From assembly GCA_947450675.1 (NCBI GenBank), contig CANFWI010000001.1, positions 62,001 to 126,000 on the forward strand: a stretch of 64,000 bases of DNA, read 5' to 3'. Origin of the DNA: Comamonadaceae bacterium. Its GTDB lineage: Bacteria > Pseudomonadota > Gammaproteobacteria > Burkholderiales > Burkholderiaceae_C. Below are positions 1 to 64,000 of the stretch, piece after piece. The notes below the pieces were generated by a model, which did not search any database, was not told the origin of the DNA, and was given only the letters and a program-made list of their open reading frames with translations. Position 1 is the stretch's first letter. Every line of letters begins with the position of its first letter. Both the position numbers and the translations under genes were made by a program.

Positions 1-955
1 CGTCACCTTCGGCCAGCACGGTGTAAATCGCGGTGATGGAGCCATACCCATGCCGACCCACACCAGCGCGCTCAATCAAGTTGGGCAGCAAGGCAAAAAC
101 CGACGGCGGATAACCCTTGGCCGTCGGCGGCTCACCAATCGCCAGGCCGATCTCACGCTGCGCATGGGCGACGCGCGTCAGGCTGTCGACCAGCATCAAA
201 ACGTCCTTGCCCTGGTCGCGAAAATACTCGGCGATCAAGTGTGTCATGTGCGCGGCTTTGAGCCGCAACACGGGTGACACATTGGCCGGTGCCGCCACCA
301 CCACAGATTTAGCCAAGCCTTCTGGGCCCAGAGATTCACTGATGAACGCTTGTACTTCACGGCCGCGTTCGCCGACCAGTCCAATCACCACGACATCGGC
401 CTTGGTGAAACGGGTCAGCATGCCTAACAACACGCTTTTGCCAACACCAGAGCCGGCGATCAGGCCAATCCGCTGGCCGCGGCCGAGCGTCAACAGCCCG
501 TTGATGGCTTTGACGCCGACGTCCAGCACGCGGTTAATCGGGCCGCGTTCCATCGGGTTGATCGGCAGGCCGTGCAGGCTCAGGCGGGTTTGGCCTTGTG
601 GTCTCGGTTTGCCGTCCAGCGGCTCACCGCGTCCATCAATCACGCGGCCTAGCAACTCAGGGCCGAGTGTGGCGTTGCCGGTGTCTGGCAGCACGCGCAC
701 CAAGGCGCCTGGGCCAATGCCAACCGGCTCGGTGAAGGGCATCAAATACAGTGTTTTGTCGCTGAAGCCGACGATCTCGGCCTCAATCCGCTGGCCCGAT
801 TGGCCCAAGACTTCACAGCAAGTACCAATCGGCGCCATGATGCCGCGCGCTTCAAGGCGCAGACCGACCAGTCGGACCAAGGTGCCCGATCGCTCTGGCC
901 TGGGGCCACGAACTTGGGCCACGCTGCGCTCAACGACTTGTGGGAAATCAGACAT
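1..955 (-). CDS. fliI: Flagellum-specific ATPase FliI (partial, C-terminal part beyond window)
   Basis: Cytoplasmic ATPase of the flagellar type III export apparatus. It forms a ring with FliH and FliJ below the export gate and releases substrates from chaperones. About 318 codons are visible and the frame stays open to the left edge, so roughly the last third of a usual 450-480 aa protein is missing. On the minus strand the protein begins MSDFPQVVERSVAQ. It carries the P-loop GSGVGKSVLL near residues 165-180, followed by the F1-ATPase-like VVVIGLVGERGREV block. The ATG at 955 overlaps the end of fliH by 8 nt, which indicates translational coupling. The P-loop and position after fliH distinguish it from ATP synthase beta. 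Confidence 0.95.
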   Translation of the reverse strand, partial: MSDFPQVVERSVAQVRGPRPERSGTLVRLVGLRLEARGIMAPIGTCCEVLGQSGQRIEAEIVGFSDKTLYLMPFTEPVGIGPGALVRVLPDTGNATLGPELLGRVIDGRGEPLDGKPRPQGQTRLSLHGLPINPMERGPINRVLDVGVKAINGLLTLGRGQRIGLIAGSGVGKSVLLGMLTRFTKADVVVIGLVGERGREVQAFISESLGPEGLAKSVVVAAPANVSPVLRLKAAHMTHLIAEYFRDQGKDVLMLVDSLTRVAHAQREIGLAIGEPPTAKGYPPSVFALLPNLIERAGVGRHGYGSITAIYTVLAEGD

Positions 956-2090
956 TGTGTGGATTGGCTGGGTCGGGGTGGCTATCGTCCAGACTCAGGT
1001 CGGGTAAGTCCAAGGCGTCTAGGCTCATGTCTTTGAGATTTGTCGGCGCAAAGTTCTCTGACGCATCCCAGGTGAACGGCTCGGACAATTCAGCGTCAAC
1101 CGCTTCAGCGGAGTCAGATGCTTCAAATGAACGCTGAGGTTCAGCCGCGGGTGCAGTCCCCGTCGACATGCGCGGCTGCGCGTCCACCACCTGCTCGCTG
1201 GCCATGCGGGCGGCCAAACGGGAAGGCTGAAAAGCCGATTGCGCCGAACTGCGGCCGGTGTCCAACAGCAAGCTGCGGGCAATGGCTTCGAGCCGATGCT
1301 CAATCAAGTCACTGACGACAGCGTCGCTGGCGCTGGCACGTACGCTGCCGGGCATCAACGCGTCATTGGCTCGTAACTGCCAAGGCCGTTCAGCTTTCAC
1401 CGTTTTGGGTTTGTCGCCGTCGGCCGTCGGTGCACCGCTGGGCTCATCCCCATGCGGTTGCAACACGGCCAGATCGGCGGGGCTCAGTTCTACCGTGATC
1501 GGGGCTGAACGCTGCGGCGCCAGCTCATCGACGCTGCGCCGTATCAGCCGTTCAATGGCTTGCGGAGAGAGTGTTAATTCAGCCAGCACCAATTGCTCCG
1601 CCAAATGCAAAGCCAGCCGCTTTAAAGGCTCAAACAAGGCTTCGGGTGAGCTGATCAGCCTGCGCACAGACAGGTCCAGCTCGCGCAAGAGGTTCTGGCT
1701 GTTCGACTGCCTCGATGTTTGATCGAGCAGCCATTCTTCACGCACTTGCCTATGGCCTTCAGCCAAACCTTCTGCATAGGCTGTTTGGCGAACAGTCTCA
1801 AGGGCCGCTTCAGTCAGCGCCAAGGTGGCCGCGGCGGAGTCTGGCTCAGGCACGATGGATTCATCCGGCAAGGCGGCTTCCGTTGGGCTTGCCTCAGCGC
1901 CATCAGCGTCTTCTTCACCCGGTGGCGACCAGGTCTTGATCGGCTGTAATCCGAAGGATTGCAGCGGTCGGTCTGACCAAGCCTTGCGCACAAAGCCGCC
2001 GTGTCCGGCGGACGGATGGAGTAAATCCAGAGGCTGCCAGACCCGCGCGGTGCGAGGACCCGGCTCGCCCAAGCCGGGATGATCAGACAA
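948..2090 (-). CDS. fliH: Flagellar assembly protein FliH
   Basis: FliH is the peripheral stalk-like partner of FliI and tethers the ATPase to the C ring. The protein is 380 aa, longer than the usual 220-250. A Pro/Glu-rich N-terminal region of about 100 residues precedes the conserved Ala/Glu helical part (TAYAEGLAEGHRQ, residues about 100-200, with the family's regularly spaced Gly-x3-Gly-like signature). An acidic, low-complexity tail of about 100 residues follows the core. The start overlaps the fliG stop by 8 nt and the stop overlaps fliI, so the three are coupled. The name rests on position between fliG and fliI plus the helical core; the extended tail is unusual. Confidence 0.9.
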   Translation of the reverse strand: MSDHPGLGEPGPRTARVWQPLDLLHPSAGHGGFVRKAWSDRPLQSFGLQPIKTWSPPGEEDADGAEASPTEAALPDESIVPEPDSAAATLALTEAALETVRQTAYAEGLAEGHRQVREEWLLDQTSRQSNSQNLLRELDLSVRRLISSPEALFEPLKRLALHLAEQLVLAELTLSPQAIERLIRRSVDELAPQRSAPITVELSPADLAVLQPHGDEPSGAPTADGDKPKTVKAERPWQLRANDALMPGSVRASASDAVVSDLIEHRLEAIARSLLLDTGRSSAQSAFQPSRLAARMASEQVVDAQPRMSTGTAPAAEPQRSFEASDSAEAVDAELSEPFTWDASENFAPTNLKDMSLDALDLPDLSLDDSHPDPANPHNV

Positions 2091-3144
2091 AGTCGTCTCC
2101 TCCGCCTAGCACCAGGTCGCCCGCATCAGACAGTTTGCGGGCAATCCGCATGATGGTTTTCTGTGCGTCCTCAACATCGGCCAGCCGCAAGGGGCCCTTG
2201 GCCTCCATGTCGTCGCGGAACATACCGCGCGCTCGTTCAGACATGTTGCCAAAGAACTTTTCTTTGACAACGTCGCTGGCGCCTTTCAGTCCGATCATCA
2301 ACAAGTCAGGCTCAACATTGCGCATCAGCACTTGAATACCGCGGTTGTCCACGCCCGTCAGGTTCTCGAAGGTGAACATGTTGTCCTGGATTTTCTGCAT
2401 CAGCTCGGGGTCAAGCTCAGACAGTCCGCCCATGACCGAGGCTTCGAGCTCGGTCTTGGTGAAGTTCATGATCTTGGCCGCAGCTTTCAGGCCGCCAAAG
2501 CTCGACGACTTGGCCGACGAGTTGTTGGAGAACTGTTTCTTCATGATGGCTTCCAGCTCTTCCATCGCGGAAGGCTGCACCGTCTCTAGGTTGGCGACGC
2601 GCTGAATGATCTCTGCACGCGTCTCCGACGGCAAGAAATTCAGCACGTCCGCCGCCACCGAATGTTCCAACACCGACAAAATAATGGCGGTGACCTGCGG
2701 GTGTTCGCCGCGGATCATTTCGGCAATCGAACGGGCGTCCATCCAGCTCAGAATGTCCAGTCCTTTGCTGCCCTGACCCGGCATGATACGGCCCAGCACA
2801 GAGGCCGCCTTGTCGTCACCCAGCGCGCGCTTGAAGACTTTTTCGACATAGTCCGTCGTGCCCAGACCCAGATTGGTTTGCTTTTTAATCGTCGCCACGA
2901 ATTCGTCGAGCACGGCGTTGACAGCCTCTTGCGACAGGTCGGCCACCGACACCATCGCGCCACCCAGCGCCTGGACTTCCTTGGGATTCAAAAACCGAAT
3001 GATCTCGGCGGCTTGTTGCTCACCGAGCAACAGCATCAGCACCGCGGCACGTTGCACCCCGGTCATCTGAGCGAGTTCGCGCTCCAGAGCTTCGTTGGCC
3101 GCAATTTCCGCGTCGGTCAGGACCAATAATTCCTTTTCAGCCAT
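2083..3144 (-). CDS. fliG: Flagellar motor switch protein FliG
   Basis: C-ring protein at the cytoplasmic face of the MS ring. Its C-terminal domain meets the stator and determines torque and rotation direction. The 353 aa protein has the normal family length. The N-terminal domain contains LTGVQRAAVLMLLLGEQ-type sequence (MTGVQRAAVLMLLLGEQ) and NPKEVQALGGAM. The middle domain has the diagnostic EHPQ motif in GEHPQVTAIILS near residues 145-156. A FliG C-terminal domain with a charged helix (VKEKFFGNMSERA) follows. A strong ribosome site (AGGAG) precedes the ATG. It lies 18 nt after fliF and overlaps fliH. Confidence 0.97.
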   Translation of the reverse strand: MAEKELLVLTDAEIAANEALERELAQMTGVQRAAVLMLLLGEQQAAEIIRFLNPKEVQALGGAMVSVADLSQEAVNAVLDEFVATIKKQTNLGLGTTDYVEKVFKRALGDDKAASVLGRIMPGQGSKGLDILSWMDARSIAEMIRGEHPQVTAIILSVLEHSVAADVLNFLPSETRAEIIQRVANLETVQPSAMEELEAIMKKQFSNNSSAKSSSFGGLKAAAKIMNFTKTELEASVMGGLSELDPELMQKIQDNMFTFENLTGVDNRGIQVLMRNVEPDLLMIGLKGASDVVKEKFFGNMSERARGMFRDDMEAKGPLRLADVEDAQKTIMRIARKLSDAGDLVLGGGDDFV

Positions 3145-3162
3145 AGCGTTCTCCTGTCAGCC

Positions 3163-5031
3163 TCAGCCGACCTTGATCATGTTTTTCAGCACGCTGGCAA
3201 CGCGGGCGGAATCTTCGGCCACGATCATGCGCACCAAGGCCACCTTGTCGTCGTAAGAGTTGGCGGTGTCGAGCATTTCCAGGGAGATATTCGATTTCTT
3301 TGGCTTCAGCTTAGCTTTGAGTTGCTCCAGCGTTTCGCCCTCGCCCAACTGAATGGCGTTCATGTCAGCGGCACTCAACTCGCCATCCGGCAACGGCTTG
3401 GTTTGTTCAATCAGCAACATGGCGGCAGCATCGGCAGCAGCCTGCTCTCGACCCAACAAGTGCATCACGGCCGGGCGAACCACCAGCAGCAAGAAGGTCA
3501 CAAACACCAGCCCGATCACACCGCTCTTGATCTGGTTCATCAGGACCTCGTCCTTGTACCAAACCACGCTGGTGTCGTACACGGGCTCGGCTTCAAAGCG
3601 TGCCGGAATCACGGTCACCACGTCACCACGGGCTTCGTTGAAGCCGACCACGCTGCGCACCAAGCTTTGCATACGCTCCATCTCTTCAGGTGTGTAGGGG
3701 TTGGCTTTGGCTTCAGGCGTTTCGCCTTTGTCGTTCTTGGGCTGCGGCGTCGGCTGGCGCTCGTTGATCACCACCGCCACACTCAGCCGCTCGACGGTTC
3801 CGGTGGCGCTGGTGACATGGCGAACGGAGCGGTCGAGTTCGTAGTTGCGGGTGGTGCGGTTGGTCAAGGTGGCGCGGTCATCCGCCGTCGGGGGCTTGAC
3901 TGCCGCAACGTTGGGCGTGGCGGTCGGTGCTGCTGGCGGGGTGTTCGACAACGCACCCGGAACGCCCCCCGCGTCCTTGAGTGTGTTGCGGTCTTCGCTG
4001 AGCACTTCGGAGCGGGTTTTAGAACCTTTTTCACGCGGGTCAAAATCTTCGGTGGTCACTTCCGTCTGGCTGAAATCGAGCGACAAATTGACCTGCGAGC
4101 GCACGTTGGTTTCGCCCGCAATTGGCATCAGAATTTGGTTCACCCGTTGGCGATAAACCTCTTCCATTTTTTGCTTGTGTTGGGTTTGCGCGGCCGTCAA
4201 GCCCAGCGCCGAATCGGTCGACGAATCGGTGATGAGCTTGCCCAAGTTGTCGACCACGGTGACGTTGTCTGGCGTCAGCAATGGCACGCTAGAGGCGACC
4301 AAATGCACCACCGCCTGCACCTGCGAAGGCGTCATCATGCGGCCGGGTTGCGGTGTCACCACCACCGATGCTTTGGGCGGCGTGCGGTCGCGCACAAAGG
4401 CTGATTGCTTGGCCAAGGCCAAGTGAACCCGTGCCGACGCAATCGAATCAATCTGCAAGATGCTGCGCACCAGTTCCTGTTCAATCGCGGCGGTGTAGCG
4501 CACCTGCTCCATGAACTGACTGGTGGTCATGGAGGACTGGTCCTTCAAGGCATCCAGACCGCTCTGACCGGTTTTTGGCAAGCCTTTGGAGGCCAGAAAA
4601 ATACGCGCCTCGTGGTAACGCTTAGACGGCACTGTAATCTGCCCGTTGGCGGTGTCCAGAATGGGATTGAAGGCGGCTGTTTTGAGCGCGTCGAAAGCCA
4701 GTTGTTGATCCGCCTCCGTCATGCCCGCCACGATAGGCCGGTAAGTCGGCGCATTGACCGCGGTGTAGACGGCGACAAACAGCAGCAACACGATGGCCAG
4801 CACCATGAAAGGCAACGCCTTTTTGATGCTGGGGTGCATCATGGTCTGGTTGATGATGGCGAAGGGGCCAGAGCCGGTGGTGACCATGGCGCCGCCACCG
4901 CCTGCGCTGGGGTTGGCAGCGTCAGCGGGGTTGGCGCGCAAGCCGCCGCCGCTGGCGAGTGCCGGCATCGTTCCCGATGCTGAGCCCGCGCCAAAGGCGT
5001 TCGGGGACAGCGTAGTTGTACTGGTGGCCAT
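3163..5031 (-). CDS. fliF: Flagellar MS-ring protein FliF
   Basis: FliF builds the inner-membrane MS ring on which the C ring and export gate assemble. The 622 aa protein has an Ala/Gly-rich N-terminal tail of about 60 residues. A first membrane helix (FMVLAIVLLLFVAVYTAV, about residues 75-93) is followed by the YscJ/FliF secretin-like periplasmic domain. A long low-complexity Pro/Ala loop comes next, then a second membrane helix (GVIGLVFVTFLLLVVRPAVM, about 500-520). The C-terminal cytoplasmic tail for FliG binding ends SVLKNMIKVG. It lies 23 nt downstream of fliE in the same operon. Confidence 0.97.
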   Translation of the reverse strand: MATSTTTLSPNAFGAGSASGTMPALASGGGLRANPADAANPSAGGGGAMVTTGSGPFAIINQTMMHPSIKKALPFMVLAIVLLLFVAVYTAVNAPTYRPIVAGMTEADQQLAFDALKTAAFNPILDTANGQITVPSKRYHEARIFLASKGLPKTGQSGLDALKDQSSMTTSQFMEQVRYTAAIEQELVRSILQIDSIASARVHLALAKQSAFVRDRTPPKASVVVTPQPGRMMTPSQVQAVVHLVASSVPLLTPDNVTVVDNLGKLITDSSTDSALGLTAAQTQHKQKMEEVYRQRVNQILMPIAGETNVRSQVNLSLDFSQTEVTTEDFDPREKGSKTRSEVLSEDRNTLKDAGGVPGALSNTPPAAPTATPNVAAVKPPTADDRATLTNRTTRNYELDRSVRHVTSATGTVERLSVAVVINERQPTPQPKNDKGETPEAKANPYTPEEMERMQSLVRSVVGFNEARGDVVTVIPARFEAEPVYDTSVVWYKDEVLMNQIKSGVIGLVFVTFLLLVVRPAVMHLLGREQAAADAAAMLLIEQTKPLPDGELSAADMNAIQLGEGETLEQLKAKLKPKKSNISLEMLDTANSYDDKVALVRMIVAEDSARVASVLKNMIKVG

Positions 5032-5054
5032 GGTCAGGGTCTTTCAGGCAGGTC

Positions 5055-5390
5055 TCAAACCGGCATGTTCATGATGTCTTCATAGGCCTTCAGCACTTTG
5101 TTGCGAACCTGCAAGGTCGCCTCAAAAGAAAGCGAAGACTTCTGCATCCCCAGCACCACGTCGGTCAGCGGGATGTCATCGCCGCGCTCGTAGGCCTCAG
5201 TCATCGCCTGCGACTTTTGCTGCGTCGCATTGACCTGGTTGAACATCTGCTTGACGGCGTCTGAAAAGCCGGTTTTTTCGGGCGCATCAGTGCTGAGGCC
5301 CTGGATGTTGCCGGCAGCTTGACTCGAGTGCGTGCGCAGTGTTTGCAACATGGCTTGAATGTTGGCGCTGGAAGTAGCTTTTTCGATCAT
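5055..5390 (-). CDS. fliE: Flagellar hook-basal body protein FliE
   Basis: FliE is the small adapter that joins the MS ring and export gate to the proximal rod, and an early export substrate. The 111 aa length is typical. The conserved C-terminal half contains SLSFEATLQVRNKVLKAYED and the final IMNMPV, both hallmarks of the family. The ATG at 5390 lies 28 nt after the activator gene, so fliE is probably cotranscribed from the sigma54 promoter at 6953-6968. No separate promoter fits in the short gap. Confidence 0.96.
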   Translation of the reverse strand: MIEKATSSANIQAMLQTLRTHSSQAAGNIQGLSTDAPEKTGFSDAVKQMFNQVNATQQKSQAMTEAYERGDDIPLTDVVLGMQKSSLSFEATLQVRNKVLKAYEDIMNMPV

Positions 5391-5418
5391 TGGGTGTTCC
5401 CTTGCTCTGTCTGTGGTG

Positions 5419-6915
5419 TCAGTCGGCCGTGCTCGTGAGCGCTTGCCCCTTGAGTTTGGCCAGCTTGTAGCGCAGCGTGCGCGGGCTGATACCCAACTTG
5501 CGGGCAGCCTCCATGCGGCTGAACGTGGTCTGGATGGCAGCCATGATCAGCTGGTGTTCGTTTGACTTGACGGCGTCTTGCAAACTCGCGCCATCTGCAG
5601 CGGGTGTTGTCGCCAACATCGCTTCGGCATTCCAGACCGTGTCTGACTTTAAGAATGCAGGCACCGGTGCTGAATAAAAAACCTCCGCACTTTGCAGCGC
5701 GGACGCCACCGGGGCCGGATTCATCACGGGCTGCATCAGCGCTTGCATGGGTGATGGCAAGGCATCGTCAAACATCAGGTGCGCTGGCGTGATCACGTCA
5801 TCTGTGCACAGCACCAAAGCGCGCAACACCACGTTTTCGAGTTCACGGACATTGCCCGGCCAGCCATAGGCTTGCAAGCAGGCTTGGGCTTGCGTGCTGA
5901 TGCTCAGACCGCGGTTGCTGTTGACATGACGGGCCAGAAGACGCGCGACCAGCGGCAAAATATCGCCGGGGCGTTCGCGCAAAGGTGGCACGCGCAGTTT
6001 GAAGGTGCTGATCCGAAAGTACAGGTCTTCACGGAACTCACGCGCGGCAATGGCGACGCGCAAATCTTTGTTGGTCGCCACGACCAAGCGCACATCGAGG
6101 TCAATCGGACGCTCGCCACCCAATCGCACGACTTGTCGCTCTTGCAAAATGCGCAACAACTTGGCCTGCAGGTGAATCGGCATCTCGCCAATTTCATCCA
6201 AGAAAAGCGTGCCGCCCTGGGCCTGCTCAAAGACGCCGTGATGCTCTTTGTGAGCGCCAGTGAAAGCCCCCTTTTCATGGCCAAACAACATGTCTTCAAT
6301 CAAGTGCTCTGGCAAGGCCGCGCAGTTCAGTGCAACAAAGGGGCCACGGGCTCGCGCTGAGGACTCATGCAGCACCCGAGCCAGCACTTCTTTACCGGCG
6401 CCGGTCGGGCCTTCAATCAAGGCCGTCACATTGGCCATGGCCACACGTTGAGCCAATGCAAACAAATGCTGGCTGACCGGGTCAACGTAGACCACGCTGC
6501 GGGGGGCCCGCGCGACTTTGGGCGCAGTCCGTGCCATCGGCTGTGTAGCATCACGCAGTGCCAACACGCTCTGCCAAGCCTCGGCAGACCAATCATCCGC
6601 AGGCAACACATGCAGTGCGCCTTGGCGCATGGCCGCCACCACCAACTCCAGGTGCCGCCGATCGACTCTGCAGACAATTGGCAACTCATAGCCAAGCGTC
6701 ACGGTCAAAGCCTGCAACTCTTGTAGCAACTCGATGCTGTCACCCAGACGAATCACCAACAGGTCTGCACCGGCCAGTTTCGCTTGGAGTTCTTCCAGCG
6801 TAGAAACGGCATGAACCGTCAGACCGCCAGCGGCCAATTGCGCCTGCACGGCATCCGCCAGTGGCTGGAACGGGTCCAGCCACAGGGCTTGTTGCGCGAT
6901 CAAGGTAGGGCTCAT
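5419..6915 (-). CDS. Sigma54-dependent flagellar activator, FlrC/FleR-like with degenerate receiver
   Basis: Enhancer-binding protein that opens sigma54 promoters, probably of rod, hook and flagellin genes. The 498 aa protein has a receiver-like N-terminal domain (about 1-120), an AAA+ domain with Walker A GPTGAGKE (169-176), the sigma54-contacting GAFTGA (216-221) and Walker B TLFLDE (236-241), and a C-terminal Fis-type helix-turn-helix (RMEAARKLGISPRTLRYKL). The receiver has IRLGDS where a phosphoacceptor Asp would be expected, so phosphorylation is doubtful. No histidine kinase is adjacent. An upstream in-frame start at 6969 is rejected because the sigma54 promoter at 6953-6968 would fall inside the coding sequence. 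The ATG at 6915 has GAGG upstream. The FlrC role is inferred from its operon with fliEFGHI. Confidence 0.88.
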   Translation of the reverse strand: MSPTLIAQQALWLDPFQPLADAVQAQLAAGGLTVHAVSTLEELQAKLAGADLLVIRLGDSIELLQELQALTVTLGYELPIVCRVDRRHLELVVAAMRQGALHVLPADDWSAEAWQSVLALRDATQPMARTAPKVARAPRSVVYVDPVSQHLFALAQRVAMANVTALIEGPTGAGKEVLARVLHESSARARGPFVALNCAALPEHLIEDMLFGHEKGAFTGAHKEHHGVFEQAQGGTLFLDEIGEMPIHLQAKLLRILQERQVVRLGGERPIDLDVRLVVATNKDLRVAIAAREFREDLYFRISTFKLRVPPLRERPGDILPLVARLLARHVNSNRGLSISTQAQACLQAYGWPGNVRELENVVLRALVLCTDDVITPAHLMFDDALPSPMQALMQPVMNPAPVASALQSAEVFYSAPVPAFLKSDTVWNAEAMLATTPAADGASLQDAVKSNEHQLIMAAIQTTFSRMEAARKLGISPRTLRYKLAKLKGQALTSTAD

Positions 6916-6952
6916 TGCGGTCTTTGCCTCAAAACAGAATATGTGACTGTTT

Positions 6953-6968
6953 AGCAAAGCCCGTGCCA
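6953..6968 (-). promoter_or_regulatory. Sigma54 promoter of the activator-fliEFGHI operon
   Basis: The minus strand reads TGGCACG-GGCT-TTGCT, an exact match to the -24/-12 consensus TGGCACG-N4-TTGCW. It lies about 38 nt upstream of the ATG at 6915 with no intervening gene. Transcription should start about 12 nt after the GC element. No GCGGCAA box is seen upstream, so a different activator (the FleQ-like protein at 61470) may act here. Confidence 0.85.
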
Positions 6969-7047
6969 CCCATTATTGAAAACTAAAGTGCTCAATAAAA
7001 CAGGGGTTTCGCAAGCATTGAAGGGGCCAGCGACGTAATCCCGACAG

Positions 7048-7269
7048 TTACAAGGCCGGTTTCACAAGGACTGTCGGTTTGGCCGCAAAGCCTTCGCAAG
7101 GTTTTCCGTCAATTCGCATCACTTCCATAGCCGGTATGAAACGAGACTTGAAACCGATCAAGCGACACAGGTAAGGCAGCTTCGGGTCCCAGCTGACCGC
7201 GAAGTGCTGGCATTTCCAGCAGTCAGGGCGATCTTTGACCGCAGGTTTGTTGCCATTCAAGAGGCTCAC
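7048..7269 (-). CDS. Small conserved Cys-containing protein coupled to flagellin
   Basis: A 73 aa protein of unknown function. It contains CWKC near residues 17-20, then LCRLIGFKSRF and GKPCEGF, giving four cysteines that could bind a metal. The pattern is reminiscent of a small conserved proteobacterial family, but no function can be assigned from sequence. The start is GTG at 7269, overlapping the fliC1 stop as GTGA, so translation is likely coupled to the flagellin. It has no signal peptide or membrane segment and should be cytoplasmic. It is the last gene of the fliC1 transcript before the activator operon. Confidence 0.75.
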   Translation of the reverse strand: MSLLNGNKPAVKDRPDCWKCQHFAVSWDPKLPYLCRLIGFKSRFIPAMEVMRIDGKPCEGFAAKPTVLVKPAL

Positions 7270-9917
7270 TGCAGAAGCTTGAGGACAGACTGCTGGTCTG
7301 TGTTGGCCTGCGCCAGCACTGCCGTTGCGGCTTGCTTCATGATCGACGTGCGCGACAACTCAGAGCTGGCTGCTGCGTAGTCAGCGTCTTGAATCTGGCT
7401 GCGCGAGGCCTCGGTGTTGACGACCACGTTCGACAAGTTGTCGATCACATGCTGCAGCCGGTTCATCACGGCACCCATGGTGGCGCGTGCGCCGTTGACT
7501 TTGTCCATGGCGGCGTCCAGCAGGGTCAAAACGGCGGTGGCACCCGCGGCAGTGGCGATGCTCACGTCAGGCGGCGTCTTGCCAGAATCACCCGTGATGG
7601 CACCGGTGATCGGTCCACCTTTGCCAAAGTCAGCCAAGTCAATGCTGATGGTCTGGTTGGCGGATGAACCGACTTGAAAAGTCATCCGGCCGGTGCGCGG
7701 TGGTGTCATTTTGCTGGTGGCGTCATTCACGTCACCACCAAAAGTGCCGGCCTGAAAACCCAGTGACTTGAAGTCGCCTTCCGCATTAAAACCATTGACA
7801 CCGGCTTCCACCGTGAAGGGTTTGCTGACGTAAGGTGGTGGCGCGCCATTGCCGGGGGCTGCGCCTGGAGGCGGCATCATAGGCGCTGGACCGCCCGTCA
7901 AAGAAATTGAACCGTAGAGGGTGGTCGCCGTGCTCGAGCTGGCTGTAGCGCCGGCGATACCTGTCACGCCGGTAGCACTGTCGATCAAAGTGCCGCCGGT
8001 CAACCCAAGACCGAATTCCGACGCTGGGGTAGCAGCGCTGTCGTACCAGACGGAGAGATTCCGGCCATCCGGCGTCGTGAGCGTGATGCCGCCTGTGCCT
8101 GAGTCACTCGCCAACACCCCGTGTTGACCTTGCTGCGCATTGATGGCGCTGATCACGTTGTTCCGGCGATCTGCCGGCAGGTCAGTCGTCGCAAAAGTAA
8201 CCGACACCTGAACACCGTTGAGATACAAGGACTGCGTCCCCGAGACGAGCACTGTGGTGTCACTGCCGCTGGTGGAAACCGCGTTGGCTTTGGCGGTCAC
8301 ACCGGTCAGGGCGTGGCTGTCATTGATGGCGGCGGCAGTGGCTATCGCGCTGGCACTGTTCAAGCTGGTCGCAGACATCGTGTTGCTCAGTTTGTCGTCG
8401 CTGGATGTCGCGGCTCGAATGGCAACGCCATTGATCAGCAGATCCCCTGCACCCAAAGTTTGGATGTCGCCTGCGCTGGTCACGACCGGCCGTGGTCCGG
8501 TGTTGATCACGGCTCGGTTAGCCGAGTAGTCGGCTGGTGGCAGGCCCGAGCGGGTCCAGTCGCCGGTGTTGGTGGTGGTGATCTCCAACTTTCCGCCGAC
8601 CGAAGTTTCCAGTGAATAAGTTCCAACTTGGAGACCTTCTTTCAAACCGGTGCTCGAGGCAAAACCAGCGGACGAACTGCCGAGACTGTTGAAAGCCACT
8701 TCAATGTTGCCGCCTTTCGCCGACTGTAGGCGAATGCCTTGGTTGTCGCTGTTGCTGTCAATCGCCACCACGCCGGTCTGGGCGCTGATGGCGTTGATGG
8801 CATTGACCACAGCGGTCCGCGACTCACGGGTGTTGCTGGCCGTCGTCATGATCGGGGCCGAGGTAAAGCCGTTGATGCTGACCGTACCGCTGGCAGCCGG
8901 CAGATTGGTGCTCATGGCGCTACCCGTCATGACATTGGTGTTCACAACGGCCGCAACGCCCGTGGTGAGAGAGACCAAATTGATGGCTGCAGCACGGGCA
9001 ATCGCACTGCCCGCCGCTGAGTCAGCCGGAGAAATTTTGTCGTCTGCGGCTAAAGATGCGCCCACCGTGACCCCGTTGATCAGGATGTCATTCGGCGCCA
9101 TGGCAGGCACTGGCGTGAAGGTGCGGTTGACGGCGAAAGAGACGGTATTGGCTGCAGCGAAAGCGGTGGCAGACTTGATGACCAAATCACCCGTCCCTGC
9201 GCCTCCGGTTAGAGCTGTGTTGGAAAAGGTGATGGTGTTCGGTGTTCCGGTGGCGACAACTCCACCCGCTATAGTCGTTTTTGAACCATCACTAAGTGTC
9301 AACGTGGCTGTTGTCGTTGCTGCCGTGCTGCCAACAACGATGCTCACATTGCCGGCCTTGGCCAAGCCGCCAGTCACACTCACCACCGGTCCAGCGTTGT
9401 TTGAAGTCACCGCCCCAGCCGCATAACTCAACCCATCCGTCGAAGCCCCATCTGAAGTCGCCTTGTAAACCGGGCGTTCACCAACAGGGTCTCCCGTCGA
9501 GCCATTCAAGACAGGGAAGCCGTTCCACTCGGTGGTGCCGGCGATCCGCACAATTTCTTGTTTGAGCTGTTGAAACTCCAAGTCCAGATAGCCGCGCTGG
9601 TCGGTGGCGTTGGTGTCGTTGATGGACTGGATGGACAGTTCCCGCATGCGTTGCAGCATGTTCGTGATCTCGTTGGTTGCGCCCTCAGTCGTCTGAATCA
9701 AGGACACCGCGTCGCCCGCATTGCGCATGGCCTGGTTCAGGCTGCTGATTTGCTGCGTCATGCGAGTGGCAATCGCCATACCTGCCGCGTCGTCCTTGGC
9801 CGAGTTGATGCGCTTGCCGGTGGACAGCTGCTGCATCGCAATCGCGCTGGCACGGTCAGTCGTCTTCAACGCTGATTGGGTGTACAGCGCTTTGACGTTG
9901 GTATTGATCACTGACAT
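7266..9917 (-). CDS. fliC: Flagellin 1, oversized (fliC1)
   Basis: Filament subunit secreted by the flagellar export apparatus. The conserved D0/D1 ends are clear: the N-terminus begins MSVINTNVKALYTQSA with [20 protein letters not shown], and the C-terminus ends VLAQANTDQQSVLKLLQ. At 883 aa it is much larger than common 300-500 aa flagellins. The centre (about residues 170-760) is Ser/Thr/Gly/Ala-rich and holds at least three Flagellin_IN-like repeats of the form DxLINGVxI...ATAAAINxxxxLTGVxA. A sigma54 promoter lies upstream, unlike the sigma28 promoter of the second flagellin at 36632. A strong AGGAG ribosome site precedes the ATG. Sigma54 control suggests it is made with the hook genes, perhaps as a proximal-filament flagellin. 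Confidence 0.95.
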   Translation of the reverse strand: MSVINTNVKALYTQSALKTTDRASAIAMQQLSTGKRINSAKDDAAGMAIATRMTQQISSLNQAMRNAGDAVSLIQTTEGATNEITNMLQRMRELSIQSINDTNATDQRGYLDLEFQQLKQEIVRIAGTTEWNGFPVLNGSTGDPVGERPVYKATSDGASTDGLSYAAGAVTSNNAGPVVSVTGGLAKAGNVSIVVGSTAATTTATLTLSDGSKTTIAGGVVATGTPNTITFSNTALTGGAGTGDLVIKSATAFAAANTVSFAVNRTFTPVPAMAPNDILINGVTVGASLAADDKISPADSAAGSAIARAAAINLVSLTTGVAAVVNTNVMTGSAMSTNLPAASGTVSINGFTSAPIMTTASNTRESRTAVVNAINAISAQTGVVAIDSNSDNQGIRLQSAKGGNIEVAFNSLGSSSAGFASSTGLKEGLQVGTYSLETSVGGKLEITTTNTGDWTRSGLPPADYSANRAVINTGPRPVVTSAGDIQTLGAGDLLINGVAIRAATSSDDKLSNTMSATSLNSASAIATAAAINDSHALTGVTAKANAVSTSGSDTTVLVSGTQSLYLNGVQVSVTFATTDLPADRRNNVISAINAQQGQHGVLASDSGTGGITLTTPDGRNLSVWYDSAATPASEFGLGLTGGTLIDSATGVTGIAGATASSSTATTLYGSISLTGGPAPMMPPPGAAPGNGAPPPYVSKPFTVEAGVNGFNAEGDFKSLGFQAGTFGGDVNDATSKMTPPRTGRMTFQVGSSANQTISIDLADFGKGGPITGAITGDSGKTPPDVSIATAAGATAVLTLLDAAMDKVNGARATMGAVMNRLQHVIDNLSNVVVNTEASRSQIQDADYAAASSELSRTSIMKQAATAVLAQANTDQQSVLKLLQ

Positions 9918-9966
9918 TTTTTTCTCCTGAATCGGTTGGCAAGCTTGCCGCTACAGCAACAACTTG

Positions 9967-9982
9967 AGCACAAACAGTGCCA
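9967..9982 (-). promoter_or_regulatory. Sigma54 promoter of flagellin 1
   Basis: The minus strand reads TGGCACTGTTTGTGCT. GG and GC have the exact -24/-12 spacing and only one core mismatch (GTGC for TTGC). The flagellin ATG is about 50 nt downstream. Three phased TTGCCRC boxes lie about 50-80 bp upstream. Confidence 0.75.
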
Positions 9983-10033
9983 ACCCTCAGCGCCTGACGA
10001 AAGCGGCCAGCCATGGGCGAAAAACGGCAGTTC

Positions 10034-10061
10034 TTTGCCGCTCATTGCCACTCTTTGCCGC
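10034..10061 (-). promoter_or_regulatory. Putative activator-binding boxes upstream of flagellin 1
   Basis: Three half-sites TTTGCCGC, ATTGCCAC and TTTGCCGC (plus-strand reading) start at 10034, 10044 and 10054, exactly 10 bp apart, so they lie on one DNA face. A fourth inverted half-site (AACGGCAG) is at 10023-10030. The position upstream of a sigma54 promoter fits an enhancer for a bacterial enhancer-binding protein. Assignment to the protein at 5419 is inference. Confidence 0.6.
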
Positions 10062-10079
10062 CACACAGGGCGCCAATGA

Positions 10080-10547
10080 TTAGCTCTGAAGGCCTGTCGC
10101 CGGCATGGCCAGCAGGTGCTCACCCATGACTTCACGCTCTTGCAACAGGTCTGCATCTTGCGGCCAGAAGGTCAGACCCTGGTCAACCACTTGCACGGCT
10201 TCTGCCGGGTCTAGGTTGCAGTACAGCGCGCGGGCCAACATGCGGTAGGTCATCGGCTGAGTGCGGTCTTGCTGGACCTCACGCAGGTCACGCAGCAGCT
10301 CAATGGCCAAGGACCAATCTTGCCGTGTCATGGCCAGCAAACCGCCCATGGCCAAAATGTCTTCGCTCAACGGATACAAGGCAACGCCAGCATCGGCCAG
10401 TGCCTGCGCCAAGTCGTTCTGCTCTTCAGACATCAACCACTGAATGCCCAGCCGAATGTCGCTAGGCGAAAAGCGCGAAACATCTTTGAAGGATTGCGAT
10501 TGACCAGCAGCAGCTTGCTGGACGAGGCGTTGAAATTCGGGGTTCAT
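10080..10547 (-). CDS. TPR-like protein of the flagellar regulon
   Basis: A 155 aa all-helical protein without signal peptide. The segments SEDILAMGGLLAMTRQDWSLAIELLRDL, YRMLARALYCNLDPAEAVQVVDQGLTFWP have tetratricopeptide spacing, so a chaperone or scaffold role is plausible. It resembles in outline the TPR chaperones of type III secretion needles, but homology to a named family cannot be shown here. It lies directly upstream of flagellin 1 in the same orientation and has its own sigma54 promoter at 10628. No fliS is present in the window, so it could serve as a flagellin chaperone (inference). Confidence 0.7.
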   Translation of the reverse strand: MNPEFQRLVQQAAAGQSQSFKDVSRFSPSDIRLGIQWLMSEEQNDLAQALADAGVALYPLSEDILAMGGLLAMTRQDWSLAIELLRDLREVQQDRTQPMTYRMLARALYCNLDPAEAVQVVDQGLTFWPQDADLLQEREVMGEHLLAMPATGLQS

Positions 10548-10575
10548 AAATCACTCCTGGCGGGTAGCGGGTGAA

Positions 10576-10607
10576 TGTCGACAAGTCGACAGCACACGGA
10601 TGTGTGC
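10576..10607 (-). promoter_or_regulatory. Two adjacent perfect stem-loops in the 5' leader of the TPR gene
   Basis: In the minus-strand transcript GCACAC-ATCC-GTGTGC (10607-10592) is immediately followed by TGTCGAC-TT-GTCGACA (10591-10576). Both stems are perfect. They lie between the predicted sigma54 start (about 10616) and the ATG at 10547, so they may stabilise the mRNA or gate translation. Confidence 0.5.
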
Positions 10608-10627
10608 AGCATCCCTAACCCATTTAC

Positions 10628-10643
10628 AGCAAAAGTGATGCCA
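10628..10643 (-). promoter_or_regulatory. Sigma54 promoter of the TPR gene
   Basis: The minus strand reads TGGCATCACTTTTGCT, that is TGGCAT-N5-TTGCT with correct GG/GC spacing and one mismatch in the -24 element. The leader to the ATG at 10547 is about 70 nt. Confidence 0.8.
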
Positions 10644-10662
10644 AGCGGTTTGACCCCTGAAA

Positions 10663-10680
10663 CGGCAATGAAAGCGGCAA
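10663..10680 (-). promoter_or_regulatory. Paired CGGCAA boxes upstream of the TPR promoter
   Basis: CGGCAA occurs at 10663-10668 and 10675-10680, 12 bp apart and about 20 bp upstream of the -24 element. A related inverted element (ACCGCT) follows at 10687. The sequence matches the boxes near fliC1 and flgB. Confidence 0.5.
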
Positions 10681-10714
10681 AACATGACCGCTATGACACC
10701 GAATGAAGCCGAAT

Positions 10715-10735
10715 GAAAATATCGGCCCAGCCGAT
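10715..10735 (-). terminator. Possible weak terminator of rimO
   Basis: On the minus strand ATCGGC-TGG-GCCGAT is followed by ATTTTC, 10-30 nt after the rimO stop. The stem is 6 bp and the T-run short, so termination may be partial. Confidence 0.35.
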
Positions 10736-10745
10736 GCCGACACCC

Positions 10746-12179
10746 TCAGACCGGCACGGCGACCAAGTCGTGGCCTTGCGTGCCGACGATGCGGGCACGT
10801 GTGAACTCGCCCACCTTCAATGTCTTGCTGATTTTTTCAGGCGGCAACAACTTGACTGTGCCGTCAATCTCTGGCGCATCGGCATAGCTGCGACCGACAC
10901 CACCTTTGCGGCCCAGGGCCGGTGCCGAGTCCACCAACACCTGCATGGTGGCGCCGATGCGCTCTTGCAGTTTTTGGCTGGAGACTTCTTCCGCCACGGC
11001 CATGAAACGGGCGCGGCGTTCTTCGCGCAGTTCCAGCGGCAACATGCCTGGAATGTCATTGGCGGTAGCGCCCGCCACAGCGCTGTAGGCAAAGCAACCG
11101 GCGCGGTCAATGCGGGCTTCGCGCATGAAGTCGAGCAAATGGCTGAACTCGGCTTCGGTCTCGCCGGGGAAGCCGGCAATGAAGGTGCTGCGGATGACGA
11201 TCTCGGGACACATCTCACGCCAGCGCGCAATGCGCTCCAAGTTTTTCTCGCCACTGGCAGGTCGCTTCATGCGTTTCAGCACATCCGGGTGACTGTGCTG
11301 CAAAGGCACGTCAAGGTAAGGCAAGACCAAGCCGGTCGCCATGAGCGGGATCACTTCGTCGACGCTGGGGTACGGGTACACATAGTGCAAACGAACCCAA
11401 GCACCGTAAGGTTCGGCCAGTTCGCCCAGCGTTTTCACCAGTTCCAGCATGCGGGTTTTGACCGGTTTGCCGTCGAAAAACCCGGTGCGGTATTTCACGT
11501 CGACGCCGTAAGCCGAGGTGTCTTGGCTGATCACCAGCAATTCTTTGACGCCGCCTTCGAACAAGGCCCGGGCCTCGACCAACACGTCGCCAATTGGCCG
11601 CGAGACAAGGTCGCCGCGCATCGACGGGATGATGCAAAAAGTGCAGCGGTGGTTGCAGCCTTCGCTGATCTTCAGGTAGGCGTAATGCCGCGGTGTCAGC
11701 TTGATGCCAGCGACACCGAATGAATTTGGCACCAAGTCGACAAACGGGTCGTGTGGCTTGGGCAGGTTCAGGTGCACCGCGTCCATCACCTCTTGGGTGG
11801 CGTGCGGTCCGGTCACAGCCAGCACGCTGGGGTGCATTTGCTTGACGAGGTTGCCGCCCGCCTCACCGGCCTTGGCGCCCAAACAACCCGTGACGATGAC
11901 CTTGCCATTGGCAGCCAGTGCTTCACCGATGGTGTCCAGACTCTCGCGCACGGCGTCGTCGATGAAGCCGCAGGTGTTGACGATCACCAGATCGGCACCT
12001 TCGAAAGTCTTGGAAGTCTCGTAACCCTCAGCGCTCAGCTGGGTCAGGATCAACTCGGAATCGGTTAAAGCCTTCGGACAGCCAAGGCTGACGAATCCGA
12101 CGCGGGGTGCAGATTTGGGGGTGATTGACAAAGTGGGGGCCACGCTAGTGGACGGGGTGCCGGAAAGGATTTCGCTCAT
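10746..12179 (-). CDS. rimO: Ribosomal protein S12 methylthiotransferase RimO
   Basis: Radical-SAM enzyme that methylthiolates the conserved aspartate of ribosomal protein S12. The 477 aa protein has an N-terminal MTTase domain with cysteines in [23 protein letters not shown] and VTGCLG, which bind the auxiliary cluster. The radical SAM motif CxxxCxxC is present in [14 protein letters not shown] near residues 175-190. A C-terminal TRAM domain follows ([14 protein letters not shown] region). [12 protein letters not shown] is the form typical of RimO rather than MiaB. A 25-residue Ser/Thr-rich N-terminal extension is present. It is unrelated to the flagellar genes beside it. Confidence 0.96.
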
Positions 12180-12292
12180 GCGCCTATTGTCTCAGAGGCT
12201 GCAGATTTGCGTCTTTATCTGCGTTGTGGGGTCAGACCGATGCAAAATAGCAGCTCCTCTGCCCTCCTGCATTCCACACTAAAAGACGCAAC

Positions 12293-12595
12293 ATGATCCT
12301 CGAACTTGCCGACATTCGCATTCACACCGGCCAACAAACGGCTTTCAACGAAGCCATTGAACGGGGTCTGCGCACCGTTATTTCGGGTGCCCACGGTTTT
12401 CATGGTTTCAAGGTCAACCAAGGGATCGAAAATCCGGAACGTTACGTGCTGCAGATTTTCTGGGCCACGCTGGAAGACCACACGGTGGGCTTTCGGGAGT
12501 CGCCCGCGTTTGCCAACTGGCGGGCGATTGTGGGTCCCTTCTTTGCAGCGCCGCCGGTGGTTGAGCATTTCACATTGCTGCTGAAATCCGAGTAA
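12293..12595 (+). CDS. ABM-domain (antibiotic biosynthesis monooxygenase-like) protein
   Basis: A 100 aa ferredoxin-like alpha/beta protein of the ABM superfamily. Members are small dimeric monooxygenases or haem/quinone-handling proteins. MILELADIRIHTGQQTAFNEAIERG and the aromatic-rich YVLQIFWATLEDHTVGFRES form the usual beta-alpha-beta arrangement, with FANWRAIVGPFFAAPP near the C-terminus. No catalytic residue set defines the substrate. It is divergent from rimO and 90 bp upstream of an FAH-family hydrolase, with which it may be cotranscribed. Confidence 0.7.
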   Translation: MILELADIRIHTGQQTAFNEAIERGLRTVISGAHGFHGFKVNQGIENPERYVLQIFWATLEDHTVGFRESPAFANWRAIVGPFFAAPPVVEHFTLLLKSE

Positions 12596-12685
12596 TCTGG
12601 CGTCTACCGACGTCAAGCTGCGCTACATTAATTTAGACCGTCCGGTGCATGTCGCACTGGGCACACACCAAGAAGAAAGAGCGAC

Positions 12686-13381
12686 ATGAGTTTTGTTTTC
12701 ACACCACCCGCTACGGTTTCTGTCCCCGTCGTCGGGCTGACTGAGCGCTTCCCGGTCAACCGGGTTTACTGCGTGGGTCGCAACTACGAAGAACACGCCA
12801 AAGAAATGGGTTTCACGGGCCGTGAACCACCGTTCTTTTTTCTCAAACCCGCTAATGCTTTGGTCGTGATTGAAGACGGCCAAACCGGCGTCATGCCTTA
12901 CCCGAGCTTGACACAAAATTTCCACCATGAAATCGAACTCGTCGTGGCCATTGGCACTGGCGGCAAAAACATCAAGGCGGCCGATGCCATGAAGCATGTC
13001 TACGGCTATGCCGTGGGCCTCGACATGACCCGCCGTGACTTGCAAAACGAAGCCAAAAAACTCGGCCGTCCTTGGGAGATCGGCAAAGGTTTTGACCATT
13101 CCGCACCGATCGGCCCGATCACCCGTGCAGCCGATGCGGGTGACATCGAAAACGCCGATATTTATCTGCAAGTCAATGGCCAAGAACGTCAGCGCAGCGA
13201 CACCTCCAAACTGATCTGGAACATCGCCGAAAGCATTGAGCACCTGTCAGCCGCATGGGAACTGCAACCCGGCGACCTGATCATGAGCGGTACGCCCGCA
13301 GGCGTCGCAGCCGTGGTGGCCGGTGACACCTTGGTCGGTGGCGTGGCCGGTATCGGCACCTTGACTGTCAAAGTCAGCTGA
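12686..13381 (+). CDS. Fumarylacetoacetate hydrolase (FAH) family protein
   Basis: A 231 aa cytoplasmic metal-dependent C-C bond hydrolase. The family opens acylpyruvates such as fumarylpyruvate. VNRVYCVGRNYEEHAKEMG at residues about 21-39, FFFLKPANALV, and the metal ligands in HEIELVVAIG (E-x-E) with the later GLDMTRRDLQ are diagnostic. LSAAWELQPGDLIMSGTPAGV closes the active-site region. The short length matches the single-domain fumarylpyruvate hydrolase group (NagK-like). The true substrate is not shown by the neighbours. Confidence 0.85.
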   Translation: MSFVFTPPATVSVPVVGLTERFPVNRVYCVGRNYEEHAKEMGFTGREPPFFFLKPANALVVIEDGQTGVMPYPSLTQNFHHEIELVVAIGTGGKNIKAADAMKHVYGYAVGLDMTRRDLQNEAKKLGRPWEIGKGFDHSAPIGPITRAADAGDIENADIYLQVNGQERQRSDTSKLIWNIAESIEHLSAAWELQPGDLIMSGTPAGVAAVVAGDTLVGGVAGIGTLTVKVS

Positions 13382-13453
13382 TGATGCCCTGGAATGCCCG
13401 CTCACATGGGCCTTCCAGCCTCGCTCGATATTTTTATTGGCTTGACTGAATTC

Positions 13454-14008
13454 ATGCATCGCCCTCCCCTCAAACATTGCCGCGAATGTGGTGTTGCCGT
13501 GCTCTACCGCCTGCCGGACGATGGCGACACGCGTGAACGCGCCATCTGCACCGCGTGCCACACAGTGCACTATGAAAACCCGCTCAACGTGGTTGGCACC
13601 GTGCCGGTATGGGGAGACAGTGGCGAACAAGTGCTGCTGTGCAAACGCAATATTGAACCGCGCTGGGGCAAATGGACGCTGCCCGCCGGCTTCATGGAGT
13701 TGGGCGAAACGACCGCCCAAGGCGCGGCCCGCGAAACCGACGAAGAAGCTGGCGCCAACTACGAACTGCAAGACCTCTTCACCGTCATGAACGTGGTGCG
13801 AGTCGGTCAAGTGCATTTCTATTACCGCGCCCGCCTGCTCAGCCCGGTTTTCAATCCGGGCCACGAAACCATCGAGGCGAGGCTCTTCACCGAAGCCGAA
13901 ATTCCTTGGGACGAGATCGCTTTTCGCACCGTCAAAGAAACGCTGGAGCGCTACTTTGATGACCGCCGCAAAGGCCGGTTCGGAATACACGTGCTTGACG
14001 TCGCCTGA
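13454..14008 (+). CDS. Nudix hydrolase with N-terminal zinc ribbon
   Basis: Cytoplasmic pyrophosphohydrolase of 184 aa. A zinc ribbon (CRECG ... CTACH, residues about 8-38) precedes the Nudix domain. The Nudix box reads GFMELGETTAQGAARETDEEAG, close to GX5EX7REUXEEXGU, with TD replacing the usual RE-x-x-E spacing residues only slightly. This layout resembles NADH-pyrophosphatase-like and ADP-ribose-type Nudix enzymes. The ATG at 13454 is preferred over 13394 because the conserved zinc ribbon starts just after it. It follows the FAH gene by 72 nt. Confidence 0.88.
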   Translation: MHRPPLKHCRECGVAVLYRLPDDGDTRERAICTACHTVHYENPLNVVGTVPVWGDSGEQVLLCKRNIEPRWGKWTLPAGFMELGETTAQGAARETDEEAGANYELQDLFTVMNVVRVGQVHFYYRARLLSPVFNPGHETIEARLFTEAEIPWDEIAFRTVKETLERYFDDRRKGRFGIHVLDVA

Positions 14009-14097
14009 CACCGCTTGCGTTTGCTTCGCGCTTCAGACATTCATCTGCCCACAATATCGATTTCATTTTTTTCAACGACCGCCCAAGACCGTATTGC

Positions 14098-15036
14098 ATG
14101 TTCAAAACCGCTTCCTTTTTCCGTATCGCCACAGACTTCGTCATGCCACCGCTGGACGCTTTTGAAGAAGCCCTGCAAGCCACCCGCTTTGAGCCCTGCG
14201 GCCCGACTCAGCCTGAATCCAATGGCTGGGTGCCACCGCGCGGGAACAAAAGTGTCTTCATGCTCGAAAGCATCGGCGGCCAGATCATCCTCAAACTTTG
14301 CACCGAGCGACGGCCACTGCCAGCCTCAGCCGTGAAGTCCGCAGTGGACGAGTTGATCGAAAAATACAAGCAAGAAACTGGACAAGAACGCGTTGGCTCC
14401 AAGATCAAAAAAGAATTCAAAGAGCAAGTCGTGTTTGACCTGCTGCCACGCGCCTTCACCAAACGCTCAAGCACTTTGCTATGGCTAGACCCGGTCAACC
14501 ATTTCTTGGTAGTCGATACCGGCAGCCTGTCGGGCGCCGACAAAATCGTCACCTTTTTGATCGAAGCCTTGAGTGCGATCCCAGGCTCGCTGCCGGGCTT
14601 AGGCGTCAAGCCGGTGCTGACAACCATGTCTGCCGCAGCGTCGATGTCGCATTGGTTGTCCAGCCGCGAAGCTCCCGTCGGTTTCACGGTGGACCGTGAC
14701 TGCGAACTCAAAACCCCTGACGATCAAAAATCAACCGTGCGCTACTCGCGCCACACACTGGAAATCGACGAAGTCGCGCAGCACATTGAAGCCGGAAAAG
14801 TTCCCACCCAGCTGGCGCTGACCTGGAACGACAGAATTTCATTCGTGCTGACCGAAACTGCACAAGTGAAAAAACTAAAGCTGCTCGACGTCGTCCTGGA
14901 CGGTGTGCAAGAAGGTGGCAAAGACGACGACGGCTTCGACACCGACGCCGCCATTTTGACGGGCGAACTGACCGCCATGCTGCCCGACCTGATTGAAGCT
15001 TTGGGTGGCGAGATCGGTGAAACGATAGCAAAGTGA
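14098..15036 (+). CDS. rdgC: Recombination-associated protein RdgC
   Basis: DNA-binding ring protein that encircles duplex DNA and restrains RecA. The 312 aa length fits the family. The N-terminus (FRIATDFVMPPLDAFEEAL, then FEPCGPTQPESNGWVPPRG) matches the characteristic F-x-PCG ... GWVPP segment. KSVFMLESIGGQIILKL and the central DLLPRAFTKRSSTLLWLDP region are also typical. It stands alone, 90 nt after the Nudix gene. Confidence 0.93.
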   Translation: MFKTASFFRIATDFVMPPLDAFEEALQATRFEPCGPTQPESNGWVPPRGNKSVFMLESIGGQIILKLCTERRPLPASAVKSAVDELIEKYKQETGQERVGSKIKKEFKEQVVFDLLPRAFTKRSSTLLWLDPVNHFLVVDTGSLSGADKIVTFLIEALSAIPGSLPGLGVKPVLTTMSAAASMSHWLSSREAPVGFTVDRDCELKTPDDQKSTVRYSRHTLEIDEVAQHIEAGKVPTQLALTWNDRISFVLTETAQVKKLKLLDVVLDGVQEGGKDDDGFDTDAAILTGELTAMLPDLIEALGGEIGETIAK

Positions 15037-15137
15037 TATAGCTGCCACCGAATTCAGCATTGGACGCCTGTTCAAAGGCTTTTTAGAATGGTTCCGGTCT
15101 TTGTCAACAAGGACTGCCATGAACCATTCAAAGTCCA

Positions 15138-16214
15138 ATGCCATCCAACAGCACCCCCATACTGGTCAGCGCAGACCAACTCAGCACCTTCATCTCCAGC
15201 GCCCTGAAAAGCGCCGGCCTACCTGACCCAGACGCTGCCAAAGTCGCCGGCCTCATGGCCGATGCCGACCTGCAGGGCTCTGACGGCCACGGCGTCATTC
15301 GCCTGCCGCAATACGTCAAGCGCATTTTGGCGGGCGGCATCAACACCCGCCCGAATATCCGCGTCGTGACTGAACGCGCCGCCATGGCGGTGGTCGACGG
15401 CGACAACGGCATGGGCCATTTGGTCATGTCGCACGCGGTCGACATCGCGATTGAAAAAGCCCGCTCGGCTGGCGTCGCTTGGGTCGGTGCCCGTCACAGC
15501 AACCACGCCGGACCGGCGTCGCTGTATGTGCGCAAGCCGATTGAGCAGAACATGATTGCGCTGTATTTCGCCGTCGGCAACGCCAACCATTTGCCACCAT
15601 GGGGCGGCATGGACATGCTGCTGTCCACCAACCCGATTGCGGTCGGCATTCCTGCCGGTAGCGAACCCGCCGTGGTGCTCGACATGGCCACCACGGTGGC
15701 GGCCTATGGCAAGGTGAAAGCCAAAGCCAAACGCGGCGAGCAAATGCCCGAAGGCTGGATGATTGACCGGCAAGGCCAACCGCTGCTAGACCCGAAGCGC
15801 GCCGAAGAAGGTTTTTTGCTGCCGATCGGCGGCCACAAGGGCTATGGCCTGGCACTCATCGTCGGTCTCTTGGCGGGCACCTTGAACGGCGCCGCGATGG
15901 GCCGCGATGTGGTCGACTTCAACCACGACCATGTCACGCCGACCAACACCGGTCAATCGGTGCTGGTGATCGACTTGCAAGCCTTTGGCGATCCGGCCGC
16001 TTTCAAATCATCCATAGACCATTTGGTGCGTGACCTGCGCAGCAGCGAGCGCCTGCCGAATGTTGAACGCATCTGGCTGCCGGGTGAACAGAGTCATCAG
16101 CGCCGTCAAAAATACACGGCGCAAGGTATTCCGCTGTCTGCCCCCATGCTGGCCGACTTGACCGCACTGGCAGCCGAACTGAAGATTGCGCCGTTGGTCA
16201 CCAACCAGGCATGA
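15138..16214 (+). CDS. Ldh-family (malate/L-lactate/L-sulfolactate type) NAD(P)H oxidoreductase
   Basis: A 358 aa cytoplasmic oxidoreductase of the Ldh_2 family, which interconverts 2-hydroxy and 2-oxo acids and is structurally unrelated to classical lactate dehydrogenase. Motifs include DLQGSDGHGVIRLPQY (about 45-60), the active-site-region VGARHSNHAGPASLY, and NANHLPPWGGMDMLLSTNPIA. The C-terminal block FLLPIGGHKGYGLAL is highly typical. It is followed at once by a Bug receptor, which suggests that its substrate enters through a tripartite tricarboxylate-type transporter. The exact substrate is not known. Confidence 0.88.
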   Translation: MPSNSTPILVSADQLSTFISSALKSAGLPDPDAAKVAGLMADADLQGSDGHGVIRLPQYVKRILAGGINTRPNIRVVTERAAMAVVDGDNGMGHLVMSHAVDIAIEKARSAGVAWVGARHSNHAGPASLYVRKPIEQNMIALYFAVGNANHLPPWGGMDMLLSTNPIAVGIPAGSEPAVVLDMATTVAAYGKVKAKAKRGEQMPEGWMIDRQGQPLLDPKRAEEGFLLPIGGHKGYGLALIVGLLAGTLNGAAMGRDVVDFNHDHVTPTNTGQSVLVIDLQAFGDPAAFKSSIDHLVRDLRSSERLPNVERIWLPGEQSHQRRQKYTAQGIPLSAPMLADLTALAAELKIAPLVTNQA

Positions 16215-16260
16215 GCGAATGGCGGGTACACGCCAAAGAACAACAAACGGAGACACACCC

Positions 16261-17235
16261 ATGAAAAGCTTCACCCACCGCTTGCTGGCCGCAGCGGGCA
16301 TTCTGGCTTTTGCCATCAGCGCGCAAGCGCAAAGCAGTTACCCGAACAAACCCATCCGGATGATCATTCCGCTGGCCGCCGGCAGCGCAGTCGACAACGC
16401 TGCACGTGTGTTGACGCAAAAAATGTCGCTCGGCCTCGGGCAGAACATCGTGATTGAAAACATCGCTGGCTCGTCGGGTTTGATCGGTGCCGAACGCGTC
16501 GCCAAAGCCGCCCCAGACGGCTACACCATCGGCGGCTTCAACGACAGCATCTTGACCATGTTGCCGCATATTTATGCCCGCGTGCCCTGGAACGCGCTGA
16601 CGGATTTTGACCCGCTGTCCCTGGCCGCCACGGTTGAATGGGGCTTGGTTGTGAAAGTCGACTCGCCAATCAAAACAGTCGCCGACTTCATCGCTGCAGC
16701 CAAAGCGACACCGGGCAAGCTGAACTACAGCTCGGGCGGCAACGGCAGCCCGCAACACTTGGCCATGGCGCTGTTCACATCACGTGCCGGTATCGACGCA
16801 GTGCATGTGCCTTACAAGGGCGCAACCCCAGCGGCTGTGGCTGTGGCCGCAGGTGAAGTTGACGCTTCATTTCAAGGCCTCGGCACCGTGACCTCGCTGC
16901 TGCAAGGGAACAGAGTGCGGCTGCTGGCCGTTTCCACTGAAAAGCGTTTAGCCCAATACCCCAACGTTCCAACCGTCGACGAGTCAGGGTTGAAGAACTT
17001 TTTCTTCAACTCTTGGTTTGCCATGGTCGTGCCAGCCGGCACACCCAAAGACATCGTCGAACGACTGAACGGTGAAATGCGCAAAGCCTTGGCGGACCCA
17101 GCAACTCGCGACAAATTAGTCGCCCTCGGCGTCACCTTGCGCGGCTCCTCGCCGCAAGAACTAGGCGCTGCCACCAAATTGCAGTTTGAGATGTACCGCA
17201 AGCTGATCCAAGACAACAATATCAAGTCAGAATGA
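16261..17235 (+). CDS. Bug-family (TctC) periplasmic solute receptor 1
   Basis: Periplasmic binding protein of the tripartite tricarboxylate transporter family, 324 aa. A Sec signal peptide (MKSFTHRLLAAAGILAFAISAQAQ) is followed by YPNKPIRMIIPLAAGSAVDN, the standard mature start, and later PDGYTIGGFND and VPYKGATPAAVAV. The ATG at 16261 is chosen because it begins the signal peptide; the longer frame from 16186 overlaps the upstream gene. Ligands of Bug proteins are usually carboxylates. tctB and tctA lie about 4 kb downstream. Confidence 0.92.
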   Translation: MKSFTHRLLAAAGILAFAISAQAQSSYPNKPIRMIIPLAAGSAVDNAARVLTQKMSLGLGQNIVIENIAGSSGLIGAERVAKAAPDGYTIGGFNDSILTMLPHIYARVPWNALTDFDPLSLAATVEWGLVVKVDSPIKTVADFIAAAKATPGKLNYSSGGNGSPQHLAMALFTSRAGIDAVHVPYKGATPAAVAVAAGEVDASFQGLGTVTSLLQGNRVRLLAVSTEKRLAQYPNVPTVDESGLKNFFFNSWFAMVVPAGTPKDIVERLNGEMRKALADPATRDKLVALGVTLRGSSPQELGAATKLQFEMYRKLIQDNNIKSE

Positions 17236-17269
17236 CTCGACCCCCACTTTTATAAACAAGGCTTCCACC

Positions 17270-17689
17270 ATGTCCAGCTCGACCACTCTGCGCCCCACGG
17301 TGCTACGCCCCAACGAACTCAAAAGCTATGACCGTGGCGGCGGTGCCCGCACCACACCGCTGGTGACCCCAGCGATTGGCGCGACAGGCTTCATCAACGG
17401 CATCACCGAATTTGGACCTGGTGTGGCGATTCCGTTTCACAGCCACAACTGCGAAGAAAGCGTGATGATGCTGGAAGGCCACGCCATGCTCGACATGGAA
17501 GGCCAAGACGCCATGGCCCTGAAACCGCACGACACGACCTGGATTCCGGCCAATCTGTCGCATCGTTTTCGCAACCTGTCGACCACTGAACCCATGAAGA
17601 TTTTCTGGACTTACGCGTCCCTTCAAGCCACCCGCACGCTGACGGAAACTGGCGAGACACGGGCCGTGTCTGCTGAGCACAATCGCTGA
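17270..17689 (+). CDS. Cupin-domain protein
   Basis: A 139 aa single-domain cupin. The metal-binding motif is present as GVAIPFHSHNCEESVMMLEG (two His and one Glu) and the second motif as NLSHRFRNLS. It could be a small dioxygenase, isomerase or sensor; the fold does not define the reaction. It sits 34 nt after the Bug receptor, so it belongs to the same transcription unit. Confidence 0.85.
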   Translation: MSSSTTLRPTVLRPNELKSYDRGGGARTTPLVTPAIGATGFINGITEFGPGVAIPFHSHNCEESVMMLEGHAMLDMEGQDAMALKPHDTTWIPANLSHRFRNLSTTEPMKIFWTYASLQATRTLTETGETRAVSAEHNR

Positions 17690-17846
17690 CCCTGCTTTTG
17701 TGCGCTTCTGCTGCATTTATAAGCAGCCTCTGCAAAGTCATGCCCGGCGCCAGATTCTCGACTTGTTCAGTTGCTTATCCACAGCCTAGGGCACAGTCCT
17801 TGGGTGTAACTTTGTCCTGCAGTTGGTTTTTCTCGGTGATCCTGAG

Positions 17847-17875
17847 TTGACACACTAATATATTAGTGCTGAAAT
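17847..17875 (+). promoter_or_regulatory. Sigma70-like promoter with a perfect palindromic operator in the spacer
   Basis: TTGACA (17847-17852) and TGAAAT (17870-17875) are separated by 17 bp. The perfect 16-bp palindrome CACTAATATATTAGTG (17853-17868) fills that spacer. Repressor binding there would block RNA polymerase. The predicted start is a few bases before the ATG at 17885, so the transcript may be nearly leaderless. The cognate regulator is not in the window. Confidence 0.6.
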
Positions 17876-17884
17876 CCACGCAGA

Positions 17885-18835
17885 ATGAACAAAACCAAAC
17901 TCCTCATGAACGGTCGGCTCTTGCCTCAGCTTGAAGCCGAATTAACCGCTGAATACGATCTCTGCCCTTTGTGGCAACAAGCCGCGCCCGAAGACTTCTT
18001 GAGGCAGCACGGGCACGAATTCACGGCCTTGGTCACCTCGGCCAAAACTGGCGCCACCACGGCCTTGATCAACGCCTTGCCGGCACTCAAAGTCATTTCA
18101 ATTTTTGGCGTTGGCTATGACGCAGTGGATGTCGCCACCGCTCAGCAGCGCGGCATTCAGGTTGGCTACACGCCAGAAGTTCTGAACGATTGCGTGGCTG
18201 ACACGGCCATGGGCCTGTTGATCGACGTGGCGCGTCAATTCAGCGCTTCAGACCGCTACTTGCGCGCAGGCAATTGGCTGAAAGCGCCCTTCCCGCTGAC
18301 CACGCGCGTCAGTGGCAAGCGGTTGGGTATTTTTGGCTTGGGGCGCATTGGTCAAACCATCGCCCGGCGAGCCAGCGGCTTTGACATGGAGATCAGGTAC
18401 CACAATCGGCGTCAAAATCCTGACTTGCCGTATGCCTACGAGCCGTCGCTGGCATCTTTGGCTGAATGGTGTGACTTTTTGATGGTCGCCAGCTCTGGTG
18501 GTGCAGAAACAAAGCATCTGATCTCTAGCGACATCTTGAAAAAGCTCGGCCCCAAGAGTTTCTTGATCAACATCTCACGCGGTTCGGTGATTGACGAACA
18601 AGCCCTGATTGATGCGCTGGAGCAAGGCCTGATCGCCGGTGCCGGCCTCGACGTGTATGCCGATGAACCGAACGTTCCAGAACGGCTGCGGCGCCTTGAC
18701 AATGCCGTGCTGTTGCCGCACTTGGCCAGTGCCACCCACGAAACGCGCCAAGCGATGGCTGACTTGGTCTTTGACAACTTGGCCGCCTACTTTAAAACCG
18801 AGCACGTCAAGGTGGCGGTGCCTTCGTCAGCCTAG
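17885..18835 (+). CDS. D-isomer-specific 2-hydroxyacid dehydrogenase
   Basis: A 316 aa cytoplasmic dehydrogenase that reduces 2-oxo acids or oxidises D-2-hydroxy acids. The Rossmann motif LGIFGLGRIGQTIARR is at about residues 147-162. HNRR after the second strand suggests NADP(H) preference. Catalytic Arg, Glu and His lie in ISRGSVID, GLDVYADEP and LLPHLASAT. The family usually has 310-340 aa. It starts a second transcription unit behind the operator promoter at 17847. With the Ldh-family enzyme it could interconvert hydroxyacid stereoisomers (inference). Confidence 0.92.
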   Translation: MNKTKLLMNGRLLPQLEAELTAEYDLCPLWQQAAPEDFLRQHGHEFTALVTSAKTGATTALINALPALKVISIFGVGYDAVDVATAQQRGIQVGYTPEVLNDCVADTAMGLLIDVARQFSASDRYLRAGNWLKAPFPLTTRVSGKRLGIFGLGRIGQTIARRASGFDMEIRYHNRRQNPDLPYAYEPSLASLAEWCDFLMVASSGGAETKHLISSDILKKLGPKSFLINISRGSVIDEQALIDALEQGLIAGAGLDVYADEPNVPERLRRLDNAVLLPHLASATHETRQAMADLVFDNLAAYFKTEHVKVAVPSSA

Positions 18836-18919
18836 GGTTTGTGCGATTGAGAAACGGCCTAGGACTTGTAGGATGGTTTGGATCAAACCGCACCAACCTT
18901 AAAAGCCGAAATCCTCAAT

Positions 18920-19843
18920 ATGTCAAAAGTGATCATCACCTGCGCCGTCACGGGCGCCATCCACACGCCGTCGATGTCACCCTACCTGCCGATCACGCCG
19001 GAGGAAATCATCGAAGCCTCGGTGGGTGCGGCTGAAGCCGGCGCGGCGATCATTCATCTGCACGCGCGTGACCCGGTCACCGGTAAGCCGGATCAAACCC
19101 CTGAGGCGTTTGCCAAGTTCCTGCCGCAAATCAAGGCCCGAACCAACGCAGTGCTCAACCTCACCAGCGGCGGCTCGCCGTACATGAAGATTGATGAGCG
19201 CATCCAGCCATCCATGCGCTTTGCGCCTGAGGTTGCATCGCTCAACATGGGCTCGTTCAATTTCGCTTTGTTCCCCATGTTGGAGCGCTTCACCAATTTC
19301 AAACACGCGTGGGAGCGTGAAGCACTTGAGGGTAGCCGGGACCTGATTTTTCGCAACACCTTCAAAGACATTGAATACGCACTGGCAGCTTGCTCAGCCA
19401 ACCAGACCCGTTTTGAGTTCGAGTGCTATGACATCGGCCACCTGTACAACCTAGCCCATTTCATGGACCGCGGCTTGGTCAAGGAGCCGCTGTTTGTGCA
19501 GTCCGTGTTTGGCATCTTGGGCGGCATTGGCGTACACCCGGAAGACGTGATGCACATGCGCCGTACGGCAGACCGGCTGTTTGGCAAAGCGTACCAATGG
19601 TCGGTGCTGGGCGCGGGCAAAAACCAGCTGCGCATTGCGGCCATGAGCGCTGCCATGGGCGGCCATGTGCGGGTCGGCCTTGAGGACAGTTTGTGGCTAG
19701 GCAAAGGGACGCTGGCCAAAAGCAATGCCGAGCAAGTCAGGCAAGTGCGGCAAATCATCGAAGGCTTGGGCCATGAAATCGCCACACCCGATGAAGCGAG
19801 AGACATGCTGCAGCTCAAGGGCGCAGACAAAGTGCGCTTTTAA
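18920..19843 (+). CDS. Beta-keto acid cleavage enzyme (BKACE / 3-keto-5-aminohexanoate cleavage family)
   Basis: A 307 aa zinc-dependent TIM-barrel enzyme. The family cleaves beta-keto acids with acetyl-CoA, giving acetoacetate and a CoA thioester. The N-terminal VIITCAVTGAIHTPSMSPYLP and the zinc ligands in IIHLHARDPVTGKPDQ (HxH) are diagnostic, with LNLTSGGSP and the C-terminal VRVGLEDSLW also conserved. The ATG at 18920 begins the first beta strand, so it is preferred over 18878. The substrate varies widely in this family and is unknown here. Confidence 0.92.
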   Translation: MSKVIITCAVTGAIHTPSMSPYLPITPEEIIEASVGAAEAGAAIIHLHARDPVTGKPDQTPEAFAKFLPQIKARTNAVLNLTSGGSPYMKIDERIQPSMRFAPEVASLNMGSFNFALFPMLERFTNFKHAWEREALEGSRDLIFRNTFKDIEYALAACSANQTRFEFECYDIGHLYNLAHFMDRGLVKEPLFVQSVFGILGGIGVHPEDVMHMRRTADRLFGKAYQWSVLGAGKNQLRIAAMSAAMGGHVRVGLEDSLWLGKGTLAKSNAEQVRQVRQIIEGLGHEIATPDEARDMLQLKGADKVRF

Positions 19844-19889
19844 TTCCAGCCGACAGCAGAGCCACAAGCACCTCAGCGAGATAAATCCA

Positions 19890-20648
19890 ATGACTTCAAG
19901 CCACAAACCCACCGCCCTCATCACCGGCGGCAGTCGCGGTATCGGACGCGCCACTTGCGTGACGCTGGCCAAACAAGGCTGGAACATTGGCTTCAGCTAT
20001 GTCAGCAACCAAGCTGCCGCGCAAGAGACTGTGGCCATGGTTGAAGCCGCTGGCGGTCAAGCGCTGGCAGTCAAGGCCAACGTCGCCAACCGCGAAGACA
20101 TCAAGCAGCTGTTTGCGGCGGCCTTCAAGACCTACGGCAGGCTGGATGCCTTGATCAACAACGCCGGCATTGTGGGCGAACCACGTTCCATCTTCGATGC
20201 TGATGACGCGCATCTGACAGATGTTTTTCGCACCAATGTGCTGAGCTATTTTTTCTGCGTCAGTGAAGCCGCGCGCCTGATGTCGACGCAGCGTGGCGGC
20301 CAAGGTGGCAGCATCGTCAACATGTCCTCTGCGGCCGCACGCCACGGTGGCATGCCTGAAGAAGCGCATTACGCGGCGTCCAAGGGCGCGGTTGACAGCT
20401 TCACGCTTGCTCTGGCGAAAGAACTCGCACCGCATGGCATTCGCGTCAATGCCGTTCGGCCAGGACTCATCAACACCACTATTCATGAAGCCCATGGCGG
20501 CCAAGCGCTGATCAACAAGATTGGCCCCACCGTGCCCTTGGGTCGCGCTGGCACGGCCGAAGAGGTCGCTGAAGTCATCGCCTTCCTCGCCGGCCCGTTG
20601 TCAAGCTATGTGCACGGAACCCTGGTTGACGTGGCTGGCGGACGTTGA
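19890..20648 (+). CDS. Short-chain dehydrogenase/reductase (SDR)
   Basis: A 252 aa classical SDR that oxidises or reduces a hydroxyl/keto group. The cofactor motif TGGSRGIG is at about residues 11-18, NNAG follows, and the catalytic Ser and YxxxK are in VNMSSAAARHGG and HYAASKGA. The sequence after the second strand (SYVSNQAAAQETV) is typical of NADP-using members. The ATG at 19890 directly precedes the nucleotide-binding strand. It lies 46 nt after the BKACE gene and ends the unit. Confidence 0.92.
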   Translation: MTSSHKPTALITGGSRGIGRATCVTLAKQGWNIGFSYVSNQAAAQETVAMVEAAGGQALAVKANVANREDIKQLFAAAFKTYGRLDALINNAGIVGEPRSIFDADDAHLTDVFRTNVLSYFFCVSEAARLMSTQRGGQGGSIVNMSSAAARHGGMPEEAHYAASKGAVDSFTLALAKELAPHGIRVNAVRPGLINTTIHEAHGGQALINKIGPTVPLGRAGTAEEVAEVIAFLAGPLSSYVHGTLVDVAGGR

Positions 20649-21096
20649 TTGAGCACACGGTTTGACTGGCAGCAGCTTGTCACAAACGCACCCACCGTGC
20701 AGTTGATTCCTGCGATTTTGGGTGATTGCGATCTAGGGTAATCCATTAGTAATTAAGAAGCACGCACCTTATTTAACTAACAAATAGGTGCACAATGAAG
20801 GCAGAGATAGAGCAACTTTGCACTAGTTGTCACGACTTTCACAGCGTGACCACCCTGGATCCCAACCCTACTTTAACTGGCTAGGTGCTACATCAGCAAC
20901 CAAGCCAGACTGAACGCCCGGGTTTTTGGGTCGAACGGATCTGAATCAACTGCTGGCCATGATTGAAGCCTTCGCCAGAAGGTGACCAATCAACCCAACA
21001 TACCAACTTTGAAATTGGACTCTCACCGACTTCGGTGGGTCGTCGCAGTGGCGTATGACGCGAATACCCACTTTCTAAAAACTTGAAAGGCAAATT
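20649..21096. other. 448-bp gap with a c-type cytochrome-like remnant
   Basis: No full gene is seen. An orphan 29-codon frame at 20795-20884 (plus strand) reads MKAEIEQLCTSCHDF and then SVTTLDPN, with a CxxCH haem-attachment motif, before a stop. It resembles the haem segment of a c-type cytochrome but is far too short, so a decayed fragment is likely. The last 150 bp precede tctB and should hold its promoter, though no clear element was found. Confidence 0.4.
20795..20884 (+). pseudogene. Possible fragment of a c-type cytochrome
   Basis: A 29-codon frame with ATG, CTSCH haem motif and the flanking DFHSVTTL resembling cytochrome c haem segments. There is no signal peptide, axial Met or downstream cytochrome sequence in frame. 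It could be chance, so confidence is low. Confidence 0.25.
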
Positions 21097-21585
21097 TTGC
21101 AAATAAAAAGTCAAGCTGACTTCTACTCTGGCGTGATGTTCTTCGTGATGGGCATCGCCTTCGCGTGGGGCGCGACCAATTACAGCATCGGTGACGGCGC
21201 AAGAATGGGCCCAGGCTACTTTCCGCTGCTACTCGGCAGCGTGATGGCCCTGATTGGCCTGTTGATCATCATCAAGGCGCTGGTCTTTAAATCCGTAGAT
21301 GGCGACAAGATCGGCCCATGGGCATGGCGGCCACTGTGCTACATCATCGGCGCCAACTTTGTTTTCGGACTTTTGCTGGCCGGCATGCGCAGCATTTCGT
21401 TGCCGGCTTTCGGCTTGATCGTTGCTATTTACGCCTTGACCTTCATTGCCAGCATGGCCCAAGCCGACTGGAAGTTCGTCAGAACCCTTTCCTTGGCAAC
21501 CGCCCTGGCAGTCGGCAGCTACTTGGTGTTCGTCGTCGCTCTGGCACTTCAGTTCCCTGTGTGGCCTGAATTCATCACCGGCTAA
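21097..21585 (+). CDS. tctB: Tripartite tricarboxylate transporter small membrane subunit TctB
   Basis: Small inner-membrane subunit (162 aa) of a tripartite tricarboxylate transporter. Four hydrophobic helices are visible: VMFFVMGIAFAWGA, FPLLLGSVMALIGLLIII, the pair around IIGANFVFGLLLAG and FGLIVAIYALTFIAS, and LATALAVGSYLVFVVALAL. GARMGPGYFPLLLG is the conserved TctB loop. The start appears to be TTG at 21097, after GAAAGGC. It is followed 10 nt later by tctA. Confidence 0.88.
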   Translation: MQIKSQADFYSGVMFFVMGIAFAWGATNYSIGDGARMGPGYFPLLLGSVMALIGLLIIIKALVFKSVDGDKIGPWAWRPLCYIIGANFVFGLLLAGMRSISLPAFGLIVAIYALTFIASMAQADWKFVRTLSLATALAVGSYLVFVVALALQFPVWPEFITG

Positions 21586-21595
21586 GGAATAAAAA

Positions 21596-23107
21596 ATGGA
21601 TCTGATTGCAAATTTATCTCTGGGTTTTAGCGTCGCCTTCACGCCGGTCAACCTGACCTATGCTTTGGTCGGCTGCCTGCTGGGTACCTTGATCGGCGTG
21701 TTGCCGGGCATTGGCCCCGCCGCCACCATCGCCATGCTGCTGCCCGCCACCTACGCGCTGCCACCTGTGTCAGCGTTGATCATGCTGGCCGGTATTTACT
21801 ATGGCTCACAGTACGGCGGTTCAACCACCGCCATTTTGGTCAATCTTCCCGGGGAGTCGTCATCTGTCGTGACCGTGATTGACGGTTACCAGATGGCCAA
21901 AAAAGGGCGAGCGGGACAGGCCTTGTCGGCCGCCGGTTTGGGCTCGTTCTTTGCAGGGTGCGTCGGCACGATCCTGATCGCCGCTTTTGCTCCACCACTG
22001 ACAGAACTGGCTTTCAAATTCGGTCCTGCCGAATACTTTTCGTTGATGACTCTGGGGCTGATTGGCGCCGTGGTTCTGGCGTCTGGCTCGCTGCTCAAAG
22101 CAGTGGGCATGATTTTCTTGGGTCTGTTGATCGGTCTGGTCGGCACCGACGTGAATTCCGGTGTGGCGCGTTACAGCTTTGACGTGCCCGAGCTGACCGA
22201 TGGCATTGGCTTTGTCGCGATTGCCATGGGGATTTTTGGCTACGGCGAAATCATCAGCAACCTAGCCCAGCGCGAGGTTCAACGCGAAGTGTTCAATGTC
22301 AAGGTGCAGGGAATGTACCCCTCCAAACAAGACTTCAAGGACATGACGCCGGCCGTTTTACGCGGCACCTTGCTCGGTTGCGTTCTTGGCATTTTGCCCG
22401 GTGCGGGGGCCACACTGGCGGCTTTTGCAGCCTACACGATCGAGAAAAAAGTCAAAGGCCGCCCCGGCGAAGTGCCTTTCGGTCAAGGCAACATCCGCGG
22501 CGTGGCCGGTCCGGAGGCCGCGAACAATGCAGCCGCCCAGACGTCCTTTATTCCGCTGCTGACGCTGGGGATTCCATCCACCGTCACGATGGCGCTGATG
22601 GTGGGTGCCATGACCATTCACAACATCCAGCCCGGCCCACAGGTCATGACCAGCAACCCAGAACTGTTCTGGGGTCTGATCGCCTCCATGTGGATTGGCA
22701 ATGCGATGCTGATCATCTTGAACCTGCCCCTGATCGGTATGTGGATCAAACTGCTGACGGTGCCTTACCGTTACTTGTTCCCATCGATTGTGTTGTTCTG
22801 CGCGATTGGTGTTTACTCGACCAACAACAACACGTGGGACATCTGGATAGTTGGTGCGTTCGGCATCATCGGCTACGTCTTCAATAAACTCCGCGTGGAG
22901 CCGGCGCCCTTGCTGCTCGGTTTGATTCTCGGCCCCATGATGGAAGAAAACCTGCGCCGTGCGTTGCTGCTGTCACGCGGCGACTGGACCACCTTCATCA
23001 CCCGTCCGCTGTCGGCCGCCTTGCTGGTTGTCTGTGTGCTGCTGCTGTTGGTTGTCTTGTTGCCGGCCGTGAAAAAGAACCGCGCAGAGGCATTTGTCGA
23101 GTCATAA
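21596..23107 (+). CDS. tctA: Tripartite tricarboxylate transporter large permease TctA
   Basis: The 503 aa channel subunit with about 12 membrane helices, driven by the ion gradient. The TctA signature GVLPGIGPAATIAMLLPATY is at about residues 37-56, and IYYGSQYGGSTTAILVNLPG follows. The repeated half has LGILPGAGATLAAFAAY (about 260-276) and GIPSTVTMALMVGAM. It ends at a strong terminator (23124). It lies with tctB and is flanked by two Bug receptors, so either could deliver its ligand. Confidence 0.96.
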   Translation: MDLIANLSLGFSVAFTPVNLTYALVGCLLGTLIGVLPGIGPAATIAMLLPATYALPPVSALIMLAGIYYGSQYGGSTTAILVNLPGESSSVVTVIDGYQMAKKGRAGQALSAAGLGSFFAGCVGTILIAAFAPPLTELAFKFGPAEYFSLMTLGLIGAVVLASGSLLKAVGMIFLGLLIGLVGTDVNSGVARYSFDVPELTDGIGFVAIAMGIFGYGEIISNLAQREVQREVFNVKVQGMYPSKQDFKDMTPAVLRGTLLGCVLGILPGAGATLAAFAAYTIEKKVKGRPGEVPFGQGNIRGVAGPEAANNAAAQTSFIPLLTLGIPSTVTMALMVGAMTIHNIQPGPQVMTSNPELFWGLIASMWIGNAMLIILNLPLIGMWIKLLTVPYRYLFPSIVLFCAIGVYSTNNNTWDIWIVGAFGIIGYVFNKLRVEPAPLLLGLILGPMMEENLRRALLLSRGDWTTFITRPLSAALLVVCVLLLLVVLLPAVKKNRAEAFVES

Positions 23108-23123
23108 GATTTTGCGAAGCCTT

Positions 23124-23150
23124 CAAAAGAGCGCCAAGGCGCTCTTTTTT
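23124..23150 (+). terminator. Rho-independent terminator after tctA
   Basis: GAGCGCC-AA-GGCGCTC followed by TTTTTTT, with an A-run on the 5' side. It lies 17-43 nt after the tctA stop. The A-run also gives some potential to stop transcription from the chitinase side. Confidence 0.9.
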
Positions 23151-23245
23151 TGGACTGTACAACCCGCAATCAACGATCAGATTGAGAAGTTCTCAATTAA
23201 TACTCAGAGTAAAGCGGGGATTTTTAAAATTCATGCCAAATAAAA

Positions 23246-24898
23246 TCAGCATCCATATTTAGCCCAGTAGTAAGTACTTAATGTTGGGTCGTAACCCGGA
23301 TTAGCGAACTTGGCGATATAGTCTTGACCATTCTTATAAGAAACGATGCTTCCTGCAGCATAGTTCCTACCCGCAACCCAAGCTGGAAAGCTGTACAAAG
23401 ACCAATAATACGTACTGATGGTCGGGTTATAACCAGGGTTTGCATATTTTGCGATGTATAGCTTGCCATTCGAGTAAAGAACAATTTTTCCGGCCGAGTA
23501 ATAACCGCCTTGAATCCAACTCGGGAATGTGCAAGCATAAGTTGGGCTTGGCGTTGGAGCCGGGGCTGGCGCAGGTGCAGGTGCAGAGACCGTTGAGCAC
23601 GTGTAGGGTGCCCAGAAGTAGGTGCTGATCGTTGGGTTGTAGCCAGGATTGGCAAACTTAGCAACATAGAGTTTGCCATTGGAATACGTCACAATGCTGC
23701 CGGCTACATAGGCTTTACCGTTCACCCAGAGCGGGTAAATACAAGTCGGCGCTGGTGCTGGAGCAGGCGCTGGTGCTGGAGCAGGCGCTGGCGCTGGTGC
23801 AGGAGCTGGTGCTGGTGCTGGAGCAGGCGCTGGCGCTGGTGCAGGAGCTGGTGCTGGTGCCGGCGCAGGTGCCGGTGCCGGTGCAGGTGCCGGTGCTGGA
23901 GCAGGTGCTGGTGGCACATAGACACCGGCTGATTTGAAGATGTTGTAAAACTGATAATTCGATTGCGCCACGCCACTGTAAGTGCCCGCTGGGGTCATGC
24001 CACTGGTGGCTTGCGCGACATCACGCTGAAACGACCAATAAGACAATAAGCCAACACCATTCGTTTTTGCGAAATCAGCAATCACCTGCGCATCAGCCAA
24101 AGTTAGATATGTTCCATCTTCGTTATTTCCAATCTCTGGCGTGATGCCCACCATAGAATAAATTTGAGCCGTGTTTAGGTTGGGGTACAGAGTTTTTAAC
24201 TGCTCCACACTTTTTTGCACTGTCATGATGACGGCATTCGCCACAGTCGGCGGTGAAACATAAGTTTGCAAGGTATTAGGTCCGGCGAAGTTAAAACCCA
24301 TTGCCATAATATTAACAATATTAATATTAACGCCACCCGCAATGGTTGTTTTCAGTAAATCAACAGCCTCATAACTCAGCCCAGCCAATAACCAACCAGC
24401 AGGCAGCGTGAATGACAGATAAAGATCAGGGTACTTAGCCTGAAGCCTTGCCAGCACACGGGTGCGGCGAGCGGTTCCTGTTTTGTTTGAAAGCTGTGCC
24501 CCTTCAACGTCAAAATCAAGCCGTCTGGTTCCTGTATTAACCATCAAACCATCAATCAAATTGAACAAATCATCATCATTTGTGCAGGCAATTTCGGCAT
24601 ACGTTCCCGTCGCACCGCCCATGGAAACAATCAGTCGACCACCGGCCGCCACATAGTTTTTTGCATCAGAATACTTAGCCGTGATGAGGGTGTCAAAAGC
24701 GCAAGTCCCACTGGTGACGGCAAATGCAAGCGTTGCACTGTCCAGTCCTGCGGCACTCTTTGTCGCGACCAAAGTCCCGCCACTCCAAGTTTGATAATAC
24801 GGCGCAACATCAAAAGCACTGGCGGTTTGACCCAAGCACAGAACCATCGCACCGGCGAGCAATTTGTTAATCGGATTGAGCTTATGGTGTAACCGCAT
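23246..24898 (-). CDS. Secreted GH18 chitinase with three chitin-binding modules
   Basis: A 550 aa extracellular hydrolase. A signal peptide (about 1-28, cleaved near ASAF) is followed by a GH18 domain whose catalytic motif reads RLDFDVEGAQ (about 125-135, the DxDxE signature with catalytic Glu). An Ala-Pro linker of about 58 residues (about 327-384) separates it from three CBM5/12 chitin-binding modules of about 45 residues, each with WxxGxxYxAGxIVxYxNGxxYxAKxANPGYxPTxSTYxWxxY. The three modules are close copies, so recent tandem duplication is likely. Base composition is more AT-rich than its neighbours, and it separates the tctA gene from the second Bug receptor. This suggests acquisition. 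Confidence 0.92.
   Translation of the reverse strand: MRLHHKLNPINKLLAGAMVLCLGQTASAFDVAPYYQTWSGGTLVATKSAAGLDSATLAFAVTSGTCAFDTLITAKYSDAKNYVAAGGRLIVSMGGATGTYAEIACTNDDDLFNLIDGLMVNTGTRRLDFDVEGAQLSNKTGTARRTRVLARLQAKYPDLYLSFTLPAGWLLAGLSYEAVDLLKTTIAGGVNINIVNIMAMGFNFAGPNTLQTYVSPPTVANAVIMTVQKSVEQLKTLYPNLNTAQIYSMVGITPEIGNNEDGTYLTLADAQVIADFAKTNGVGLLSYWSFQRDVAQATSGMTPAGTYSGVAQSNYQFYNIFKSAGVYVPPAPAPAPAPAPAPAPAPAPAPAPAPAPAPAPAPAPAPAPAPAPAPAPAPAPAPAPTCIYPLWVNGKAYVAGSIVTYSNGKLYVAKFANPGYNPTISTYFWAPYTCSTVSAPAPAPAPAPTPSPTYACTFPSWIQGGYYSAGKIVLYSNGKLYIAKYANPGYNPTISTYYWSLYSFPAWVAGRNYAAGSIVSYKNGQDYIAKFANPGYDPTLSTYYWAKYGC
23745..23917 (-). repeat. Hexanucleotide-type repeat coding the Ala-Pro linker of the chitinase
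   Basis: Imperfect GGTGCT/GGCGCT/GGAGCA tracts code alternating Ala-Pro. Slippage in 6-bp steps would keep the frame and vary the linker length. Confidence 0.85.
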
Positions 24899-25441
24899 TA
24901 TTTACTCCTGAGAATTAATGGACGGCCGAATTGGCGATGCGAATAGAGTTACTCATATAAATCCGCCCCAGATTCGCATTAATTTTCCTCATCCAATAAA
25001 CAATCTGGCGAACGGCTTCTAAACTTGCCTAGCGATCTTCTTTAGTCGCCAGACGCGAGTCAACACCAAGGTGTAACACTGGGTACTGATGATGAGCTTC
25101 AAACACGCATTAGTATTTACGAAGTATCTTCATTGCCACCAATCTTCCACACGACTATTTAATTATTAAAAATTCGGTACTTAGCATACCCATGCAGAAT
25201 TCTCTCTCCCGATAACACCGCCGGGCTCAGTTGAAAAAATGCCAAGATGTCCGCTGAGTTCAGGCGTATCAAGATCACAGAAAAATCTATTTTTTTACAA
25301 CTCTGACGACCCAGCAAGGTCGACAAGATCTGCGTATAAGCTACGCAACAACCGATAATCTCATCCGCTGAAGCCCTGCGGCAAGGGCGTCACCCGGAAA
25401 GAATGCGGGAATGGCTAGGCCATCTTTAACGAGGAAAGTTC
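24899..25441. other. 543-bp intergenic region, AT-rich, no gene seen
   Basis: No coding frame, tRNA or repeat is convincing. The left part should hold the chitinase promoter and the right part that of the Bug receptor (GAGGAAAG before its ATG). Stretches such as ATTTAATTATTAAAAATT near 25155 are AT-rich relative to the window. Confidence 0.5.
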
Positions 25442-26416
25442 ATGAATTTTTCAATCAAGCGATTGGTCATCTTCAGCGCAGCAACGGCCATGCTGTGCGG
25501 CTTGTCCGTCACTCAGGCGCAAACCTGGCCCAGCAAGACGGTGCGCTTCATCGTCCCCTTTGCGCCCGGTGGCGCCAACGACCTGATGGCCCGCGCGGCT
25601 GCTGAAGGGGCCGGAAAAGTACTTGGTCAAACCGTCATCGTTGAAAACCGCGGCGGCGCAGGTGGCTCATTGGGCGCAGACATCGTCGCTAAAAGTACAC
25701 CCGATGGATACACCTTCCTGATCAGCGCGGCCGGCGTTATTTCCAACAGCATGATCAAAAAGTCGCTGCCGTTCAAAGACGCAGACCTCGTTCCCGTCGT
25801 CATGATAGGTGTCGCCCCTTCTGTCATCGTGGTGCCCAAAACTGCGCCTTATGACAACTTGCGCGAATTTGTCGAAGCCTCCAAAAAAGGCCAAGGCTTC
25901 AACTTTGCGACGGCCGGCACGGGCAGCACGCCGCACTTTGTCGCCGAAATGCTGAACGTCAAGTACGGCGCAAAACTGCAGCCAGTCCCCTACAAAAGCG
26001 GCTCAGAAAGCACCACCGCCGTGCTCAGCAAACAAGTCGAGGGCACTTCCGAGGCCAGCATCATTGCGCTACCGCACATCCGTGGGGACGGCCGCTTCAA
26101 AGCGCTAGCCACCACCTGGACCCAGCGCATATCCGCTTATCCGCAACTCTCTACCGCCGTCGAGCAAGGTTTCCCTGATTTGCAAATCGCGCACTGGGCC
26201 GGGCTGCATGCGCCGCGCGGTACACCGCCAGAGATCATGGATAAATTAGCCGCCGCCGTTGACAAGGCCATGCACGATCAAGCCAACATGGAGAAGCTGC
26301 GTGGGCTGGGTATTGAGCCTGTCGGCGGCACAAGGCAAGAATTCGTCACCTTCGTCGATGCCGAACGCAAACGCTTGGGCGAAATCGTCAAAGCCGCACA
26401 CATGAAAGAAGAATGA
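25442..26416 (+). CDS. Bug-family (TctC) periplasmic solute receptor 2
   Basis: A 324 aa periplasmic receptor with a signal peptide (cleaved near TQAQ, about residue 26) and the mature start TWPSKTVRFIVPFAPGGAND. LVQTVIVENRGGAGG-like (GQTVIVENRGGAGGS) and STPDGYTFLI are conserved. It shares the fold and length of the receptor at 16261 but only limited sequence. GAGGAAAG gives a strong ribosome site. It overlaps the next gene by 4 nt (ATGA), so a shared substrate pathway is likely. Confidence 0.92.
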   Translation: MNFSIKRLVIFSAATAMLCGLSVTQAQTWPSKTVRFIVPFAPGGANDLMARAAAEGAGKVLGQTVIVENRGGAGGSLGADIVAKSTPDGYTFLISAAGVISNSMIKKSLPFKDADLVPVVMIGVAPSVIVVPKTAPYDNLREFVEASKKGQGFNFATAGTGSTPHFVAEMLNVKYGAKLQPVPYKSGSESTTAVLSKQVEGTSEASIIALPHIRGDGRFKALATTWTQRISAYPQLSTAVEQGFPDLQIAHWAGLHAPRGTPPEIMDKLAAAVDKAMHDQANMEKLRGLGIEPVGGTRQEFVTFVDAERKRLGEIVKAAHMKEE

Positions 26417-27276
26417 TGAGCACCAAGAAACAACTGCGCGCCCTGGTTGAATCACGCCGCGGTGTCGTCGTTCCAGGGGCCTTCAACGCGCTGTCGGCCC
26501 GTGTCATCGTTGACTTGGGCTTTCAAGCCATTTACGTCACGGGTGCTGGCGTCACGAACATGACCTTTGCCTTGCCTGATCAAGCCTTCATGGGTCTGAG
26601 CGACATCGCCGAGCACACCGCCCGCATCCGCGACGCGGTCGATGTGCCCTTGATCGTTGACGCAGACACCGGCTTTGGCAACGCCCTCAACACCTACCAA
26701 ACCGTCCGCACACTTGAGCGCGCAGGTGCCGACTGCATTCAGATCGAAGACCAGGTCAGCCCCAAACGTTGCGGTCATTTTTCTGGCAAAGAAGTCATCA
26801 CCACGATTGAGATGATCGGCAAGATCAAGGCTGCAGTCGATGCACGACGCGACCCTGATTTGCTCATCATGGCCCGCACCGACGCCTGCGCGGTGTACGG
26901 CTTTGAAGCCGCTCTCGAACGCGCCCAACTGTTCAGCGAAGCCGGTGCCGACATCCTGTTTGTCGAAGCCGTGACCACGGCTGACGAAATTCGTGCACTG
27001 CCAACGCGCTTGAAAAGCCCGCAACTGATGAACATGGTGATTGGTGGCAAGACCCCGATTTTCAGCGCCGAGGAATTGGCGACGCTAGGCTACGGCATCG
27101 TGCTCTATGCCAACGCGGCGCTGCAAGGCGCGGTGTCTGGCATGCAAAAAGCGCTGACCGTTTTACGCGACACGCAGCGCATTGACGAAGACTCGGGTTT
27201 GGTTGTCTCTTTCGCAGAGCGGCAACGCCTCGTTGGCAAACCTCAGTGGGATGCCATGGAGAAAAAATACCTGTGA
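26413..27276 (+). CDS. Isocitrate lyase / PEP mutase family enzyme
   Basis: A 287 aa TIM-barrel lyase or decarboxylase of the PEP mutase/2-methylisocitrate lyase superfamily. VVVPGAFNALSARVIVDLGFQ, DADTGFGNALN (metal ligands), IQIEDQVSPKRCGHFSGK (the conserved KxCGH loop) and IMARTDACAVYG are diagnostic. The loop PKRCGH, rather than PKKCGH, agrees with methylisocitrate-lyase-like or oxaloacetate-decarboxylase-like members. It is translationally coupled to the second Bug receptor, so it likely acts on the imported dicarboxylate-like compound. Confidence 0.88.
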   Translation: MMSTKKQLRALVESRRGVVVPGAFNALSARVIVDLGFQAIYVTGAGVTNMTFALPDQAFMGLSDIAEHTARIRDAVDVPLIVDADTGFGNALNTYQTVRTLERAGADCIQIEDQVSPKRCGHFSGKEVITTIEMIGKIKAAVDARRDPDLLIMARTDACAVYGFEAALERAQLFSEAGADILFVEAVTTADEIRALPTRLKSPQLMNMVIGGKTPIFSAEELATLGYGIVLYANAALQGAVSGMQKALTVLRDTQRIDEDSGLVVSFAERQRLVGKPQWDAMEKKYL

Positions 27277-27308
27277 GCCAACACTGCATCGTCACATTGA
27301 ACCCAAGA

Positions 27309-28427
27309 ATGCGAATTTCTTTTAGGCACTCCTCCCTCGCAACCATCGCTGTGCTTCTTATGTTCGGGGCCTCCATCAGCCATGGAAAAACGGCCACAGA
27401 GGTGTATGAACAAGCCTCGGCCAGCACGGTCATCGTCAAAAACGCCGATCCATTGGCAAAGAAGCTGATCACCGGCAGCGGCGTCGTGTTGAGTGACGGT
27501 CAAGTCGTGACCAACTGCCACGTCATCAAAAATGCGAAAGTGCTGTCCGTACGGACGGTTGCCAAAGAGTACCCAGCCAGCCTGCATTACTCTGATTGGG
27601 CGCGCGATCTGTGCTCTCTCACCGTCGCTGGCCTAGACGTTCCCGCTGCCTTGCTCGGCAATTCAAAAACGCTCAAAGTGGGCGCGAAAGTTTACGCTTT
27701 AGGGACACCCAAAGGGCTCGCACTCACACTCTCAGACGGCATCGTTTCAGGCTTTCGGGAGCGCAAAGCTGGTCGCTACATACAGACAACCGCAGCGATC
27801 TCACGTGGCTCCAGTGGCGGTGGTTTGTTTGATGAGAATGGCGCGCTCATCGGGTTGACTACTTTTTACATGGCCGACGGCCAAAACCTGAATTTCGCCC
27901 TGCCCATTGAATGGGTCAGTGAGCTGGCGCAACGCAGCACACTGGACCCGGTGCTTGATCAACCCGCGACCATTGCGCCATCCGTGTCGCAATGGCAGAG
28001 CAAGTCGAAAGAGCTTGAGGCCAACAACGACTGGCTGGCGCTACTTCAACACAGTGACAAATGGACCCGTGCTGAAGCCGACAACGACGACGCATGGAAG
28101 AGCCGCGGTATGGCGCTCTACAAAACTGGCCAAACAAACCAGTCCATTGAAGCCTGGGGGAAAGCGGTGCGGGTCAACCCGGATGATGCTGATGTTTGGT
28201 TTCTATTAGGCGCGGCCCAAACCCGAGCAGGTCACAGTGCGCAGGCTATCGAAGCCTATCAACATGGCTTGAGCCTAGACCCCAAAGATGCTGGCGGTTG
28301 GTACAGCTTAGGCGAGCATTACGAACAGTCAGGGCAGCGGAGCAAGGTCAGGGACGTTTACAAACAACTCAAAAAAATAGACCCCGAGCGTGCGGAGCAA
28401 TTTTTCATCAAAGTTGTATGGCCTTGA
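27309..28427 (+). CDS. Secreted trypsin-like serine protease with C-terminal TPRs
   Basis: A 372 aa exported protein. A signal peptide (MRISFRHSSLATIAVLLMFGASISHG) is followed by a chymotrypsin/DegP-like protease domain. The likely triad is His in VVTNCHVI (about 72), Asp in DWARDLCSL (about 99) and Ser in SRGSSGGGLFD (about 168). The C-terminal part (about 240-372) has three TPR-like helical pairs (AWGKAVRVNPDDADVWFLLG and similar). The ATG at 27309 starts the signal peptide, whereas the frame from 27246 adds 21 residues that overlap the upstream gene. No PDZ domain is seen. Confidence 0.88.
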   Translation: MRISFRHSSLATIAVLLMFGASISHGKTATEVYEQASASTVIVKNADPLAKKLITGSGVVLSDGQVVTNCHVIKNAKVLSVRTVAKEYPASLHYSDWARDLCSLTVAGLDVPAALLGNSKTLKVGAKVYALGTPKGLALTLSDGIVSGFRERKAGRYIQTTAAISRGSSGGGLFDENGALIGLTTFYMADGQNLNFALPIEWVSELAQRSTLDPVLDQPATIAPSVSQWQSKSKELEANNDWLALLQHSDKWTRAEADNDDAWKSRGMALYKTGQTNQSIEAWGKAVRVNPDDADVWFLLGAAQTRAGHSAQAIEAYQHGLSLDPKDAGGWYSLGEHYEQSGQRSKVRDVYKQLKKIDPERAEQFFIKVVWP

Positions 28428-28532
28428 GTTCTGAACTTTACAAGTCATTCAGAAACATCCGCGCTAGCCGTCTGTCATAAAGAGTGCAGATTTGAGTTGC
28501 ACAATCTCACATCCATTTATCAGGCGAAGCGC

Positions 28533-29096
28533 ATGAATCAACAGCCTCTATCTCATCACGACGCCGTTAGCCAAGTTTTCCATTGGCTCACCGCCATCCT
28601 CGTCCTCGCGGCCTTCATCTTGGGGCCGGAACACTTTGGCAGACTCATGAAGCAAGGCGTCGACCCCGCCACCCATCTCGACATCGTTTGGCACGAGTCC
28701 CTGGGCGTCACGGTCATGGTCCTGACCGTGTTACGGCTTATCTGGGTGACCCTGCGCTCAGGCTCGCCAGAGTTCGAGATGGCCACGTGGATGCGCGTCT
28801 CGGGCAAGTTGCTGCATGTGGTTTTATGGGCACTCCTGTTGGCGTTGCCCGTTACCGCCTTGCTCGCCTTGGGCAGCGAAGCGACGCCGCTCACGCTTCT
28901 GGGCGGAATCCGTGTTGATCTGACCCCGCTGGTGAATGCGTCCGGCATCGGGGAGTTCACGGACTGGGGTGATGCGCACAAGCTTTTGGGCGACGTGATC
29001 GTCTGGCTCGCCGGTTTGCACGCCGTAGCCGCTATCTACCATCACGTGGTGCTCAAAGATGGCGTCCTCAAGTCCATGTTGCCGCGTCGGGGCTAA
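28533..29096 (+). CDS. Cytochrome b561
   Basis: A 187 aa four-helix inner-membrane dihaem electron-transfer protein. Likely haem-ligand His residues are in QVFHWL, VWHESLG, KLLHVVLW and AGLHAVAAIYHHVV. Hydrophobic helices are at AILVLAAFILG, VTVMVLTVLRLIW, VVLWALLLALPVTALLAL and DVIVWLAGLHAV. The start at 28533 is preferred because SHHDAV begins the conserved N-terminus. Partners are not evident nearby. Confidence 0.9.
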   Translation: MNQQPLSHHDAVSQVFHWLTAILVLAAFILGPEHFGRLMKQGVDPATHLDIVWHESLGVTVMVLTVLRLIWVTLRSGSPEFEMATWMRVSGKLLHVVLWALLLALPVTALLALGSEATPLTLLGGIRVDLTPLVNASGIGEFTDWGDAHKLLGDVIVWLAGLHAVAAIYHHVVLKDGVLKSMLPRRG

Positions 29097-29407
29097 GGGC
29101 TCAGCAGCTTCAGCGGCTTGAATTTTGGGGTTTTAGCTTGGTCGTGATGCGCGCTGCAAAAAAGTGGGGCGATTGTGTGCGGCGAAACGTACTAGCCCTG
29201 AACTGAGGCAAGTAACCAGTGGTCTCCGACACAAAATATTTAAAAATAACCAAAATAAAAGTAATTTAATTTTAAATATTGAATTTTTAAATTACATTAA
29301 TGATTCTGAAGATTTTAATTTTTAATGTTACATGGTTCTGCGGCAAGCCCAAGTGATGTATTCAATGGAAGCCGCCAGTGCAAAAAAAAGTACAAAAAGG
29401 GCCAGCT
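29097..29407. other. AT-rich upstream region of the exopolysaccharide-export genes
   Basis: Bases about 29228-29330 are a strongly AT-rich block (long A/T runs), unlike the surrounding GC-rich genes. It likely carries the promoter of uppS-wza-wzz and could bind a nucleoid silencer protein. No exact sigma54 or sigma28 element was found. Confidence 0.5.
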
Positions 29408-30121
29408 ATGGCCCCGCAGCACATCGCCATCATCATGGACGGCAACCGACGTTGGGCTAAAAGCCAAGGTCTGCCAGTGGCATTGGGGCATGCAAGCGGT
29501 GCGCGCCGGGTGCGCAGAGTGGTCCAAGCCTGCGCTGAACGCGGCGTACGATTTCTCACCCTGTTTGCCTTCAGCACTGAAAATTGGCAACGCCCTGCCG
29601 AAGAAGTCTCCAGCTTAATGGGCTTGCTGGCTCTGTACCTTAGAAAAGAGGTCAAAGACATGAACGCCAAAGGCGTGTGTCTGAAGGTAATTGGGAACAC
29701 TTCCCAGTTTTCTTCACAGATTCAAGCTCTCATCAGAGATGCTGAAGCCAATACCGCCCATAACAACACCATCACGCTGACGATTGCCGCCAACTACGGC
29801 GGCCGCTGGGATGTGTTGCAAGCGATCAAAGCTTGGCAGACCGCCCATCCTGGCGACAAGGTCGACCTGATGGATGAAAAAAGTCTAAGCCCTCACCTCG
29901 CACTGGCCTATGCGCCAGACCCTGACCTGCTCATCCGCACCGGCGGCGAGTCACGCATCAGCAACTTCATGCTCTGGCAAACGGCATATACCGAGCTGTT
30001 TTTTACAGATGTGCTGTGGCCCAGTTTCAGCAGCCAAGAGCTGGATCAGGCCATCGCGTGGTACGCCTCATGTGAGCGTCGGTTTGGTGGCAGTGCCCCA
30101 GTGCAGGTCGCGATGGCTTGA
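29408..30121 (+). CDS. uppS: Cis-prenyltransferase (UppS-like isoprenyl transferase)
   Basis: A 237 aa cytoplasmic/membrane-associated enzyme that adds isopentenyl units in cis to make the polyprenyl (undecaprenyl) lipid carrier. The catalytic-Asp motif HIAIIMDGNRRWAK is at about residues 5-18, FLTLFAFSTENW follows, and LLIRTGGESRISNFMLWQ is the substrate-binding signature. The usual copy lies near frr-cdsA, so a second copy here, just before polysaccharide-export genes, may feed surface polysaccharide synthesis (inference). The ATG at 29408 has AAGGG at good spacing; GTG at 29378 is a longer alternative. Confidence 0.92.
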   Translation: MAPQHIAIIMDGNRRWAKSQGLPVALGHASGARRVRRVVQACAERGVRFLTLFAFSTENWQRPAEEVSSLMGLLALYLRKEVKDMNAKGVCLKVIGNTSQFSSQIQALIRDAEANTAHNNTITLTIAANYGGRWDVLQAIKAWQTAHPGDKVDLMDEKSLSPHLALAYAPDPDLLIRTGGESRISNFMLWQTAYTELFFTDVLWPSFSSQELDQAIAWYASCERRFGGSAPVQVAMA

Positions 30122-30196
30122 GCTAGTGCACTCTCGCCCTTTTCCACATCACGACCTGGCTTTGTTTTTCGAAATTCACGATTTTCCGGACGCCTC

Positions 30197-32668
<2,472 letters not shown>

Positions 32669-32672
32669 AACC

Positions 32673-33929
32673 ATGAACCTCAACGAAACACCGGTCGACG
32701 AAAACGCTGTCATGGCGAGCGAAGCGCGGCAATCCATCCCCGAGGCCGACGAAGAAATCAGCCTGCTGGACCTGCTGCAGGTTATCGCCGACAACCTGCG
32801 CTTGTTAGTGCTGGCTCCCCTGGCGGTGGGCGTGTTGGCATTGGGGTACACGTTCACCCTCACCCCCAGCTTCAATGCCATCACCAAATTCATGCCGCCC
32901 CAGCAGCAACAAAGCGGTGCCGCAGCCATGTTGGCGGGCCTCGGCGCATTGGGCGGCTTGGCCGGTGCGGCCACTGGCCTGAAGAGTCCCACCGACCAAT
33001 ATGTGGCTTTTCTGAAAAGCAACAGCGTGCAAGACGCACTGATTGACCGCTTCAAACTCACAGATCGGTATGAGAGCAAGTTCCGCGCAGACACGCGAAT
33101 CAAGCTCACCAGCAATGTCCAAATTGTCAGCGGCAAAGACGGCTTGATCAGTGTTGACGTCAGCGACAAAGATCCCGCCTTTGCGGCCAAATTAGCGAAT
33201 GCGCACGTTGAAGAACTGCGTACTTTGCTCAACCGCATTGCGGTGACGGAAGCGCAGCAACGCCGCTTGTTTTTTGAAAATCAGCTGAACAAAACCAAAG
33301 ACAATTTGGTCAAAGCCGAGCAAGCGCTTAAGTTGAGTGGCGTCAACAGCGGCGCACTGAAAGCCAACCCGCAAGCCGCCGTCGAAGGCCTGGCCCGACT
33401 CAAAGCCGGCGTGACGGCGCAAGAGATCAAACTCTCTTCGATGCGGGGTTATCTGACCGAATCAGCCCCCGACTTCAAACAGGCGCAAGTCGAAATGGCC
33501 GCTTTGCGCGGCCAGCTGGCCCGGGCCGAAAGAGAAGAGCCGACCATCGTCGGCGCCAGCAGTGGTGCCAGCGACTACATCGCCAAGTTCCGCGACTTCA
33601 AGTACCAAGAAACCCTGTTTGAGCTGTTCGCCAAACAATACGAAATGGCCCGCTTGGACGAAAGTCGTGAGGGCTCTGTGATTCAGGTGCTTGACACGGC
33701 TGAGCCGCCTGAGCGCAAGAGCAAACCCAAAAAGGCACAGATTGCCCTGATAGCCACGCTGGCCACGGGCTTTGCGATGCTGCTGTTCGTGTTCATCCGT
33801 CAAGCCTTGCGCGGTGCCGCCCAAACCCCCGAGTCCGCCGAAAAGCTGGACCGCCTGCGCCGTGCTTGGGGCAAAGCCCTGGGTCGCAGCCCGTCTGCCG
33901 CTGGTGTGCTCGTTGCCAATAGACCGTGA
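32673..33929 (+). CDS. Wzz-like polysaccharide chain-length / export co-polymerase
   Basis: A 418 aa inner-membrane protein. The Wzz domain is near the N-terminus (EEISLLDLLQVIADNLRLLVLAPLAVG, first membrane helix about 45-65). A long helical periplasmic region follows, with the C-terminal proline-rich motif VLDTAEPPERKSKPKKAQ and a second helix (ALIATLATGFAMLLFVFI). No Walker motifs are seen, so it is a Wzz/PCP-type protein, not a Wzc kinase. The ATG at 32673 directly follows the wza-like stop. Residues about 13-22 (VMASEARQSI) are coded by a copy of the REP repeat. Confidence 0.9.
   Translation: MNLNETPVDENAVMASEARQSIPEADEEISLLDLLQVIADNLRLLVLAPLAVGVLALGYTFTLTPSFNAITKFMPPQQQQSGAAAMLAGLGALGGLAGAATGLKSPTDQYVAFLKSNSVQDALIDRFKLTDRYESKFRADTRIKLTSNVQIVSGKDGLISVDVSDKDPAFAAKLANAHVEELRTLLNRIAVTEAQQRRLFFENQLNKTKDNLVKAEQALKLSGVNSGALKANPQAAVEGLARLKAGVTAQEIKLSSMRGYLTESAPDFKQAQVEMAALRGQLARAEREEPTIVGASSGASDYIAKFRDFKYQETLFELFAKQYEMARLDESREGSVIQVLDTAEPPERKSKPKKAQIALIATLATGFAMLLFVFIRQALRGAAQTPESAEKLDRLRRAWGKALGRSPSAAGVLVANRP
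32709..32738 (+). repeat. REP-family repeat copy inside the wzz-like reading frame
   Basis: The 30-nt sequence GTCATGGCGAGCGAAGCGCG plus GCAATCCATC matches the REP arm at 47346-47375 with three differences. It is in frame and encodes VMASEARQSI near the N-terminus. Confidence 0.8.
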
Positions 33930-33941
33930 TTGGCTCGGCTC

Positions 33942-34859
33942 ATGAGCGCTTATAAGCAACTCCAAAATCGCTTGGCCGTTGAACCGTCGAACTGGCTGGT
34001 CACCGGTGTCGCTGGTTTTATTGGTTCACACTTGCTGGAGCGATTGCTCAAGCTGGGCCAACACGTGGTTGGCTTGGACAACCTGAGCACGGGCTTGCAG
34101 CGCAATTTGGAAGAAGTGCGCTCTCAGGTCAGCTATGCCCAATGGCGCAATTTCGAGTTCATCCGTGGTGACGCCACTGCCAGCAAAGACTGCGCCCAGG
34201 CCTGCCAAAACATAGATTACGTCCTGCACCAAGCAACACCGCGCAGCCACGCCAACGAACTTTCAACACTGTTGGCCGCCGCACAAGGCGCCAAGGTCAA
34301 GCACTTGGTGTATGCGGTGAATTCGATCCACAGCGACAGCGCTGCCCTTGGGCAAGCCAGTGACCTCCCCTGCACCGGCCTGCGCTATGCCAATATCTTT
34401 GGCACCAGGCAAAGTCTCGCGGCCTCAGCGGCGCTCATTCCAACATGGGCTCAAAGCCTGCTGTCCAAAGCCCCGGTGCACATCAACGGCGACGGCAACA
34501 GCAGCGCCGATTTTTGTTTTATAGACAACGCCGTACAGGCCAACTTTCTGGCCGCCATGGCGCGGCCTGTTGCTGGCCATCAGCTTTACAACGTCGCCAC
34601 AGGCGAGCGCACCACACTCAACGCGGTCTACGCTTTGCTGAAAAGCCAGTTGATCAGCAGTTCAAGTCGGCTTGATGTACAGCCCGTGTATGGCAGCTTG
34701 CGCGACGGCGAGTTGATTGAAGACACCTTCGACATCAGCCAGACCGAGTTGCACCTGGGTTATGCACCGAGCCACCCGATCGCCCAAGGGCTTCCGCTGT
34801 GCGCGCCTTGGTTGATAGCGCAGCAAAAAACAGGGGCTGAAGTGGTAGCCGCAGACTGA
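33942..34859 (+). CDS. NAD-dependent epimerase/dehydratase-like protein, catalytic YxxxK missing
   Basis: A 305 aa extended-SDR protein. The Rossmann motif VTGVAGFIGSHLLERLL (about 20-36) and VVGLDNLSTG are as in UDP-GlcNAc 4-epimerase (Gne/WbpP-like) enzymes, as are YVLHQAT, GLRYANIFGTRQ and FCFIDNAVQANFLA. The stretch that in WbpP carries SPYAVTKYVNELYA is absent: VYAVNSIHSDSAALG leads straight to LPCTGLRYANIFG, and a second short gap follows YVLHQAT. The frame is intact, so this may be a pseudo-enzyme or have another activity. The ATG at 33942 is favoured over TTG at 33930. Confidence 0.82.
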   Translation: MSAYKQLQNRLAVEPSNWLVTGVAGFIGSHLLERLLKLGQHVVGLDNLSTGLQRNLEEVRSQVSYAQWRNFEFIRGDATASKDCAQACQNIDYVLHQATPRSHANELSTLLAAAQGAKVKHLVYAVNSIHSDSAALGQASDLPCTGLRYANIFGTRQSLAASAALIPTWAQSLLSKAPVHINGDGNSSADFCFIDNAVQANFLAAMARPVAGHQLYNVATGERTTLNAVYALLKSQLISSSSRLDVQPVYGSLRDGELIEDTFDISQTELHLGYAPSHPIAQGLPLCAPWLIAQQKTGAEVVAAD

Positions 34860-34875
34860 GTCTTGGGCTTGGCGC

Positions 34876-36399
34876 TTATTTCTCTGCAAATCCAGTGAAT
34901 TGGTAGCCCAGCGACAGCCCCAACACCTTGGCCCTGAAGTCGCCGCGGACGGCGGCCATGTAACCTGCCGTGCCCATCAAAGCCAAGGACTTGGACAGCC
35001 GGTAGCCGACACCGGCATTCACTTGGCTGACCAAGCCGTTGCCGACGACCAAGCCACCGCCACCTGCGGCCCCAAGCAAGCCTTCGCTTTCTACAAACCA
35101 GTCCGTTGTCACCGGCACTTGCACGCCTGCACCGACCAAACCTGTCATGTAGGCGCCGGCATGTCCGGCATAGGCTGCCAGCCCTTGTCCGGTCAGAAAA
35201 ACCTGCGTGGAATGAGGGGTGCCCGGCAAGAAGTAGTCCAGCTGAACGCCAAGGTTGTTGACGGCGCTGTCGACGTTGTTTGAACGCCAGTCTGGGCTGC
35301 CCTTCAGGTACGTTTGGTTGGCGCTACGGATGCGCAGCGATTGCGGCTCAAAGGCGGCCAACGTGCCCCAGCTCGCATCACTGGTGGCACTCGGAATGCC
35401 AAACTGATGGTTCAACATCAAAGCCAAGCTGTTGGCTGTGAAGCTGGCCGACGGTGCACGAACCTGACCCAGCGAGAGCTCTAGCGCGGTGGAGCGAGTG
35501 ATCTTTTGCTGCACAGCGATGCCCGCGTCAAGCAGCAAGCCGCCGCCAGCCGGTCCAGCCGCTGCGTGCACTTTGATGGCCATGCTCGAACTCAAAGGCA
35601 GACGGTAACCAGCGCCAGTGAGGATCTGCATGTAGCCACTGTTCTTGCCGCCCATGGCGCCTTCGGCTTCGAGCTTCAAGAACCAACGGTCGTCCAAATA
35701 GCTCAGCCACTCGGCACCCATCAATTGCATGGAACTGTGCTGCGGCGCGCCACTGTCTTGCACCACGGAGCCAGGAATGCGGTAGTGGCGATAGACCAGC
35801 GAGAACTCTTGGGGTTTGCTCAAAAGGGACGAGCCGGTGGCTTGAGTGCTCAACGGCAACGTCCGCCAGCCGCTCGCCAGCAGACTAGAGAAGGCATAGT
35901 CGTACTGCAAGTAAGGCTGCGTGGTTTGAATCACACCCGACGGAAAACTAACATGGCTCACGCCAAAACCGAGTTTGCCGTAACCCTGGGTGTCGTAGCT
36001 CAGGCCGGCATGACTGCGCAGCATCAGGCCGCCGCCGGCCAAAGAAGCACCGCCACGGCCGCCACCACCACCCACAAAAAGACCGGCTTCTGCAGACCAG
36101 TTGTTGATGATTTTTTGACTCACTTCTGCAGCCAAGCCCAAGGTGATGAAGCCGCCGCGATTACCGCGCAGAGCGCCGTAAGAACCGACGCCCAATTTGA
36201 CTTGTTCGGTCATGTCAAACAACAAGTTCCCCCCCACCATGCCCATGGTTTCACCGGCCGGAAGTCTCCAAGTCTCGTTGGTCAAACGCCAAGTGGTCGG
36301 CACAACCGGCACGGTGACGGCCTGTGCCGCAATAGGCTGGCTTTGCGCAAGGCAAGATGCAGAAAAGACCAGTGAGGCACTGATCAGTGTGAGTCGCAA
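34876..36399 (-). CDS. Predicted outer-membrane beta-barrel protein of unknown function
   Basis: A 507 aa exported protein with a signal peptide (MRLTLISASLVFSASCLA, then QSQPIAAQ). The remainder alternates polar and hydrophobic residues with many Gly and Tyr/Phe, typical of beta-barrels. It ends LGLSLGYQFTGFAEK. Gly-rich blocks recur in each half: LFVGGGGGRGGASLAGGGL (about 100-120) and LLGAAGGGGLVVGNGL (about 445-465), and GAGYRL or GVGYRL occurs twice. This suggests internal duplication. It is convergent with the epimerase gene and next to the polysaccharide-export group, so a role in export or surface display is possible, but no named family could be assigned. Confidence 0.65.
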   Translation of the reverse strand: MRLTLISASLVFSASCLAQSQPIAAQAVTVPVVPTTWRLTNETWRLPAGETMGMVGGNLLFDMTEQVKLGVGSYGALRGNRGGFITLGLAAEVSQKIINNWSAEAGLFVGGGGGRGGASLAGGGLMLRSHAGLSYDTQGYGKLGFGVSHVSFPSGVIQTTQPYLQYDYAFSSLLASGWRTLPLSTQATGSSLLSKPQEFSLVYRHYRIPGSVVQDSGAPQHSSMQLMGAEWLSYLDDRWFLKLEAEGAMGGKNSGYMQILTGAGYRLPLSSSMAIKVHAAAGPAGGGLLLDAGIAVQQKITRSTALELSLGQVRAPSASFTANSLALMLNHQFGIPSATSDASWGTLAAFEPQSLRIRSANQTYLKGSPDWRSNNVDSAVNNLGVQLDYFLPGTPHSTQVFLTGQGLAAYAGHAGAYMTGLVGAGVQVPVTTDWFVESEGLLGAAGGGGLVVGNGLVSQVNAGVGYRLSKSLALMGTAGYMAAVRGDFRAKVLGLSLGYQFTGFAEK

Positions 36400-36536
36400 G
36401 ATCTTGAAATGGGCCTAGGTCGCTTGGAAATGCATAGTGGCCTTGTGAAAATGATTTTCAAATTGTCGCCTATTCACGCATTGCTTTGTCGTTGCAAATG
36501 GCCATGAGCAAGAGTCCGAACAAGCAAGCACTAAGT

Positions 36537-36575
36537 GAAAAAAGCCGCCTGCAAGTGAACTGCAGACGGCTTTTG
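36537..36575 (-). terminator. Rho-independent terminator of flagellin 2
   Basis: On the minus strand GCCGTCTGCA-GTTCACT-TGCAGGCGGC is followed by TTTTTT, about 60 nt after the fliC2 stop at 36632. It has a 9-10 bp stem with one mismatch and flanking A-run. Confidence 0.85.
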
Positions 36576-36631
36576 TACAAGGAGCAGGTATCACCCTGCC
36601 CCGCCTTTTTCAGGGCTGGTCTTTAAAAGAC

Positions 36632-38413
36632 TTACTTCAACAGGGCCAGCACGGACTGACCGGACTGGTTGGCCTGCGCCAGCATGGCGGTAGCAGCTTG
36701 CGAGATGATCTGCGCTTTGGCCAAGTTGGTCGTTTCCTTGGCGTAGTCAGTGTCCAGAATACGGCTGCGGGAAGCAGACAGATTCATCGACGTCGTCTCC
36801 AAGTTAGCGATCGAAGCGGTCAAGCGGTTCTGGTAAGCACCCATAGAGGCACGTGAATCAGTGATCGTGTTGATTGCTGAGTCAAGTGTCGTCAGTGCAG
36901 CTTGTGAACCAGTTGCAGTGGTCAGGTCAAGCGAAGATACACCAGCACCAGCTGTTGCAGTGGCAGCCGTATAACCAACAGTCAAGCCTGCAGCAGTGTC
37001 ACCTGCTCCGCTAACATCGGACACAGTAATGCCGGCAGCTACAGTTGAGGATAATGAAATGATAGATCTTGTTGTGGATGTACCAACGCCGCCAGAGTCC
37101 AAGCCAGTTGATGCAGCAGCGCCCACAGCCGTTGTTGTTACTGAAATGTTTCGACCATCACTGGCACTCAAACCAACACGTCCAAGCGTCGCATCAAAAG
37201 TAGCGGTAACACCAGTTTGACTTGATTTAGCGTTAATGGCGGCGGCAACTTGACCGCCTCTTTCGCCAGCAGTACCTGCAGCAGCAATAGCACCAATGTC
37301 CACGCCATTAATCTGCACATCGCCAGCAGAGAGGGCAGTCAAAGTATCAACAGTCGTTCCACCCTTGGTCGTATTAGTACTGGAAGCCGCGTATGAAGTA
37401 CCCAAACCAGAGTTAGCAGAAATACCGGTCGTACCAATTTCAACAACTAACTTACCTGAAGTAGAACTAAGGGAAACACCGGTCAATGCCGAGTATGTTG
37501 CTGTTACACCGGTATCACCCGTCTTTGCATTAATCGCTGTCAACATAGAAGCACCACGAGCTGTGGCGTCCGCTCCTACTGCAACGGCACCTATATTTAC
37601 ACCGTTGATCTTGATATCACCGGAATTAATCGCGGTGGCGAAACCTGTTACAGCCGTACCGGCTAACTTGATGCTGGTGTTGGTTGCTGCCACAGTTGCG
37701 ACTACGCCAGTACTACCTGAAATCGCATTGACTGCGGATGCTACCGCGATGCCACTTGAGTCAGCACCCATAAAAGAAACGCCGTCAGAGACTGCAGCAC
37801 CGACACTACGACCATTAATTGCTAATGCACCCGCTGCTAGGGGCGATGAGCCAACCGCGACACCAACTAGCGAAGTAGCGTATGACGAATTAGCACCAAC
37901 ACCTAATGCACTCGACTTAGCGCTTCCAACTGATATCGAGATACGGTCATTAGAACCGTTGCCAGCGCCGACTTGCAGGTTTTGTGACTGGAATGAACCG
38001 TCAAGCAGGTTGATACCGTTGTAGGTCGTGTTGCTTGCAACGCGGTCGATCTCAGCGATCAGTTGCTTGGACTCGTTGTTCATGGCGGCGCGGTCGCTGG
38101 CGTTGTTACCCGTGTTGGCGGACTGAACGGCCAATTCACGAATACGCTGCAAGTTGTCGCCGATTTGGCTCAAGCTACCCTCAGCCGTTTGCGTCAAAGA
38201 GATGCCGTCATTGGCGTTGCGGATCGCAGCGGCAATGCCACGAATATTAGCCGTCATACGGGTGCTGATGGCCAGGCCGGCTGCGTCGTCTTTGGCGGAG
38301 TTGATGCGGGTGCCGCTGGACAAGCGCTCCATGGCGGTCGACAGGTTCAGGCCAGTCGTACGCAGTGAGTTTTGCGCCTGCATGGCACTGATGTTTGTAT
38401 TGATAACTGACAT
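36632..38413 (-). CDS. fliC: Flagellin 2 (fliC2)
   Basis: A 593 aa filament subunit. The N-terminal D0/D1 ([40 protein letters not shown]) and C-terminus ([21 protein letters not shown], ending LALLK) are highly conserved. The centre (about residues 190-480) has at least three Flagellin_IN-like repeats ([26 protein letters not shown] and [13 protein letters not shown] units). Its central DNA is clearly more AT-rich than the ends. It has a sigma28 promoter at 38480, its own terminator and a strong ribosome site (AAAGGAGAT). It is probably the major, late filament subunit. Confidence 0.97.
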
Positions 38414-38479
38414 GAACTATCTCCTTTAAGAGGGGTGACGATGTTGACAAGAAGTCAATTTGAAGTCTTGTTAAACAAT

Positions 38480-38506
38480 GAATCGGAAGTTTTTTGATTA
38501 ACTTAA
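38480..38506 (-). promoter_or_regulatory. Sigma28 promoter of flagellin 2
   Basis: The minus strand reads TTAAGTTA-N11-TCCGATTC, matching the FliA-type consensus (TAAAGTTT-N11-GCCGATAA) at the core CCGAT and with exact spacing. The 5' leader is about 60 nt. Confidence 0.85.
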
Positions 38507-38535
38507 GGTTTGAGACGATTTAAATTCGAAATATC

Positions 38536-38549
38536 TGATTTATTTCAAA
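38536..38549 (-). promoter_or_regulatory. Shared 14-bp element upstream of fliC2
   Basis: TTTGAAATAAATCA on the minus strand is identical to 39092-39079 upstream of flaG. It lies 29 bp upstream of the sigma28 -35 element here and 10 bp upstream there, a difference near two helical turns. It may be an UP-element or regulator site. Confidence 0.45.
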
Positions 38550-38565
38550 CTATCAAGTAACAGGT

Positions 38566-38961
38566 TTAGACCTTGGCGTTCAGCAGAAGTCCTTTGGTGT
38601 CTTCTAGGCTGTGGGCTAACTTAACAATCACTTCATTCGGGATTTGTCGAATGACTTCACCAGTTTCTTTGTTGGTCACCGTGACCACTGGCTGGTTCAG
38701 CGCGGGGTCAATGTGAAAGTTCAAACCACGGCCACCGTCGACCATCTTGGCGTTCATTCGCTCGACGGCTACTTGCAGACGCTTTGTGTCGCCTTCGGTG
38801 TCGACCTTGATGTCTGGACGCGCCAGCTCAATAACTTTCGGTCCTGCGGGAGGTGGCGCGGTCGCTGCCACCGATGTACCAGGCGTGGGCACTGCGGGTC
38901 CAGTACGCACCTGGGGCGTACTGGGGGGTGTGGGACGCAGCCCACCTTGAATATCAAGCAT
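38566..38961 (-). CDS. flaG: FlaG family protein
   Basis: A 131 aa protein of the FlaG family, which modulates filament length. The N-terminal half is Pro/Thr/Ala-rich and unconserved. The C-terminal half has the FlaG domain (RLQVAVERMNAKM, LNFHIDPALNQPVVTVTNKE, TGEVIRQIPNEVIVKLAHSL). It sits between fliC2 and fliD as in many flagellar clusters, with its own sigma28 promoter at 39042. Confidence 0.92.
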   Translation of the reverse strand: MLDIQGGLRPTPPSTPQVRTGPAVPTPGTSVAATAPPPAGPKVIELARPDIKVDTEGDTKRLQVAVERMNAKMVDGGRGLNFHIDPALNQPVVTVTNKETGEVIRQIPNEVIVKLAHSLEDTKGLLLNAKV

Positions 38962-39041
38962 ATTGAAATCCTTCCAATCCCGCTCTTAAAACGGATGACA
39001 GAGCCAACTTCCCGACAAGGAAGTGGTGCTTAGGTCATGAT

Positions 39042-39068
39042 GAATCGGAGGCGAATTGGAGAACTTGA
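39042..39068 (-). promoter_or_regulatory. Sigma28 promoter of flaG
   Basis: The minus strand reads TCAAGTTC-N11-TCCGATTC. The -10 is identical to that of fliC2 and the -35 identical to that of flgM. The leader to the ATG at 38961 is about 75 nt. Confidence 0.9.
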
Positions 39069-39078
39069 GCGAAATTTG

Positions 39079-39092
39079 TGATTTATTTCAAA
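39079..39092 (-). promoter_or_regulatory. Shared 14-bp element upstream of flaG
   Basis: TTTGAAATAAATCA, second copy; see the identical element at 38536-38549. Confidence 0.45.
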
Positions 39093-39128
39093 AAACTTTA
39101 TTTCGTCGTTGCGAAGCGCTGCTTGGCT

Positions 39129-41849
39129 TTACTTGTTGGTGTACATCGCCATCATGCCGTCGGTGCTGCTTTTCAGGCTGGCCTTCTGGGTGGTGATGTT
39201 GCCAATCATGCTTTCCATGGCAGAAAACTGTGTGGTGTAGCGGGCTAGCAGGGCTGTCATACGGGTTTGAAGGTCTGCCAGTTTGACCTTCAGCTTGTCG
39301 TTTTGAGTGGTTGCACCGGCACTTTGGGTGATCAAGCCGCCAGTGGGCGACAGCAATGCGGCGATTTTTCGCAGTGCATCACCGGCTACCCCAGCGCCGT
39401 TGTTTGAAAAACCCATGCCGGTCACGGCCGTACCGGCGGTGGATTGGCTGGTCAGGGTGAAGCCGGACGAGCCCAGGCTGCCCATGACCATGATTTTGTA
39501 CGGGGTTGCGCCAGTGGAGTCTTGCACCAATTGCGCCGTGAAGCCTTGGTTGCTGGCATTGATCGCGTCGACCACGCCCTGCGGCGTGGTGCTAGCCGCT
39601 GAAATCGGCACACCAAAAGTACCGGTGCTGGTCACCAGTGAGAGAGAAAATGCTGCCCCACCATTGATTGGCGACGTTGCCGAGGCGAAGCCACCGCTGG
39701 TGCTGTAGGGCGGGCTGGTGGCTGTGCGGCCATTTTGATTGCCGGTGAAGGTGGTGACGACGTCTGCAAAGTTGGTGGTCAGGGCGGTGTCGAGCTTGGT
39801 TGAATCAACCGCCATGACGCCTTTGCTGTCAACACTGATACCCATTTGCCACAATGCACCGACGTTGGTGCCCGGAGAAGATGAGGTGCCGACCATCATG
39901 CCTCGCAACTGGGTACGGATTTGCCGCACCATGGAGTCACCGACCAACGTAGCACCGTAAGTAGGCAGCGTTGATTTGGCGTTGCTCACCTCGTTCAGAA
40001 TATTGGTGGCGTCGTTGTAAGCCGTGACCAGCGCAGTGATGTTGGTTTTGATTTGCGCGGTGTCACGCGTCAAAGTGACGCTTGCAGCCGTTGTGGTGGT
40101 CGAATGAAGGTTCAGCGTGACACCGTTAATGACGTCGGTCACGCTGTTGGAGCTGCGGTTGTAAGTCACACCGTCAACGTTCAGCACTGCATCGGCAGCA
40201 GCCGTTTGGGTGAAGCCGAGTGTGCTGAGCACGCTGTCGGGGGCGGTGCTCAAGTTGAACGCCCCGGCAGAACCGGTAGCGCCTGAGAGCACGACCTTGT
40301 AAGAAGGGGAAGTGCTGCTGCCGGTGTTGACCAGCTGGGCCGTGACAGCCAAGCCAGCGCTGTTGATGGCATTGACCAGACCCTGAGGGGTGTCGTTGCC
40401 GGCGGCAACGGTGACTGTGACAGCCGAGCTAACCACCGTGCCACTGATGCCCGTGATGGCCGCAGTGCTATTTGTCGTCGTGCCCAGAGTGATGTGACCA
40501 CCACTCAGCGCCACCGAACCTGACGTGTTGACGGCAGAAACGCCTGTCGTGCTGGTTTTGGCGTTGATCGCGATCGCCAAGTTGTCAAACTTACGGGCGG
40601 TGATGGCGATGTCAGTGACGTTGGCGCTGGTATCAGACGTCGCGGTGACCGTGGCACCACTGACCACACCTGTTGAAAAACCTGCGGCGAAGGTCCCGCT
40701 GTAAGTGCCCAGGGCTGCGCCCGTGGTGTTGCCGTCCGTGTCCCCCGAGGTCAGTCCACCAAAGGCTGATGCAACTTGTTCAGCCGTCATGGCTGCAGTC
40801 GCCGTGAAAGTCAGGCCGTTGACGGTCGCTTTTTGGCCTGCCGCCAACGCAGAAAAGGTGACGACGGACGATTCAGATTGCGCCGTAGAACTGGTCGTCC
40901 CCGTGGTGTCGGTGGTCGTGCCGAGTGCTGCGGCGGTCAAGGTCACAACACCTGAACTATTCGTCCCGGATGTCCAGTCAGAGCCGAACGTACCCGTATA
41001 AGAACCCAAAGATGTTGACGGCCCTGTCGTTGCCGCGGCCGCAAGGCCCGCGAATGCATTGCCCACCGCGCTTGCATCCATAGCAGCCGATGCAGTGAAT
41101 GTCAAACCATTCAGAGTGGCGGACTGACCTGCCGCAAGCGCAGAAAAAGTCACGGCGATGGTCGAATAGCTTGAACCATCACCAGCCGACAAAACCTTGG
41201 TCGGGGTCGCCGTCGAATAGCCGCTCGTTGTCACCACGGTCGGGTCAGCCGACACCGCGTCGATGGCGGTGCCATTGATGGTCAGACCCGAAACCGCAGC
41301 CTTTGAAGTGGATGTCGCACCGGCCATCGTGGCCGCCGCGGCAGAACCCATCGTCAAACCCATGGTGAAACCGCTGCCGGCATTCAACGACGTCGTGCTG
41401 CTCGCAAAGCCTGCGGAGATATTGCGTTGCGCGCTGGCCAGAGACGAGATGGACACCGAATGGCTGCCGGCCACGGCGCCCGTGGCGGTCGTCACATCCA
41501 TGGCTGCGGTGTTGGAGTTGCTGACGCTGCTGGCGTTGAAACTGTTGGCGTCTTTCAAGGCAGTCAATGCGTCGTTCATGGACTTGAGCATGAAGCTAAC
41601 GGCAGCGTAACCCGACACTCGGCCTTCGTTGGCGGTGATCTTCGTGTTGATCAGGTTTTCTTGTGGAACGCGTTCAGCGTCCACCAAGCCCTGCGCCAAA
41701 GCGGCGACATCCACCCCGGAACCTGCGCCTAAAGCGGTGATGATTTTTTGCGCATTGGCCTTGTTCAACGCTTGCGCAGAGGCGGCCGACGTGAGCGTGG
41801 TGGCGGCCGCACTAGACGTGCTGGTTGAACTGACTGCGGTGGTTGCCAT
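39129..41849 (-). CDS. fliD: Flagellar filament cap / hook-associated protein 2 FliD, oversized
   Basis: Pentameric cap that guides flagellin folding at the filament tip. At 906 aa it is about twice the usual 450 aa. The N-terminal FliD domain has GSGVDVAALAQGLVDAERVPQ (about 44-64). A large Ala/Ser/Thr/Gly insertion follows and includes two tandem copies of VTFSALAAGQxATxNGLTFTA. The C-terminal FliD region (about 600-906) includes ALWQMGISVDSKGVMAVD and LADLQTRMTALLARYTTQFSAME. The repeats resemble those of large surface adhesins rather than of flagellar caps. A weak sigma28-like promoter lies at 41903. No fliS follows. Confidence 0.95.
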   Translation of the reverse strand: MATTAVSSTSTSSAAATTLTSAASAQALNKANAQKIITALGAGSGVDVAALAQGLVDAERVPQENLINTKITANEGRVSGYAAVSFMLKSMNDALTALKDANSFNASSVSNSNTAAMDVTTATGAVAGSHSVSISSLASAQRNISAGFASSTTSLNAGSGFTMGLTMGSAAAATMAGATSTSKAAVSGLTINGTAIDAVSADPTVVTTSGYSTATPTKVLSAGDGSSYSTIAVTFSALAAGQSATLNGLTFTASAAMDASAVGNAFAGLAAAATTGPSTSLGSYTGTFGSDWTSGTNSSGVVTLTAAALGTTTDTTGTTSSTAQSESSVVTFSALAAGQKATVNGLTFTATAAMTAEQVASAFGGLTSGDTDGNTTGAALGTYSGTFAAGFSTGVVSGATVTATSDTSANVTDIAITARKFDNLAIAINAKTSTTGVSAVNTSGSVALSGGHITLGTTTNSTAAITGISGTVVSSAVTVTVAAGNDTPQGLVNAINSAGLAVTAQLVNTGSSTSPSYKVVLSGATGSAGAFNLSTAPDSVLSTLGFTQTAAADAVLNVDGVTYNRSSNSVTDVINGVTLNLHSTTTTAASVTLTRDTAQIKTNITALVTAYNDATNILNEVSNAKSTLPTYGATLVGDSMVRQIRTQLRGMMVGTSSSPGTNVGALWQMGISVDSKGVMAVDSTKLDTALTTNFADVVTTFTGNQNGRTATSPPYSTSGGFASATSPINGGAAFSLSLVTSTGTFGVPISAASTTPQGVVDAINASNQGFTAQLVQDSTGATPYKIMVMGSLGSSGFTLTSQSTAGTAVTGMGFSNNGAGVAGDALRKIAALLSPTGGLITQSAGATTQNDKLKVKLADLQTRMTALLARYTTQFSAMESMIGNITTQKASLKSSTDGMMAMYTNK
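40640..41155 (-). repeat. Tandem repeat within fliD
   Basis: Two units begin VTFSALAAGQ at about 41155 and 40862 on the minus strand. Each continues with (A)T(V/L)NGLTFTA(S/T)AAM and then a LGxYxGTF segment, and spans about 85-100 residues. Confidence 0.75.
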
Positions 41850-41866
41850 GAATTGCCTACCTTAAT

Positions 41867-41880
41867 GCTCGCAATGACGG
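41867..41880 (-). repeat. Partial REP-family copy upstream of fliD
   Basis: CCGTCATTGCGAGC on the minus strand is the first 14 nt of the REP arm seen at 47345 and 54452. Confidence 0.5.
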
Positions 41881-41902
41881 AATGTGGATGCATGACATCA
41901 AT

Positions 41903-41929
41903 ATGTCGACCGCTGCTTGACTTTCTTGA
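41903..41929 (-). promoter_or_regulatory. Weak sigma28-like promoter of fliD
   Basis: The minus strand reads TCAAGAAA-N11-GTCGACAT. The -35 core TCAAG and spacing match the other sigma28 sites, but the -10 has only the CGA core. fliD could alternatively be read through from flgKL. Confidence 0.35.
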
Positions 41930-41948
41930 GCCAGAGCCTCACGCGACA

Positions 41949-42872
41949 TCAGCGGATGTAGTCAAACAGACTCAGCTTGGAGACCTTGCCAAAGCTACTC
42001 TGCGCGGCTTCCAGTGACAGCATTTGCTTGTTCATTTGCGTGATGGCTGAGGCGTAGTCGAGGTCCTGAACCGCTGACAAGGCAGATTTCAGGTTGAGGC
42101 GGGTATCGTCGAGGACGGCGGTCTGGGCATCCGCCACATTCATGTCGGTACCGACCTGAGCCAAAGACAGTGAGACGCCGTTTTGCAGCGCATCCATCTC
42201 ACCAATGCCTCGCTGCATGCCTGCTGGGTCTGAGCCTTTGATAGCGGCTGTGAGGTCGTCGATGGCCTGAAAAAAACCAACACCGGTTTTAGCGCCAGTG
42301 CTGTCTTGACGGACAACGCGCACAAAGGCATCTGACCCTGAGCGGTTCAGCTGAACGCTGCGCTGGTCTCCAACCGAAACGGTCATGCGCGTCTGGTCAC
42401 CTTGGTAGGTCACCCCGCCTGCAGCGTCTGCGGCAAACGCGGGTTGCGTGACACGGCTGCCAGCAAACAAGTAGTTGCCGCTGCTGTCCTGAGAGTTGGC
42501 CAAACTCAACATTTGGTCGCGCAGGCCACCCATTTCAAGAGCCAAGGCTTGGCGGTCTGTGGGCGCGAGGGTCGAGTTGGCCACTTGGACGGAGATCTCC
42601 TTGACTCTTAGCAACAAATTGCTGACGCTTTGCAATGATGACTCTTCATTTTTTAAGCGCGTTTGTACGGACCCCAACGTGGACGCATAGCTGTCTTGCC
42701 GATTGATGATGGACTGCAGACGCTGAATGTTGGCAGCTTGGTCGGGGGCGTCGCTGGCCGTGACAATTTGCTTACCCGAAGCCAGCTGAGCCTGGGACTT
42801 GGCCAAACTCGTCTGAACGCTGCTCATTTGTTGAGTGGCACGATCAAACAGAGCAGAGGTCGAAATTTTCAT
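41949..42872 (-). CDS. flgL: Hook-filament junction protein FlgL (HAP3)
   Basis: A 307 aa junction protein between FlgK and the filament. The flagellin-like ends are clear: SALFDRATQQMSSVQTSLAKSQAQLASGKQIVTASDAPDQAA (N-terminus) and DLDYASAITQMNKQMLSLEAAQSSFGKVSKLSLFDYI (C-terminus). The size is normal, unlike its neighbours FlgK and FliD. It lies 27 nt after flgK, so it is likely cotranscribed. Confidence 0.96.
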   Translation of the reverse strand: MKISTSALFDRATQQMSSVQTSLAKSQAQLASGKQIVTASDAPDQAANIQRLQSIINRQDSYASTLGSVQTRLKNEESSLQSVSNLLLRVKEISVQVANSTLAPTDRQALALEMGGLRDQMLSLANSQDSSGNYLFAGSRVTQPAFAADAAGGVTYQGDQTRMTVSVGDQRSVQLNRSGSDAFVRVVRQDSTGAKTGVGFFQAIDDLTAAIKGSDPAGMQRGIGEMDALQNGVSLSLAQVGTDMNVADAQTAVLDDTRLNLKSALSAVQDLDYASAITQMNKQMLSLEAAQSSFGKVSKLSLFDYIR

Positions 42873-42899
42873 GGGGATTCCTCAAATGTAGCGCTGGGG

Positions 42900-45662
42900 T
42901 CAATGGACGGCGAGGACTGCGTCAAATAAGGTGCCGGCTACTTGCATCACCTTGGCAGAGGCTTGGTAAGCCTGCTGGAAGCGAATCAGATTGGCGGCTT
43001 CTTCATCAAGGCTCACGCCTGAAACTTGGTCACGCGAGGTCACTGCTTGGTCGTGCACCACGGTCAGCGCTTGCTGAGCAATGGTGGCCTGCCGAGAAAT
43101 GTTGCCCATGTCATTGACTTGGTCAATGTAAGTTGTGCTGATGGTTTTCCCGCCCACCAGCTTGGCGCTTTCAAGCGCAGTCAGGCTCAACATGTTTTCG
43201 TTGTTTCCGGTGCCGTCGGTATTGCCGTCAAGCGTGAAGGTGTCACCGGCTTTGGGCGCGGTGGTGAAGCTGAGTTTCAGGCCGCGGTAATCAATGCCAG
43301 CGGTGAGTTGGCTCGCGTCATAACTGCGTTCGGCCAGCACCGTACCGGTCGTGGTATCAGTGATGGTGTAACTGTTGTCTGCCGTGAAAGTCAGCTTCAT
43401 CGGCTGCGAGCGCAGTACGCTCGCGGTTTCAGTCGCGCTGCCTGTGTAGCTTGTGGCGACCGATGCTTTACCAGCGCCCCCAGTTACAAAGACCAATACA
43501 TCCTCAGGCACCGCACCTTTGATGGTGGCGCTGGTTCTAAAACCCAACTTGGCCAAATCTGCAGGACCGCCAGCATGGCCAAAACTAATCTCCACGGGGG
43601 TGTCTTGGCCAGTCACCAGTGCACGCTGAATTTGCACCTGACCGGTGTAAACACCATCGGCAATATTGAGAGCATTGCCGGTAGAAGCAACCGACCCCAG
43701 CGTGATATCTTTGCCCTGCTCTGCACGGGTGTTCGTCAGAACGACTTCACCGTCTCTTGAAAAACTGGCCTCCACACCGGTGCTTATCGTCTGCGTATTG
43801 ATGGCCTGAACCATATCCGCAGCACTGGTAAAGCCACCCATACCACCGATCGTCTGGCCATTGATTGTGAGTGTGTTGTTGAGTCTCAGGTTGGCGACGG
43901 GTACGCGGACTTCATTCGTCGCGATTGCTGTCACGTTAGGTGCAACCCCATTGAGCCAGGCAGCAATATCGCTGGCTTGCAAGGTCGCGTTGCCCGGCGA
44001 TGGTGCCAATGCCGCTAAGGGAATGCCATTCAGATTAAGAGCCCCGGCGGCAATCAAAGCGGTAGCCGGTGGGATCAGAGCCTGACCCGCTGGGATACGG
44101 GTCCCCGACAACAGTGCGGGTATCGCCCGAGGCGTACTCACATCACCCTTGCTGTCATACGTTTGCTGCAGCAACACACCAGCCCGAGCGCCGTAAAAAA
44201 CGTTCATGCCTTGGTAACTTTTGTCACCCGTGGCGTTGAGGTAAGCCGTACTGTAAGAGGCGCCAGCGGCCATGCCCTGCCCTGTTGTCATCACCTGTGC
44301 CTGCGCGGTGGCGTCTAGCGGTGGGCCCAGCAGTTGCCTGCCATCACGGGTGATGAATTGAAGTTGCTGACCAGCTTGGGCGCCATCCAAGAAAATCGAG
44401 ACATCTTGCATACCGCCAGGAATAGCGGCTATCGCCACGACAGGTTTGTTAAGGGTCAGTTCTATGGCTCGACCAGCACTCGGGTGACCGTTGTTAACGA
44501 ACAGGTCGGCCAGATTTCCCGGGCCGGCTAGAGCGCTCGGTGCATAAGCAACATTGGCGTTGGCACCACTGGTGTTGTTTGCATCCTTGATGACACGAAA
44601 CTGCGCTGCTGCCGCAACGCGCATGGGATCCGTGACGACCACAGACAAACCACCGGCGACTGAACTGGCCTTGGGGTCAATGGCAAACAGATTGCCGGCT
44701 TTTTGGCCGTAGCCATCGATGCCTTGCGAGTGAACATCGTTCACCGCCTTAACCACCGTGGCAGCCAGATAATCCAAGGCATTGCGGGTGCTGCTGAGCA
44801 CTTGCTCGCGAAAAGCCATCAAACCGGCCAGTTGACCGCTGGTCACGCCAGACAGCGAAGAAGGATTGCCATAGGGATCCAACACAAGGCTGATTTTTCC
44901 GGAAGCTGCAGCTTTTAGATCGACACCCACTAGCGTAGCCGTGCCCCCGTCCACAATGACATCGTGGGTCAGCGAGGCGCCTAGGCTCACCAGCACTTCA
45001 CCATTGGATTTGAAGCTGGTGTTGAGGTGGCTGAAGTCGGACATCTTGCGCAGCAACAGGTCACGCTGATCGAGCAGTTCGGCGGGTTGCTTGTCGAGTG
45101 TTGGACTTTTTCCAAGCTGCTTGTTGACCTGCGCAAGCTGTTGCGCCAATGTGTTGATCTGCACCACACTGGACTGAATCGCTTGACTGGTTTCGGTGTC
45201 GACCAAGTCAAGTTGAGACGACAACTCACCAAAACTAGAGGTCAAACCCTGGGCGTCGCGCACGAAGGCCCCGCGAAGCACGGTTGAGGCCGGGTCCGTC
45301 GACAAACTACGGGCCGATGCAAAAAACTTGTCCAGCGAGCTGACCAAACCGGTACTGGCGCCAGACATCACGTCGATGACGCGGTTGGCATACGTGACCA
45401 TGGGCGCTTGGCTTTGCAAATCAGAATTGCTATTGCGCAAGTTGGTATCTGCAAATGCACTGTACTGCCGCTGAACTTGGTCAAACACCACACCGGTGCC
45501 AATAAAAGCATTGCCAACTTGGCTGGGTGTGCCCGCTTGAAGTTTCACGGTTTGTCGCGAATACCCGTCGGTCGAGACATTGGCAATGTTGTTACTCACC
45601 GTCCCCAGCGCTTGCTGGTAGGCCATGACGGCGTTGCCACTGATGCTGAGCAAGTCACTCAT
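42900..45662 (-). CDS. flgK: Hook-associated protein FlgK (HAP1), oversized
   Basis: First hook-filament junction protein. At 920 aa it exceeds the usual 450-650. The N-terminal rod-type motif (LSISGNAVMAYQQALGTVSNNIANVSTDGYSRQTVKL) and C-terminal EEAANLIRFQQAYQASAKVMQVAGTLFDAVL are conserved. Between about residues 300 and 800 are insertions, including two Flagellin_IN-like units (LTINGQTIGGMGGFTSAADMVQAIN). The ATG overlaps the flgJ stop (ATGA). Confidence 0.97.
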   Translation of the reverse strand: MSDLLSISGNAVMAYQQALGTVSNNIANVSTDGYSRQTVKLQAGTPSQVGNAFIGTGVVFDQVQRQYSAFADTNLRNSNSDLQSQAPMVTYANRVIDVMSGASTGLVSSLDKFFASARSLSTDPASTVLRGAFVRDAQGLTSSFGELSSQLDLVDTETSQAIQSSVVQINTLAQQLAQVNKQLGKSPTLDKQPAELLDQRDLLLRKMSDFSHLNTSFKSNGEVLVSLGASLTHDVIVDGGTATLVGVDLKAAASGKISLVLDPYGNPSSLSGVTSGQLAGLMAFREQVLSSTRNALDYLAATVVKAVNDVHSQGIDGYGQKAGNLFAIDPKASSVAGGLSVVVTDPMRVAAAAQFRVIKDANNTSGANANVAYAPSALAGPGNLADLFVNNGHPSAGRAIELTLNKPVVAIAAIPGGMQDVSIFLDGAQAGQQLQFITRDGRQLLGPPLDATAQAQVMTTGQGMAAGASYSTAYLNATGDKSYQGMNVFYGARAGVLLQQTYDSKGDVSTPRAIPALLSGTRIPAGQALIPPATALIAAGALNLNGIPLAALAPSPGNATLQASDIAAWLNGVAPNVTAIATNEVRVPVANLRLNNTLTINGQTIGGMGGFTSAADMVQAINTQTISTGVEASFSRDGEVVLTNTRAEQGKDITLGSVASTGNALNIADGVYTGQVQIQRALVTGQDTPVEISFGHAGGPADLAKLGFRTSATIKGAVPEDVLVFVTGGAGKASVATSYTGSATETASVLRSQPMKLTFTADNSYTITDTTTGTVLAERSYDASQLTAGIDYRGLKLSFTTAPKAGDTFTLDGNTDGTGNNENMLSLTALESAKLVGGKTISTTYIDQVNDMGNISRQATIAQQALTVVHDQAVTSRDQVSGVSLDEEAANLIRFQQAYQASAKVMQVAGTLFDAVLAVH

Positions 45663-46153
45663 GGCTGGTTCCCTGACAGAATGTCACGGGCTTTGGGCAA
45701 AGCGATGGGGGCGCCCGGGTATTGGAATTTCTTCAAGTTGGGGCCGGCGACATCCAGCGAGAAGTTTTTAGGCGGCGTTTGCAACGGTAAACCTTTGCTC
45801 ATCAGGTCACGCGACTGCAACAACTCAGCGGTGCTGGGCTGCGGTGCGAGCTTTTGGCTCTGGCTGGCCACGATCAAGTCGGCCACGCCCATCGTGTTGC
45901 GTTTTGCCAATTGCACAGAGACCTCTTTGTCAAACATGCCCTGAAATGTTTCGGCACCTGAAGACTCCACCAGATCGCTCTTGACCGTCGACTCGCGCAT
46001 GGACTTCAGCATCATCTGCAAGAACATGCCCTCGAACTGCTGGGCGGTTTCGCGTAGCGCAGACTTGCTGTCTTTGTGCGCTTGGCCCTTGAGTTGAGCC
46101 AGACCTTCAAAGTCAAGGTAAGAGCGTGCCGTGGCGTTGTTGACCGGTTCCAT
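45659..46153 (-). CDS. flgJ: FlgJ rod-binding protein without muramidase domain
   Basis: A 164 aa rod scaffold. ALRETAQQFEGMFLQMMLKSMRE (about 30-52) and ETFQGMFDKEVSVQLAKR are the FlgJ rod-binding signature. The muramidase domain that many proteobacterial FlgJ proteins (about 300 aa) carry is absent; the remaining C-terminal 70 residues are Pro/Leu-rich. A separate LysM/lysozyme-like gene lies upstream of flgB at 54525. It is 5 nt after flgI and overlaps flgK. Confidence 0.92.
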   Translation of the reverse strand: MEPVNNATARSYLDFEGLAQLKGQAHKDSKSALRETAQQFEGMFLQMMLKSMRESTVKSDLVESSGAETFQGMFDKEVSVQLAKRNTMGVADLIVASQSQKLAPQPSTAELLQSRDLMSKGLPLQTPPKNFSLDVAGPNLKKFQYPGAPIALPKARDILSGNQP

Positions 46154-46158
46154 GGTTT

Positions 46159-47313
46159 TTAAATAATGACCAGTTCCGCGCGCAGGCTGCCGGAGCTTTT
46201 GAGGGCTTCAAGAATGGCGATCAGCGCAGAAGGCGTAGCGCCAACCTGGTTCACAGCATCGACAATTTGCCGCAAATCAACACCGGGCTGAAACAAGAAC
46301 ATCGGTTTGTTCGGTTCGCTGACTTTGATGTCAGCGTTTTGCACCGCAGTCGTCTGACCTTGCGAGAAAGCACCGGGTTGCGACACGTCGTTGGTGGCGG
46401 TGATCGCCACCGAGATGGTGCCGTGCGACACAGCCGCTGCGGTCACGCGCACATTGCGGCTGATAACGACGGTGCCGGTGCGCGAGTTGATGACAACCCG
46501 GGCCGGTGGATCGCCAGGCAGCACATCGAGGTTTTCGACCAAGCTCATGAAGGCCACGCGCTGACTCAGGTCTTGCGGGGCACGAATGGAGATAGAGACA
46601 CCGTCAAGCGCGTTGGCAACGTCTGAGCCAAAGCGGGTGTTGATGGCGTTGATGATGGCGGTGGTAGTAGTGAAGTCGCTATCGCGCACATTCAATATGA
46701 GTTGCTCAGCACTCGCAAAGGGGTTCTCGACAACACGTTCAACCGTTGCCCCGGCGGGAATGCGGCCAGAGGTCGGTACGCCAATGGCGACCTTTGAGCC
46801 CGCAGCGCTGGCGTCAACGCCGGTGGTGGTCAGGTTGCCTTGGGCCAAGGCATAAATTTCACCGTCAACACCGCGCAAACTGGTCAACACCAGGTTACCG
46901 CCGCGCAAGCTGGAGGCCTTGCCAATGGCTGAGACGTTGATGTCAATTTTTTGACCGGGCTTGGAAAAACCTGGCAGTTCGGCGGTCACCATGACGGCGG
47001 CAGAGTTCTTCAAATCGACCTTGCCGACGTTGGATGCCGTGTCGTAGTCAGACAGCGGGCCTTCCAAGCTCACACCCAGTCGACTCAGCATGGCTTTCAT
47101 GCTTTGGGTGGTGAAGGACACATCCGCACCGTCGCCAGTGCCTTGCAGACCGACCACCAAACCGTAACCGACCAGTTGGTTGCTGCGCATGGCCGCAACG
47201 CTGGCGATGTCCTTGACCCGGTCAGCGTGCGCTGCCTGCGGCGCCAAAGCAGCCAGCAGCGTGAGTGCCGCAAGCAAACCATTCAGCAGGGACGAAAGCG
47301 GTTGATGGATCAT
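46159..47313 (-). CDS. flgI: Flagellar P-ring protein FlgI
   Basis: P-ring protein in the periplasm around the rod. The ATG at 47313 begins a signal peptide (MIHQPLSSLLNGLLAALTLL, cleaved after AAHA). The mature part starts DRVKDIASVAAMRSNQLVGY, the family hallmark, and GTGDGADVSFTTQSMKAML follows. The 384 aa length is standard. A TTG start at 47334 is less likely. A REP palindrome fills part of the 150-nt gap to flgH. Confidence 0.97.
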   Translation of the reverse strand: MIHQPLSSLLNGLLAALTLLAALAPQAAHADRVKDIASVAAMRSNQLVGYGLVVGLQGTGDGADVSFTTQSMKAMLSRLGVSLEGPLSDYDTASNVGKVDLKNSAAVMVTAELPGFSKPGQKIDINVSAIGKASSLRGGNLVLTSLRGVDGEIYALAQGNLTTTGVDASAAGSKVAIGVPTSGRIPAGATVERVVENPFASAEQLILNVRDSDFTTTTAIINAINTRFGSDVANALDGVSISIRAPQDLSQRVAFMSLVENLDVLPGDPPARVVINSRTGTVVISRNVRVTAAAVSHGTISVAITATNDVSQPGAFSQGQTTAVQNADIKVSEPNKPMFLFQPGVDLRQIVDAVNQVGATPSALIAILEALKSSGSLRAELVII

Positions 47314-47344
47314 GAAGTCAGACGGTTTGGACAAACAAAGGCAT

Positions 47345-47426
47345 CGTCATTGCGAGCGTAGCGCGGCAATCCATGCCTGCGAATCTCGACGATGGATCGC
47401 CACGACCTACGGCCTCGCGATGACGG
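47345..47426. repeat. REP-type palindromic repeat between flgH and flgI
   Basis: The arm CGTCATTGCGAGCGTAGCGC plus GGCAATCCATGC is repeated in inverted form (ATGGATCGCCACG ... CTCGCGATGACGG). The element forms a long hairpin and lies inside the flg operon, so it could stabilise or terminate the transcript. Confidence 0.85.
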
Positions 47427-47467
47427 AAATATAAAATTTTTTTCAAAATCTATATCTTTATAAAAAC

Positions 47468-48154
47468 TCAAAACGGCCAGAACTTGAGCAGCGCACTGGT
47501 ACCCCAGCCGGCGCGGGTGGCATTGGCCAAGTCGCCGGTGCCGCGGTAGGTGATCTGGGCGTTCACCAGTCGTCGTGACTGCACCATGTTGTTGGGTGAG
47601 ATGTCTTCAGGGCGAATGACGCCGGCAACCTGAATCACTTCAGAGCCCTCGGACAGCGCCAATTGCTTTTCGCCGCGCAGCACCAAATTGCCGTTCGGCA
47701 GCACATCCACGACGGTCACAGACACCGTACCGGTCAAGCTGGCCTGCTGGTCGGCCGTGCCGACCCCGGTGCTGGCCGTGGTGTTGCCCGTCAAAGGAAT
47801 GCCACCCAGCAGCCCGTTCATCTTGGCAGTCGCATTGATGAGCCCGGTCGGCAAAGCATCTGTTTTGGAAACCCGGCTGAGGGCGTTGTTTTGTGTACGC
47901 GCCGCTTGCGTGGCTTCGTTCAGCACCACGGTGATCACATCACCCACCTGAAAATTGCGACTCCGACCAAACCAGTTGTCGCTGACCCGAGTGACATAAA
48001 TGCCACCGGTGGGCTGACGTGATCGCTCTGCCGCCGCGGGGTACACCGGCGCAAAGTCTGGTGAATGCGCCAGCGGCTGAGGTGGCAACACAGAGCAGCC
48101 TGTCAACAAGAGCAAGGGCAGCGCGGTCGAAAGAAGGCGGCTCATGGCGCTCAT
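47468..48154 (-). CDS. flgH: Flagellar L-ring lipoprotein FlgH
   Basis: Outer-membrane L-ring lipoprotein, 228 aa. The lipobox LLTGC is at about residue 20 after a Leu-rich signal. GIYVTRVSDNWFGRSRNFQVGDVITVVLNE and NMVQSRRLVNAQITYRGTG are family signatures. The ATG at 48154 overlaps the flgG stop (TGATG); the GTG three bases upstream is an alternative. Confidence 0.96.
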   Translation of the reverse strand: MSAMSRLLSTALPLLLLTGCSVLPPQPLAHSPDFAPVYPAAAERSRQPTGGIYVTRVSDNWFGRSRNFQVGDVITVVLNEATQAARTQNNALSRVSKTDALPTGLINATAKMNGLLGGIPLTGNTTASTGVGTADQQASLTGTVSVTVVDVLPNGNLVLRGEKQLALSEGSEVIQVAGVIRPEDISPNNMVQSRRLVNAQITYRGTGDLANATRAGWGTSALLKFWPF

Positions 48155-48936
48155 CACATGTTGGTGTTGAGGAATCGCAGCATGCCGTCAACAGCAGAAA
48201 TCGCCTTCGAGTTGATCTCGTAAGCGCGCTGTGTCTCGATCATGTTGACCATTTCTTCAACCACGTTAACGTTGGAGGCTTCGAGCGAGCCTTGCATCAA
48301 GGTACCGGCGCCGTTGGTGCCTGGTGCCAGCACGGTAGGGGTTCCACTGGCGGGAGTTTCCTTCATCAGGTTGCTGCCCAGCGCCTGCAAACCACTTGGG
48401 TTCACAAAGCGAGCCAACTGCAACTGACCAATGATTTGGCTGCCGCCGGCGGCGAGTTCAATGGACACCGCCCCCGTGGCGGCAATGGTCACGCTGGCTG
48501 CGGTGTTGGGAATGGTGATGGCCGGCTGCAGCAAAGCACCACCGGAATTGACCAACTGGCCGGTCGGCGACAGCTTGAAGCTGCCGTCACGCGTGTAGGC
48601 AATGGTGCCGTCTGACTTGGCGATCTGAAAGTAACCGTCACCCGTGATGGCGACGTCGAGCGGGTTGGAGGTATTGACCAAGCCGCCTTGGGCGTGGAGC
48701 TTTTCTGTGGCGATCACGCGCACACCGGTGCCCAGCATCATGCCGGTCGGTGCAACAGCGTTGACGTCGGTCTGACCGCCCGCTTGGCGGATGTTTTGGT
48801 AGATCATGTCTTCGAACACCGCGCGGTCGCGCTTGAAGCCGGTGGTGTTCACGTTGGCCAGGTTGTTCGAGATCACGTTCATGCGTGTCTGTTGTGCGTC
48901 TAGGCCTGTTTTGGCCACCCACATTGATGCTTCCAT
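48154..48936 (-). CDS. flgG: Flagellar distal rod protein FlgG
   Basis: Distal rod subunit, 260 aa. The N-terminus (MWVAKTGLDAQQTRMNVISNNLANVNTTGFKRDRA) and C-terminus (SNVNVVEEMVNMIETQRAYEINSKAI) are the rod/hook consensus. GDGYFQIAKSDGTIAYTRDG is the conserved beta domain. Length is normal, and the insert distinctive of FlgG is present. Confidence 0.97.
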   Translation of the reverse strand: MEASMWVAKTGLDAQQTRMNVISNNLANVNTTGFKRDRAVFEDMIYQNIRQAGGQTDVNAVAPTGMMLGTGVRVIATEKLHAQGGLVNTSNPLDVAITGDGYFQIAKSDGTIAYTRDGSFKLSPTGQLVNSGGALLQPAITIPNTAASVTIAATGAVSIELAAGGSQIIGQLQLARFVNPSGLQALGSNLMKETPASGTPTVLAPGTNGAGTLMQGSLEASNVNVVEEMVNMIETQRAYEINSKAISAVDGMLRFLNTNM

Positions 48937-48980
48937 GTCAGCTCCTTCTATCGTTTGTTGCGTTCAGGCTGGTCATTGCA

Positions 48981-49742
48981 TCAGCCTAGTTTGATCATGG
49001 TGGCGCCAGACTCGTCAATCGTCTTGCTCTCTTTGATGTTGCGCACTTGGTGCTCAAAAGAGCGGCTTTGGTCCATCAACTTGACCATGACTTCCATCGG
49101 ATTGACATTGCTGCCCTCCAATGCGCCAGGGGTCAAAGAAGGTACGACGGGACCATCTGTGATGTCTGCGCCAAGCTTTCCCACCGGGCCAAACAAACCG
49201 TCTTGGCGACGCTCCAAAGGCGTGGTGCTGGCATCGCGCAACAAGACGCGGTCAATCAAAATGGAGTTGGCCACCCCAGCCTGCGCCCGGTCAATGGCGT
49301 AGACCGAACCATCCGGGTTGATCGAGACACTCAGGCCTGGCGGTATGGTGATGGCTCCACCGCCCTGCCCGCGCACCACTTGATGCAAGCTGTTCTCAAG
49401 CACGCCGGCCGTGCTGACGCGCAAGTCGCCACGCCGTGTGAAAGCCAACTCACCGTTCGGTGCGCTGACAGCCAGCACGGTGCTGTCGTTCATGGCCACA
49501 TCCGTGGCTGTACCCGTCGCCATGATGGCGCCCGACTTCAGCTGAATCACATCGGCACTGACGGCCTGCGGCTGCATGCGCGAAGGGAAGCCTGGGCCAT
49601 CGATTTTGATCGAACGCATAGCCACTTCGTAACTGCGCTTGAAACCAACGGTGCTAACGTTGGCCAGCTCGTTGGTGGTCATTTGACGTGACAAGCTTTG
49701 CTGGTCGATCGCAGCGGCGGCGTTAAAGGCGAGGCGGTCCAT
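48981..49742 (-). CDS. flgF: Flagellar proximal rod protein FlgF
   Basis: Proximal rod subunit, 253 aa. MDRLAFNAAAAIDQQSLSRQMTTNELANVSTVGFKRSYEV at the N-terminus and EGSNVNPMEVMVKLMDQSRSFEHQVRNI at the C-terminus match the rod family. It lies directly upstream of flgG with a 44-nt gap. Confidence 0.96.
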   Translation of the reverse strand: MDRLAFNAAAAIDQQSLSRQMTTNELANVSTVGFKRSYEVAMRSIKIDGPGFPSRMQPQAVSADVIQLKSGAIMATGTATDVAMNDSTVLAVSAPNGELAFTRRGDLRVSTAGVLENSLHQVVRGQGGGAITIPPGLSVSINPDGSVYAIDRAQAGVANSILIDRVLLRDASTTPLERRQDGLFGPVGKLGADITDGPVVPSLTPGALEGSNVNPMEVMVKLMDQSRSFEHQVRNIKESKTIDESGATMIKLG

Positions 49743-49776
49743 GGCGTGTTCAGCTTCTTAGTTTCTCAGTGCTTCA

Positions 49777-52620
49777 TCAACCGCGAATGTTGATGATGGC
49801 CTGGGTCATGGTGGTACTGGTTTCAATGGCTTTGGCATTGGCCTGGAAGTTACGCTGAGCGGTGATCAAGTCCACCAGCTCTTGCGTCAAGTCAACGTTT
49901 GAACGCTCAGTGGCACCGGCGCGGATGGTGCCGAAACCAGCACTGCCAGCCGTCCCCAAAATCGGGTTGCCAGAGGCTGCTGAGGTCAAGAAGCTGGAGT
50001 CACCCACCTGACGCAGACCGGTCGGATTTGAAAAGTTGACCAGCAAAATTTTGGCCAGAGATTTTTGAGTTCCATTCGAGTAACTGGCGCTGACCAAGCC
50101 ATCATTGGCAATCGTCACACCGACCAAGTCACCCTCAGGGGCACCGTCTTGGGTCTGCGACAACACCGCAAAGGGTGAGGTGTACTGGGTCGACTTGGAG
50201 TAATCGATATTGATCGTCAAGGCACCCTTACCGTCTTGCAGGAAGACCGTTTCGAGTTGTGATCCAGACAGCGGCGAAACGAGTTTTCCGCCCGTGTCAA
50301 ATGTCAGCTCACCCTTGTCAAGGTAAATAGGCGTCCATTTAGGCGCGGTGGTGAAACCATCACCACTGGTGGTCTCTACACCCTGTGCATCAATGTAAAC
50401 CAGCTTACCTGTTGCATCCGTGCTTTGCGTTGGACGGATCCACGTAGAGGTCGCGCCCTGACCATTCTGCGTAGCCTCTAAGCCCCAAGGACCTTTACCG
50501 GTCACCTTGATGAAAGAGTTGGAGTTAGCAGTGCCGGTGGTAAAACTGAATCTTTGCGCAACAGAGTCAAAGGCAACCTTGACGCCGCCAACCGTTTTGC
50601 CCGTGTTGTCCGCCAGCAAATTGATCTGCTTTTCAAGTTCTTTTCTGAAACCGTCCAACGAATAGTCAGGATTCACCGGAATGGTCACGGTGCCGCTTAC
50701 ATCGTCAACCGTGACGATGAAGGTATTGTTGTCAGCGGTGACACCAAAATTATTCTTCATGTTGATCGACGGCGACGTGCCATAAGCAACCGCCGGTGTC
50801 GAGACAACACCGCGAAGAGACGTACTTGACGCCAAAACATCTTCCTTCGACAGGCCAAACAGGCTCATCGCCAATCCGTTCACTAACAATGGATCTGTCG
50901 TCGGGGTACCCAATACCGCTGGAGTTGAGCCGGTCCCGACGCTGTCGACCAGGGTCGTGACGGAGATGGTTGATTTGTCGCCCGTCGTACCAGACGAAAA
51001 AGTGAAGTTTTTATTACCCGTGTTGTAGGTGACCGTGACGCCGAAACGCTGTTCCGCCAATGCACGGATGGACGTATCACTGTTAGGTGTGAGTTGATTG
51101 GCCATCAAGCCGTCAGCATTCAACGCCACGGGTGTTGCGGTCAAGCCCAAGAAGGGATTGCCCAGCAAAGTGGTGGAGGATGCAACTGAGCCTGAGCTAA
51201 TGCTGATGATCCGAGGCGCAGCATTGGCGTCAACTACTTTGTCGACAAATTTAAAGGTGCGGCCCGCCGCGTCGTACGACACGGTGAGATTTAGTTTCTT
51301 CGTCAAATCAGTTTCGGCAGAGTCTGAAGCATCAATTGCATCCTGCATACCTGTCACAACTTGCTCCGTTGTCATCAAACCGCCGGTCACCGGCAGGGCG
51401 AAAGTCAGCGGTTTTGTTGTCACATTTGCGCCACCAGAAGCGACCGACAAAGTGAAGTCGTTGCCCGTGTACGTGACTGGGGCGCTGGGTGTTGAACCGG
51501 CTATCGATGGCAATGAGAAGTAACGTTCATCACCGAACTTGCCGTTGAGATAATTTGTCATCGCTGAGGCGATTTGGGTTCCATTCAACGGTCCAGCATT
51601 CTTCAAGAAATCGAGGTCGACATTGACAGAACTGCCATCGACCTGAACCTTCAAAATGTTTGTCAAACTGACTGCAGGCGTCTGCAATGCCAAGGCTCCG
51701 AAGTCGATAACTGCCCCGGGTGCAGCCAGGTCGGTCGTCACAGCACCCGTGATGCTGGCCGGAACCGACACCTGCTTATCGGTCAGTTGATTCAGTGAGA
51801 ATTTTTGTGTTTTGGCGTTGTTGGTCAAAAAGTCTTTGACCTCGCTGTAGGGCTTGGTGACGCCGTACTGGTCGACGTAAAGCGGCTCCTTATTGAGGTC
51901 CGATGCCTGCATCAGCGAAGCCTTAACTTCATCGGTACCGATGTACACATGGGTTTGCCACTTGTTGAACGGGCTGGTGGCCGTGGCGTTTTGTGTCTTG
52001 ACGTAATAAATCGTGGCGAGGTAACCGTTACCGCCTTGGTCATACACCGTCAAGGCCGTGCTTTTGTTGTAGCTGGCCGCGTTGGTGCGGTTGAACGAGT
52101 CGGTAATGACTTTGGCATCCGCCGGAAAGTTCACACCCAACTGCACCAGTGACGTTTGTTTGGCTTCACCCACCGTGGTTTGTGGAATGGTCAGCACCAC
52201 GCGGTCATTCACGTTGGCGCTACCGGTCGAGTCAACCGTTGCCGCCATGAGTCGCTGCCCGGCGGAGTTCACCACGTTGAACTGGTCGTTCAACATAAAA
52301 GCGCCGTTGCGGGTGTAAACGTCTTGCAGGCCGTCGGCCGACTTGAGTGGGAAGAAGCCGTCGCCGGAAATAGCCAAGTCCAGGGTGTTCGATGAGAACG
52401 AAATATTGCCCTGGCTGAACTCTTGACTGACCTGCTTGAGGGAAACACCCTGGCCGATCGCGCTGGACGATTTTTGCAGCGGTGAAGTCGCAAAAATGTC
52501 GCCAAAGTCAGCCCGCGAACGTTTGAAGCCGGTGGTGCCGACGTTGGCAATGTTGTTGCTGGTCACACCCAACTGTGCGGAGGCGGAGTTCAGTCCGGTG
52601 AGGGAGGTATAAAACGACAT
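49777..52620 (-). CDS. flgE: Flagellar hook protein FlgE, oversized
   Basis: Hook subunit. Rod/hook N-terminal (LNSASAQLGVTSNNIANVGTTGFKRSRADFGD) and C-terminal (GATERSNVDLTQELVDLITAQRNFQANAKAIETS) domains are standard. At 947 aa it is more than twice the usual 400-450, and the extra sequence (about residues 250-750) is Thr/Ser/Val-rich, with segments such as YTGNDFTLSVASGG and FTFSSGTTGDKST. It follows flgD after 47 nt. The hook gene is the main product of this operon, so the size difference may affect hook mechanics. Confidence 0.96.
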   Translation of the reverse strand: MSFYTSLTGLNSASAQLGVTSNNIANVGTTGFKRSRADFGDIFATSPLQKSSSAIGQGVSLKQVSQEFSQGNISFSSNTLDLAISGDGFFPLKSADGLQDVYTRNGAFMLNDQFNVVNSAGQRLMAATVDSTGSANVNDRVVLTIPQTTVGEAKQTSLVQLGVNFPADAKVITDSFNRTNAASYNKSTALTVYDQGGNGYLATIYYVKTQNATATSPFNKWQTHVYIGTDEVKASLMQASDLNKEPLYVDQYGVTKPYSEVKDFLTNNAKTQKFSLNQLTDKQVSVPASITGAVTTDLAAPGAVIDFGALALQTPAVSLTNILKVQVDGSSVNVDLDFLKNAGPLNGTQIASAMTNYLNGKFGDERYFSLPSIAGSTPSAPVTYTGNDFTLSVASGGANVTTKPLTFALPVTGGLMTTEQVVTGMQDAIDASDSAETDLTKKLNLTVSYDAAGRTFKFVDKVVDANAAPRIISISSGSVASSTTLLGNPFLGLTATPVALNADGLMANQLTPNSDTSIRALAEQRFGVTVTYNTGNKNFTFSSGTTGDKSTISVTTLVDSVGTGSTPAVLGTPTTDPLLVNGLAMSLFGLSKEDVLASSTSLRGVVSTPAVAYGTSPSINMKNNFGVTADNNTFIVTVDDVSGTVTIPVNPDYSLDGFRKELEKQINLLADNTGKTVGGVKVAFDSVAQRFSFTTGTANSNSFIKVTGKGPWGLEATQNGQGATSTWIRPTQSTDATGKLVYIDAQGVETTSGDGFTTAPKWTPIYLDKGELTFDTGGKLVSPLSGSQLETVFLQDGKGALTINIDYSKSTQYTSPFAVLSQTQDGAPEGDLVGVTIANDGLVSASYSNGTQKSLAKILLVNFSNPTGLRQVGDSSFLTSAASGNPILGTAGSAGFGTIRAGATERSNVDLTQELVDLITAQRNFQANAKAIETSTTMTQAIINIRG

Positions 52621-52647
52621 TCAGGGCTCCTGGAAATCTGGCTACTT

Positions 52648-52676
52648 AAAAAATATGGGGCGGCGCTTTAGCCGCC
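52648..52676 (-). terminator. Hairpin between flgD and flgE (possible attenuator)
   Basis: On the minus strand GGCGGC-TAAAGC-GCCGCC includes the flgD stop, and CCATATTTTTT follows. It resembles a weak terminator but lies inside the operon, so it may lower flgE-downstream transcription or protect the flgD mRNA end. Confidence 0.4.
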
Positions 52677-53372
52677 AATGCGGGTGACGGTCGACAGCGG
52701 TACGCTGAGTCCGCCGTCAACTTGCAGCATCAACGGACTGGCAGCGTCGGCTTGGCTGACACTGCGCACAGTAGCCAGCGTCTGAACTGGCGGGTTGGAA
52801 CTCACCCCGCCAGAGTTGATCGTGGCTTTGAAGCGGTACTTGCCATCAGCAACCGCAGCGCCGTTTGAATCCAAGCCGTCCCATGTCAGCGTGAGTGCGC
52901 CAGGAGCTTGCACGCCGGCGATCTGCTCGCGAACCATGTTGCCTTGACTGTCAAACACTTGCAGCGTCATGCCGTCTGCGCCTGCCGGCAAGCTCACAAC
53001 GCCCTGCACGGGCTGACCACCCGACATAATCACTGGCGCGCCGTCAACGGCCACCTTTTTACCAATCAACCCAGTGCCCGTGAGCATGCGGTCTGCCGAC
53101 ATGCTGGTCACAAAGGAGGTCAGCTGAGTCGCCATGTTGGTGGTGGCTTCGAGCTGTGAGAACTGGGCCAACTGGGCCACAAAGGCTTCATTCTTGGTCG
53201 GGTCCAGTGGGTTTTGGTTTTGCAACTGGGTGGTGAACAGTTTCAAAAAGTCACTCTGACTCGCGCCCGTGCTCTTGGCCGCAGACGTTGCTGCGGCTGC
53301 CGCCGCAGTGCCGGTCGTCGTCTTGATGCTGCTTGGCATGGTGGCCGCGACGGTGGGTAGTGGAGTGATCAT
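52668..53372 (-). CDS. flgD: Hook assembly (hook cap) protein FlgD
   Basis: Hook scaffold cap, 234 aa. QSDFLKLFTTQLQNQNPLDPTKNEAFVAQLAQFSQLEAT (about 40-78) is the family signature, and DSQGNMVREQIAG and LTWDGLDSNGAAVADGKYRF belong to the C-terminal FlgD Ig-like domain. The N-terminus is Ala/Thr-rich. It is 12 nt downstream of flgC. Confidence 0.96.
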   Translation of the reverse strand: MITPLPTVAATMPSSIKTTTGTAAAAAATSAAKSTGASQSDFLKLFTTQLQNQNPLDPTKNEAFVAQLAQFSQLEATTNMATQLTSFVTSMSADRMLTGTGLIGKKVAVDGAPVIMSGGQPVQGVVSLPAGADGMTLQVFDSQGNMVREQIAGVQAPGALTLTWDGLDSNGAAVADGKYRFKATINSGGVSSNPPVQTLATVRSVSQADAASPLMLQVDGGLSVPLSTVTRIGG

Positions 53373-53384
53373 GGTGGTGTCCTA

Positions 53385-53810
53385 TCAGGCCTTGGTGAGA
53401 TCGAGCGTGCGCATCAAGAGCTGACGTGCCGTGTTGATGACTTCAACGTTGTTTTGGTAAGAGCGGGAGGCGGCCATCATGTCGACCATCTCACCCATTT
53501 CGTTCACGTTAGACGTGTAGACATAGCCATCTTTGTCGGCCAATGGGTTGCCCGGGTCGAGCAATCGACGAACCGGCGTTGGGTCATCGCTGATCTGCTG
53601 AACCTTGACGCCGCCCTGGTAAGAGTTCCCTGGCGTAGAACCCTGCTGCTCCATGATGGTTTTGAAAACGGCGCGCTTGGCCCGAAAGGCATCTTGGTCA
53701 GTGCCAGCCACCGTGCCGGCGTTCGCCAAGTTGGAAGCGATGGTGTTCATGCGCACTGACTGCGAGTTGAGCGCTGAGCCGGCAATGCCGAAAATTTGGT
53801 CGAGGGCCAT
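53385..53810 (-). CDS. flgC: Flagellar proximal rod protein FlgC
   Basis: Rod subunit, 141 aa. FGIAGSALNSQSVRMNTIASNLANAGTVAG and YVYTSNVNEMGEMVDMMAASRSYQNNVEVINTAR are standard. The ATG at 53810 has AGGAG upstream and directly begins the conserved MALDQIFGIAG; a TTG nine bases earlier is rejected. Confidence 0.97.
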   Translation of the reverse strand: MALDQIFGIAGSALNSQSVRMNTIASNLANAGTVAGTDQDAFRAKRAVFKTIMEQQGSTPGNSYQGGVKVQQISDDPTPVRRLLDPGNPLADKDGYVYTSNVNEMGEMVDMMAASRSYQNNVEVINTARQLLMRTLDLTKA

Positions 53811-53815
53811 GTGAA

Positions 53816-54199
53816 TCAATCTCCTCGCAAGGCTTTGCGGATGCCGCTGACGCGCTGCTCTAAAAAGTTGAGCGTGGCTTGGTAGTCGGCGGCTGACTTA
53901 CCGTATTTCGCTTGCTCGACGTGCAGTTCAACCGTGTTGCCGTCAAAGGCGGTGTTGAATGGAGTCCGGTACTTCACCGCGTCGGCACTGCCGGCGTCGC
54001 CTTGTGCAACGTGACCCGCCTGAGTCGTCACCATGGCGGTGTCTTGGGCCTGCTGCATGACCTGCTTGAAGTCAATGTCGCGGGCTTTGAAGTTAGGCGT
54101 GTCAGCGTTGGCGATGTTGCGCGCAAGCAGTTCCATGCGCTGACTGCGCATACCGAGGGTTTGTGCGTGCACCCCAAGAGCATTGTCCAAAACATTCAT
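53816..54199 (-). CDS. flgB: Flagellar proximal rod protein FlgB
   Basis: First rod subunit and first gene of the flgBCDEFGHIJKL operon, 127 aa. ALGVHAQTLGMRSQRMELLARNIANADTPNFKARDIDF is diagnostic, and NTVELHVEQAKYGKSAADYQATLNFL follows. A sigma54 promoter is about 105 bp upstream at 54304. Confidence 0.97.
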   Translation of the reverse strand: MNVLDNALGVHAQTLGMRSQRMELLARNIANADTPNFKARDIDFKQVMQQAQDTAMVTTQAGHVAQGDAGSADAVKYRTPFNTAFDGNTVELHVEQAKYGKSAADYQATLNFLEQRVSGIRKALRGD

Positions 54200-54303
54200 C
54201 GCCTGACCTTTCCATCGATTGCCGTCACCGAGTGACTGCGGTTTGACTCGCTTGCCGGTTTACCGACACGTCCAGCCTTTTCAAGAGGCCTCAGGCTTGT
54301 TAC

Positions 54304-54319
54304 TGCAAAACCTGTGCCA
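54304..54319 (-). promoter_or_regulatory. Sigma54 promoter of the flgB operon
   Basis: The minus strand reads TGGCACAGGTTTTGCA, that is TGGCAC-N5-TTGCA, a full match to the core -24/-12 elements. The 5' leader to flgB is about 90 nt. Confidence 0.88.
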
Positions 54320-54326
54320 TAGGTTG

Positions 54327-54399
54327 ATTGCCGCTTTTTTGACGCCATCAAGGCTGAAACAAGGGTGAGCGGCAAGATGTTGCCGCCAGTGATTGCCGC
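54327..54399 (-). promoter_or_regulatory. GCGGCAA / TTGCCGC boxes upstream of flgB
   Basis: Four half-sites on the plus strand are ATTGCCGC (54327-54334), GCGGCAA (54369-54375), TTGCCGC (54380-54386) and ATTGCCGC (54392-54399). They match the elements near the TPR gene and flagellin 1. Their position just upstream of the -24 element fits an activator site. Confidence 0.6.
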
Positions 54400-54451
54400 T
54401 GCCGTCTCTGCGAGGCTAGGCCGCGGCAGTCTATGTCACCGGATGCAGGTT

Positions 54452-54503
54452 CATAGATTGCCGCGCTGCGCTCGCAATGACGGATAAGTCGCTCGCGATG
54501 ACG
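54452..54503. repeat. REP-type repeat downstream of the LysM gene
   Basis: CATAGATTGCCGCGCTGCGC plus TCGCAATGACGG (54452-54483) is the reverse complement of the REP arm at 47345. A second, shorter arm TCGCTCGCGATGACG follows at 54489-54503. Confidence 0.8.
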
Positions 54504-54524
54504 CCGAAGATGTTGATTTGAATG

Positions 54525-55763
54525 TCAACGCACGCGCGTTGTCACCGGCTGCAGTTGCGGTGTGTTGTCTTCGTAGGCAGCGGTGCGAATGGCTTGCAGG
54601 CGTCCACTGGCCGTTGAACTTTGACCCAGTCGTTCGGCAGCATTTTTAAGCAGACCTTGCAAGATAGATTGGCGCGTCATGGGGGCGCTGGTGTCACGCC
54701 CTTCGTACAGCGCCTTGGCTTGGTTGTTGCCAATGGCGAGCGGCGCATTGGTCCGCACTTCGCTGCGGGCAGAGGGCATCAAGACCGACAAATACAAGTC
54801 ATCAAGACCTGTGGCACCTTTGTTTTTGAGGCCGACGTCGCCAAAGTACTTGTCCACCAGGTGCAGCTGCTGGTAAACGCTGAGGCCCAAAATGGCTTTC
54901 GGATTGGCGGCGAAACCAGCACTGGCAGCACCGCGGTCTGAACCGTTACAAAACTGGATGATGCCGTGGCAGCGCTGATTACTGGCGCGCGGATTCATGC
55001 CGTCGCTTTCCATCAGTGTCATGCGTGCGAAATCGTCGGGGTTGAAGTGATGGGTCTTGGCGAGTTCTAAGATTTTGTCGCGGACGTCGCTTTTTTCGTT
55101 GGCGGGTATGAAACCTTTGGCGACAGCGCGGCTGAGGGTTTTGTCGAGCACGTCATGGCGCGACTGTTCAGGCTTATTGGCCGCTGAAGTCGCAGCCGTT
55201 TCGGCGGTTGCAGTTGCCGTTGCGGTCTCAGTTGACGTTGTATCCACAGGGCCAGACCGAAAAGCCTGCAAAGCGCTTGCCGCCGGAGCGCTTGCGGCCA
55301 ATACCGCTGCGTAGGCCGCCTGACCTTTCAGACTGGCGTCAAGTTCGGCGGCCAAGCCGCTCATATTGAGCTGTTGACCCGGGAAAATTCGGTTGACGTT
55401 GGTGATCTTGTTGTCACTGGCGACCAGCCGGATCATCCGCATGACCTGTGGGCCGCTGAGTTGCACGCCTTGGGCTTGCGCCTGGGCCTTGACCAAAGCA
55501 CTGAGGGTGTCGCCAGAGGCCACGGTGCGGGTGATGACCGGCGCCGGCGTGTCGACTTGTGCGGGCTCAGTCAACCCCGACCACTCGGCTTGCCCGAGCT
55601 TGGGCGAACGGGCGGCCACGGGCCAAGCCTGGCTAAAGGCTTGGCCAAAGGCCTGACCAAATTGCGTCGACGCTACACGGGCCTGAACCCCAGCCGTGTT
55701 TGGGCTCTCATTCAGCCACGCTGATGGACGGACGCTGACGCCCAATGTGTCTTCAAGACCCAT
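54525..55763 (-). CDS. LysM and lysozyme-like (transglycosylase-fold) protein
   Basis: A 412 aa protein. A LysM-like domain (ITRTVASGDTLSALVKAQAQ ... NRIFPGQQLNM, about 75-135) is followed by a Thr/Ala linker. The C-terminal lysozyme-like domain (about 210-340) has FARMTLMESDGMNPRASN, with a Glu at the catalytic position of lytic transglycosylases, and HGIIQFCNGSD. A signal peptide is not clear, so secretion might use the flagellar apparatus. It is the likely source of rod-gap peptidoglycan cleavage because FlgJ here has no muramidase domain (inference). It lies upstream of and in the same direction as flgB. Confidence 0.72.
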   Translation of the reverse strand: MGLEDTLGVSVRPSAWLNESPNTAGVQARVASTQFGQAFGQAFSQAWPVAARSPKLGQAEWSGLTEPAQVDTPAPVITRTVASGDTLSALVKAQAQAQGVQLSGPQVMRMIRLVASDNKITNVNRIFPGQQLNMSGLAAELDASLKGQAAYAAVLAASAPAASALQAFRSGPVDTTSTETATATATAETAATSAANKPEQSRHDVLDKTLSRAVAKGFIPANEKSDVRDKILELAKTHHFNPDDFARMTLMESDGMNPRASNQRCHGIIQFCNGSDRGAASAGFAANPKAILGLSVYQQLHLVDKYFGDVGLKNKGATGLDDLYLSVLMPSARSEVRTNAPLAIGNNQAKALYEGRDTSAPMTRQSILQGLLKNAAERLGQSSTASGRLQAIRTAAYEDNTPQLQPVTTRVR

Positions 55764-55807
55764 GACAAACCCTGACCGGAAATGGCACGCTTGCCGTTTT
55801 TTTCACT

Positions 55808-55823
55808 TGGTCCCTTTCTTGCA
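55808..55823 (+). promoter_or_regulatory. Possible sigma54 promoter of flgA
   Basis: TGGTCCCTTTCTTGCA has the GG/GC spacing and a perfect TTGCA -12, but a weaker -24 (TGGtcC). It lies about 80 nt upstream of the flgA start, and a TTGCCG half-site is at 55789. Confidence 0.5.
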
Positions 55824-55901
55824 TATAAGCTCATATTGGTGATCTTTGGTGTCAAAAATTCAACACCTTTCGAGCAAATTGACATCGATTTACCAGGATT
55901 A

Positions 55902-56663
55902 ATGCAAATGCTGTGCCTACTTTTTCCGACTGCCTGCTGGCGAGCCTTGATGGTCTCGCTGCTGATCGCTGCCAGCGCCCTGCCCGGCGCAGCGCTGGCG
56001 CAAAGCGCGCAAGAAAAACTGCTGACGCAGGTACGCCAATGGGTCGGCAAAACACAAAATACCAGCCCGTCACAAGTTGACTTGGCCCCGCTGGATGCCC
56101 GGGTGCAGATACAAGCGTGTGCGCAAGCTCTGCAGATGGACCTGCCTTTTGCATCGCGTGAGACGGTTCGCGTGCGTTGCACCGAGCCGCCATGGCAGCT
56201 GTACATGCGGCTGCAAACGCCCACCACCTCCAACGCTGGGCAGTTTGAAGTCACCCAAACCGGCTCGCGTGAGGCGGTTACCCGCAAAACCGTGGTCACG
56301 CGGCACTTGACTCAGCGCGGCACCCTGTTAGATGCAAGCATGCTGGAAGAAGTCTCGTTGCCAGCGCAAGGCATTGACCCCCAGGCGGTGGCGTCGATTC
56401 AAGACCTCCTGTACGGCGAGCTGGTGCGGGATGTGCCGGCAGGCCAAGTGCTGCGCAGCAGTGACATCCGCCGCGCGGTGCTGGTCAAGCAAGGCCAGTC
56501 GGCGCTGATGAGTGTGGGCCAAAACAGTGGTTTTCAGATCACGGTGAGGGTTGACGCCCTGCAGGACGGGCGCTTGGGCGAACAAATCCGCTTGAAAAAT
56601 CCGGACTCGGGTCGATTATTAACAGGTACAGTGACAGGGCCCAACGCAGTGCGTGGCCTTTGA
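55902..56663 (+). CDS. flgA: Flagellar P-ring assembly chaperone FlgA
   Basis: Periplasmic chaperone for FlgI ring assembly. The product is about 253 aa. A signal peptide (to about AALAQ, residue 34) precedes the SAF-like domain (SMLEEVSLPAQGIDPQAV and VPAGQVLRSSDIRRAVLVKQGQ). C-terminal GEQIRLKNPDSGRLLTGTVTGPN is conserved. The start at 55902, or the ATG at 55908 with better ribosome-site spacing, is preferred over 55782, since the upstream 40 residues lack conservation and contain the putative promoter. It is divergent from the LysM gene. Confidence 0.9.
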   Translation: MQMLCLLFPTACWRALMVSLLIAASALPGAALAQSAQEKLLTQVRQWVGKTQNTSPSQVDLAPLDARVQIQACAQALQMDLPFASRETVRVRCTEPPWQLYMRLQTPTTSNAGQFEVTQTGSREAVTRKTVVTRHLTQRGTLLDASMLEEVSLPAQGIDPQAVASIQDLLYGELVRDVPAGQVLRSSDIRRAVLVKQGQSALMSVGQNSGFQITVRVDALQDGRLGEQIRLKNPDSGRLLTGTVTGPNAVRGL

Positions 56664-56683
56664 ACTGTTTTTTAAAGTCGGGC

Positions 56684-56710
56684 TCAAGTTCCAGAATGAG
56701 CGTCCGATAC
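56684..56710 (+). promoter_or_regulatory. Sigma28 promoter of flgM-flgN
   Basis: TCAAGTTC-N11-TCCGATAC, essentially identical to the flaG promoter and close to the FliA consensus. The leader to the flgM ATG (56764) is about 45 nt. It overlaps the flgA transcript's 3' end. Confidence 0.9.
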
Positions 56711-56763
56711 TACAGATGCACAGCCTCCCAAAGCGGCTGTCTTCATTAGAAAGAGAGAACGTC

Positions 56764-57102
56764 ATGACCGATGCCATTTCCCAATATGGGCGGCAGAGCC
56801 CGATAGACAACTCGGCTCGCAATGCGCTTGACAGCAAAGTCGCCGCAGAAGCCAGAGCCGCTGTTGACGCGAATTCGCCAAGCCAGCTGGCTTCGGCGGC
56901 CGACAACAAACCGTCGGTGGCCAAGCCTGGGCCGGACATGTTGATACTCAGCGACGTCGCAAAAAAAGCCATGACAGAACCAACGTTCGACCGGACCAAG
57001 GTGGACTCCATCAAGAAAGCCATTCAAAATGGCCAGTACCCGTTGGACCCACGCCGCATTGCCGAGAGCTTCATGGCCATTGAGCAAATGATCCGTGGTT
57101 GA
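56764..57102 (+). CDS. flgM: Anti-sigma28 factor FlgM
   Basis: Binds FliA (sigma28) until the hook is complete, then is exported. The 112 aa protein has an unstructured Ser/Ala-rich N-terminal half and the conserved C-terminal ALKKAIQNGQYPLDPRRIAESFMAIE-type helix (VDSIKKAIQNGQYPLDPRRIA). The ATG at 56764 is chosen because the sigma28 promoter at 56684-56710 lies inside the longer frame. It overlaps flgN by 8 nt. Confidence 0.94.
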   Translation: MTDAISQYGRQSPIDNSARNALDSKVAAEARAAVDANSPSQLASAADNKPSVAKPGPDMLILSDVAKKAMTEPTFDRTKVDSIKKAIQNGQYPLDPRRIAESFMAIEQMIRG

Positions 57103-57526
57103 ATCCGTGCCTTTGACTGAAGCAGAGATGGCCGCCAAGCGCGGACGGACCGTGCTCACTCAACGGCTGGCGGACGAGCTTCAAGAAATCTTGGAGATGG
57201 AATTTGAGTCCTTGCAAAAACAGGACCTTGAGCGATTTGAACAATTACAGGGCCGCAAGACAGACGTCTTGGCTGAACTGGCGGGTCTCTGCCCGCCTTC
57301 GGACATCCTTCAATCAGACCCCGACTGGCAGGGTCTGCTGCTTGCCATGGTCCAATGCCGTGACATGCATCGGCGCAACGCCATGCTCATTGAACGCAAG
57401 CTTGAAGCCATTCGCGGCACACTGCAAAGCTTGCAAGCGTCTGTCGCCACCAGCAGCGTTGAAGTCTATGACCGCTTGGGTCAAGTGTCCCGCTTCACAC
57501 GCGGCCGCGGTTATCAAGAAGCCTGA
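57095..57526 (+). CDS. flgN: FlgN-family export chaperone for FlgK/FlgL
   Basis: A 143 aa helical chaperone that escorts FlgK and FlgL to the export apparatus. The sequence has long amphipathic helices (ADELQEILEMEFESLQKQDLERFEQLQ and NAMLIERKLEAIRGTLQSLQ). The GTG start at 57095 overlaps the flgM stop. The gene ends 13 nt inside the convergent FlhB-like gene. Confidence 0.9.
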   Translation: MVESVPLTEAEMAAKRGRTVLTQRLADELQEILEMEFESLQKQDLERFEQLQGRKTDVLAELAGLCPPSDILQSDPDWQGLLLAMVQCRDMHRRNAMLIERKLEAIRGTLQSLQASVATSSVEVYDRLGQVSRFTRGRGYQEA

Positions 57527-57813
57527 TCAGGGCTGACTTCCGTCTTTTTTTCGTCACCCGGGCGCATGCCCTTGAGCCAATAAACCCAACTCAAGATCAC
57601 GGCCACCGTGGTGTACAGCTCCGTCGGAATTTCGTCATCCACGTTCAGCCGGCTGAGCAAAGCCAGCAGTTGCGGGTCTTCCGAGACATAAACACCTTGC
57701 CGGCGGGCTTCTTCGACGATCATGGCCGCGACGGCGTCATCCCCTTTGGCAACAACCATCGGCACGGTATTGGGGCCGTATTCGAGTGCGATGGCTTGGC
57801 GGCGCTGGGTCAT
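57514..57813 (-). CDS. FlhB C-terminal-domain homologue (FhlB-like)
   Basis: A 99 aa protein equivalent to the cytoplasmic C-terminal part of the export switch FlhB, without membrane domain or the NPTH cleavage motif. YGPNTVPMVVAKGDDAVAAMIVEEA and the IPTELYTTVAVILSWVYWL tail match FlhB. It could substitute for the FlhB C-terminal fragment in substrate switching. The ATG at 57813 is coupled (ATGA) to the FliK-like stop. The longer frame from 57855 is rejected. Confidence 0.85.
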   Translation of the reverse strand: MTQRRQAIALEYGPNTVPMVVAKGDDAVAAMIVEEARRQGVYVSEDPQLLALLSRLNVDDEIPTELYTTVAVILSWVYWLKGMRPGDEKKTEVSPDQAS

Positions 57814-58910
57814 GCGGAAACGTCCACCACCATGCCGCGGTCCGCAGGCCGCCACTCGGCCGGTTCTGCCGGCCTGCGACCGTGAATGATCTGAAAGCTC
57901 TGCATGCTCAAACCCGCATCCACCAACTGTTGGCCCAGCTCTGCAGCACGCGCCTGCGCCTGCCGCACCACATCAACCTCCATGGCCCACATTTTGAGTT
58001 CGACCCGCTCCGCACCGTGCAGCTGAGTTTTAAGCCATATCTCACCCAGCGACTGACTGCGTGAATGCACGTTAACCGTCAGCGGTGGGGCTTTGCCACC
58101 TTGACGCGGTGCGCGCCTGAAGACCAGCTCAACCGGCTCGGCGTCATGAAAAGGCAGCACCATGCGCATCAGCATTTCGTTCTGGTTCTGCGCTTGCACC
58201 GCTTGCACTTGTGAGGCTTCAAGGTCGTCTACCGCCCGTTGAATACCACCCACTTTGGAAGAGTCATCGTCAGAGTCGCCCCGCTCTATGGCGGCCATCA
58301 GACGCTTGAGTAACTGCTTGGGGTCATCCGCTGGCGGCGCCATGCCACGCGCCAACCAAACTTCCGCGCCCATGCCTGCGGCTACGGCCTGACTCAATGC
58401 CTGCGGCGTGAGCTGCGCCATCGACAGTTGCATGCCCCGCCACTGTGCCTGCAAGTCGGGGCGGGGAACGCTTTGAAGCAAGGCTTCAAGCGTGCCAGGC
58501 CGAAATAATTGCGCCAATTCCGGCTGCCCGGCAGGCCTGAACAAGAGGTTGGCAAACTTAGAAATGAGTCCACTGACCTCCGGCAGCAAGGTCAGGCCCG
58601 TCGCAGCGGCCGAGGCGCCATTGGCCGGCAACAGCTGCAAACTCCACGGTCCGCTGGGTGACGCGATGACCCGCATGCTCAGCGTATGACCTTCTGGCCA
58701 AGGCGAAGGTTTGGGCAGTTCCACCAAGCGACCACGCAGCAGCAAAGCCATGTCACCGCCACCGCGTGCCTGGACGGTGGCCTGGATGATTTCACCGTCC
58801 TTGAGACCTAATTCGCGTGCGGCCGGGACGGCCAGCGGCAGCAACTTTCCATCCAGAAAGACCGCATTGGCAAGGCCAGCCGGCGGGCTGGCTTGGAGCC
58901 CTGAAATCAA
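57810..58910 (-). CDS. FliK-like flagellar hook-length control protein
   Basis: A 366 aa protein with a C-terminal FliK_C/Flg_hook domain (about 265-350: PVELVFRRAPRQGGKAPPLTVNVHSRSQSLGEIWLKTQLHG). Such domains give the switch from hook to filament export. The N-terminal 200 residues are Ala/Leu/Pro-rich and unconserved. The start is TTG at 58910, overlapping the LysM-like gene stop as TTGA. A second fliK near fliJ may lie outside the window, so this may be a paralogue. Confidence 0.75.
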   Translation of the reverse strand: MISGLQASPPAGLANAVFLDGKLLPLAVPAARELGLKDGEIIQATVQARGGGDMALLLRGRLVELPKPSPWPEGHTLSMRVIASPSGPWSLQLLPANGASAAATGLTLLPEVSGLISKFANLLFRPAGQPELAQLFRPGTLEALLQSVPRPDLQAQWRGMQLSMAQLTPQALSQAVAAGMGAEVWLARGMAPPADDPKQLLKRLMAAIERGDSDDDSSKVGGIQRAVDDLEASQVQAVQAQNQNEMLMRMVLPFHDAEPVELVFRRAPRQGGKAPPLTVNVHSRSQSLGEIWLKTQLHGAERVELKMWAMEVDVVRQAQARAAELGQQLVDAGLSMQSFQIIHGRRPAEPAEWRPADRGMVVDVSA

Positions 58911-59332
58911 GGAAACCGAACCCAGCTCCGCCGTTCACTGGCGCTGACGTTTTTACCCTCACCCGACACAGAAGCCGCTTCAGCCCCTTCCAAGACCGGC
59001 AAGATCGAAGCCCGCAGCAACTGAACATGGTCGGGGATTTGAAGCACGGCGCCTGCGCGCGGCCGCGTCGTATTGCCAGACGCGAAAGCCTGCGGGTTGA
59101 GGTCAACAAAAGCCTTGCGCAAGATCTCCACATTCAGCGGACTGTCGGGCACCGCTTTTTGGATTACCCGGTCAAGTGTTTCACCGCGGTGAACGGTGTA
59201 GGTGCGAACCGTTGAGCTTGGCGCAGGCTCAGCAGCCCAGGCTCGAGGAGCACAACAAGCCATCGCGAGGGTGAATAAGATCAAGGCAGCGCTTGCTGTG
59301 CGCGCAGAGCGATCGAAACAGCGGTGGGTCAT
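58907..59332 (-). CDS. Exported LysM-like (FimV N-terminal-like) protein
   Basis: A 141 aa exported protein with a signal peptide (to about WAAEP, residue 34). A LysM-like module RTYTVHRGETLDRVIQKAVPDSPLNVEILRKAFVDLNPQAF (about 43-83) is followed by GAVLQIPDHVQLLRASI. It resembles the N-terminal FimV/LysM module, and so may bind peptidoglycan. It is coupled to the FliK-like gene. Confidence 0.7.
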   Translation of the reverse strand: MTHRCFDRSARTASAALILFTLAMACCAPRAWAAEPAPSSTVRTYTVHRGETLDRVIQKAVPDSPLNVEILRKAFVDLNPQAFASGNTTRPRAGAVLQIPDHVQLLRASILPVLEGAEAASVSGEGKNVSASERRSWVRFP

Positions 59333-59378
59333 TGGGTTTTCCTTGTCGCGTGTGCGTTAAAGCTGATTTAACGCTGAT

Positions 59379-60686
59379 TTAACGTTGCGTATTGATGGGA
59401 ATCACCGGTGCGTCTGCACGCCAGGCCCGCCAGTCGGTGCGTACCAGCTCACTCGGGCCGGCAACGATTTGCAGTTGCGCGTGCAAAGGATAAACCTGTC
59501 CGACGCGGGCCAGCACCGAGTTGGCAGCCACACCTGACGACAAAATTTGCTGGGGAAATCGCTGCGGGTCTGCCAGCAGCCATTCGTCACCGGGACGCAC
59601 ACCGGCCAAAGCACCCGCGTTGATGCTGAGTTCACTCCCCCGGACTGCGATCACATCTGGACGCACGGCATCACATGAAAACTGTTGCGCCAATGCCTGC
59701 GTCCATGGCTGGATCAAAGCAAAAGCTTGCTCACGCACCGAGGCCTCTAACTGTGGCCTGCCCCAGGCCGGAACTTGCCTCGGCATTTCAAGCTGTGCGC
59801 TGGCTTCATACGCCGGCTTGACTTGACCGCGGGCCACCAATGAAAAGTTCAGCCGCGCCATGATGGGCCGATCCGGCCAGATCGGCAGTACCGAGAGCAC
59901 ATGTGCCGCACCGGTTGCCGGCAAAGCCGGGGCGGGCCTGACGGTCAGAAACGCCTGCCAAGGCAATTGGTCTGCCGTGGTGCTGACCAACAGCCGCTCG
60001 TAACTTGTCCGTGCGGGTGCCGATCGCTCCAACATGCCCCAGCCAGTGGACCCACTACCGACCTGCTGCAACAAACTGGCAGTCAGTTGCCCAAGGGCCT
60101 GCGCCAAGGGCGCATGGTCGACCGACCATGCGCCCTCGACCGTCATGCGCAAACCCACTAAATTCCGCAGGGTTGCCACATGTCCACACGTTTGGGCGGA
60201 TGTGCTGACCTCTCGCATGAGGTCTTTTCGGCCAGCCGAAACGGTTGCCTCAGGGGCTACTGCTGCGCTCAACGCTGGCGCGGCAGGCAGTTGCAACCGG
60301 GCCCGTGGTTGACCGGCGCTGTCGCGCTTGTAGCTCAAGACTTGAACGCCACGCACCTCCATACCGGAACGAAAGCTACTGCCCTCGCGCAGCACGCCTT
60401 GTGCGTCAACCCAAGACAGGCTTTCGACGCGGGTGGCGCCTTCCAGCGCAGCCTGCACCAAGCCTTGGCGAATCGCCTCAAGCCGCTCTTCTGGGCTGAA
60501 CGTGCTCAAAGTCGATTGCGCGCATGCCGTGCTTGCCAGCAACATGGGCCAAGCCAGGCGGCAAAGTGAACGCAAAAAACGCCAACCATCAGCCAAGAAG
60601 ACTCGACAAGACGATGCATCGGCGGCGTGGATTGAACTCACCTCAGGTTCCGTACGGCTGTTTATGTGTGACGAGGTGCTGATCAA
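59379..60686 (-). CDS. FlgT-like flagellar assembly (H-ring) protein
   Basis: A 435 aa exported protein. FSPEERLEAIRQGLVQAALEGATRVESLSWVD (about 63-95) matches the FlgT N-terminal domain, with a middle domain near AQTCGHVATLRN. The C-terminal domain (SINAGALAGVRPGDEWLLADPQ ... ARVGQVYPLHAQLQI) follows. In Vibrio, FlgT builds the H ring around the basal body. The N-terminus before the signal-like LRSLCRLAWPMLLASTACAQ is long; TTG at 60686 overlaps the flgP stop, so an internal start is possible. It is coupled to flgP. Confidence 0.8.
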   Translation of the reverse strand: MISTSSHINSRTEPEVSSIHAADASSCRVFLADGWRFLRSLCRLAWPMLLASTACAQSTLSTFSPEERLEAIRQGLVQAALEGATRVESLSWVDAQGVLREGSSFRSGMEVRGVQVLSYKRDSAGQPRARLQLPAAPALSAAVAPEATVSAGRKDLMREVSTSAQTCGHVATLRNLVGLRMTVEGAWSVDHAPLAQALGQLTASLLQQVGSGSTGWGMLERSAPARTSYERLLVSTTADQLPWQAFLTVRPAPALPATGAAHVLSVLPIWPDRPIMARLNFSLVARGQVKPAYEASAQLEMPRQVPAWGRPQLEASVREQAFALIQPWTQALAQQFSCDAVRPDVIAVRGSELSINAGALAGVRPGDEWLLADPQRFPQQILSSGVAANSVLARVGQVYPLHAQLQIVAGPSELVRTDWRAWRADAPVIPINTQR

Positions 60687-61213
60687 TGGTTTTTAGCGAC
60701 CATTTGACCGAGATACAGCGTGCGCAGATCTCGGACAACGGCCTTGTCTAGCGACAGCGTGGTTTCATACGTGTCCTCACCGGCAGGCGTGATGCTGACC
60801 AGCACGGCCCCGTAAATCACACCCTCAACCCGAGTCCGAAAAGAGTCGTTCTGCACGGTCATGTCGGCTACCGTGGTGGTCGCATCGAGTTGCTGGCCAT
60901 AAACCTGCTCCGTCAAAGAGCGGTACGCGTCGAGCTTTGAGGCCCGAATAGCAAGCAAACGCTGCTGCGCGGGAACACGGTGGTTTTGCACACTGATGAC
61001 CGCATAGCCCGTGGCCGTCAGCGTTTCGCGTTTTTCAACCAAGGGCGCGATCATGCCGGCATCAGCCGCTCGTTGTGCCGCCGCTTGTGACGCGGTGACC
61101 GGCTCAGGCTGAGCTGTCATGGCGGTCTTGCAACCCGACAGACCGATCACGAGCGCAAGCAGTACGAGCGGCAGGGCCGGCAAGCGGGAGGGCATTGAGC
61201 ACAGGCGGTTCAT
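60683..61213 (-). CDS. flgP: FlgP-like outer-membrane lipoprotein
   Basis: A 176 aa lipoprotein of the LPP20/FlgP family, associated with the H ring or outer-membrane collar in polar flagella. A signal peptide with lipobox IGLSGC (about 26-31) is followed by YAVISVQNHRVPAQQRLLAIRASKLDAYRSLTEQVYG (about 70-106). It is first in the operon behind the sigma28 promoter at 61260. Vibrio encodes flgP near flgT in a similar arrangement. Confidence 0.86.
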   Translation of the reverse strand: MNRLCSMPSRLPALPLVLLALVIGLSGCKTAMTAQPEPVTASQAAAQRAADAGMIAPLVEKRETLTATGYAVISVQNHRVPAQQRLLAIRASKLDAYRSLTEQVYGQQLDATTTVADMTVQNDSFRTRVEGVIYGAVLVSITPAGEDTYETTLSLDKAVVRDLRTLYLGQMVAKNH

Positions 61214-61259
61214 GGTCTAAATCCTTGTCAAAAAACGGTGGCGAGAAGCTACAGCACTT

Positions 61260-61286
61260 GTATCGGCACCAATTCATAAACCTTTA
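61260..61286 (-). promoter_or_regulatory. Sigma28 promoter of flgP-flgT operon
   Basis: The minus strand reads TAAAGGTT-N11-GCCGATAC, close to the classical FliA consensus. The flgP ATG is about 40 nt downstream of the predicted start. The same gap also serves the divergent activator gene. Confidence 0.88.
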
Positions 61287-61383
61287 GGAAATGCCCCGGC
61301 AGCACCAACGCTGCAGACCCTATTCAACCGTTACATTTTGATAGTCGAAATAAGTGATAAATTGTGTAAAAGAACAATCAATT

Positions 61384-61413
61384 TTGTAACAAACATGAGA
61401 CTTTGTGTAAGAT
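61384..61413 (+). promoter_or_regulatory. Possible sigma70 promoter of the FleQ-like gene
   Basis: TTGTAA-N18-TAAGAT lies about 57 nt upstream of the TTG start, in an AT-rich segment with repeated TTGTGTAA. It is the best sigma70-like pair seen, but is not strong. Confidence 0.35.
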
Positions 61414-61469
61414 CAAGGCAATCTGTAGCACTGTCGGTGTATTGACATTTCCCCACTTCTCGGTATCAC

Positions 61470-62636
61470 TTGGCCAACATCAAACATCCACCTTCGTATA
61501 TTGGGCAAAGCGCAGCAGCCAAAGCTGTGCGCGACCTCGTTGCGAGAGTGGCGAATTCGATCGCCACGGTGCTCATCACGGGTGAAAGCGGAACCGGCAA
61601 GGAACTGGTGGCGCGAGCGCTGCACGACGACTCGATTCGAAGCAACGGTAACTTCGTTCCTATCAATTGCGCAGCCATTCCTAAGGACTTGCTTGAAAGC
61701 GAGTTATTTGGCCACCGCAAAGGGGCATTCACTGGCGCTGTGGCAGACCGTGTGGGCCGGTTTGAACTCGCCCACGGTGGCACTATTTTTCTCGACGAAA
61801 TCGGTGACTTGTCACTGGACATGCAGGTCAAACTGCTGCGCGTGTTGCAAGAAAGAACCATCGACCCGGTCGGCGGTTTGCGCCCGGTTCAAGTCAATGT
61901 ACGGGTGGTGGCCGCCACTCACCGCGACTTGGAAACCGAAATTCAGGCAGGACGCTTTCGGGAAGATCTGTATTACCGCCTGAATGTGCTGCCGCTGCAC
62001 ACCTCGCCGCTGCGTGAGCGTCGCGAAGACGTGCCTGAGTTGCTGCGTTACTTTGCTGGTCGGTTTGCCATGCCGGGACGCCCGCCCGTGACTTTCACCG
62101 ACGACTTTATGCAGGCCCTGCAAGACTACCCATGGCCGGGCAATGTGCGTGAATTGTCGAATCTGGTCGACCGTTTCAGCACGCTTTTTGAAAGTCAGTT
62201 GCTGGCGCTGCGAACCATCACACCCAATCTGCTGCCCCGTGGCTTGGCCGCCATCCAGGCGGAACGCTGCCCGCAACCACTGGCCGGTGATTTGCAAGCA
62301 GCCGTCCTGTCTGCGCACAACGCCATGGTCGACGCAATGGATGATGCCTCTGCCGAAACTGAAGACGATGATCAAGTCGAAGACATCATCATGTTGGCGC
62401 AAGGCGCTATGCCAACCTTGCCTGCCGGTGGTGTTTCGCTGAAAGACCGTCTGGCGGAAATTGAGCGTGACTTGATTTCACAGGCACTGACGCGGACCGA
62501 TGGCAATGTCTCGCAGACGGCTCGACTGCTGAGCTTGCAGCGCACCACGCTGATTGAAAAAATCCACAAATACGCTTTGCGCCCTGCCCTGGCCGCAGGG
62601 GAAAGTCGCGCGTCGTCGGATCAGTTGTTAGCCTGA
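61470..62636 (+). CDS. Sigma54-dependent activator, FleQ/FlrA-like but lacking receiver
   Basis: A 388 aa enhancer-binding protein. It starts directly with the AAA+ domain: Walker A GESGTGKE (38-45), GAFTGA (85-90), Walker B GTIFLDE, and R-finger-region [11 protein letters not shown]. The C-terminal Fis-type helix-turn-helix (about 335-370, [20 protein letters not shown]) follows an acidic linker. The N-terminal regulatory domain typical of FleQ/FlrA (about 130 residues) is absent. The only start after the upstream in-frame stop is TTG at 61470. Divergence from flgP and lack of another master regulator suggest it is the top-level flagellar activator (inference). Confidence 0.85.
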
Positions 62637-62654
62637 TCCGGCGCCTCCCTTCGC

Positions 62655-63500
62655 TCAGGGCTTGTCCGCCGGCTGTGCGCGCGGGTACTGCAACATGCTG
62701 TCGCGCTTGCGCGCAGCGGCCGCAGCGGTCGCATTGGCAGTCGCTTCTGAGTTTTGACGTTCACGCTGTTGACGCGCCTGTGTTTCCAGCTCACGACGGA
62801 CTGCGCCGCTGTCACCCAGGGCACCTTGTAAGCCCTTCATTTGACTTGACAGCGTCGACAGCGCTCCGGCCTGGGCTTTGAGACGTGCATCCATGCCGGA
62901 GACCTGCTGGCTCATCGCCTGCGTTTTGAGGTCGACCTGTTTTGCAGTCAACTCAGGCATGCTCTGGGTGCTTTTGATGGCCTCGTCCAAGCGCGCGTCG
63001 ATCTTGACTTGCAGAGCGGCAATGGCTTCTTGTTTGGCCAGCATGGTTTGCAAAGCCTCTTGAACCGCCCCCACAGACTCCATGGAAGCGTCCATCCCCA
63101 CCACCCGCTTGCCAACCGCCAACACCATGTCGTCGAGCTGGGCCACGCGGGATTGCAAGCGCACCGCCAAGGCGGCAAAAACGCCGCCGGCCACCAGCAT
63201 CAAGGCACCGCAAACGACCAGCAGGACTGTCGAGAATTTTCTTTGCGTGTGATAAGACGTCTGCAGTTCCTTGGAAGCTTTGCGAAGTTGGCCCGCGGCA
63301 TCAGCGGCCAGACCGGCGGCCCGGGTGGCCAATTCGCCCGAGTCCATGACGGCAAGCCGCATGTCCGTCATGCCATCGTCGTCGCCCACGCCCAGCGCAG
63401 CTGCATCAGCGTCAGCGTCAGCGTCAGCATGAGGGTTGACGGCGGCGTGGTCTGACGCCTGCGTGTCTGCGGTGGTCGGGTGAGGGCTTGGGTTGCTCAT
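62655..63500 (-). CDS. Membrane-anchored coiled-coil protein of unknown function
   Basis: A 281 aa protein. The N-terminus is acidic/Ala-rich with an Ala-Asp repeat (ADADADADAAA, about 26-36). One membrane helix (FSTVLLVVCGALMLVAGGVFAALAV) is at about residues 88-112. A long coiled coil follows (about 115-245, with many Gln/Leu/Ala), and the tail is basic and Ala-rich (ATAAAAARKRDSM). Topology would place the coiled coil in the periplasm. It might act with the flagellar or chemotaxis genes nearby, but no named family could be assigned. It is convergent with the FleQ-like gene. Confidence 0.6.
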   Translation of the reverse strand: MSNPSPHPTTADTQASDHAAVNPHADADADADAAALGVGDDDGMTDMRLAVMDSGELATRAAGLAADAAGQLRKASKELQTSYHTQRKFSTVLLVVCGALMLVAGGVFAALAVRLQSRVAQLDDMVLAVGKRVVGMDASMESVGAVQEALQTMLAKQEAIAALQVKIDARLDEAIKSTQSMPELTAKQVDLKTQAMSQQVSGMDARLKAQAGALSTLSSQMKGLQGALGDSGAVRRELETQARQQRERQNSEATANATAAAAARKRDSMLQYPRAQPADKP

Positions 63501-63544
63501 ATCGTTCTCCAGGGCTTACGCCATTCAATGTCGGTGGTGAGGCG

Positions 63545-64000
63545 TCAGCTGCGCGTTGAATCTTGCAGCGCATCCAGCTTCGTGCGAACCTTGTCGTTTT
63601 CAATCTTGAGCTTGACGACACGCGCAGGAAAATCCATTTGCAGCATCGTCAACATGGTTTCCGAGAGTTCCGGCGACTCTGACGTGACCGCCTCGGTTCG
63701 TACCTCCACGGGTTCGTCCACAACGGCGGCGGATACAGCCAAGTTGTGGCTAGCCATGGATTCTGGGACGGGTTCGGGCAAGGCCACAAAGCGGTCTTGC
63801 TCAGACCGTTTGATCAATGGGCCTTGCTCAGGGCGAGTGACCGCTAGGGCTTCAGGCACCAAGGCAACATGAGACTGCTCCGCCAAGGTTTCTGGCATCA
63901 ACGCCATGTGCTCGTTCTCGACAAGCTTGACCACTGAATTAACGTCGTCATGATCTGCTTCGGCACCAGCGGCGGCCAACACACGGTCTTCTTTGAGGTG
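63545..64000 (-). CDS. Uncharacterised protein (partial)
   Basis: The frame stays open to the right edge, so the N-terminus lies outside the window. The visible 150 residues are acidic and rich in Val/Glu/Ala/Pro, with no clear domain, then a short C-terminal coiled-coil-like helix (MLTMLQMDFPARVVKLKIENDKVRTKLDALQ). It is 44 nt upstream of the membrane protein gene and in the same direction, so both are likely cotranscribed. Function unknown. Confidence 0.5.
   Translation of the reverse strand, partial: HLKEDRVLAAAGAEADHDDVNSVVKLVENEHMALMPETLAEQSHVALVPEALAVTRPEQGPLIKRSEQDRFVALPEPVPESMASHNLAVSAAVVDEPVEVRTEAVTSESPELSETMLTMLQMDFPARVVKLKIENDKVRTKLDALQDSTRS

What the first reader, a model, noticed from the sequence alone, without database searches (positions are those of the whole stretch)
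6953..61286. A Vibrio/Pseudomonas-style sigma54-sigma28 flagellar cascade in a betaproteobacterium
Sigma54 elements precede the activator-fliEFGHI operon, fliC1, the TPR gene, flgB and probably flgA. Sigma28 elements precede fliC2, flaG, flgM and flgP. Two GAFTGA activators are present and no flhDC is seen. Studied betaproteobacteria (Bordetella, Burkholderia, Ralstonia) usually use FlhDC.
Basis: partly seen in the sequence, partly recalled or inferred. Interest (0 to 1): 0.8.

Follow-up and report, generated by a model that had tools for sequence, protein, structure and literature searches.

The report
Pseudomonas-type flagellar cascade in Polaromonas
A bacterium related to Polaromonas appears to switch on its flagellum genes with the two-step activator system known from Pseudomonas and Vibrio instead of the switch that many of its relatives use, and both activators look altered in the parts that normally receive signals.

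Summary
Sigma54 sites lie before act1-fliE, fliC1, the TPR gene and flgB, and sigma28 sites before fliC2, flaG, flgM and flgP; flgA is not supported. The act1 site is found in 78 of 79 loci, window included (antisense 0 of 79). A sigma28 pattern hits only the four named places in the window (0.04 expected). No FlhC or FlhD was found in the 94%-complete genome; one rpoN was, and fliA, flhF and flhG lie just outside the window. Among five proteins compared, act1 pairs with P. aeruginosa FleR and act2 with FleQ. In the genus, 20 of 21 genomes with the window-type FlhA have act1, and 19 of 19 with the other main type have FlhC; one 70%-complete genome has both. Beyond the finding: enhancer-like motifs split the sigma54 promoters into two, not wholly clean, classes resembling Vibrio's. 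Act1's receiver-fold domain lacks the usual Asp, Thr and Lys, though 60 of 84 rows have an Asp two or three residues later; no FleS-like gene was found beside act1 in held loci; act2 lacks FleQ's N-terminal domain. Known kind, new variant; nothing was tested at the bench.

The parts
5419..6915 (-). act1: FleR/FlrC-type sigma54 activator (receiver-fold domain, AAA+, Fis-type HTH), 498 aa from ATG 6915
6953..6968 (-). sigma54 -24/-12 element of act1-fliEFGH (TGGCACGGGCTTTGCT)
7031..7045 (-). direct repeat GTCG-N7-GTCG upstream of act1 (class II motif)
   Evidence: 34 of 83 loci, 0.25 in shuffles
5055..5390 (-). fliE
3163..5031 (-). fliF
2083..3144 (-). fliG
948..2090 (-). fliH
7266..9917 (-). 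fliC1, flagellin of 883 aa
9967..9982 (-). sigma54 element of fliC1
10025..10040 (-). class III inverted repeat CGGCA-N6-TGCCG upstream of fliC1
10080..10547 (-). TPR gene; weak resemblance to HrpB1_HrpK below cut-off
10628..10643 (-). sigma54 element of the TPR gene
36632..38413 (-). fliC2, flagellin of 593 aa
38480..38506 (-). sigma28 element of fliC2
38566..38961 (-). flaG
39042..39068 (-). sigma28 element of flaG
39129..54199 (-). fliD, flgL, flgK, flgJ (short), flgI, flgH, flgG, flgF, flgE, flgD, flgC, flgB
   Evidence: flgD, flgF and flgH by reading only
54304..54319 (-). sigma54 element of the flgB operon
54370..54385 (-). class III inverted repeat CGGCAAcatcTTGCCG upstream of flgB
54525..55763 (-). 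LysM protein with lysozyme-like tail (read by eye), candidate flagellar muramidase
   Evidence: no Pfam hit
55903..55918 (-). possible sigma54 element before the LysM gene; 3 of 3, window and two close relatives only
55908..56663 (+). flgA (start inferred); sigma54 element not supported
56684..56710 (+). sigma28 element of flgM
56764..57102 (+). flgM (start inferred)
57095..57526 (+). flgN
57810..58910 (-). FliK-like protein
   Evidence: Flg_hook below cut-off
58907..59332 (-). small LysM/FimV-core-like protein
   Evidence: below cut-off
59379..60686 (-). FlgT-like protein
   Evidence: FlgT_C E 0.0028, below cut-off
60683..61213 (-). flgP, LPP20 lipoprotein
61260..61286 (-). sigma28 element of flgP
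61470..62636 (+). act2: FleQ/FlrA-type activator without the N-terminal domain

Best explanation
A polar-flagellum gene set run by a two-tier sigma54 cascade followed by sigma28, related by descent to FleQ-FleR of Pseudomonas and FlrA-FlrC of Vibrio and standing in place of FlhDC. Proposed working: act2 (FleQ-type), with no sigma54 site before it in the window and so probably made by sigma70, activates class II sigma54 promoters (act1-fliEFGH and flhA-flhF-flhG-fliA). Act1 (FleR-type) then binds CGGCAA-N4-TTGCCG-like sites and activates class III sigma54 promoters (flgB, fliC1, fliK, partly TPR). FliA, held by FlgM until export, transcribes class IV (fliC2, flaG, flgM, flgP, fliS). The signal inputs differ from the models: act1's receiver fold lacks the usual acceptor Asp and the Thr and Lys positions, no FleS-like gene was found beside it, and act2 lacks FleQ's N-terminal domain. 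So act1 probably works without the usual phosphorelay, and act2 is probably governed by its amount or by FlhG. Shown by sequence: relationship of the activators, promoters, motifs, missing residues and domain, distribution. Inferred: which activator binds which motif, the order in time, independence from phosphorylation.
For: Relationship: best solved relative of act1 is FlrC 4qhs, E 9.6e-73, of act2 FleQ 8p53, E 1.9e-91, HTH included. Among FleQ, FleR, FleS, act1 and act2, act1 and FleR are reciprocal best (287 bits v 207 to FleQ), as are act2 and FleQ (293 v 229 to FleR). The helix LGISPRTLRYKLA is in FleR and in 66 of 84 act1 rows. Synteny: fleR-fliEFGHI, act1-fliEFGH. Promoters: act1 78/79, TPR 27/30, fliC1 27/41, flgB 4/4, flhA 4/4; sigma28. 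Motifs: palindrome before fliC1 16/45 and flgB 4/4, 0.05 and 0 in shuffles; direct repeat before act1 34/83 v 0.25; strict palindrome inside fliK in the 6 loci, own included, whose fliK start could be placed, and in P. aeruginosa fliK and flaG. Exclusion of FlhC. Receiver: fold supported, FleR receiver is the second PDB hit; the D53 position is L or I and the T81 position R in 84 of 84, no Lys at 104-107.
Against: No transcription data. Sigma54 counts in the window do not exceed chance. The fliC1 site is missing in 14 of 41 loci and its palindrome in 27 of 41; TPR has the palindrome in 2 of 30. The classes are not clean: TPR is rich in both half-sites, flhA has both, and the direct repeat is absent before flhA (0 of 4) and fliL (0 of 9); the CGACA half-site is also enriched upstream of fliE, inside act1. 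The fliK sigma54 site is weak (13.3). FleR D53 pairs with L57 in two alignments (first, 114) but with S60 in another (second); 60 of 84 rows have Asp at 59 or 60, the window at 59. G099 (70% complete) and G349 (another family; its FlhC match has a stop inside) have FlhC and act1. G005 has window-type FlhA and act2 but no act1; G023 and G007 have act1 but no act2. A hybrid kinase is the second gene past motB; the genome outside about 124 kb was not searched for kinases. The published FleQ box GTCAAT-N2-ATTGAC differs from the class II motif.
Confidence: 0.78

Rival explanations
1. Act1 alone is the master and turns on its own sigma54 promoter; act2 is a side regulator, for instance of flgP or an unrelated regulon.
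For: act1 heads the fliE operon behind a sigma54 site in 78 of 79 loci. Act2 lies apart from act1 and lacks the N-terminal domain. G023 and G007 have act1 but no act2 found (88% and 82% complete).
Against: The act1 promoter carries a motif different from flgB and fliC1. Act2 is in 19 of 21 genomes with the window-type FlhA and in 0 of 19 of the FlhDC type. FleQ-like and FleR-like relationship argues for two tiers.
Confidence: 0.14
2. FlhDC was missed in a draft genome and controls these genes; the sigma54 sites are minor.
For: Assembly 94.25% complete in 97 contigs. G099 and G349 have both FlhC and act1.
Against: Of 20 genus genomes with act1, 19 have no FlhC, while 19 of 19 with the other FlhA type do. 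FlhD also not found in the own genome.
Confidence: 0.05
3. Act1 is still driven by a phosphorelay: an unlinked kinase acts through a shifted Asp (59 or 60) or another residue.
For: 60 of 84 rows have Asp at 59 or 60 and D14 is invariant. A hybrid kinase is the second gene past motB and is kept in two relatives. Most of the genome was not searched for kinases.
Against: No Asp at 57 or 58, Thr position always R, no Lys at 104-107 in 84 rows; the Asp at 59/60 is not conserved (24 of 84 have none at 56-60). In PAO1 flagellum synthesis needs FleR but not FleS (PMC8335546, passages).
Confidence: 0.18
4. On origin: the set came as a block from outside the family and replaced the FlhDC set, rather than both sets being ancestral and lost differently.
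For: Window-type FlhA forms one clade (19 of 19, support 1.0) placed among other orders of the class, while the FlhDC-type FlhA of the same genus falls with the same family (support 0.62, one further genome inside). Identity is up to 59% to other orders, 51-54% to the other type in the genus and 49% to two same-family genomes.
Against: No close donor. FlhA of act1-bearing genomes in other Burkholderiales families was not sampled, and the tree is midpoint-rooted, so direction is open.
Confidence: 0.45

Closest known systems
FleQ - FleSR - FliA cascade of Pseudomonas aeruginosa
   Same: fleR relative directly before fliEFGH, a FleQ relative, flhA-flhF-fleN-fliA order, sigma54 sites before fliE, flgB, fliK and fliL, same strict palindrome inside fliK
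   Different: No fleS found beside act1; act1 receiver lacks the usual Asp, Thr and Lys; act2 without the N-terminal domain and not next to act1; class II motif unlike the FleQ box; P. aeruginosa flgB has half-sites but no full palindrome
FlrA - FlrBC - FliA four-tier hierarchy of Vibrio cholerae (PMC6504787, passages)
   Same: Class II: activator, fliF, fliG, flhA-flhF-flhG-fliA; class III: fliK, rod genes, one flagellin; class IV: other flagellin, flgM; FlgP and a weak FlgT-like protein here
   Different: FlrC needs its Asp phosphorylated by FlrB; the aligned residue is Leu here and no FlrB/FleS-like gene was found by act1
FlhDC hierarchy, as reported for Azoarcus and Dechloromonas and indicated by FlhC in other genomes of the genus
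   Same: sigma28/FlgM late tier (recalled)
   Different: No FlhC or FlhD found; FlhA of a different lineage
Azotobacter vinelandii, where FlhDC and not FleQ runs flagella (PMC2885672; title and start of abstract in listings 23, 56 only)
   Same: Exchange of flagellar master regulator among close relatives
   Different: Opposite direction, different group

Membership tests
FleR/FlrC class III activators | AAA+ sigma54 domain with GAFTGA and Fis-type HTH closest to FleR/FlrC | tested here: met
FleR/FlrC class III activators | Receiver domain with the acceptor Asp | tested here: not met
   receiver fold present; position 57 is L in 83 and I in 1 of 84; caveat: alignment ambiguous by three residues and Asp at 59 or 60 in 60 of 84
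FleR/FlrC class III activators | Cognate kinase (FleS/FlrB) encoded next to it | tested here: not met
   tblastn of FleS (E 1e-3) against 103 held loci, 1.61 Mb, not all of which hold act1: two weak hits, neither beside act1; both controls found
FleR/FlrC class III activators | Binds and activates rod, hook and flagellin sigma54 promoters | not testable with these tools
   the shared palindrome is indirect support
FleQ/FlrA master regulators | AAA+ and HTH closest to FleQ/FlrA | tested here: met
FleQ/FlrA master regulators | N-terminal receiver-like domain | tested here: not met
   in-frame stop 5-88 residues before the aligned start in 21 of 21 act2 genes, own included
FleQ/FlrA master regulators | c-di-GMP binding | tested here: inconclusive
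   R185 and R334 kept, R151 is Ala, E330 is Tyr (the numbering check failed for E332)
FlhDC-dependent flagellar system | flhD and flhC in the genome | tested here: not met
   (94% complete genome)
sigma54-sigma28 polar flagellar programme | rpoN, fliA and flhF-flhG present | tested here: met
   (FlhF model below its cut-off; FlhG by position and ParA/MinD-type match)

The most novel reading that the evidence does not exclude
In these Burkholderiales the checkpoint that tells class III genes the basal body is ready no longer uses a two-component relay. Act1's pseudo-receiver, with its invariant D14, R83 and R86, reads the state of the flagellar export gate or another ligand directly, and a FleQ cut down to AAA+ and HTH acts as an ungated or FlhG-governed starter. 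The whole set replaced FlhDC in part of a genus.
Probability: 0.32. Interest if true: 0.8.

Novelty: new variant of a known kind. Interest (0 to 1): 0.62.

Why it matters
It departs from the FlhDC rule for betaproteobacteria inside one genus where both types can be compared. It also offers a natural test of whether the polar-flagellum checkpoint needs a kinase: in Campylobacter, Vibrio and Pseudomonas a two-component system is reported to sense the MS ring, rotor and export gate (PMC7064773, passages), although another report finds FleS dispensable for the PAO1 flagellum (PMC8335546, passages). Here no such kinase gene was found by act1 and the usual Asp is gone. The palindrome shared with P. 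aeruginosa fliK and flaG gives a testable FleR operator.

Tried and rejected
Sigma54 excess by count in the window: not found. Sigma54 before flgA: below threshold, near-identical relatives only. My first sigma28 scan used the E. coli consensus and a wrong flgM start; it ranked fliC2 and flaG below threshold and missed flgM. The later pattern was fitted after seeing three sites. Inverted repeat TTCCG-N12-CGGAA suspected near fliL: at chance in the window. Internal sigma54 site for fliL inside fliK: passes in 9 of 9 loci, but frozen codons are only 3 of 3 invariant columns against 7 of 43 elsewhere; suggestive. Profile search of the pseudo-receiver ranked polyubiquitin first; single repeats score i-E 42 or worse, so a repeat artefact. 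The full-length act1 model is poor (pLDDT 65.5, pTM 0.30), so the receiver was modelled alone (pLDDT 90). In one search the fliC2 rows are mostly the fliC1 genes again and the act2 rows mostly cross-hits to act1; neither was used.


Full report
What is there. The window (G000:C1:62001-126000) belongs to a 3.06 Mb draft genome, 94.25% complete. Its genus includes a record named Polaromonas: contig L036 (444,036 bp, Polaromonas sp. E10) has the length of G092:C17, a genome of the same genus. The habitat of the window is not known. Flagellar genes lie at 948-10547 and 36632-61213, with about 26 kb of other, mostly metabolic genes between (read). To the right, L007 holds flhB, fliR, fliN, fliM, flhF, flhG, fliA, fliS and motA by family match, and fliP, fliO, fliL, fliK, flhA and motB by reading or by homology searches.

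Promoters. A strict sigma54 pattern has four matches in the window, all in sense before act1, fliC1, TPR and flgB; the number alone is not beyond chance. I located orthologues in the held loci by tblastn and scored 300 bases upstream. Without the four duplicate contigs (L126, L137, L140, L142) and with the window counted, a site scoring 14 or more of 16.2 lies before act1 in 78 of 79 loci (antisense 0), TPR 27 of 30 (0), fliC1 27 of 41 (2), flgB 4 of 4 (0), flhA 4 of 4 (1) and fliL 9 of 9 (0), against fliE 2 of 80, flgK 0 of 5 and flgI 0 of 3 (with duplicates). No site reaching 12.9 lies before act2 on its strand in the window. The sigma28 sites claimed for fliC2, flaG, flgM and flgP are the only four matches of TNAAGKT-N12-KCCGATWC in the window, 0.04 expected. 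In the 18 loci printed (19 of the 23 hits) most lie before the same genes, and one lies 65 bases before fliS with counterparts in L128 and L133. The flgA element is not supported.

Two motif classes. CGGCAA is enriched before fliC1 (76 v 7.0 expected), TPR (40 v 7.5) and flgB (24 v 1.3); CGACAG leads before act1 (79 v 8.2) (duplicates included). The palindrome CGGCA-N6-TGCCG occurs twice in the window, 42 and 50 bases from the fliC1 and flgB sigma54 sites; 0.20 expected, 1 of 100 shuffles reaches 2. Over the held loci 20 of 55 such palindromes have a strong sigma54 site within 150 bases, against 2.5% of 3000 random positions. A strict form lies 138-165 bases into fliK in the six loci, own included, where the fliK start could be placed, and also inside P. 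aeruginosa fliK and flaG. P. aeruginosa flgB has half-sites but no full palindrome. A direct repeat GTCG-N7-GTCG marks the act1 promoter in 34 of 83 loci, 0.25 in shuffles, but is absent before flhA (0 of 4) and fliL (0 of 9); flhA is placed in class II by CGACAG in 3 of 4 loci and by its Vibrio counterpart, and it also holds CGGCAA. TPR is rich in both half-sites. That act1 reads the palindrome (its helix equals FleR's) and act2 the other motif is inference.

The activators. In a five-protein comparison act1 and FleR, and act2 and FleQ, are reciprocal best matches; best solved relatives are FlrC and FleQ. Act1's first 125 residues model as a receiver fold (pLDDT 90) whose second PDB hit is the FleR receiver. 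Five aspartates are reported essential in P. aeruginosa FleR (PMC8335546, passages). By the profile alignment their places hold: D10, P in 83 of 84 rows; D11, F in 74 and never D; D53, L or I in 84; D60, a gap (L64 in the first alignment); D99, H in 81 and never D. The Thr place is R in 84 of 84 and no Lys stands at 104-107 (four of the 84 rows are duplicates). Against this, a second alignment puts D53 at S60, the profile alignment has only 27% probability (E 0.00068), and 60 of 84 rows have Asp at 59 or 60, the window at 59. One acidic residue of the receiver pocket, D14, is invariant. A FleS search found both controls but nothing beside act1 in 103 held loci; its two weak hits are in L138 and at L007:19055, the latter part of a 710-aa hybrid kinase. 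Act2 has an in-frame stop 5-88 residues before its aligned start in 21 of 21 genes; FleQ's receiver is described as required for activity (PMC10723142, passages).

Distribution. Of 87 genomes of the genus, 21 have FlhA 76% or more identical to the window's and 19 have one 51-54% identical; three more have a distant FlhA only and the rest no match at that threshold. Act1 is in 20 of the 21 (not G005) and at that level in no other; act2 in 19 of the 21 plus G022 and G030; FlhC above cut-off in 19 of 19 of the other type plus G090 and G099. Only G099, 70% complete, has both. Among the 40 genomes of the two types Fisher p is 5.8e-9, not corrected for shared descent. In a sample of 399 genomes of the order act1 (E 1e-95 or better, three candidates scored per genome) is in 9 and FlhC (E 1e-40 or better) in 122; one, G349, has both, its FlhC match with a stop inside. 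In 274 genomes of the class only two besides the own reach E 1e-90 with act1. The FlhA tree of 55 sequences is described under rivals.

Literature. The listings of searches in the open PMC library showed no description of sigma54 control of flagella in Comamonadaceae; most subscription papers are not held. Azoarcus BH72 and Dechloromonas are reported with flhDC (PMC8467165, PMC2907700, passages). Vibrio classes are from PMC6504787 (passages), the two-component checkpoint from PMC7064773 (passages). PMC3162934 (passages) lists FleQ, FleR, FlrA and FlrC as flagellar activators in general. PMC7532196 (passages) reports a FleR motif in P. syringae, but its letters were not in the text seen, so the palindrome could not be compared.

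Verdict. The finding is right. It is a known kind of cascade in an unexpected lineage, with altered signalling parts in both activators.

Noticed in passing
window 7266-9917, 39129-41849, 42900-45662, 49777-52620: Very long flagellin (883 aa), FliD (906), FlgK (920) and FlgE (947 aa), longer than most of the matched NCBIfam models.
   Followed up: no
window 45659-46153 and 54525-55763: FlgJ is short (rod-binding part only); a separate LysM protein with a lysozyme-like tail, possibly behind a sigma54 site, may supply the missing peptidoglycan hydrolase.
   Followed up: partly
L007:7227-7242(-), inside fliK: A sigma54-like site inside fliK, upstream of fliL, passes the threshold in 9 of 9 loci with partly frozen codons; a further frozen block starts about 48 bases after the site begins.
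   Followed up: partly
L007:18149 to L214:3278: Hybrid histidine kinase of 710 aa with an intact-looking receiver, second gene past motB; kept in G092 and G104.
   Followed up: partly
L007:225-1697(-): 490-aa protein with no Pfam hit after flhB, matched in 8 held loci including the own genome.
   Followed up: no
window 10080-10547: Small TPR protein with a sigma54 promoter before fliC1, matched in 39 held loci (duplicates included); weak likeness to HrpB1_HrpK of type III secretion.
   Followed up: no
window 23246-24898: Chitinase-like secreted protein with long Pro-Ala repeats between carbohydrate-binding-like modules (read by eye).
   Followed up: no
window 10746-36399: About 26 kb of mostly metabolic, transport and capsule-like genes split the flagellar cluster; act1 to flhA spans about 46 kb in G092 against 66 kb here.
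   Followed up: partly
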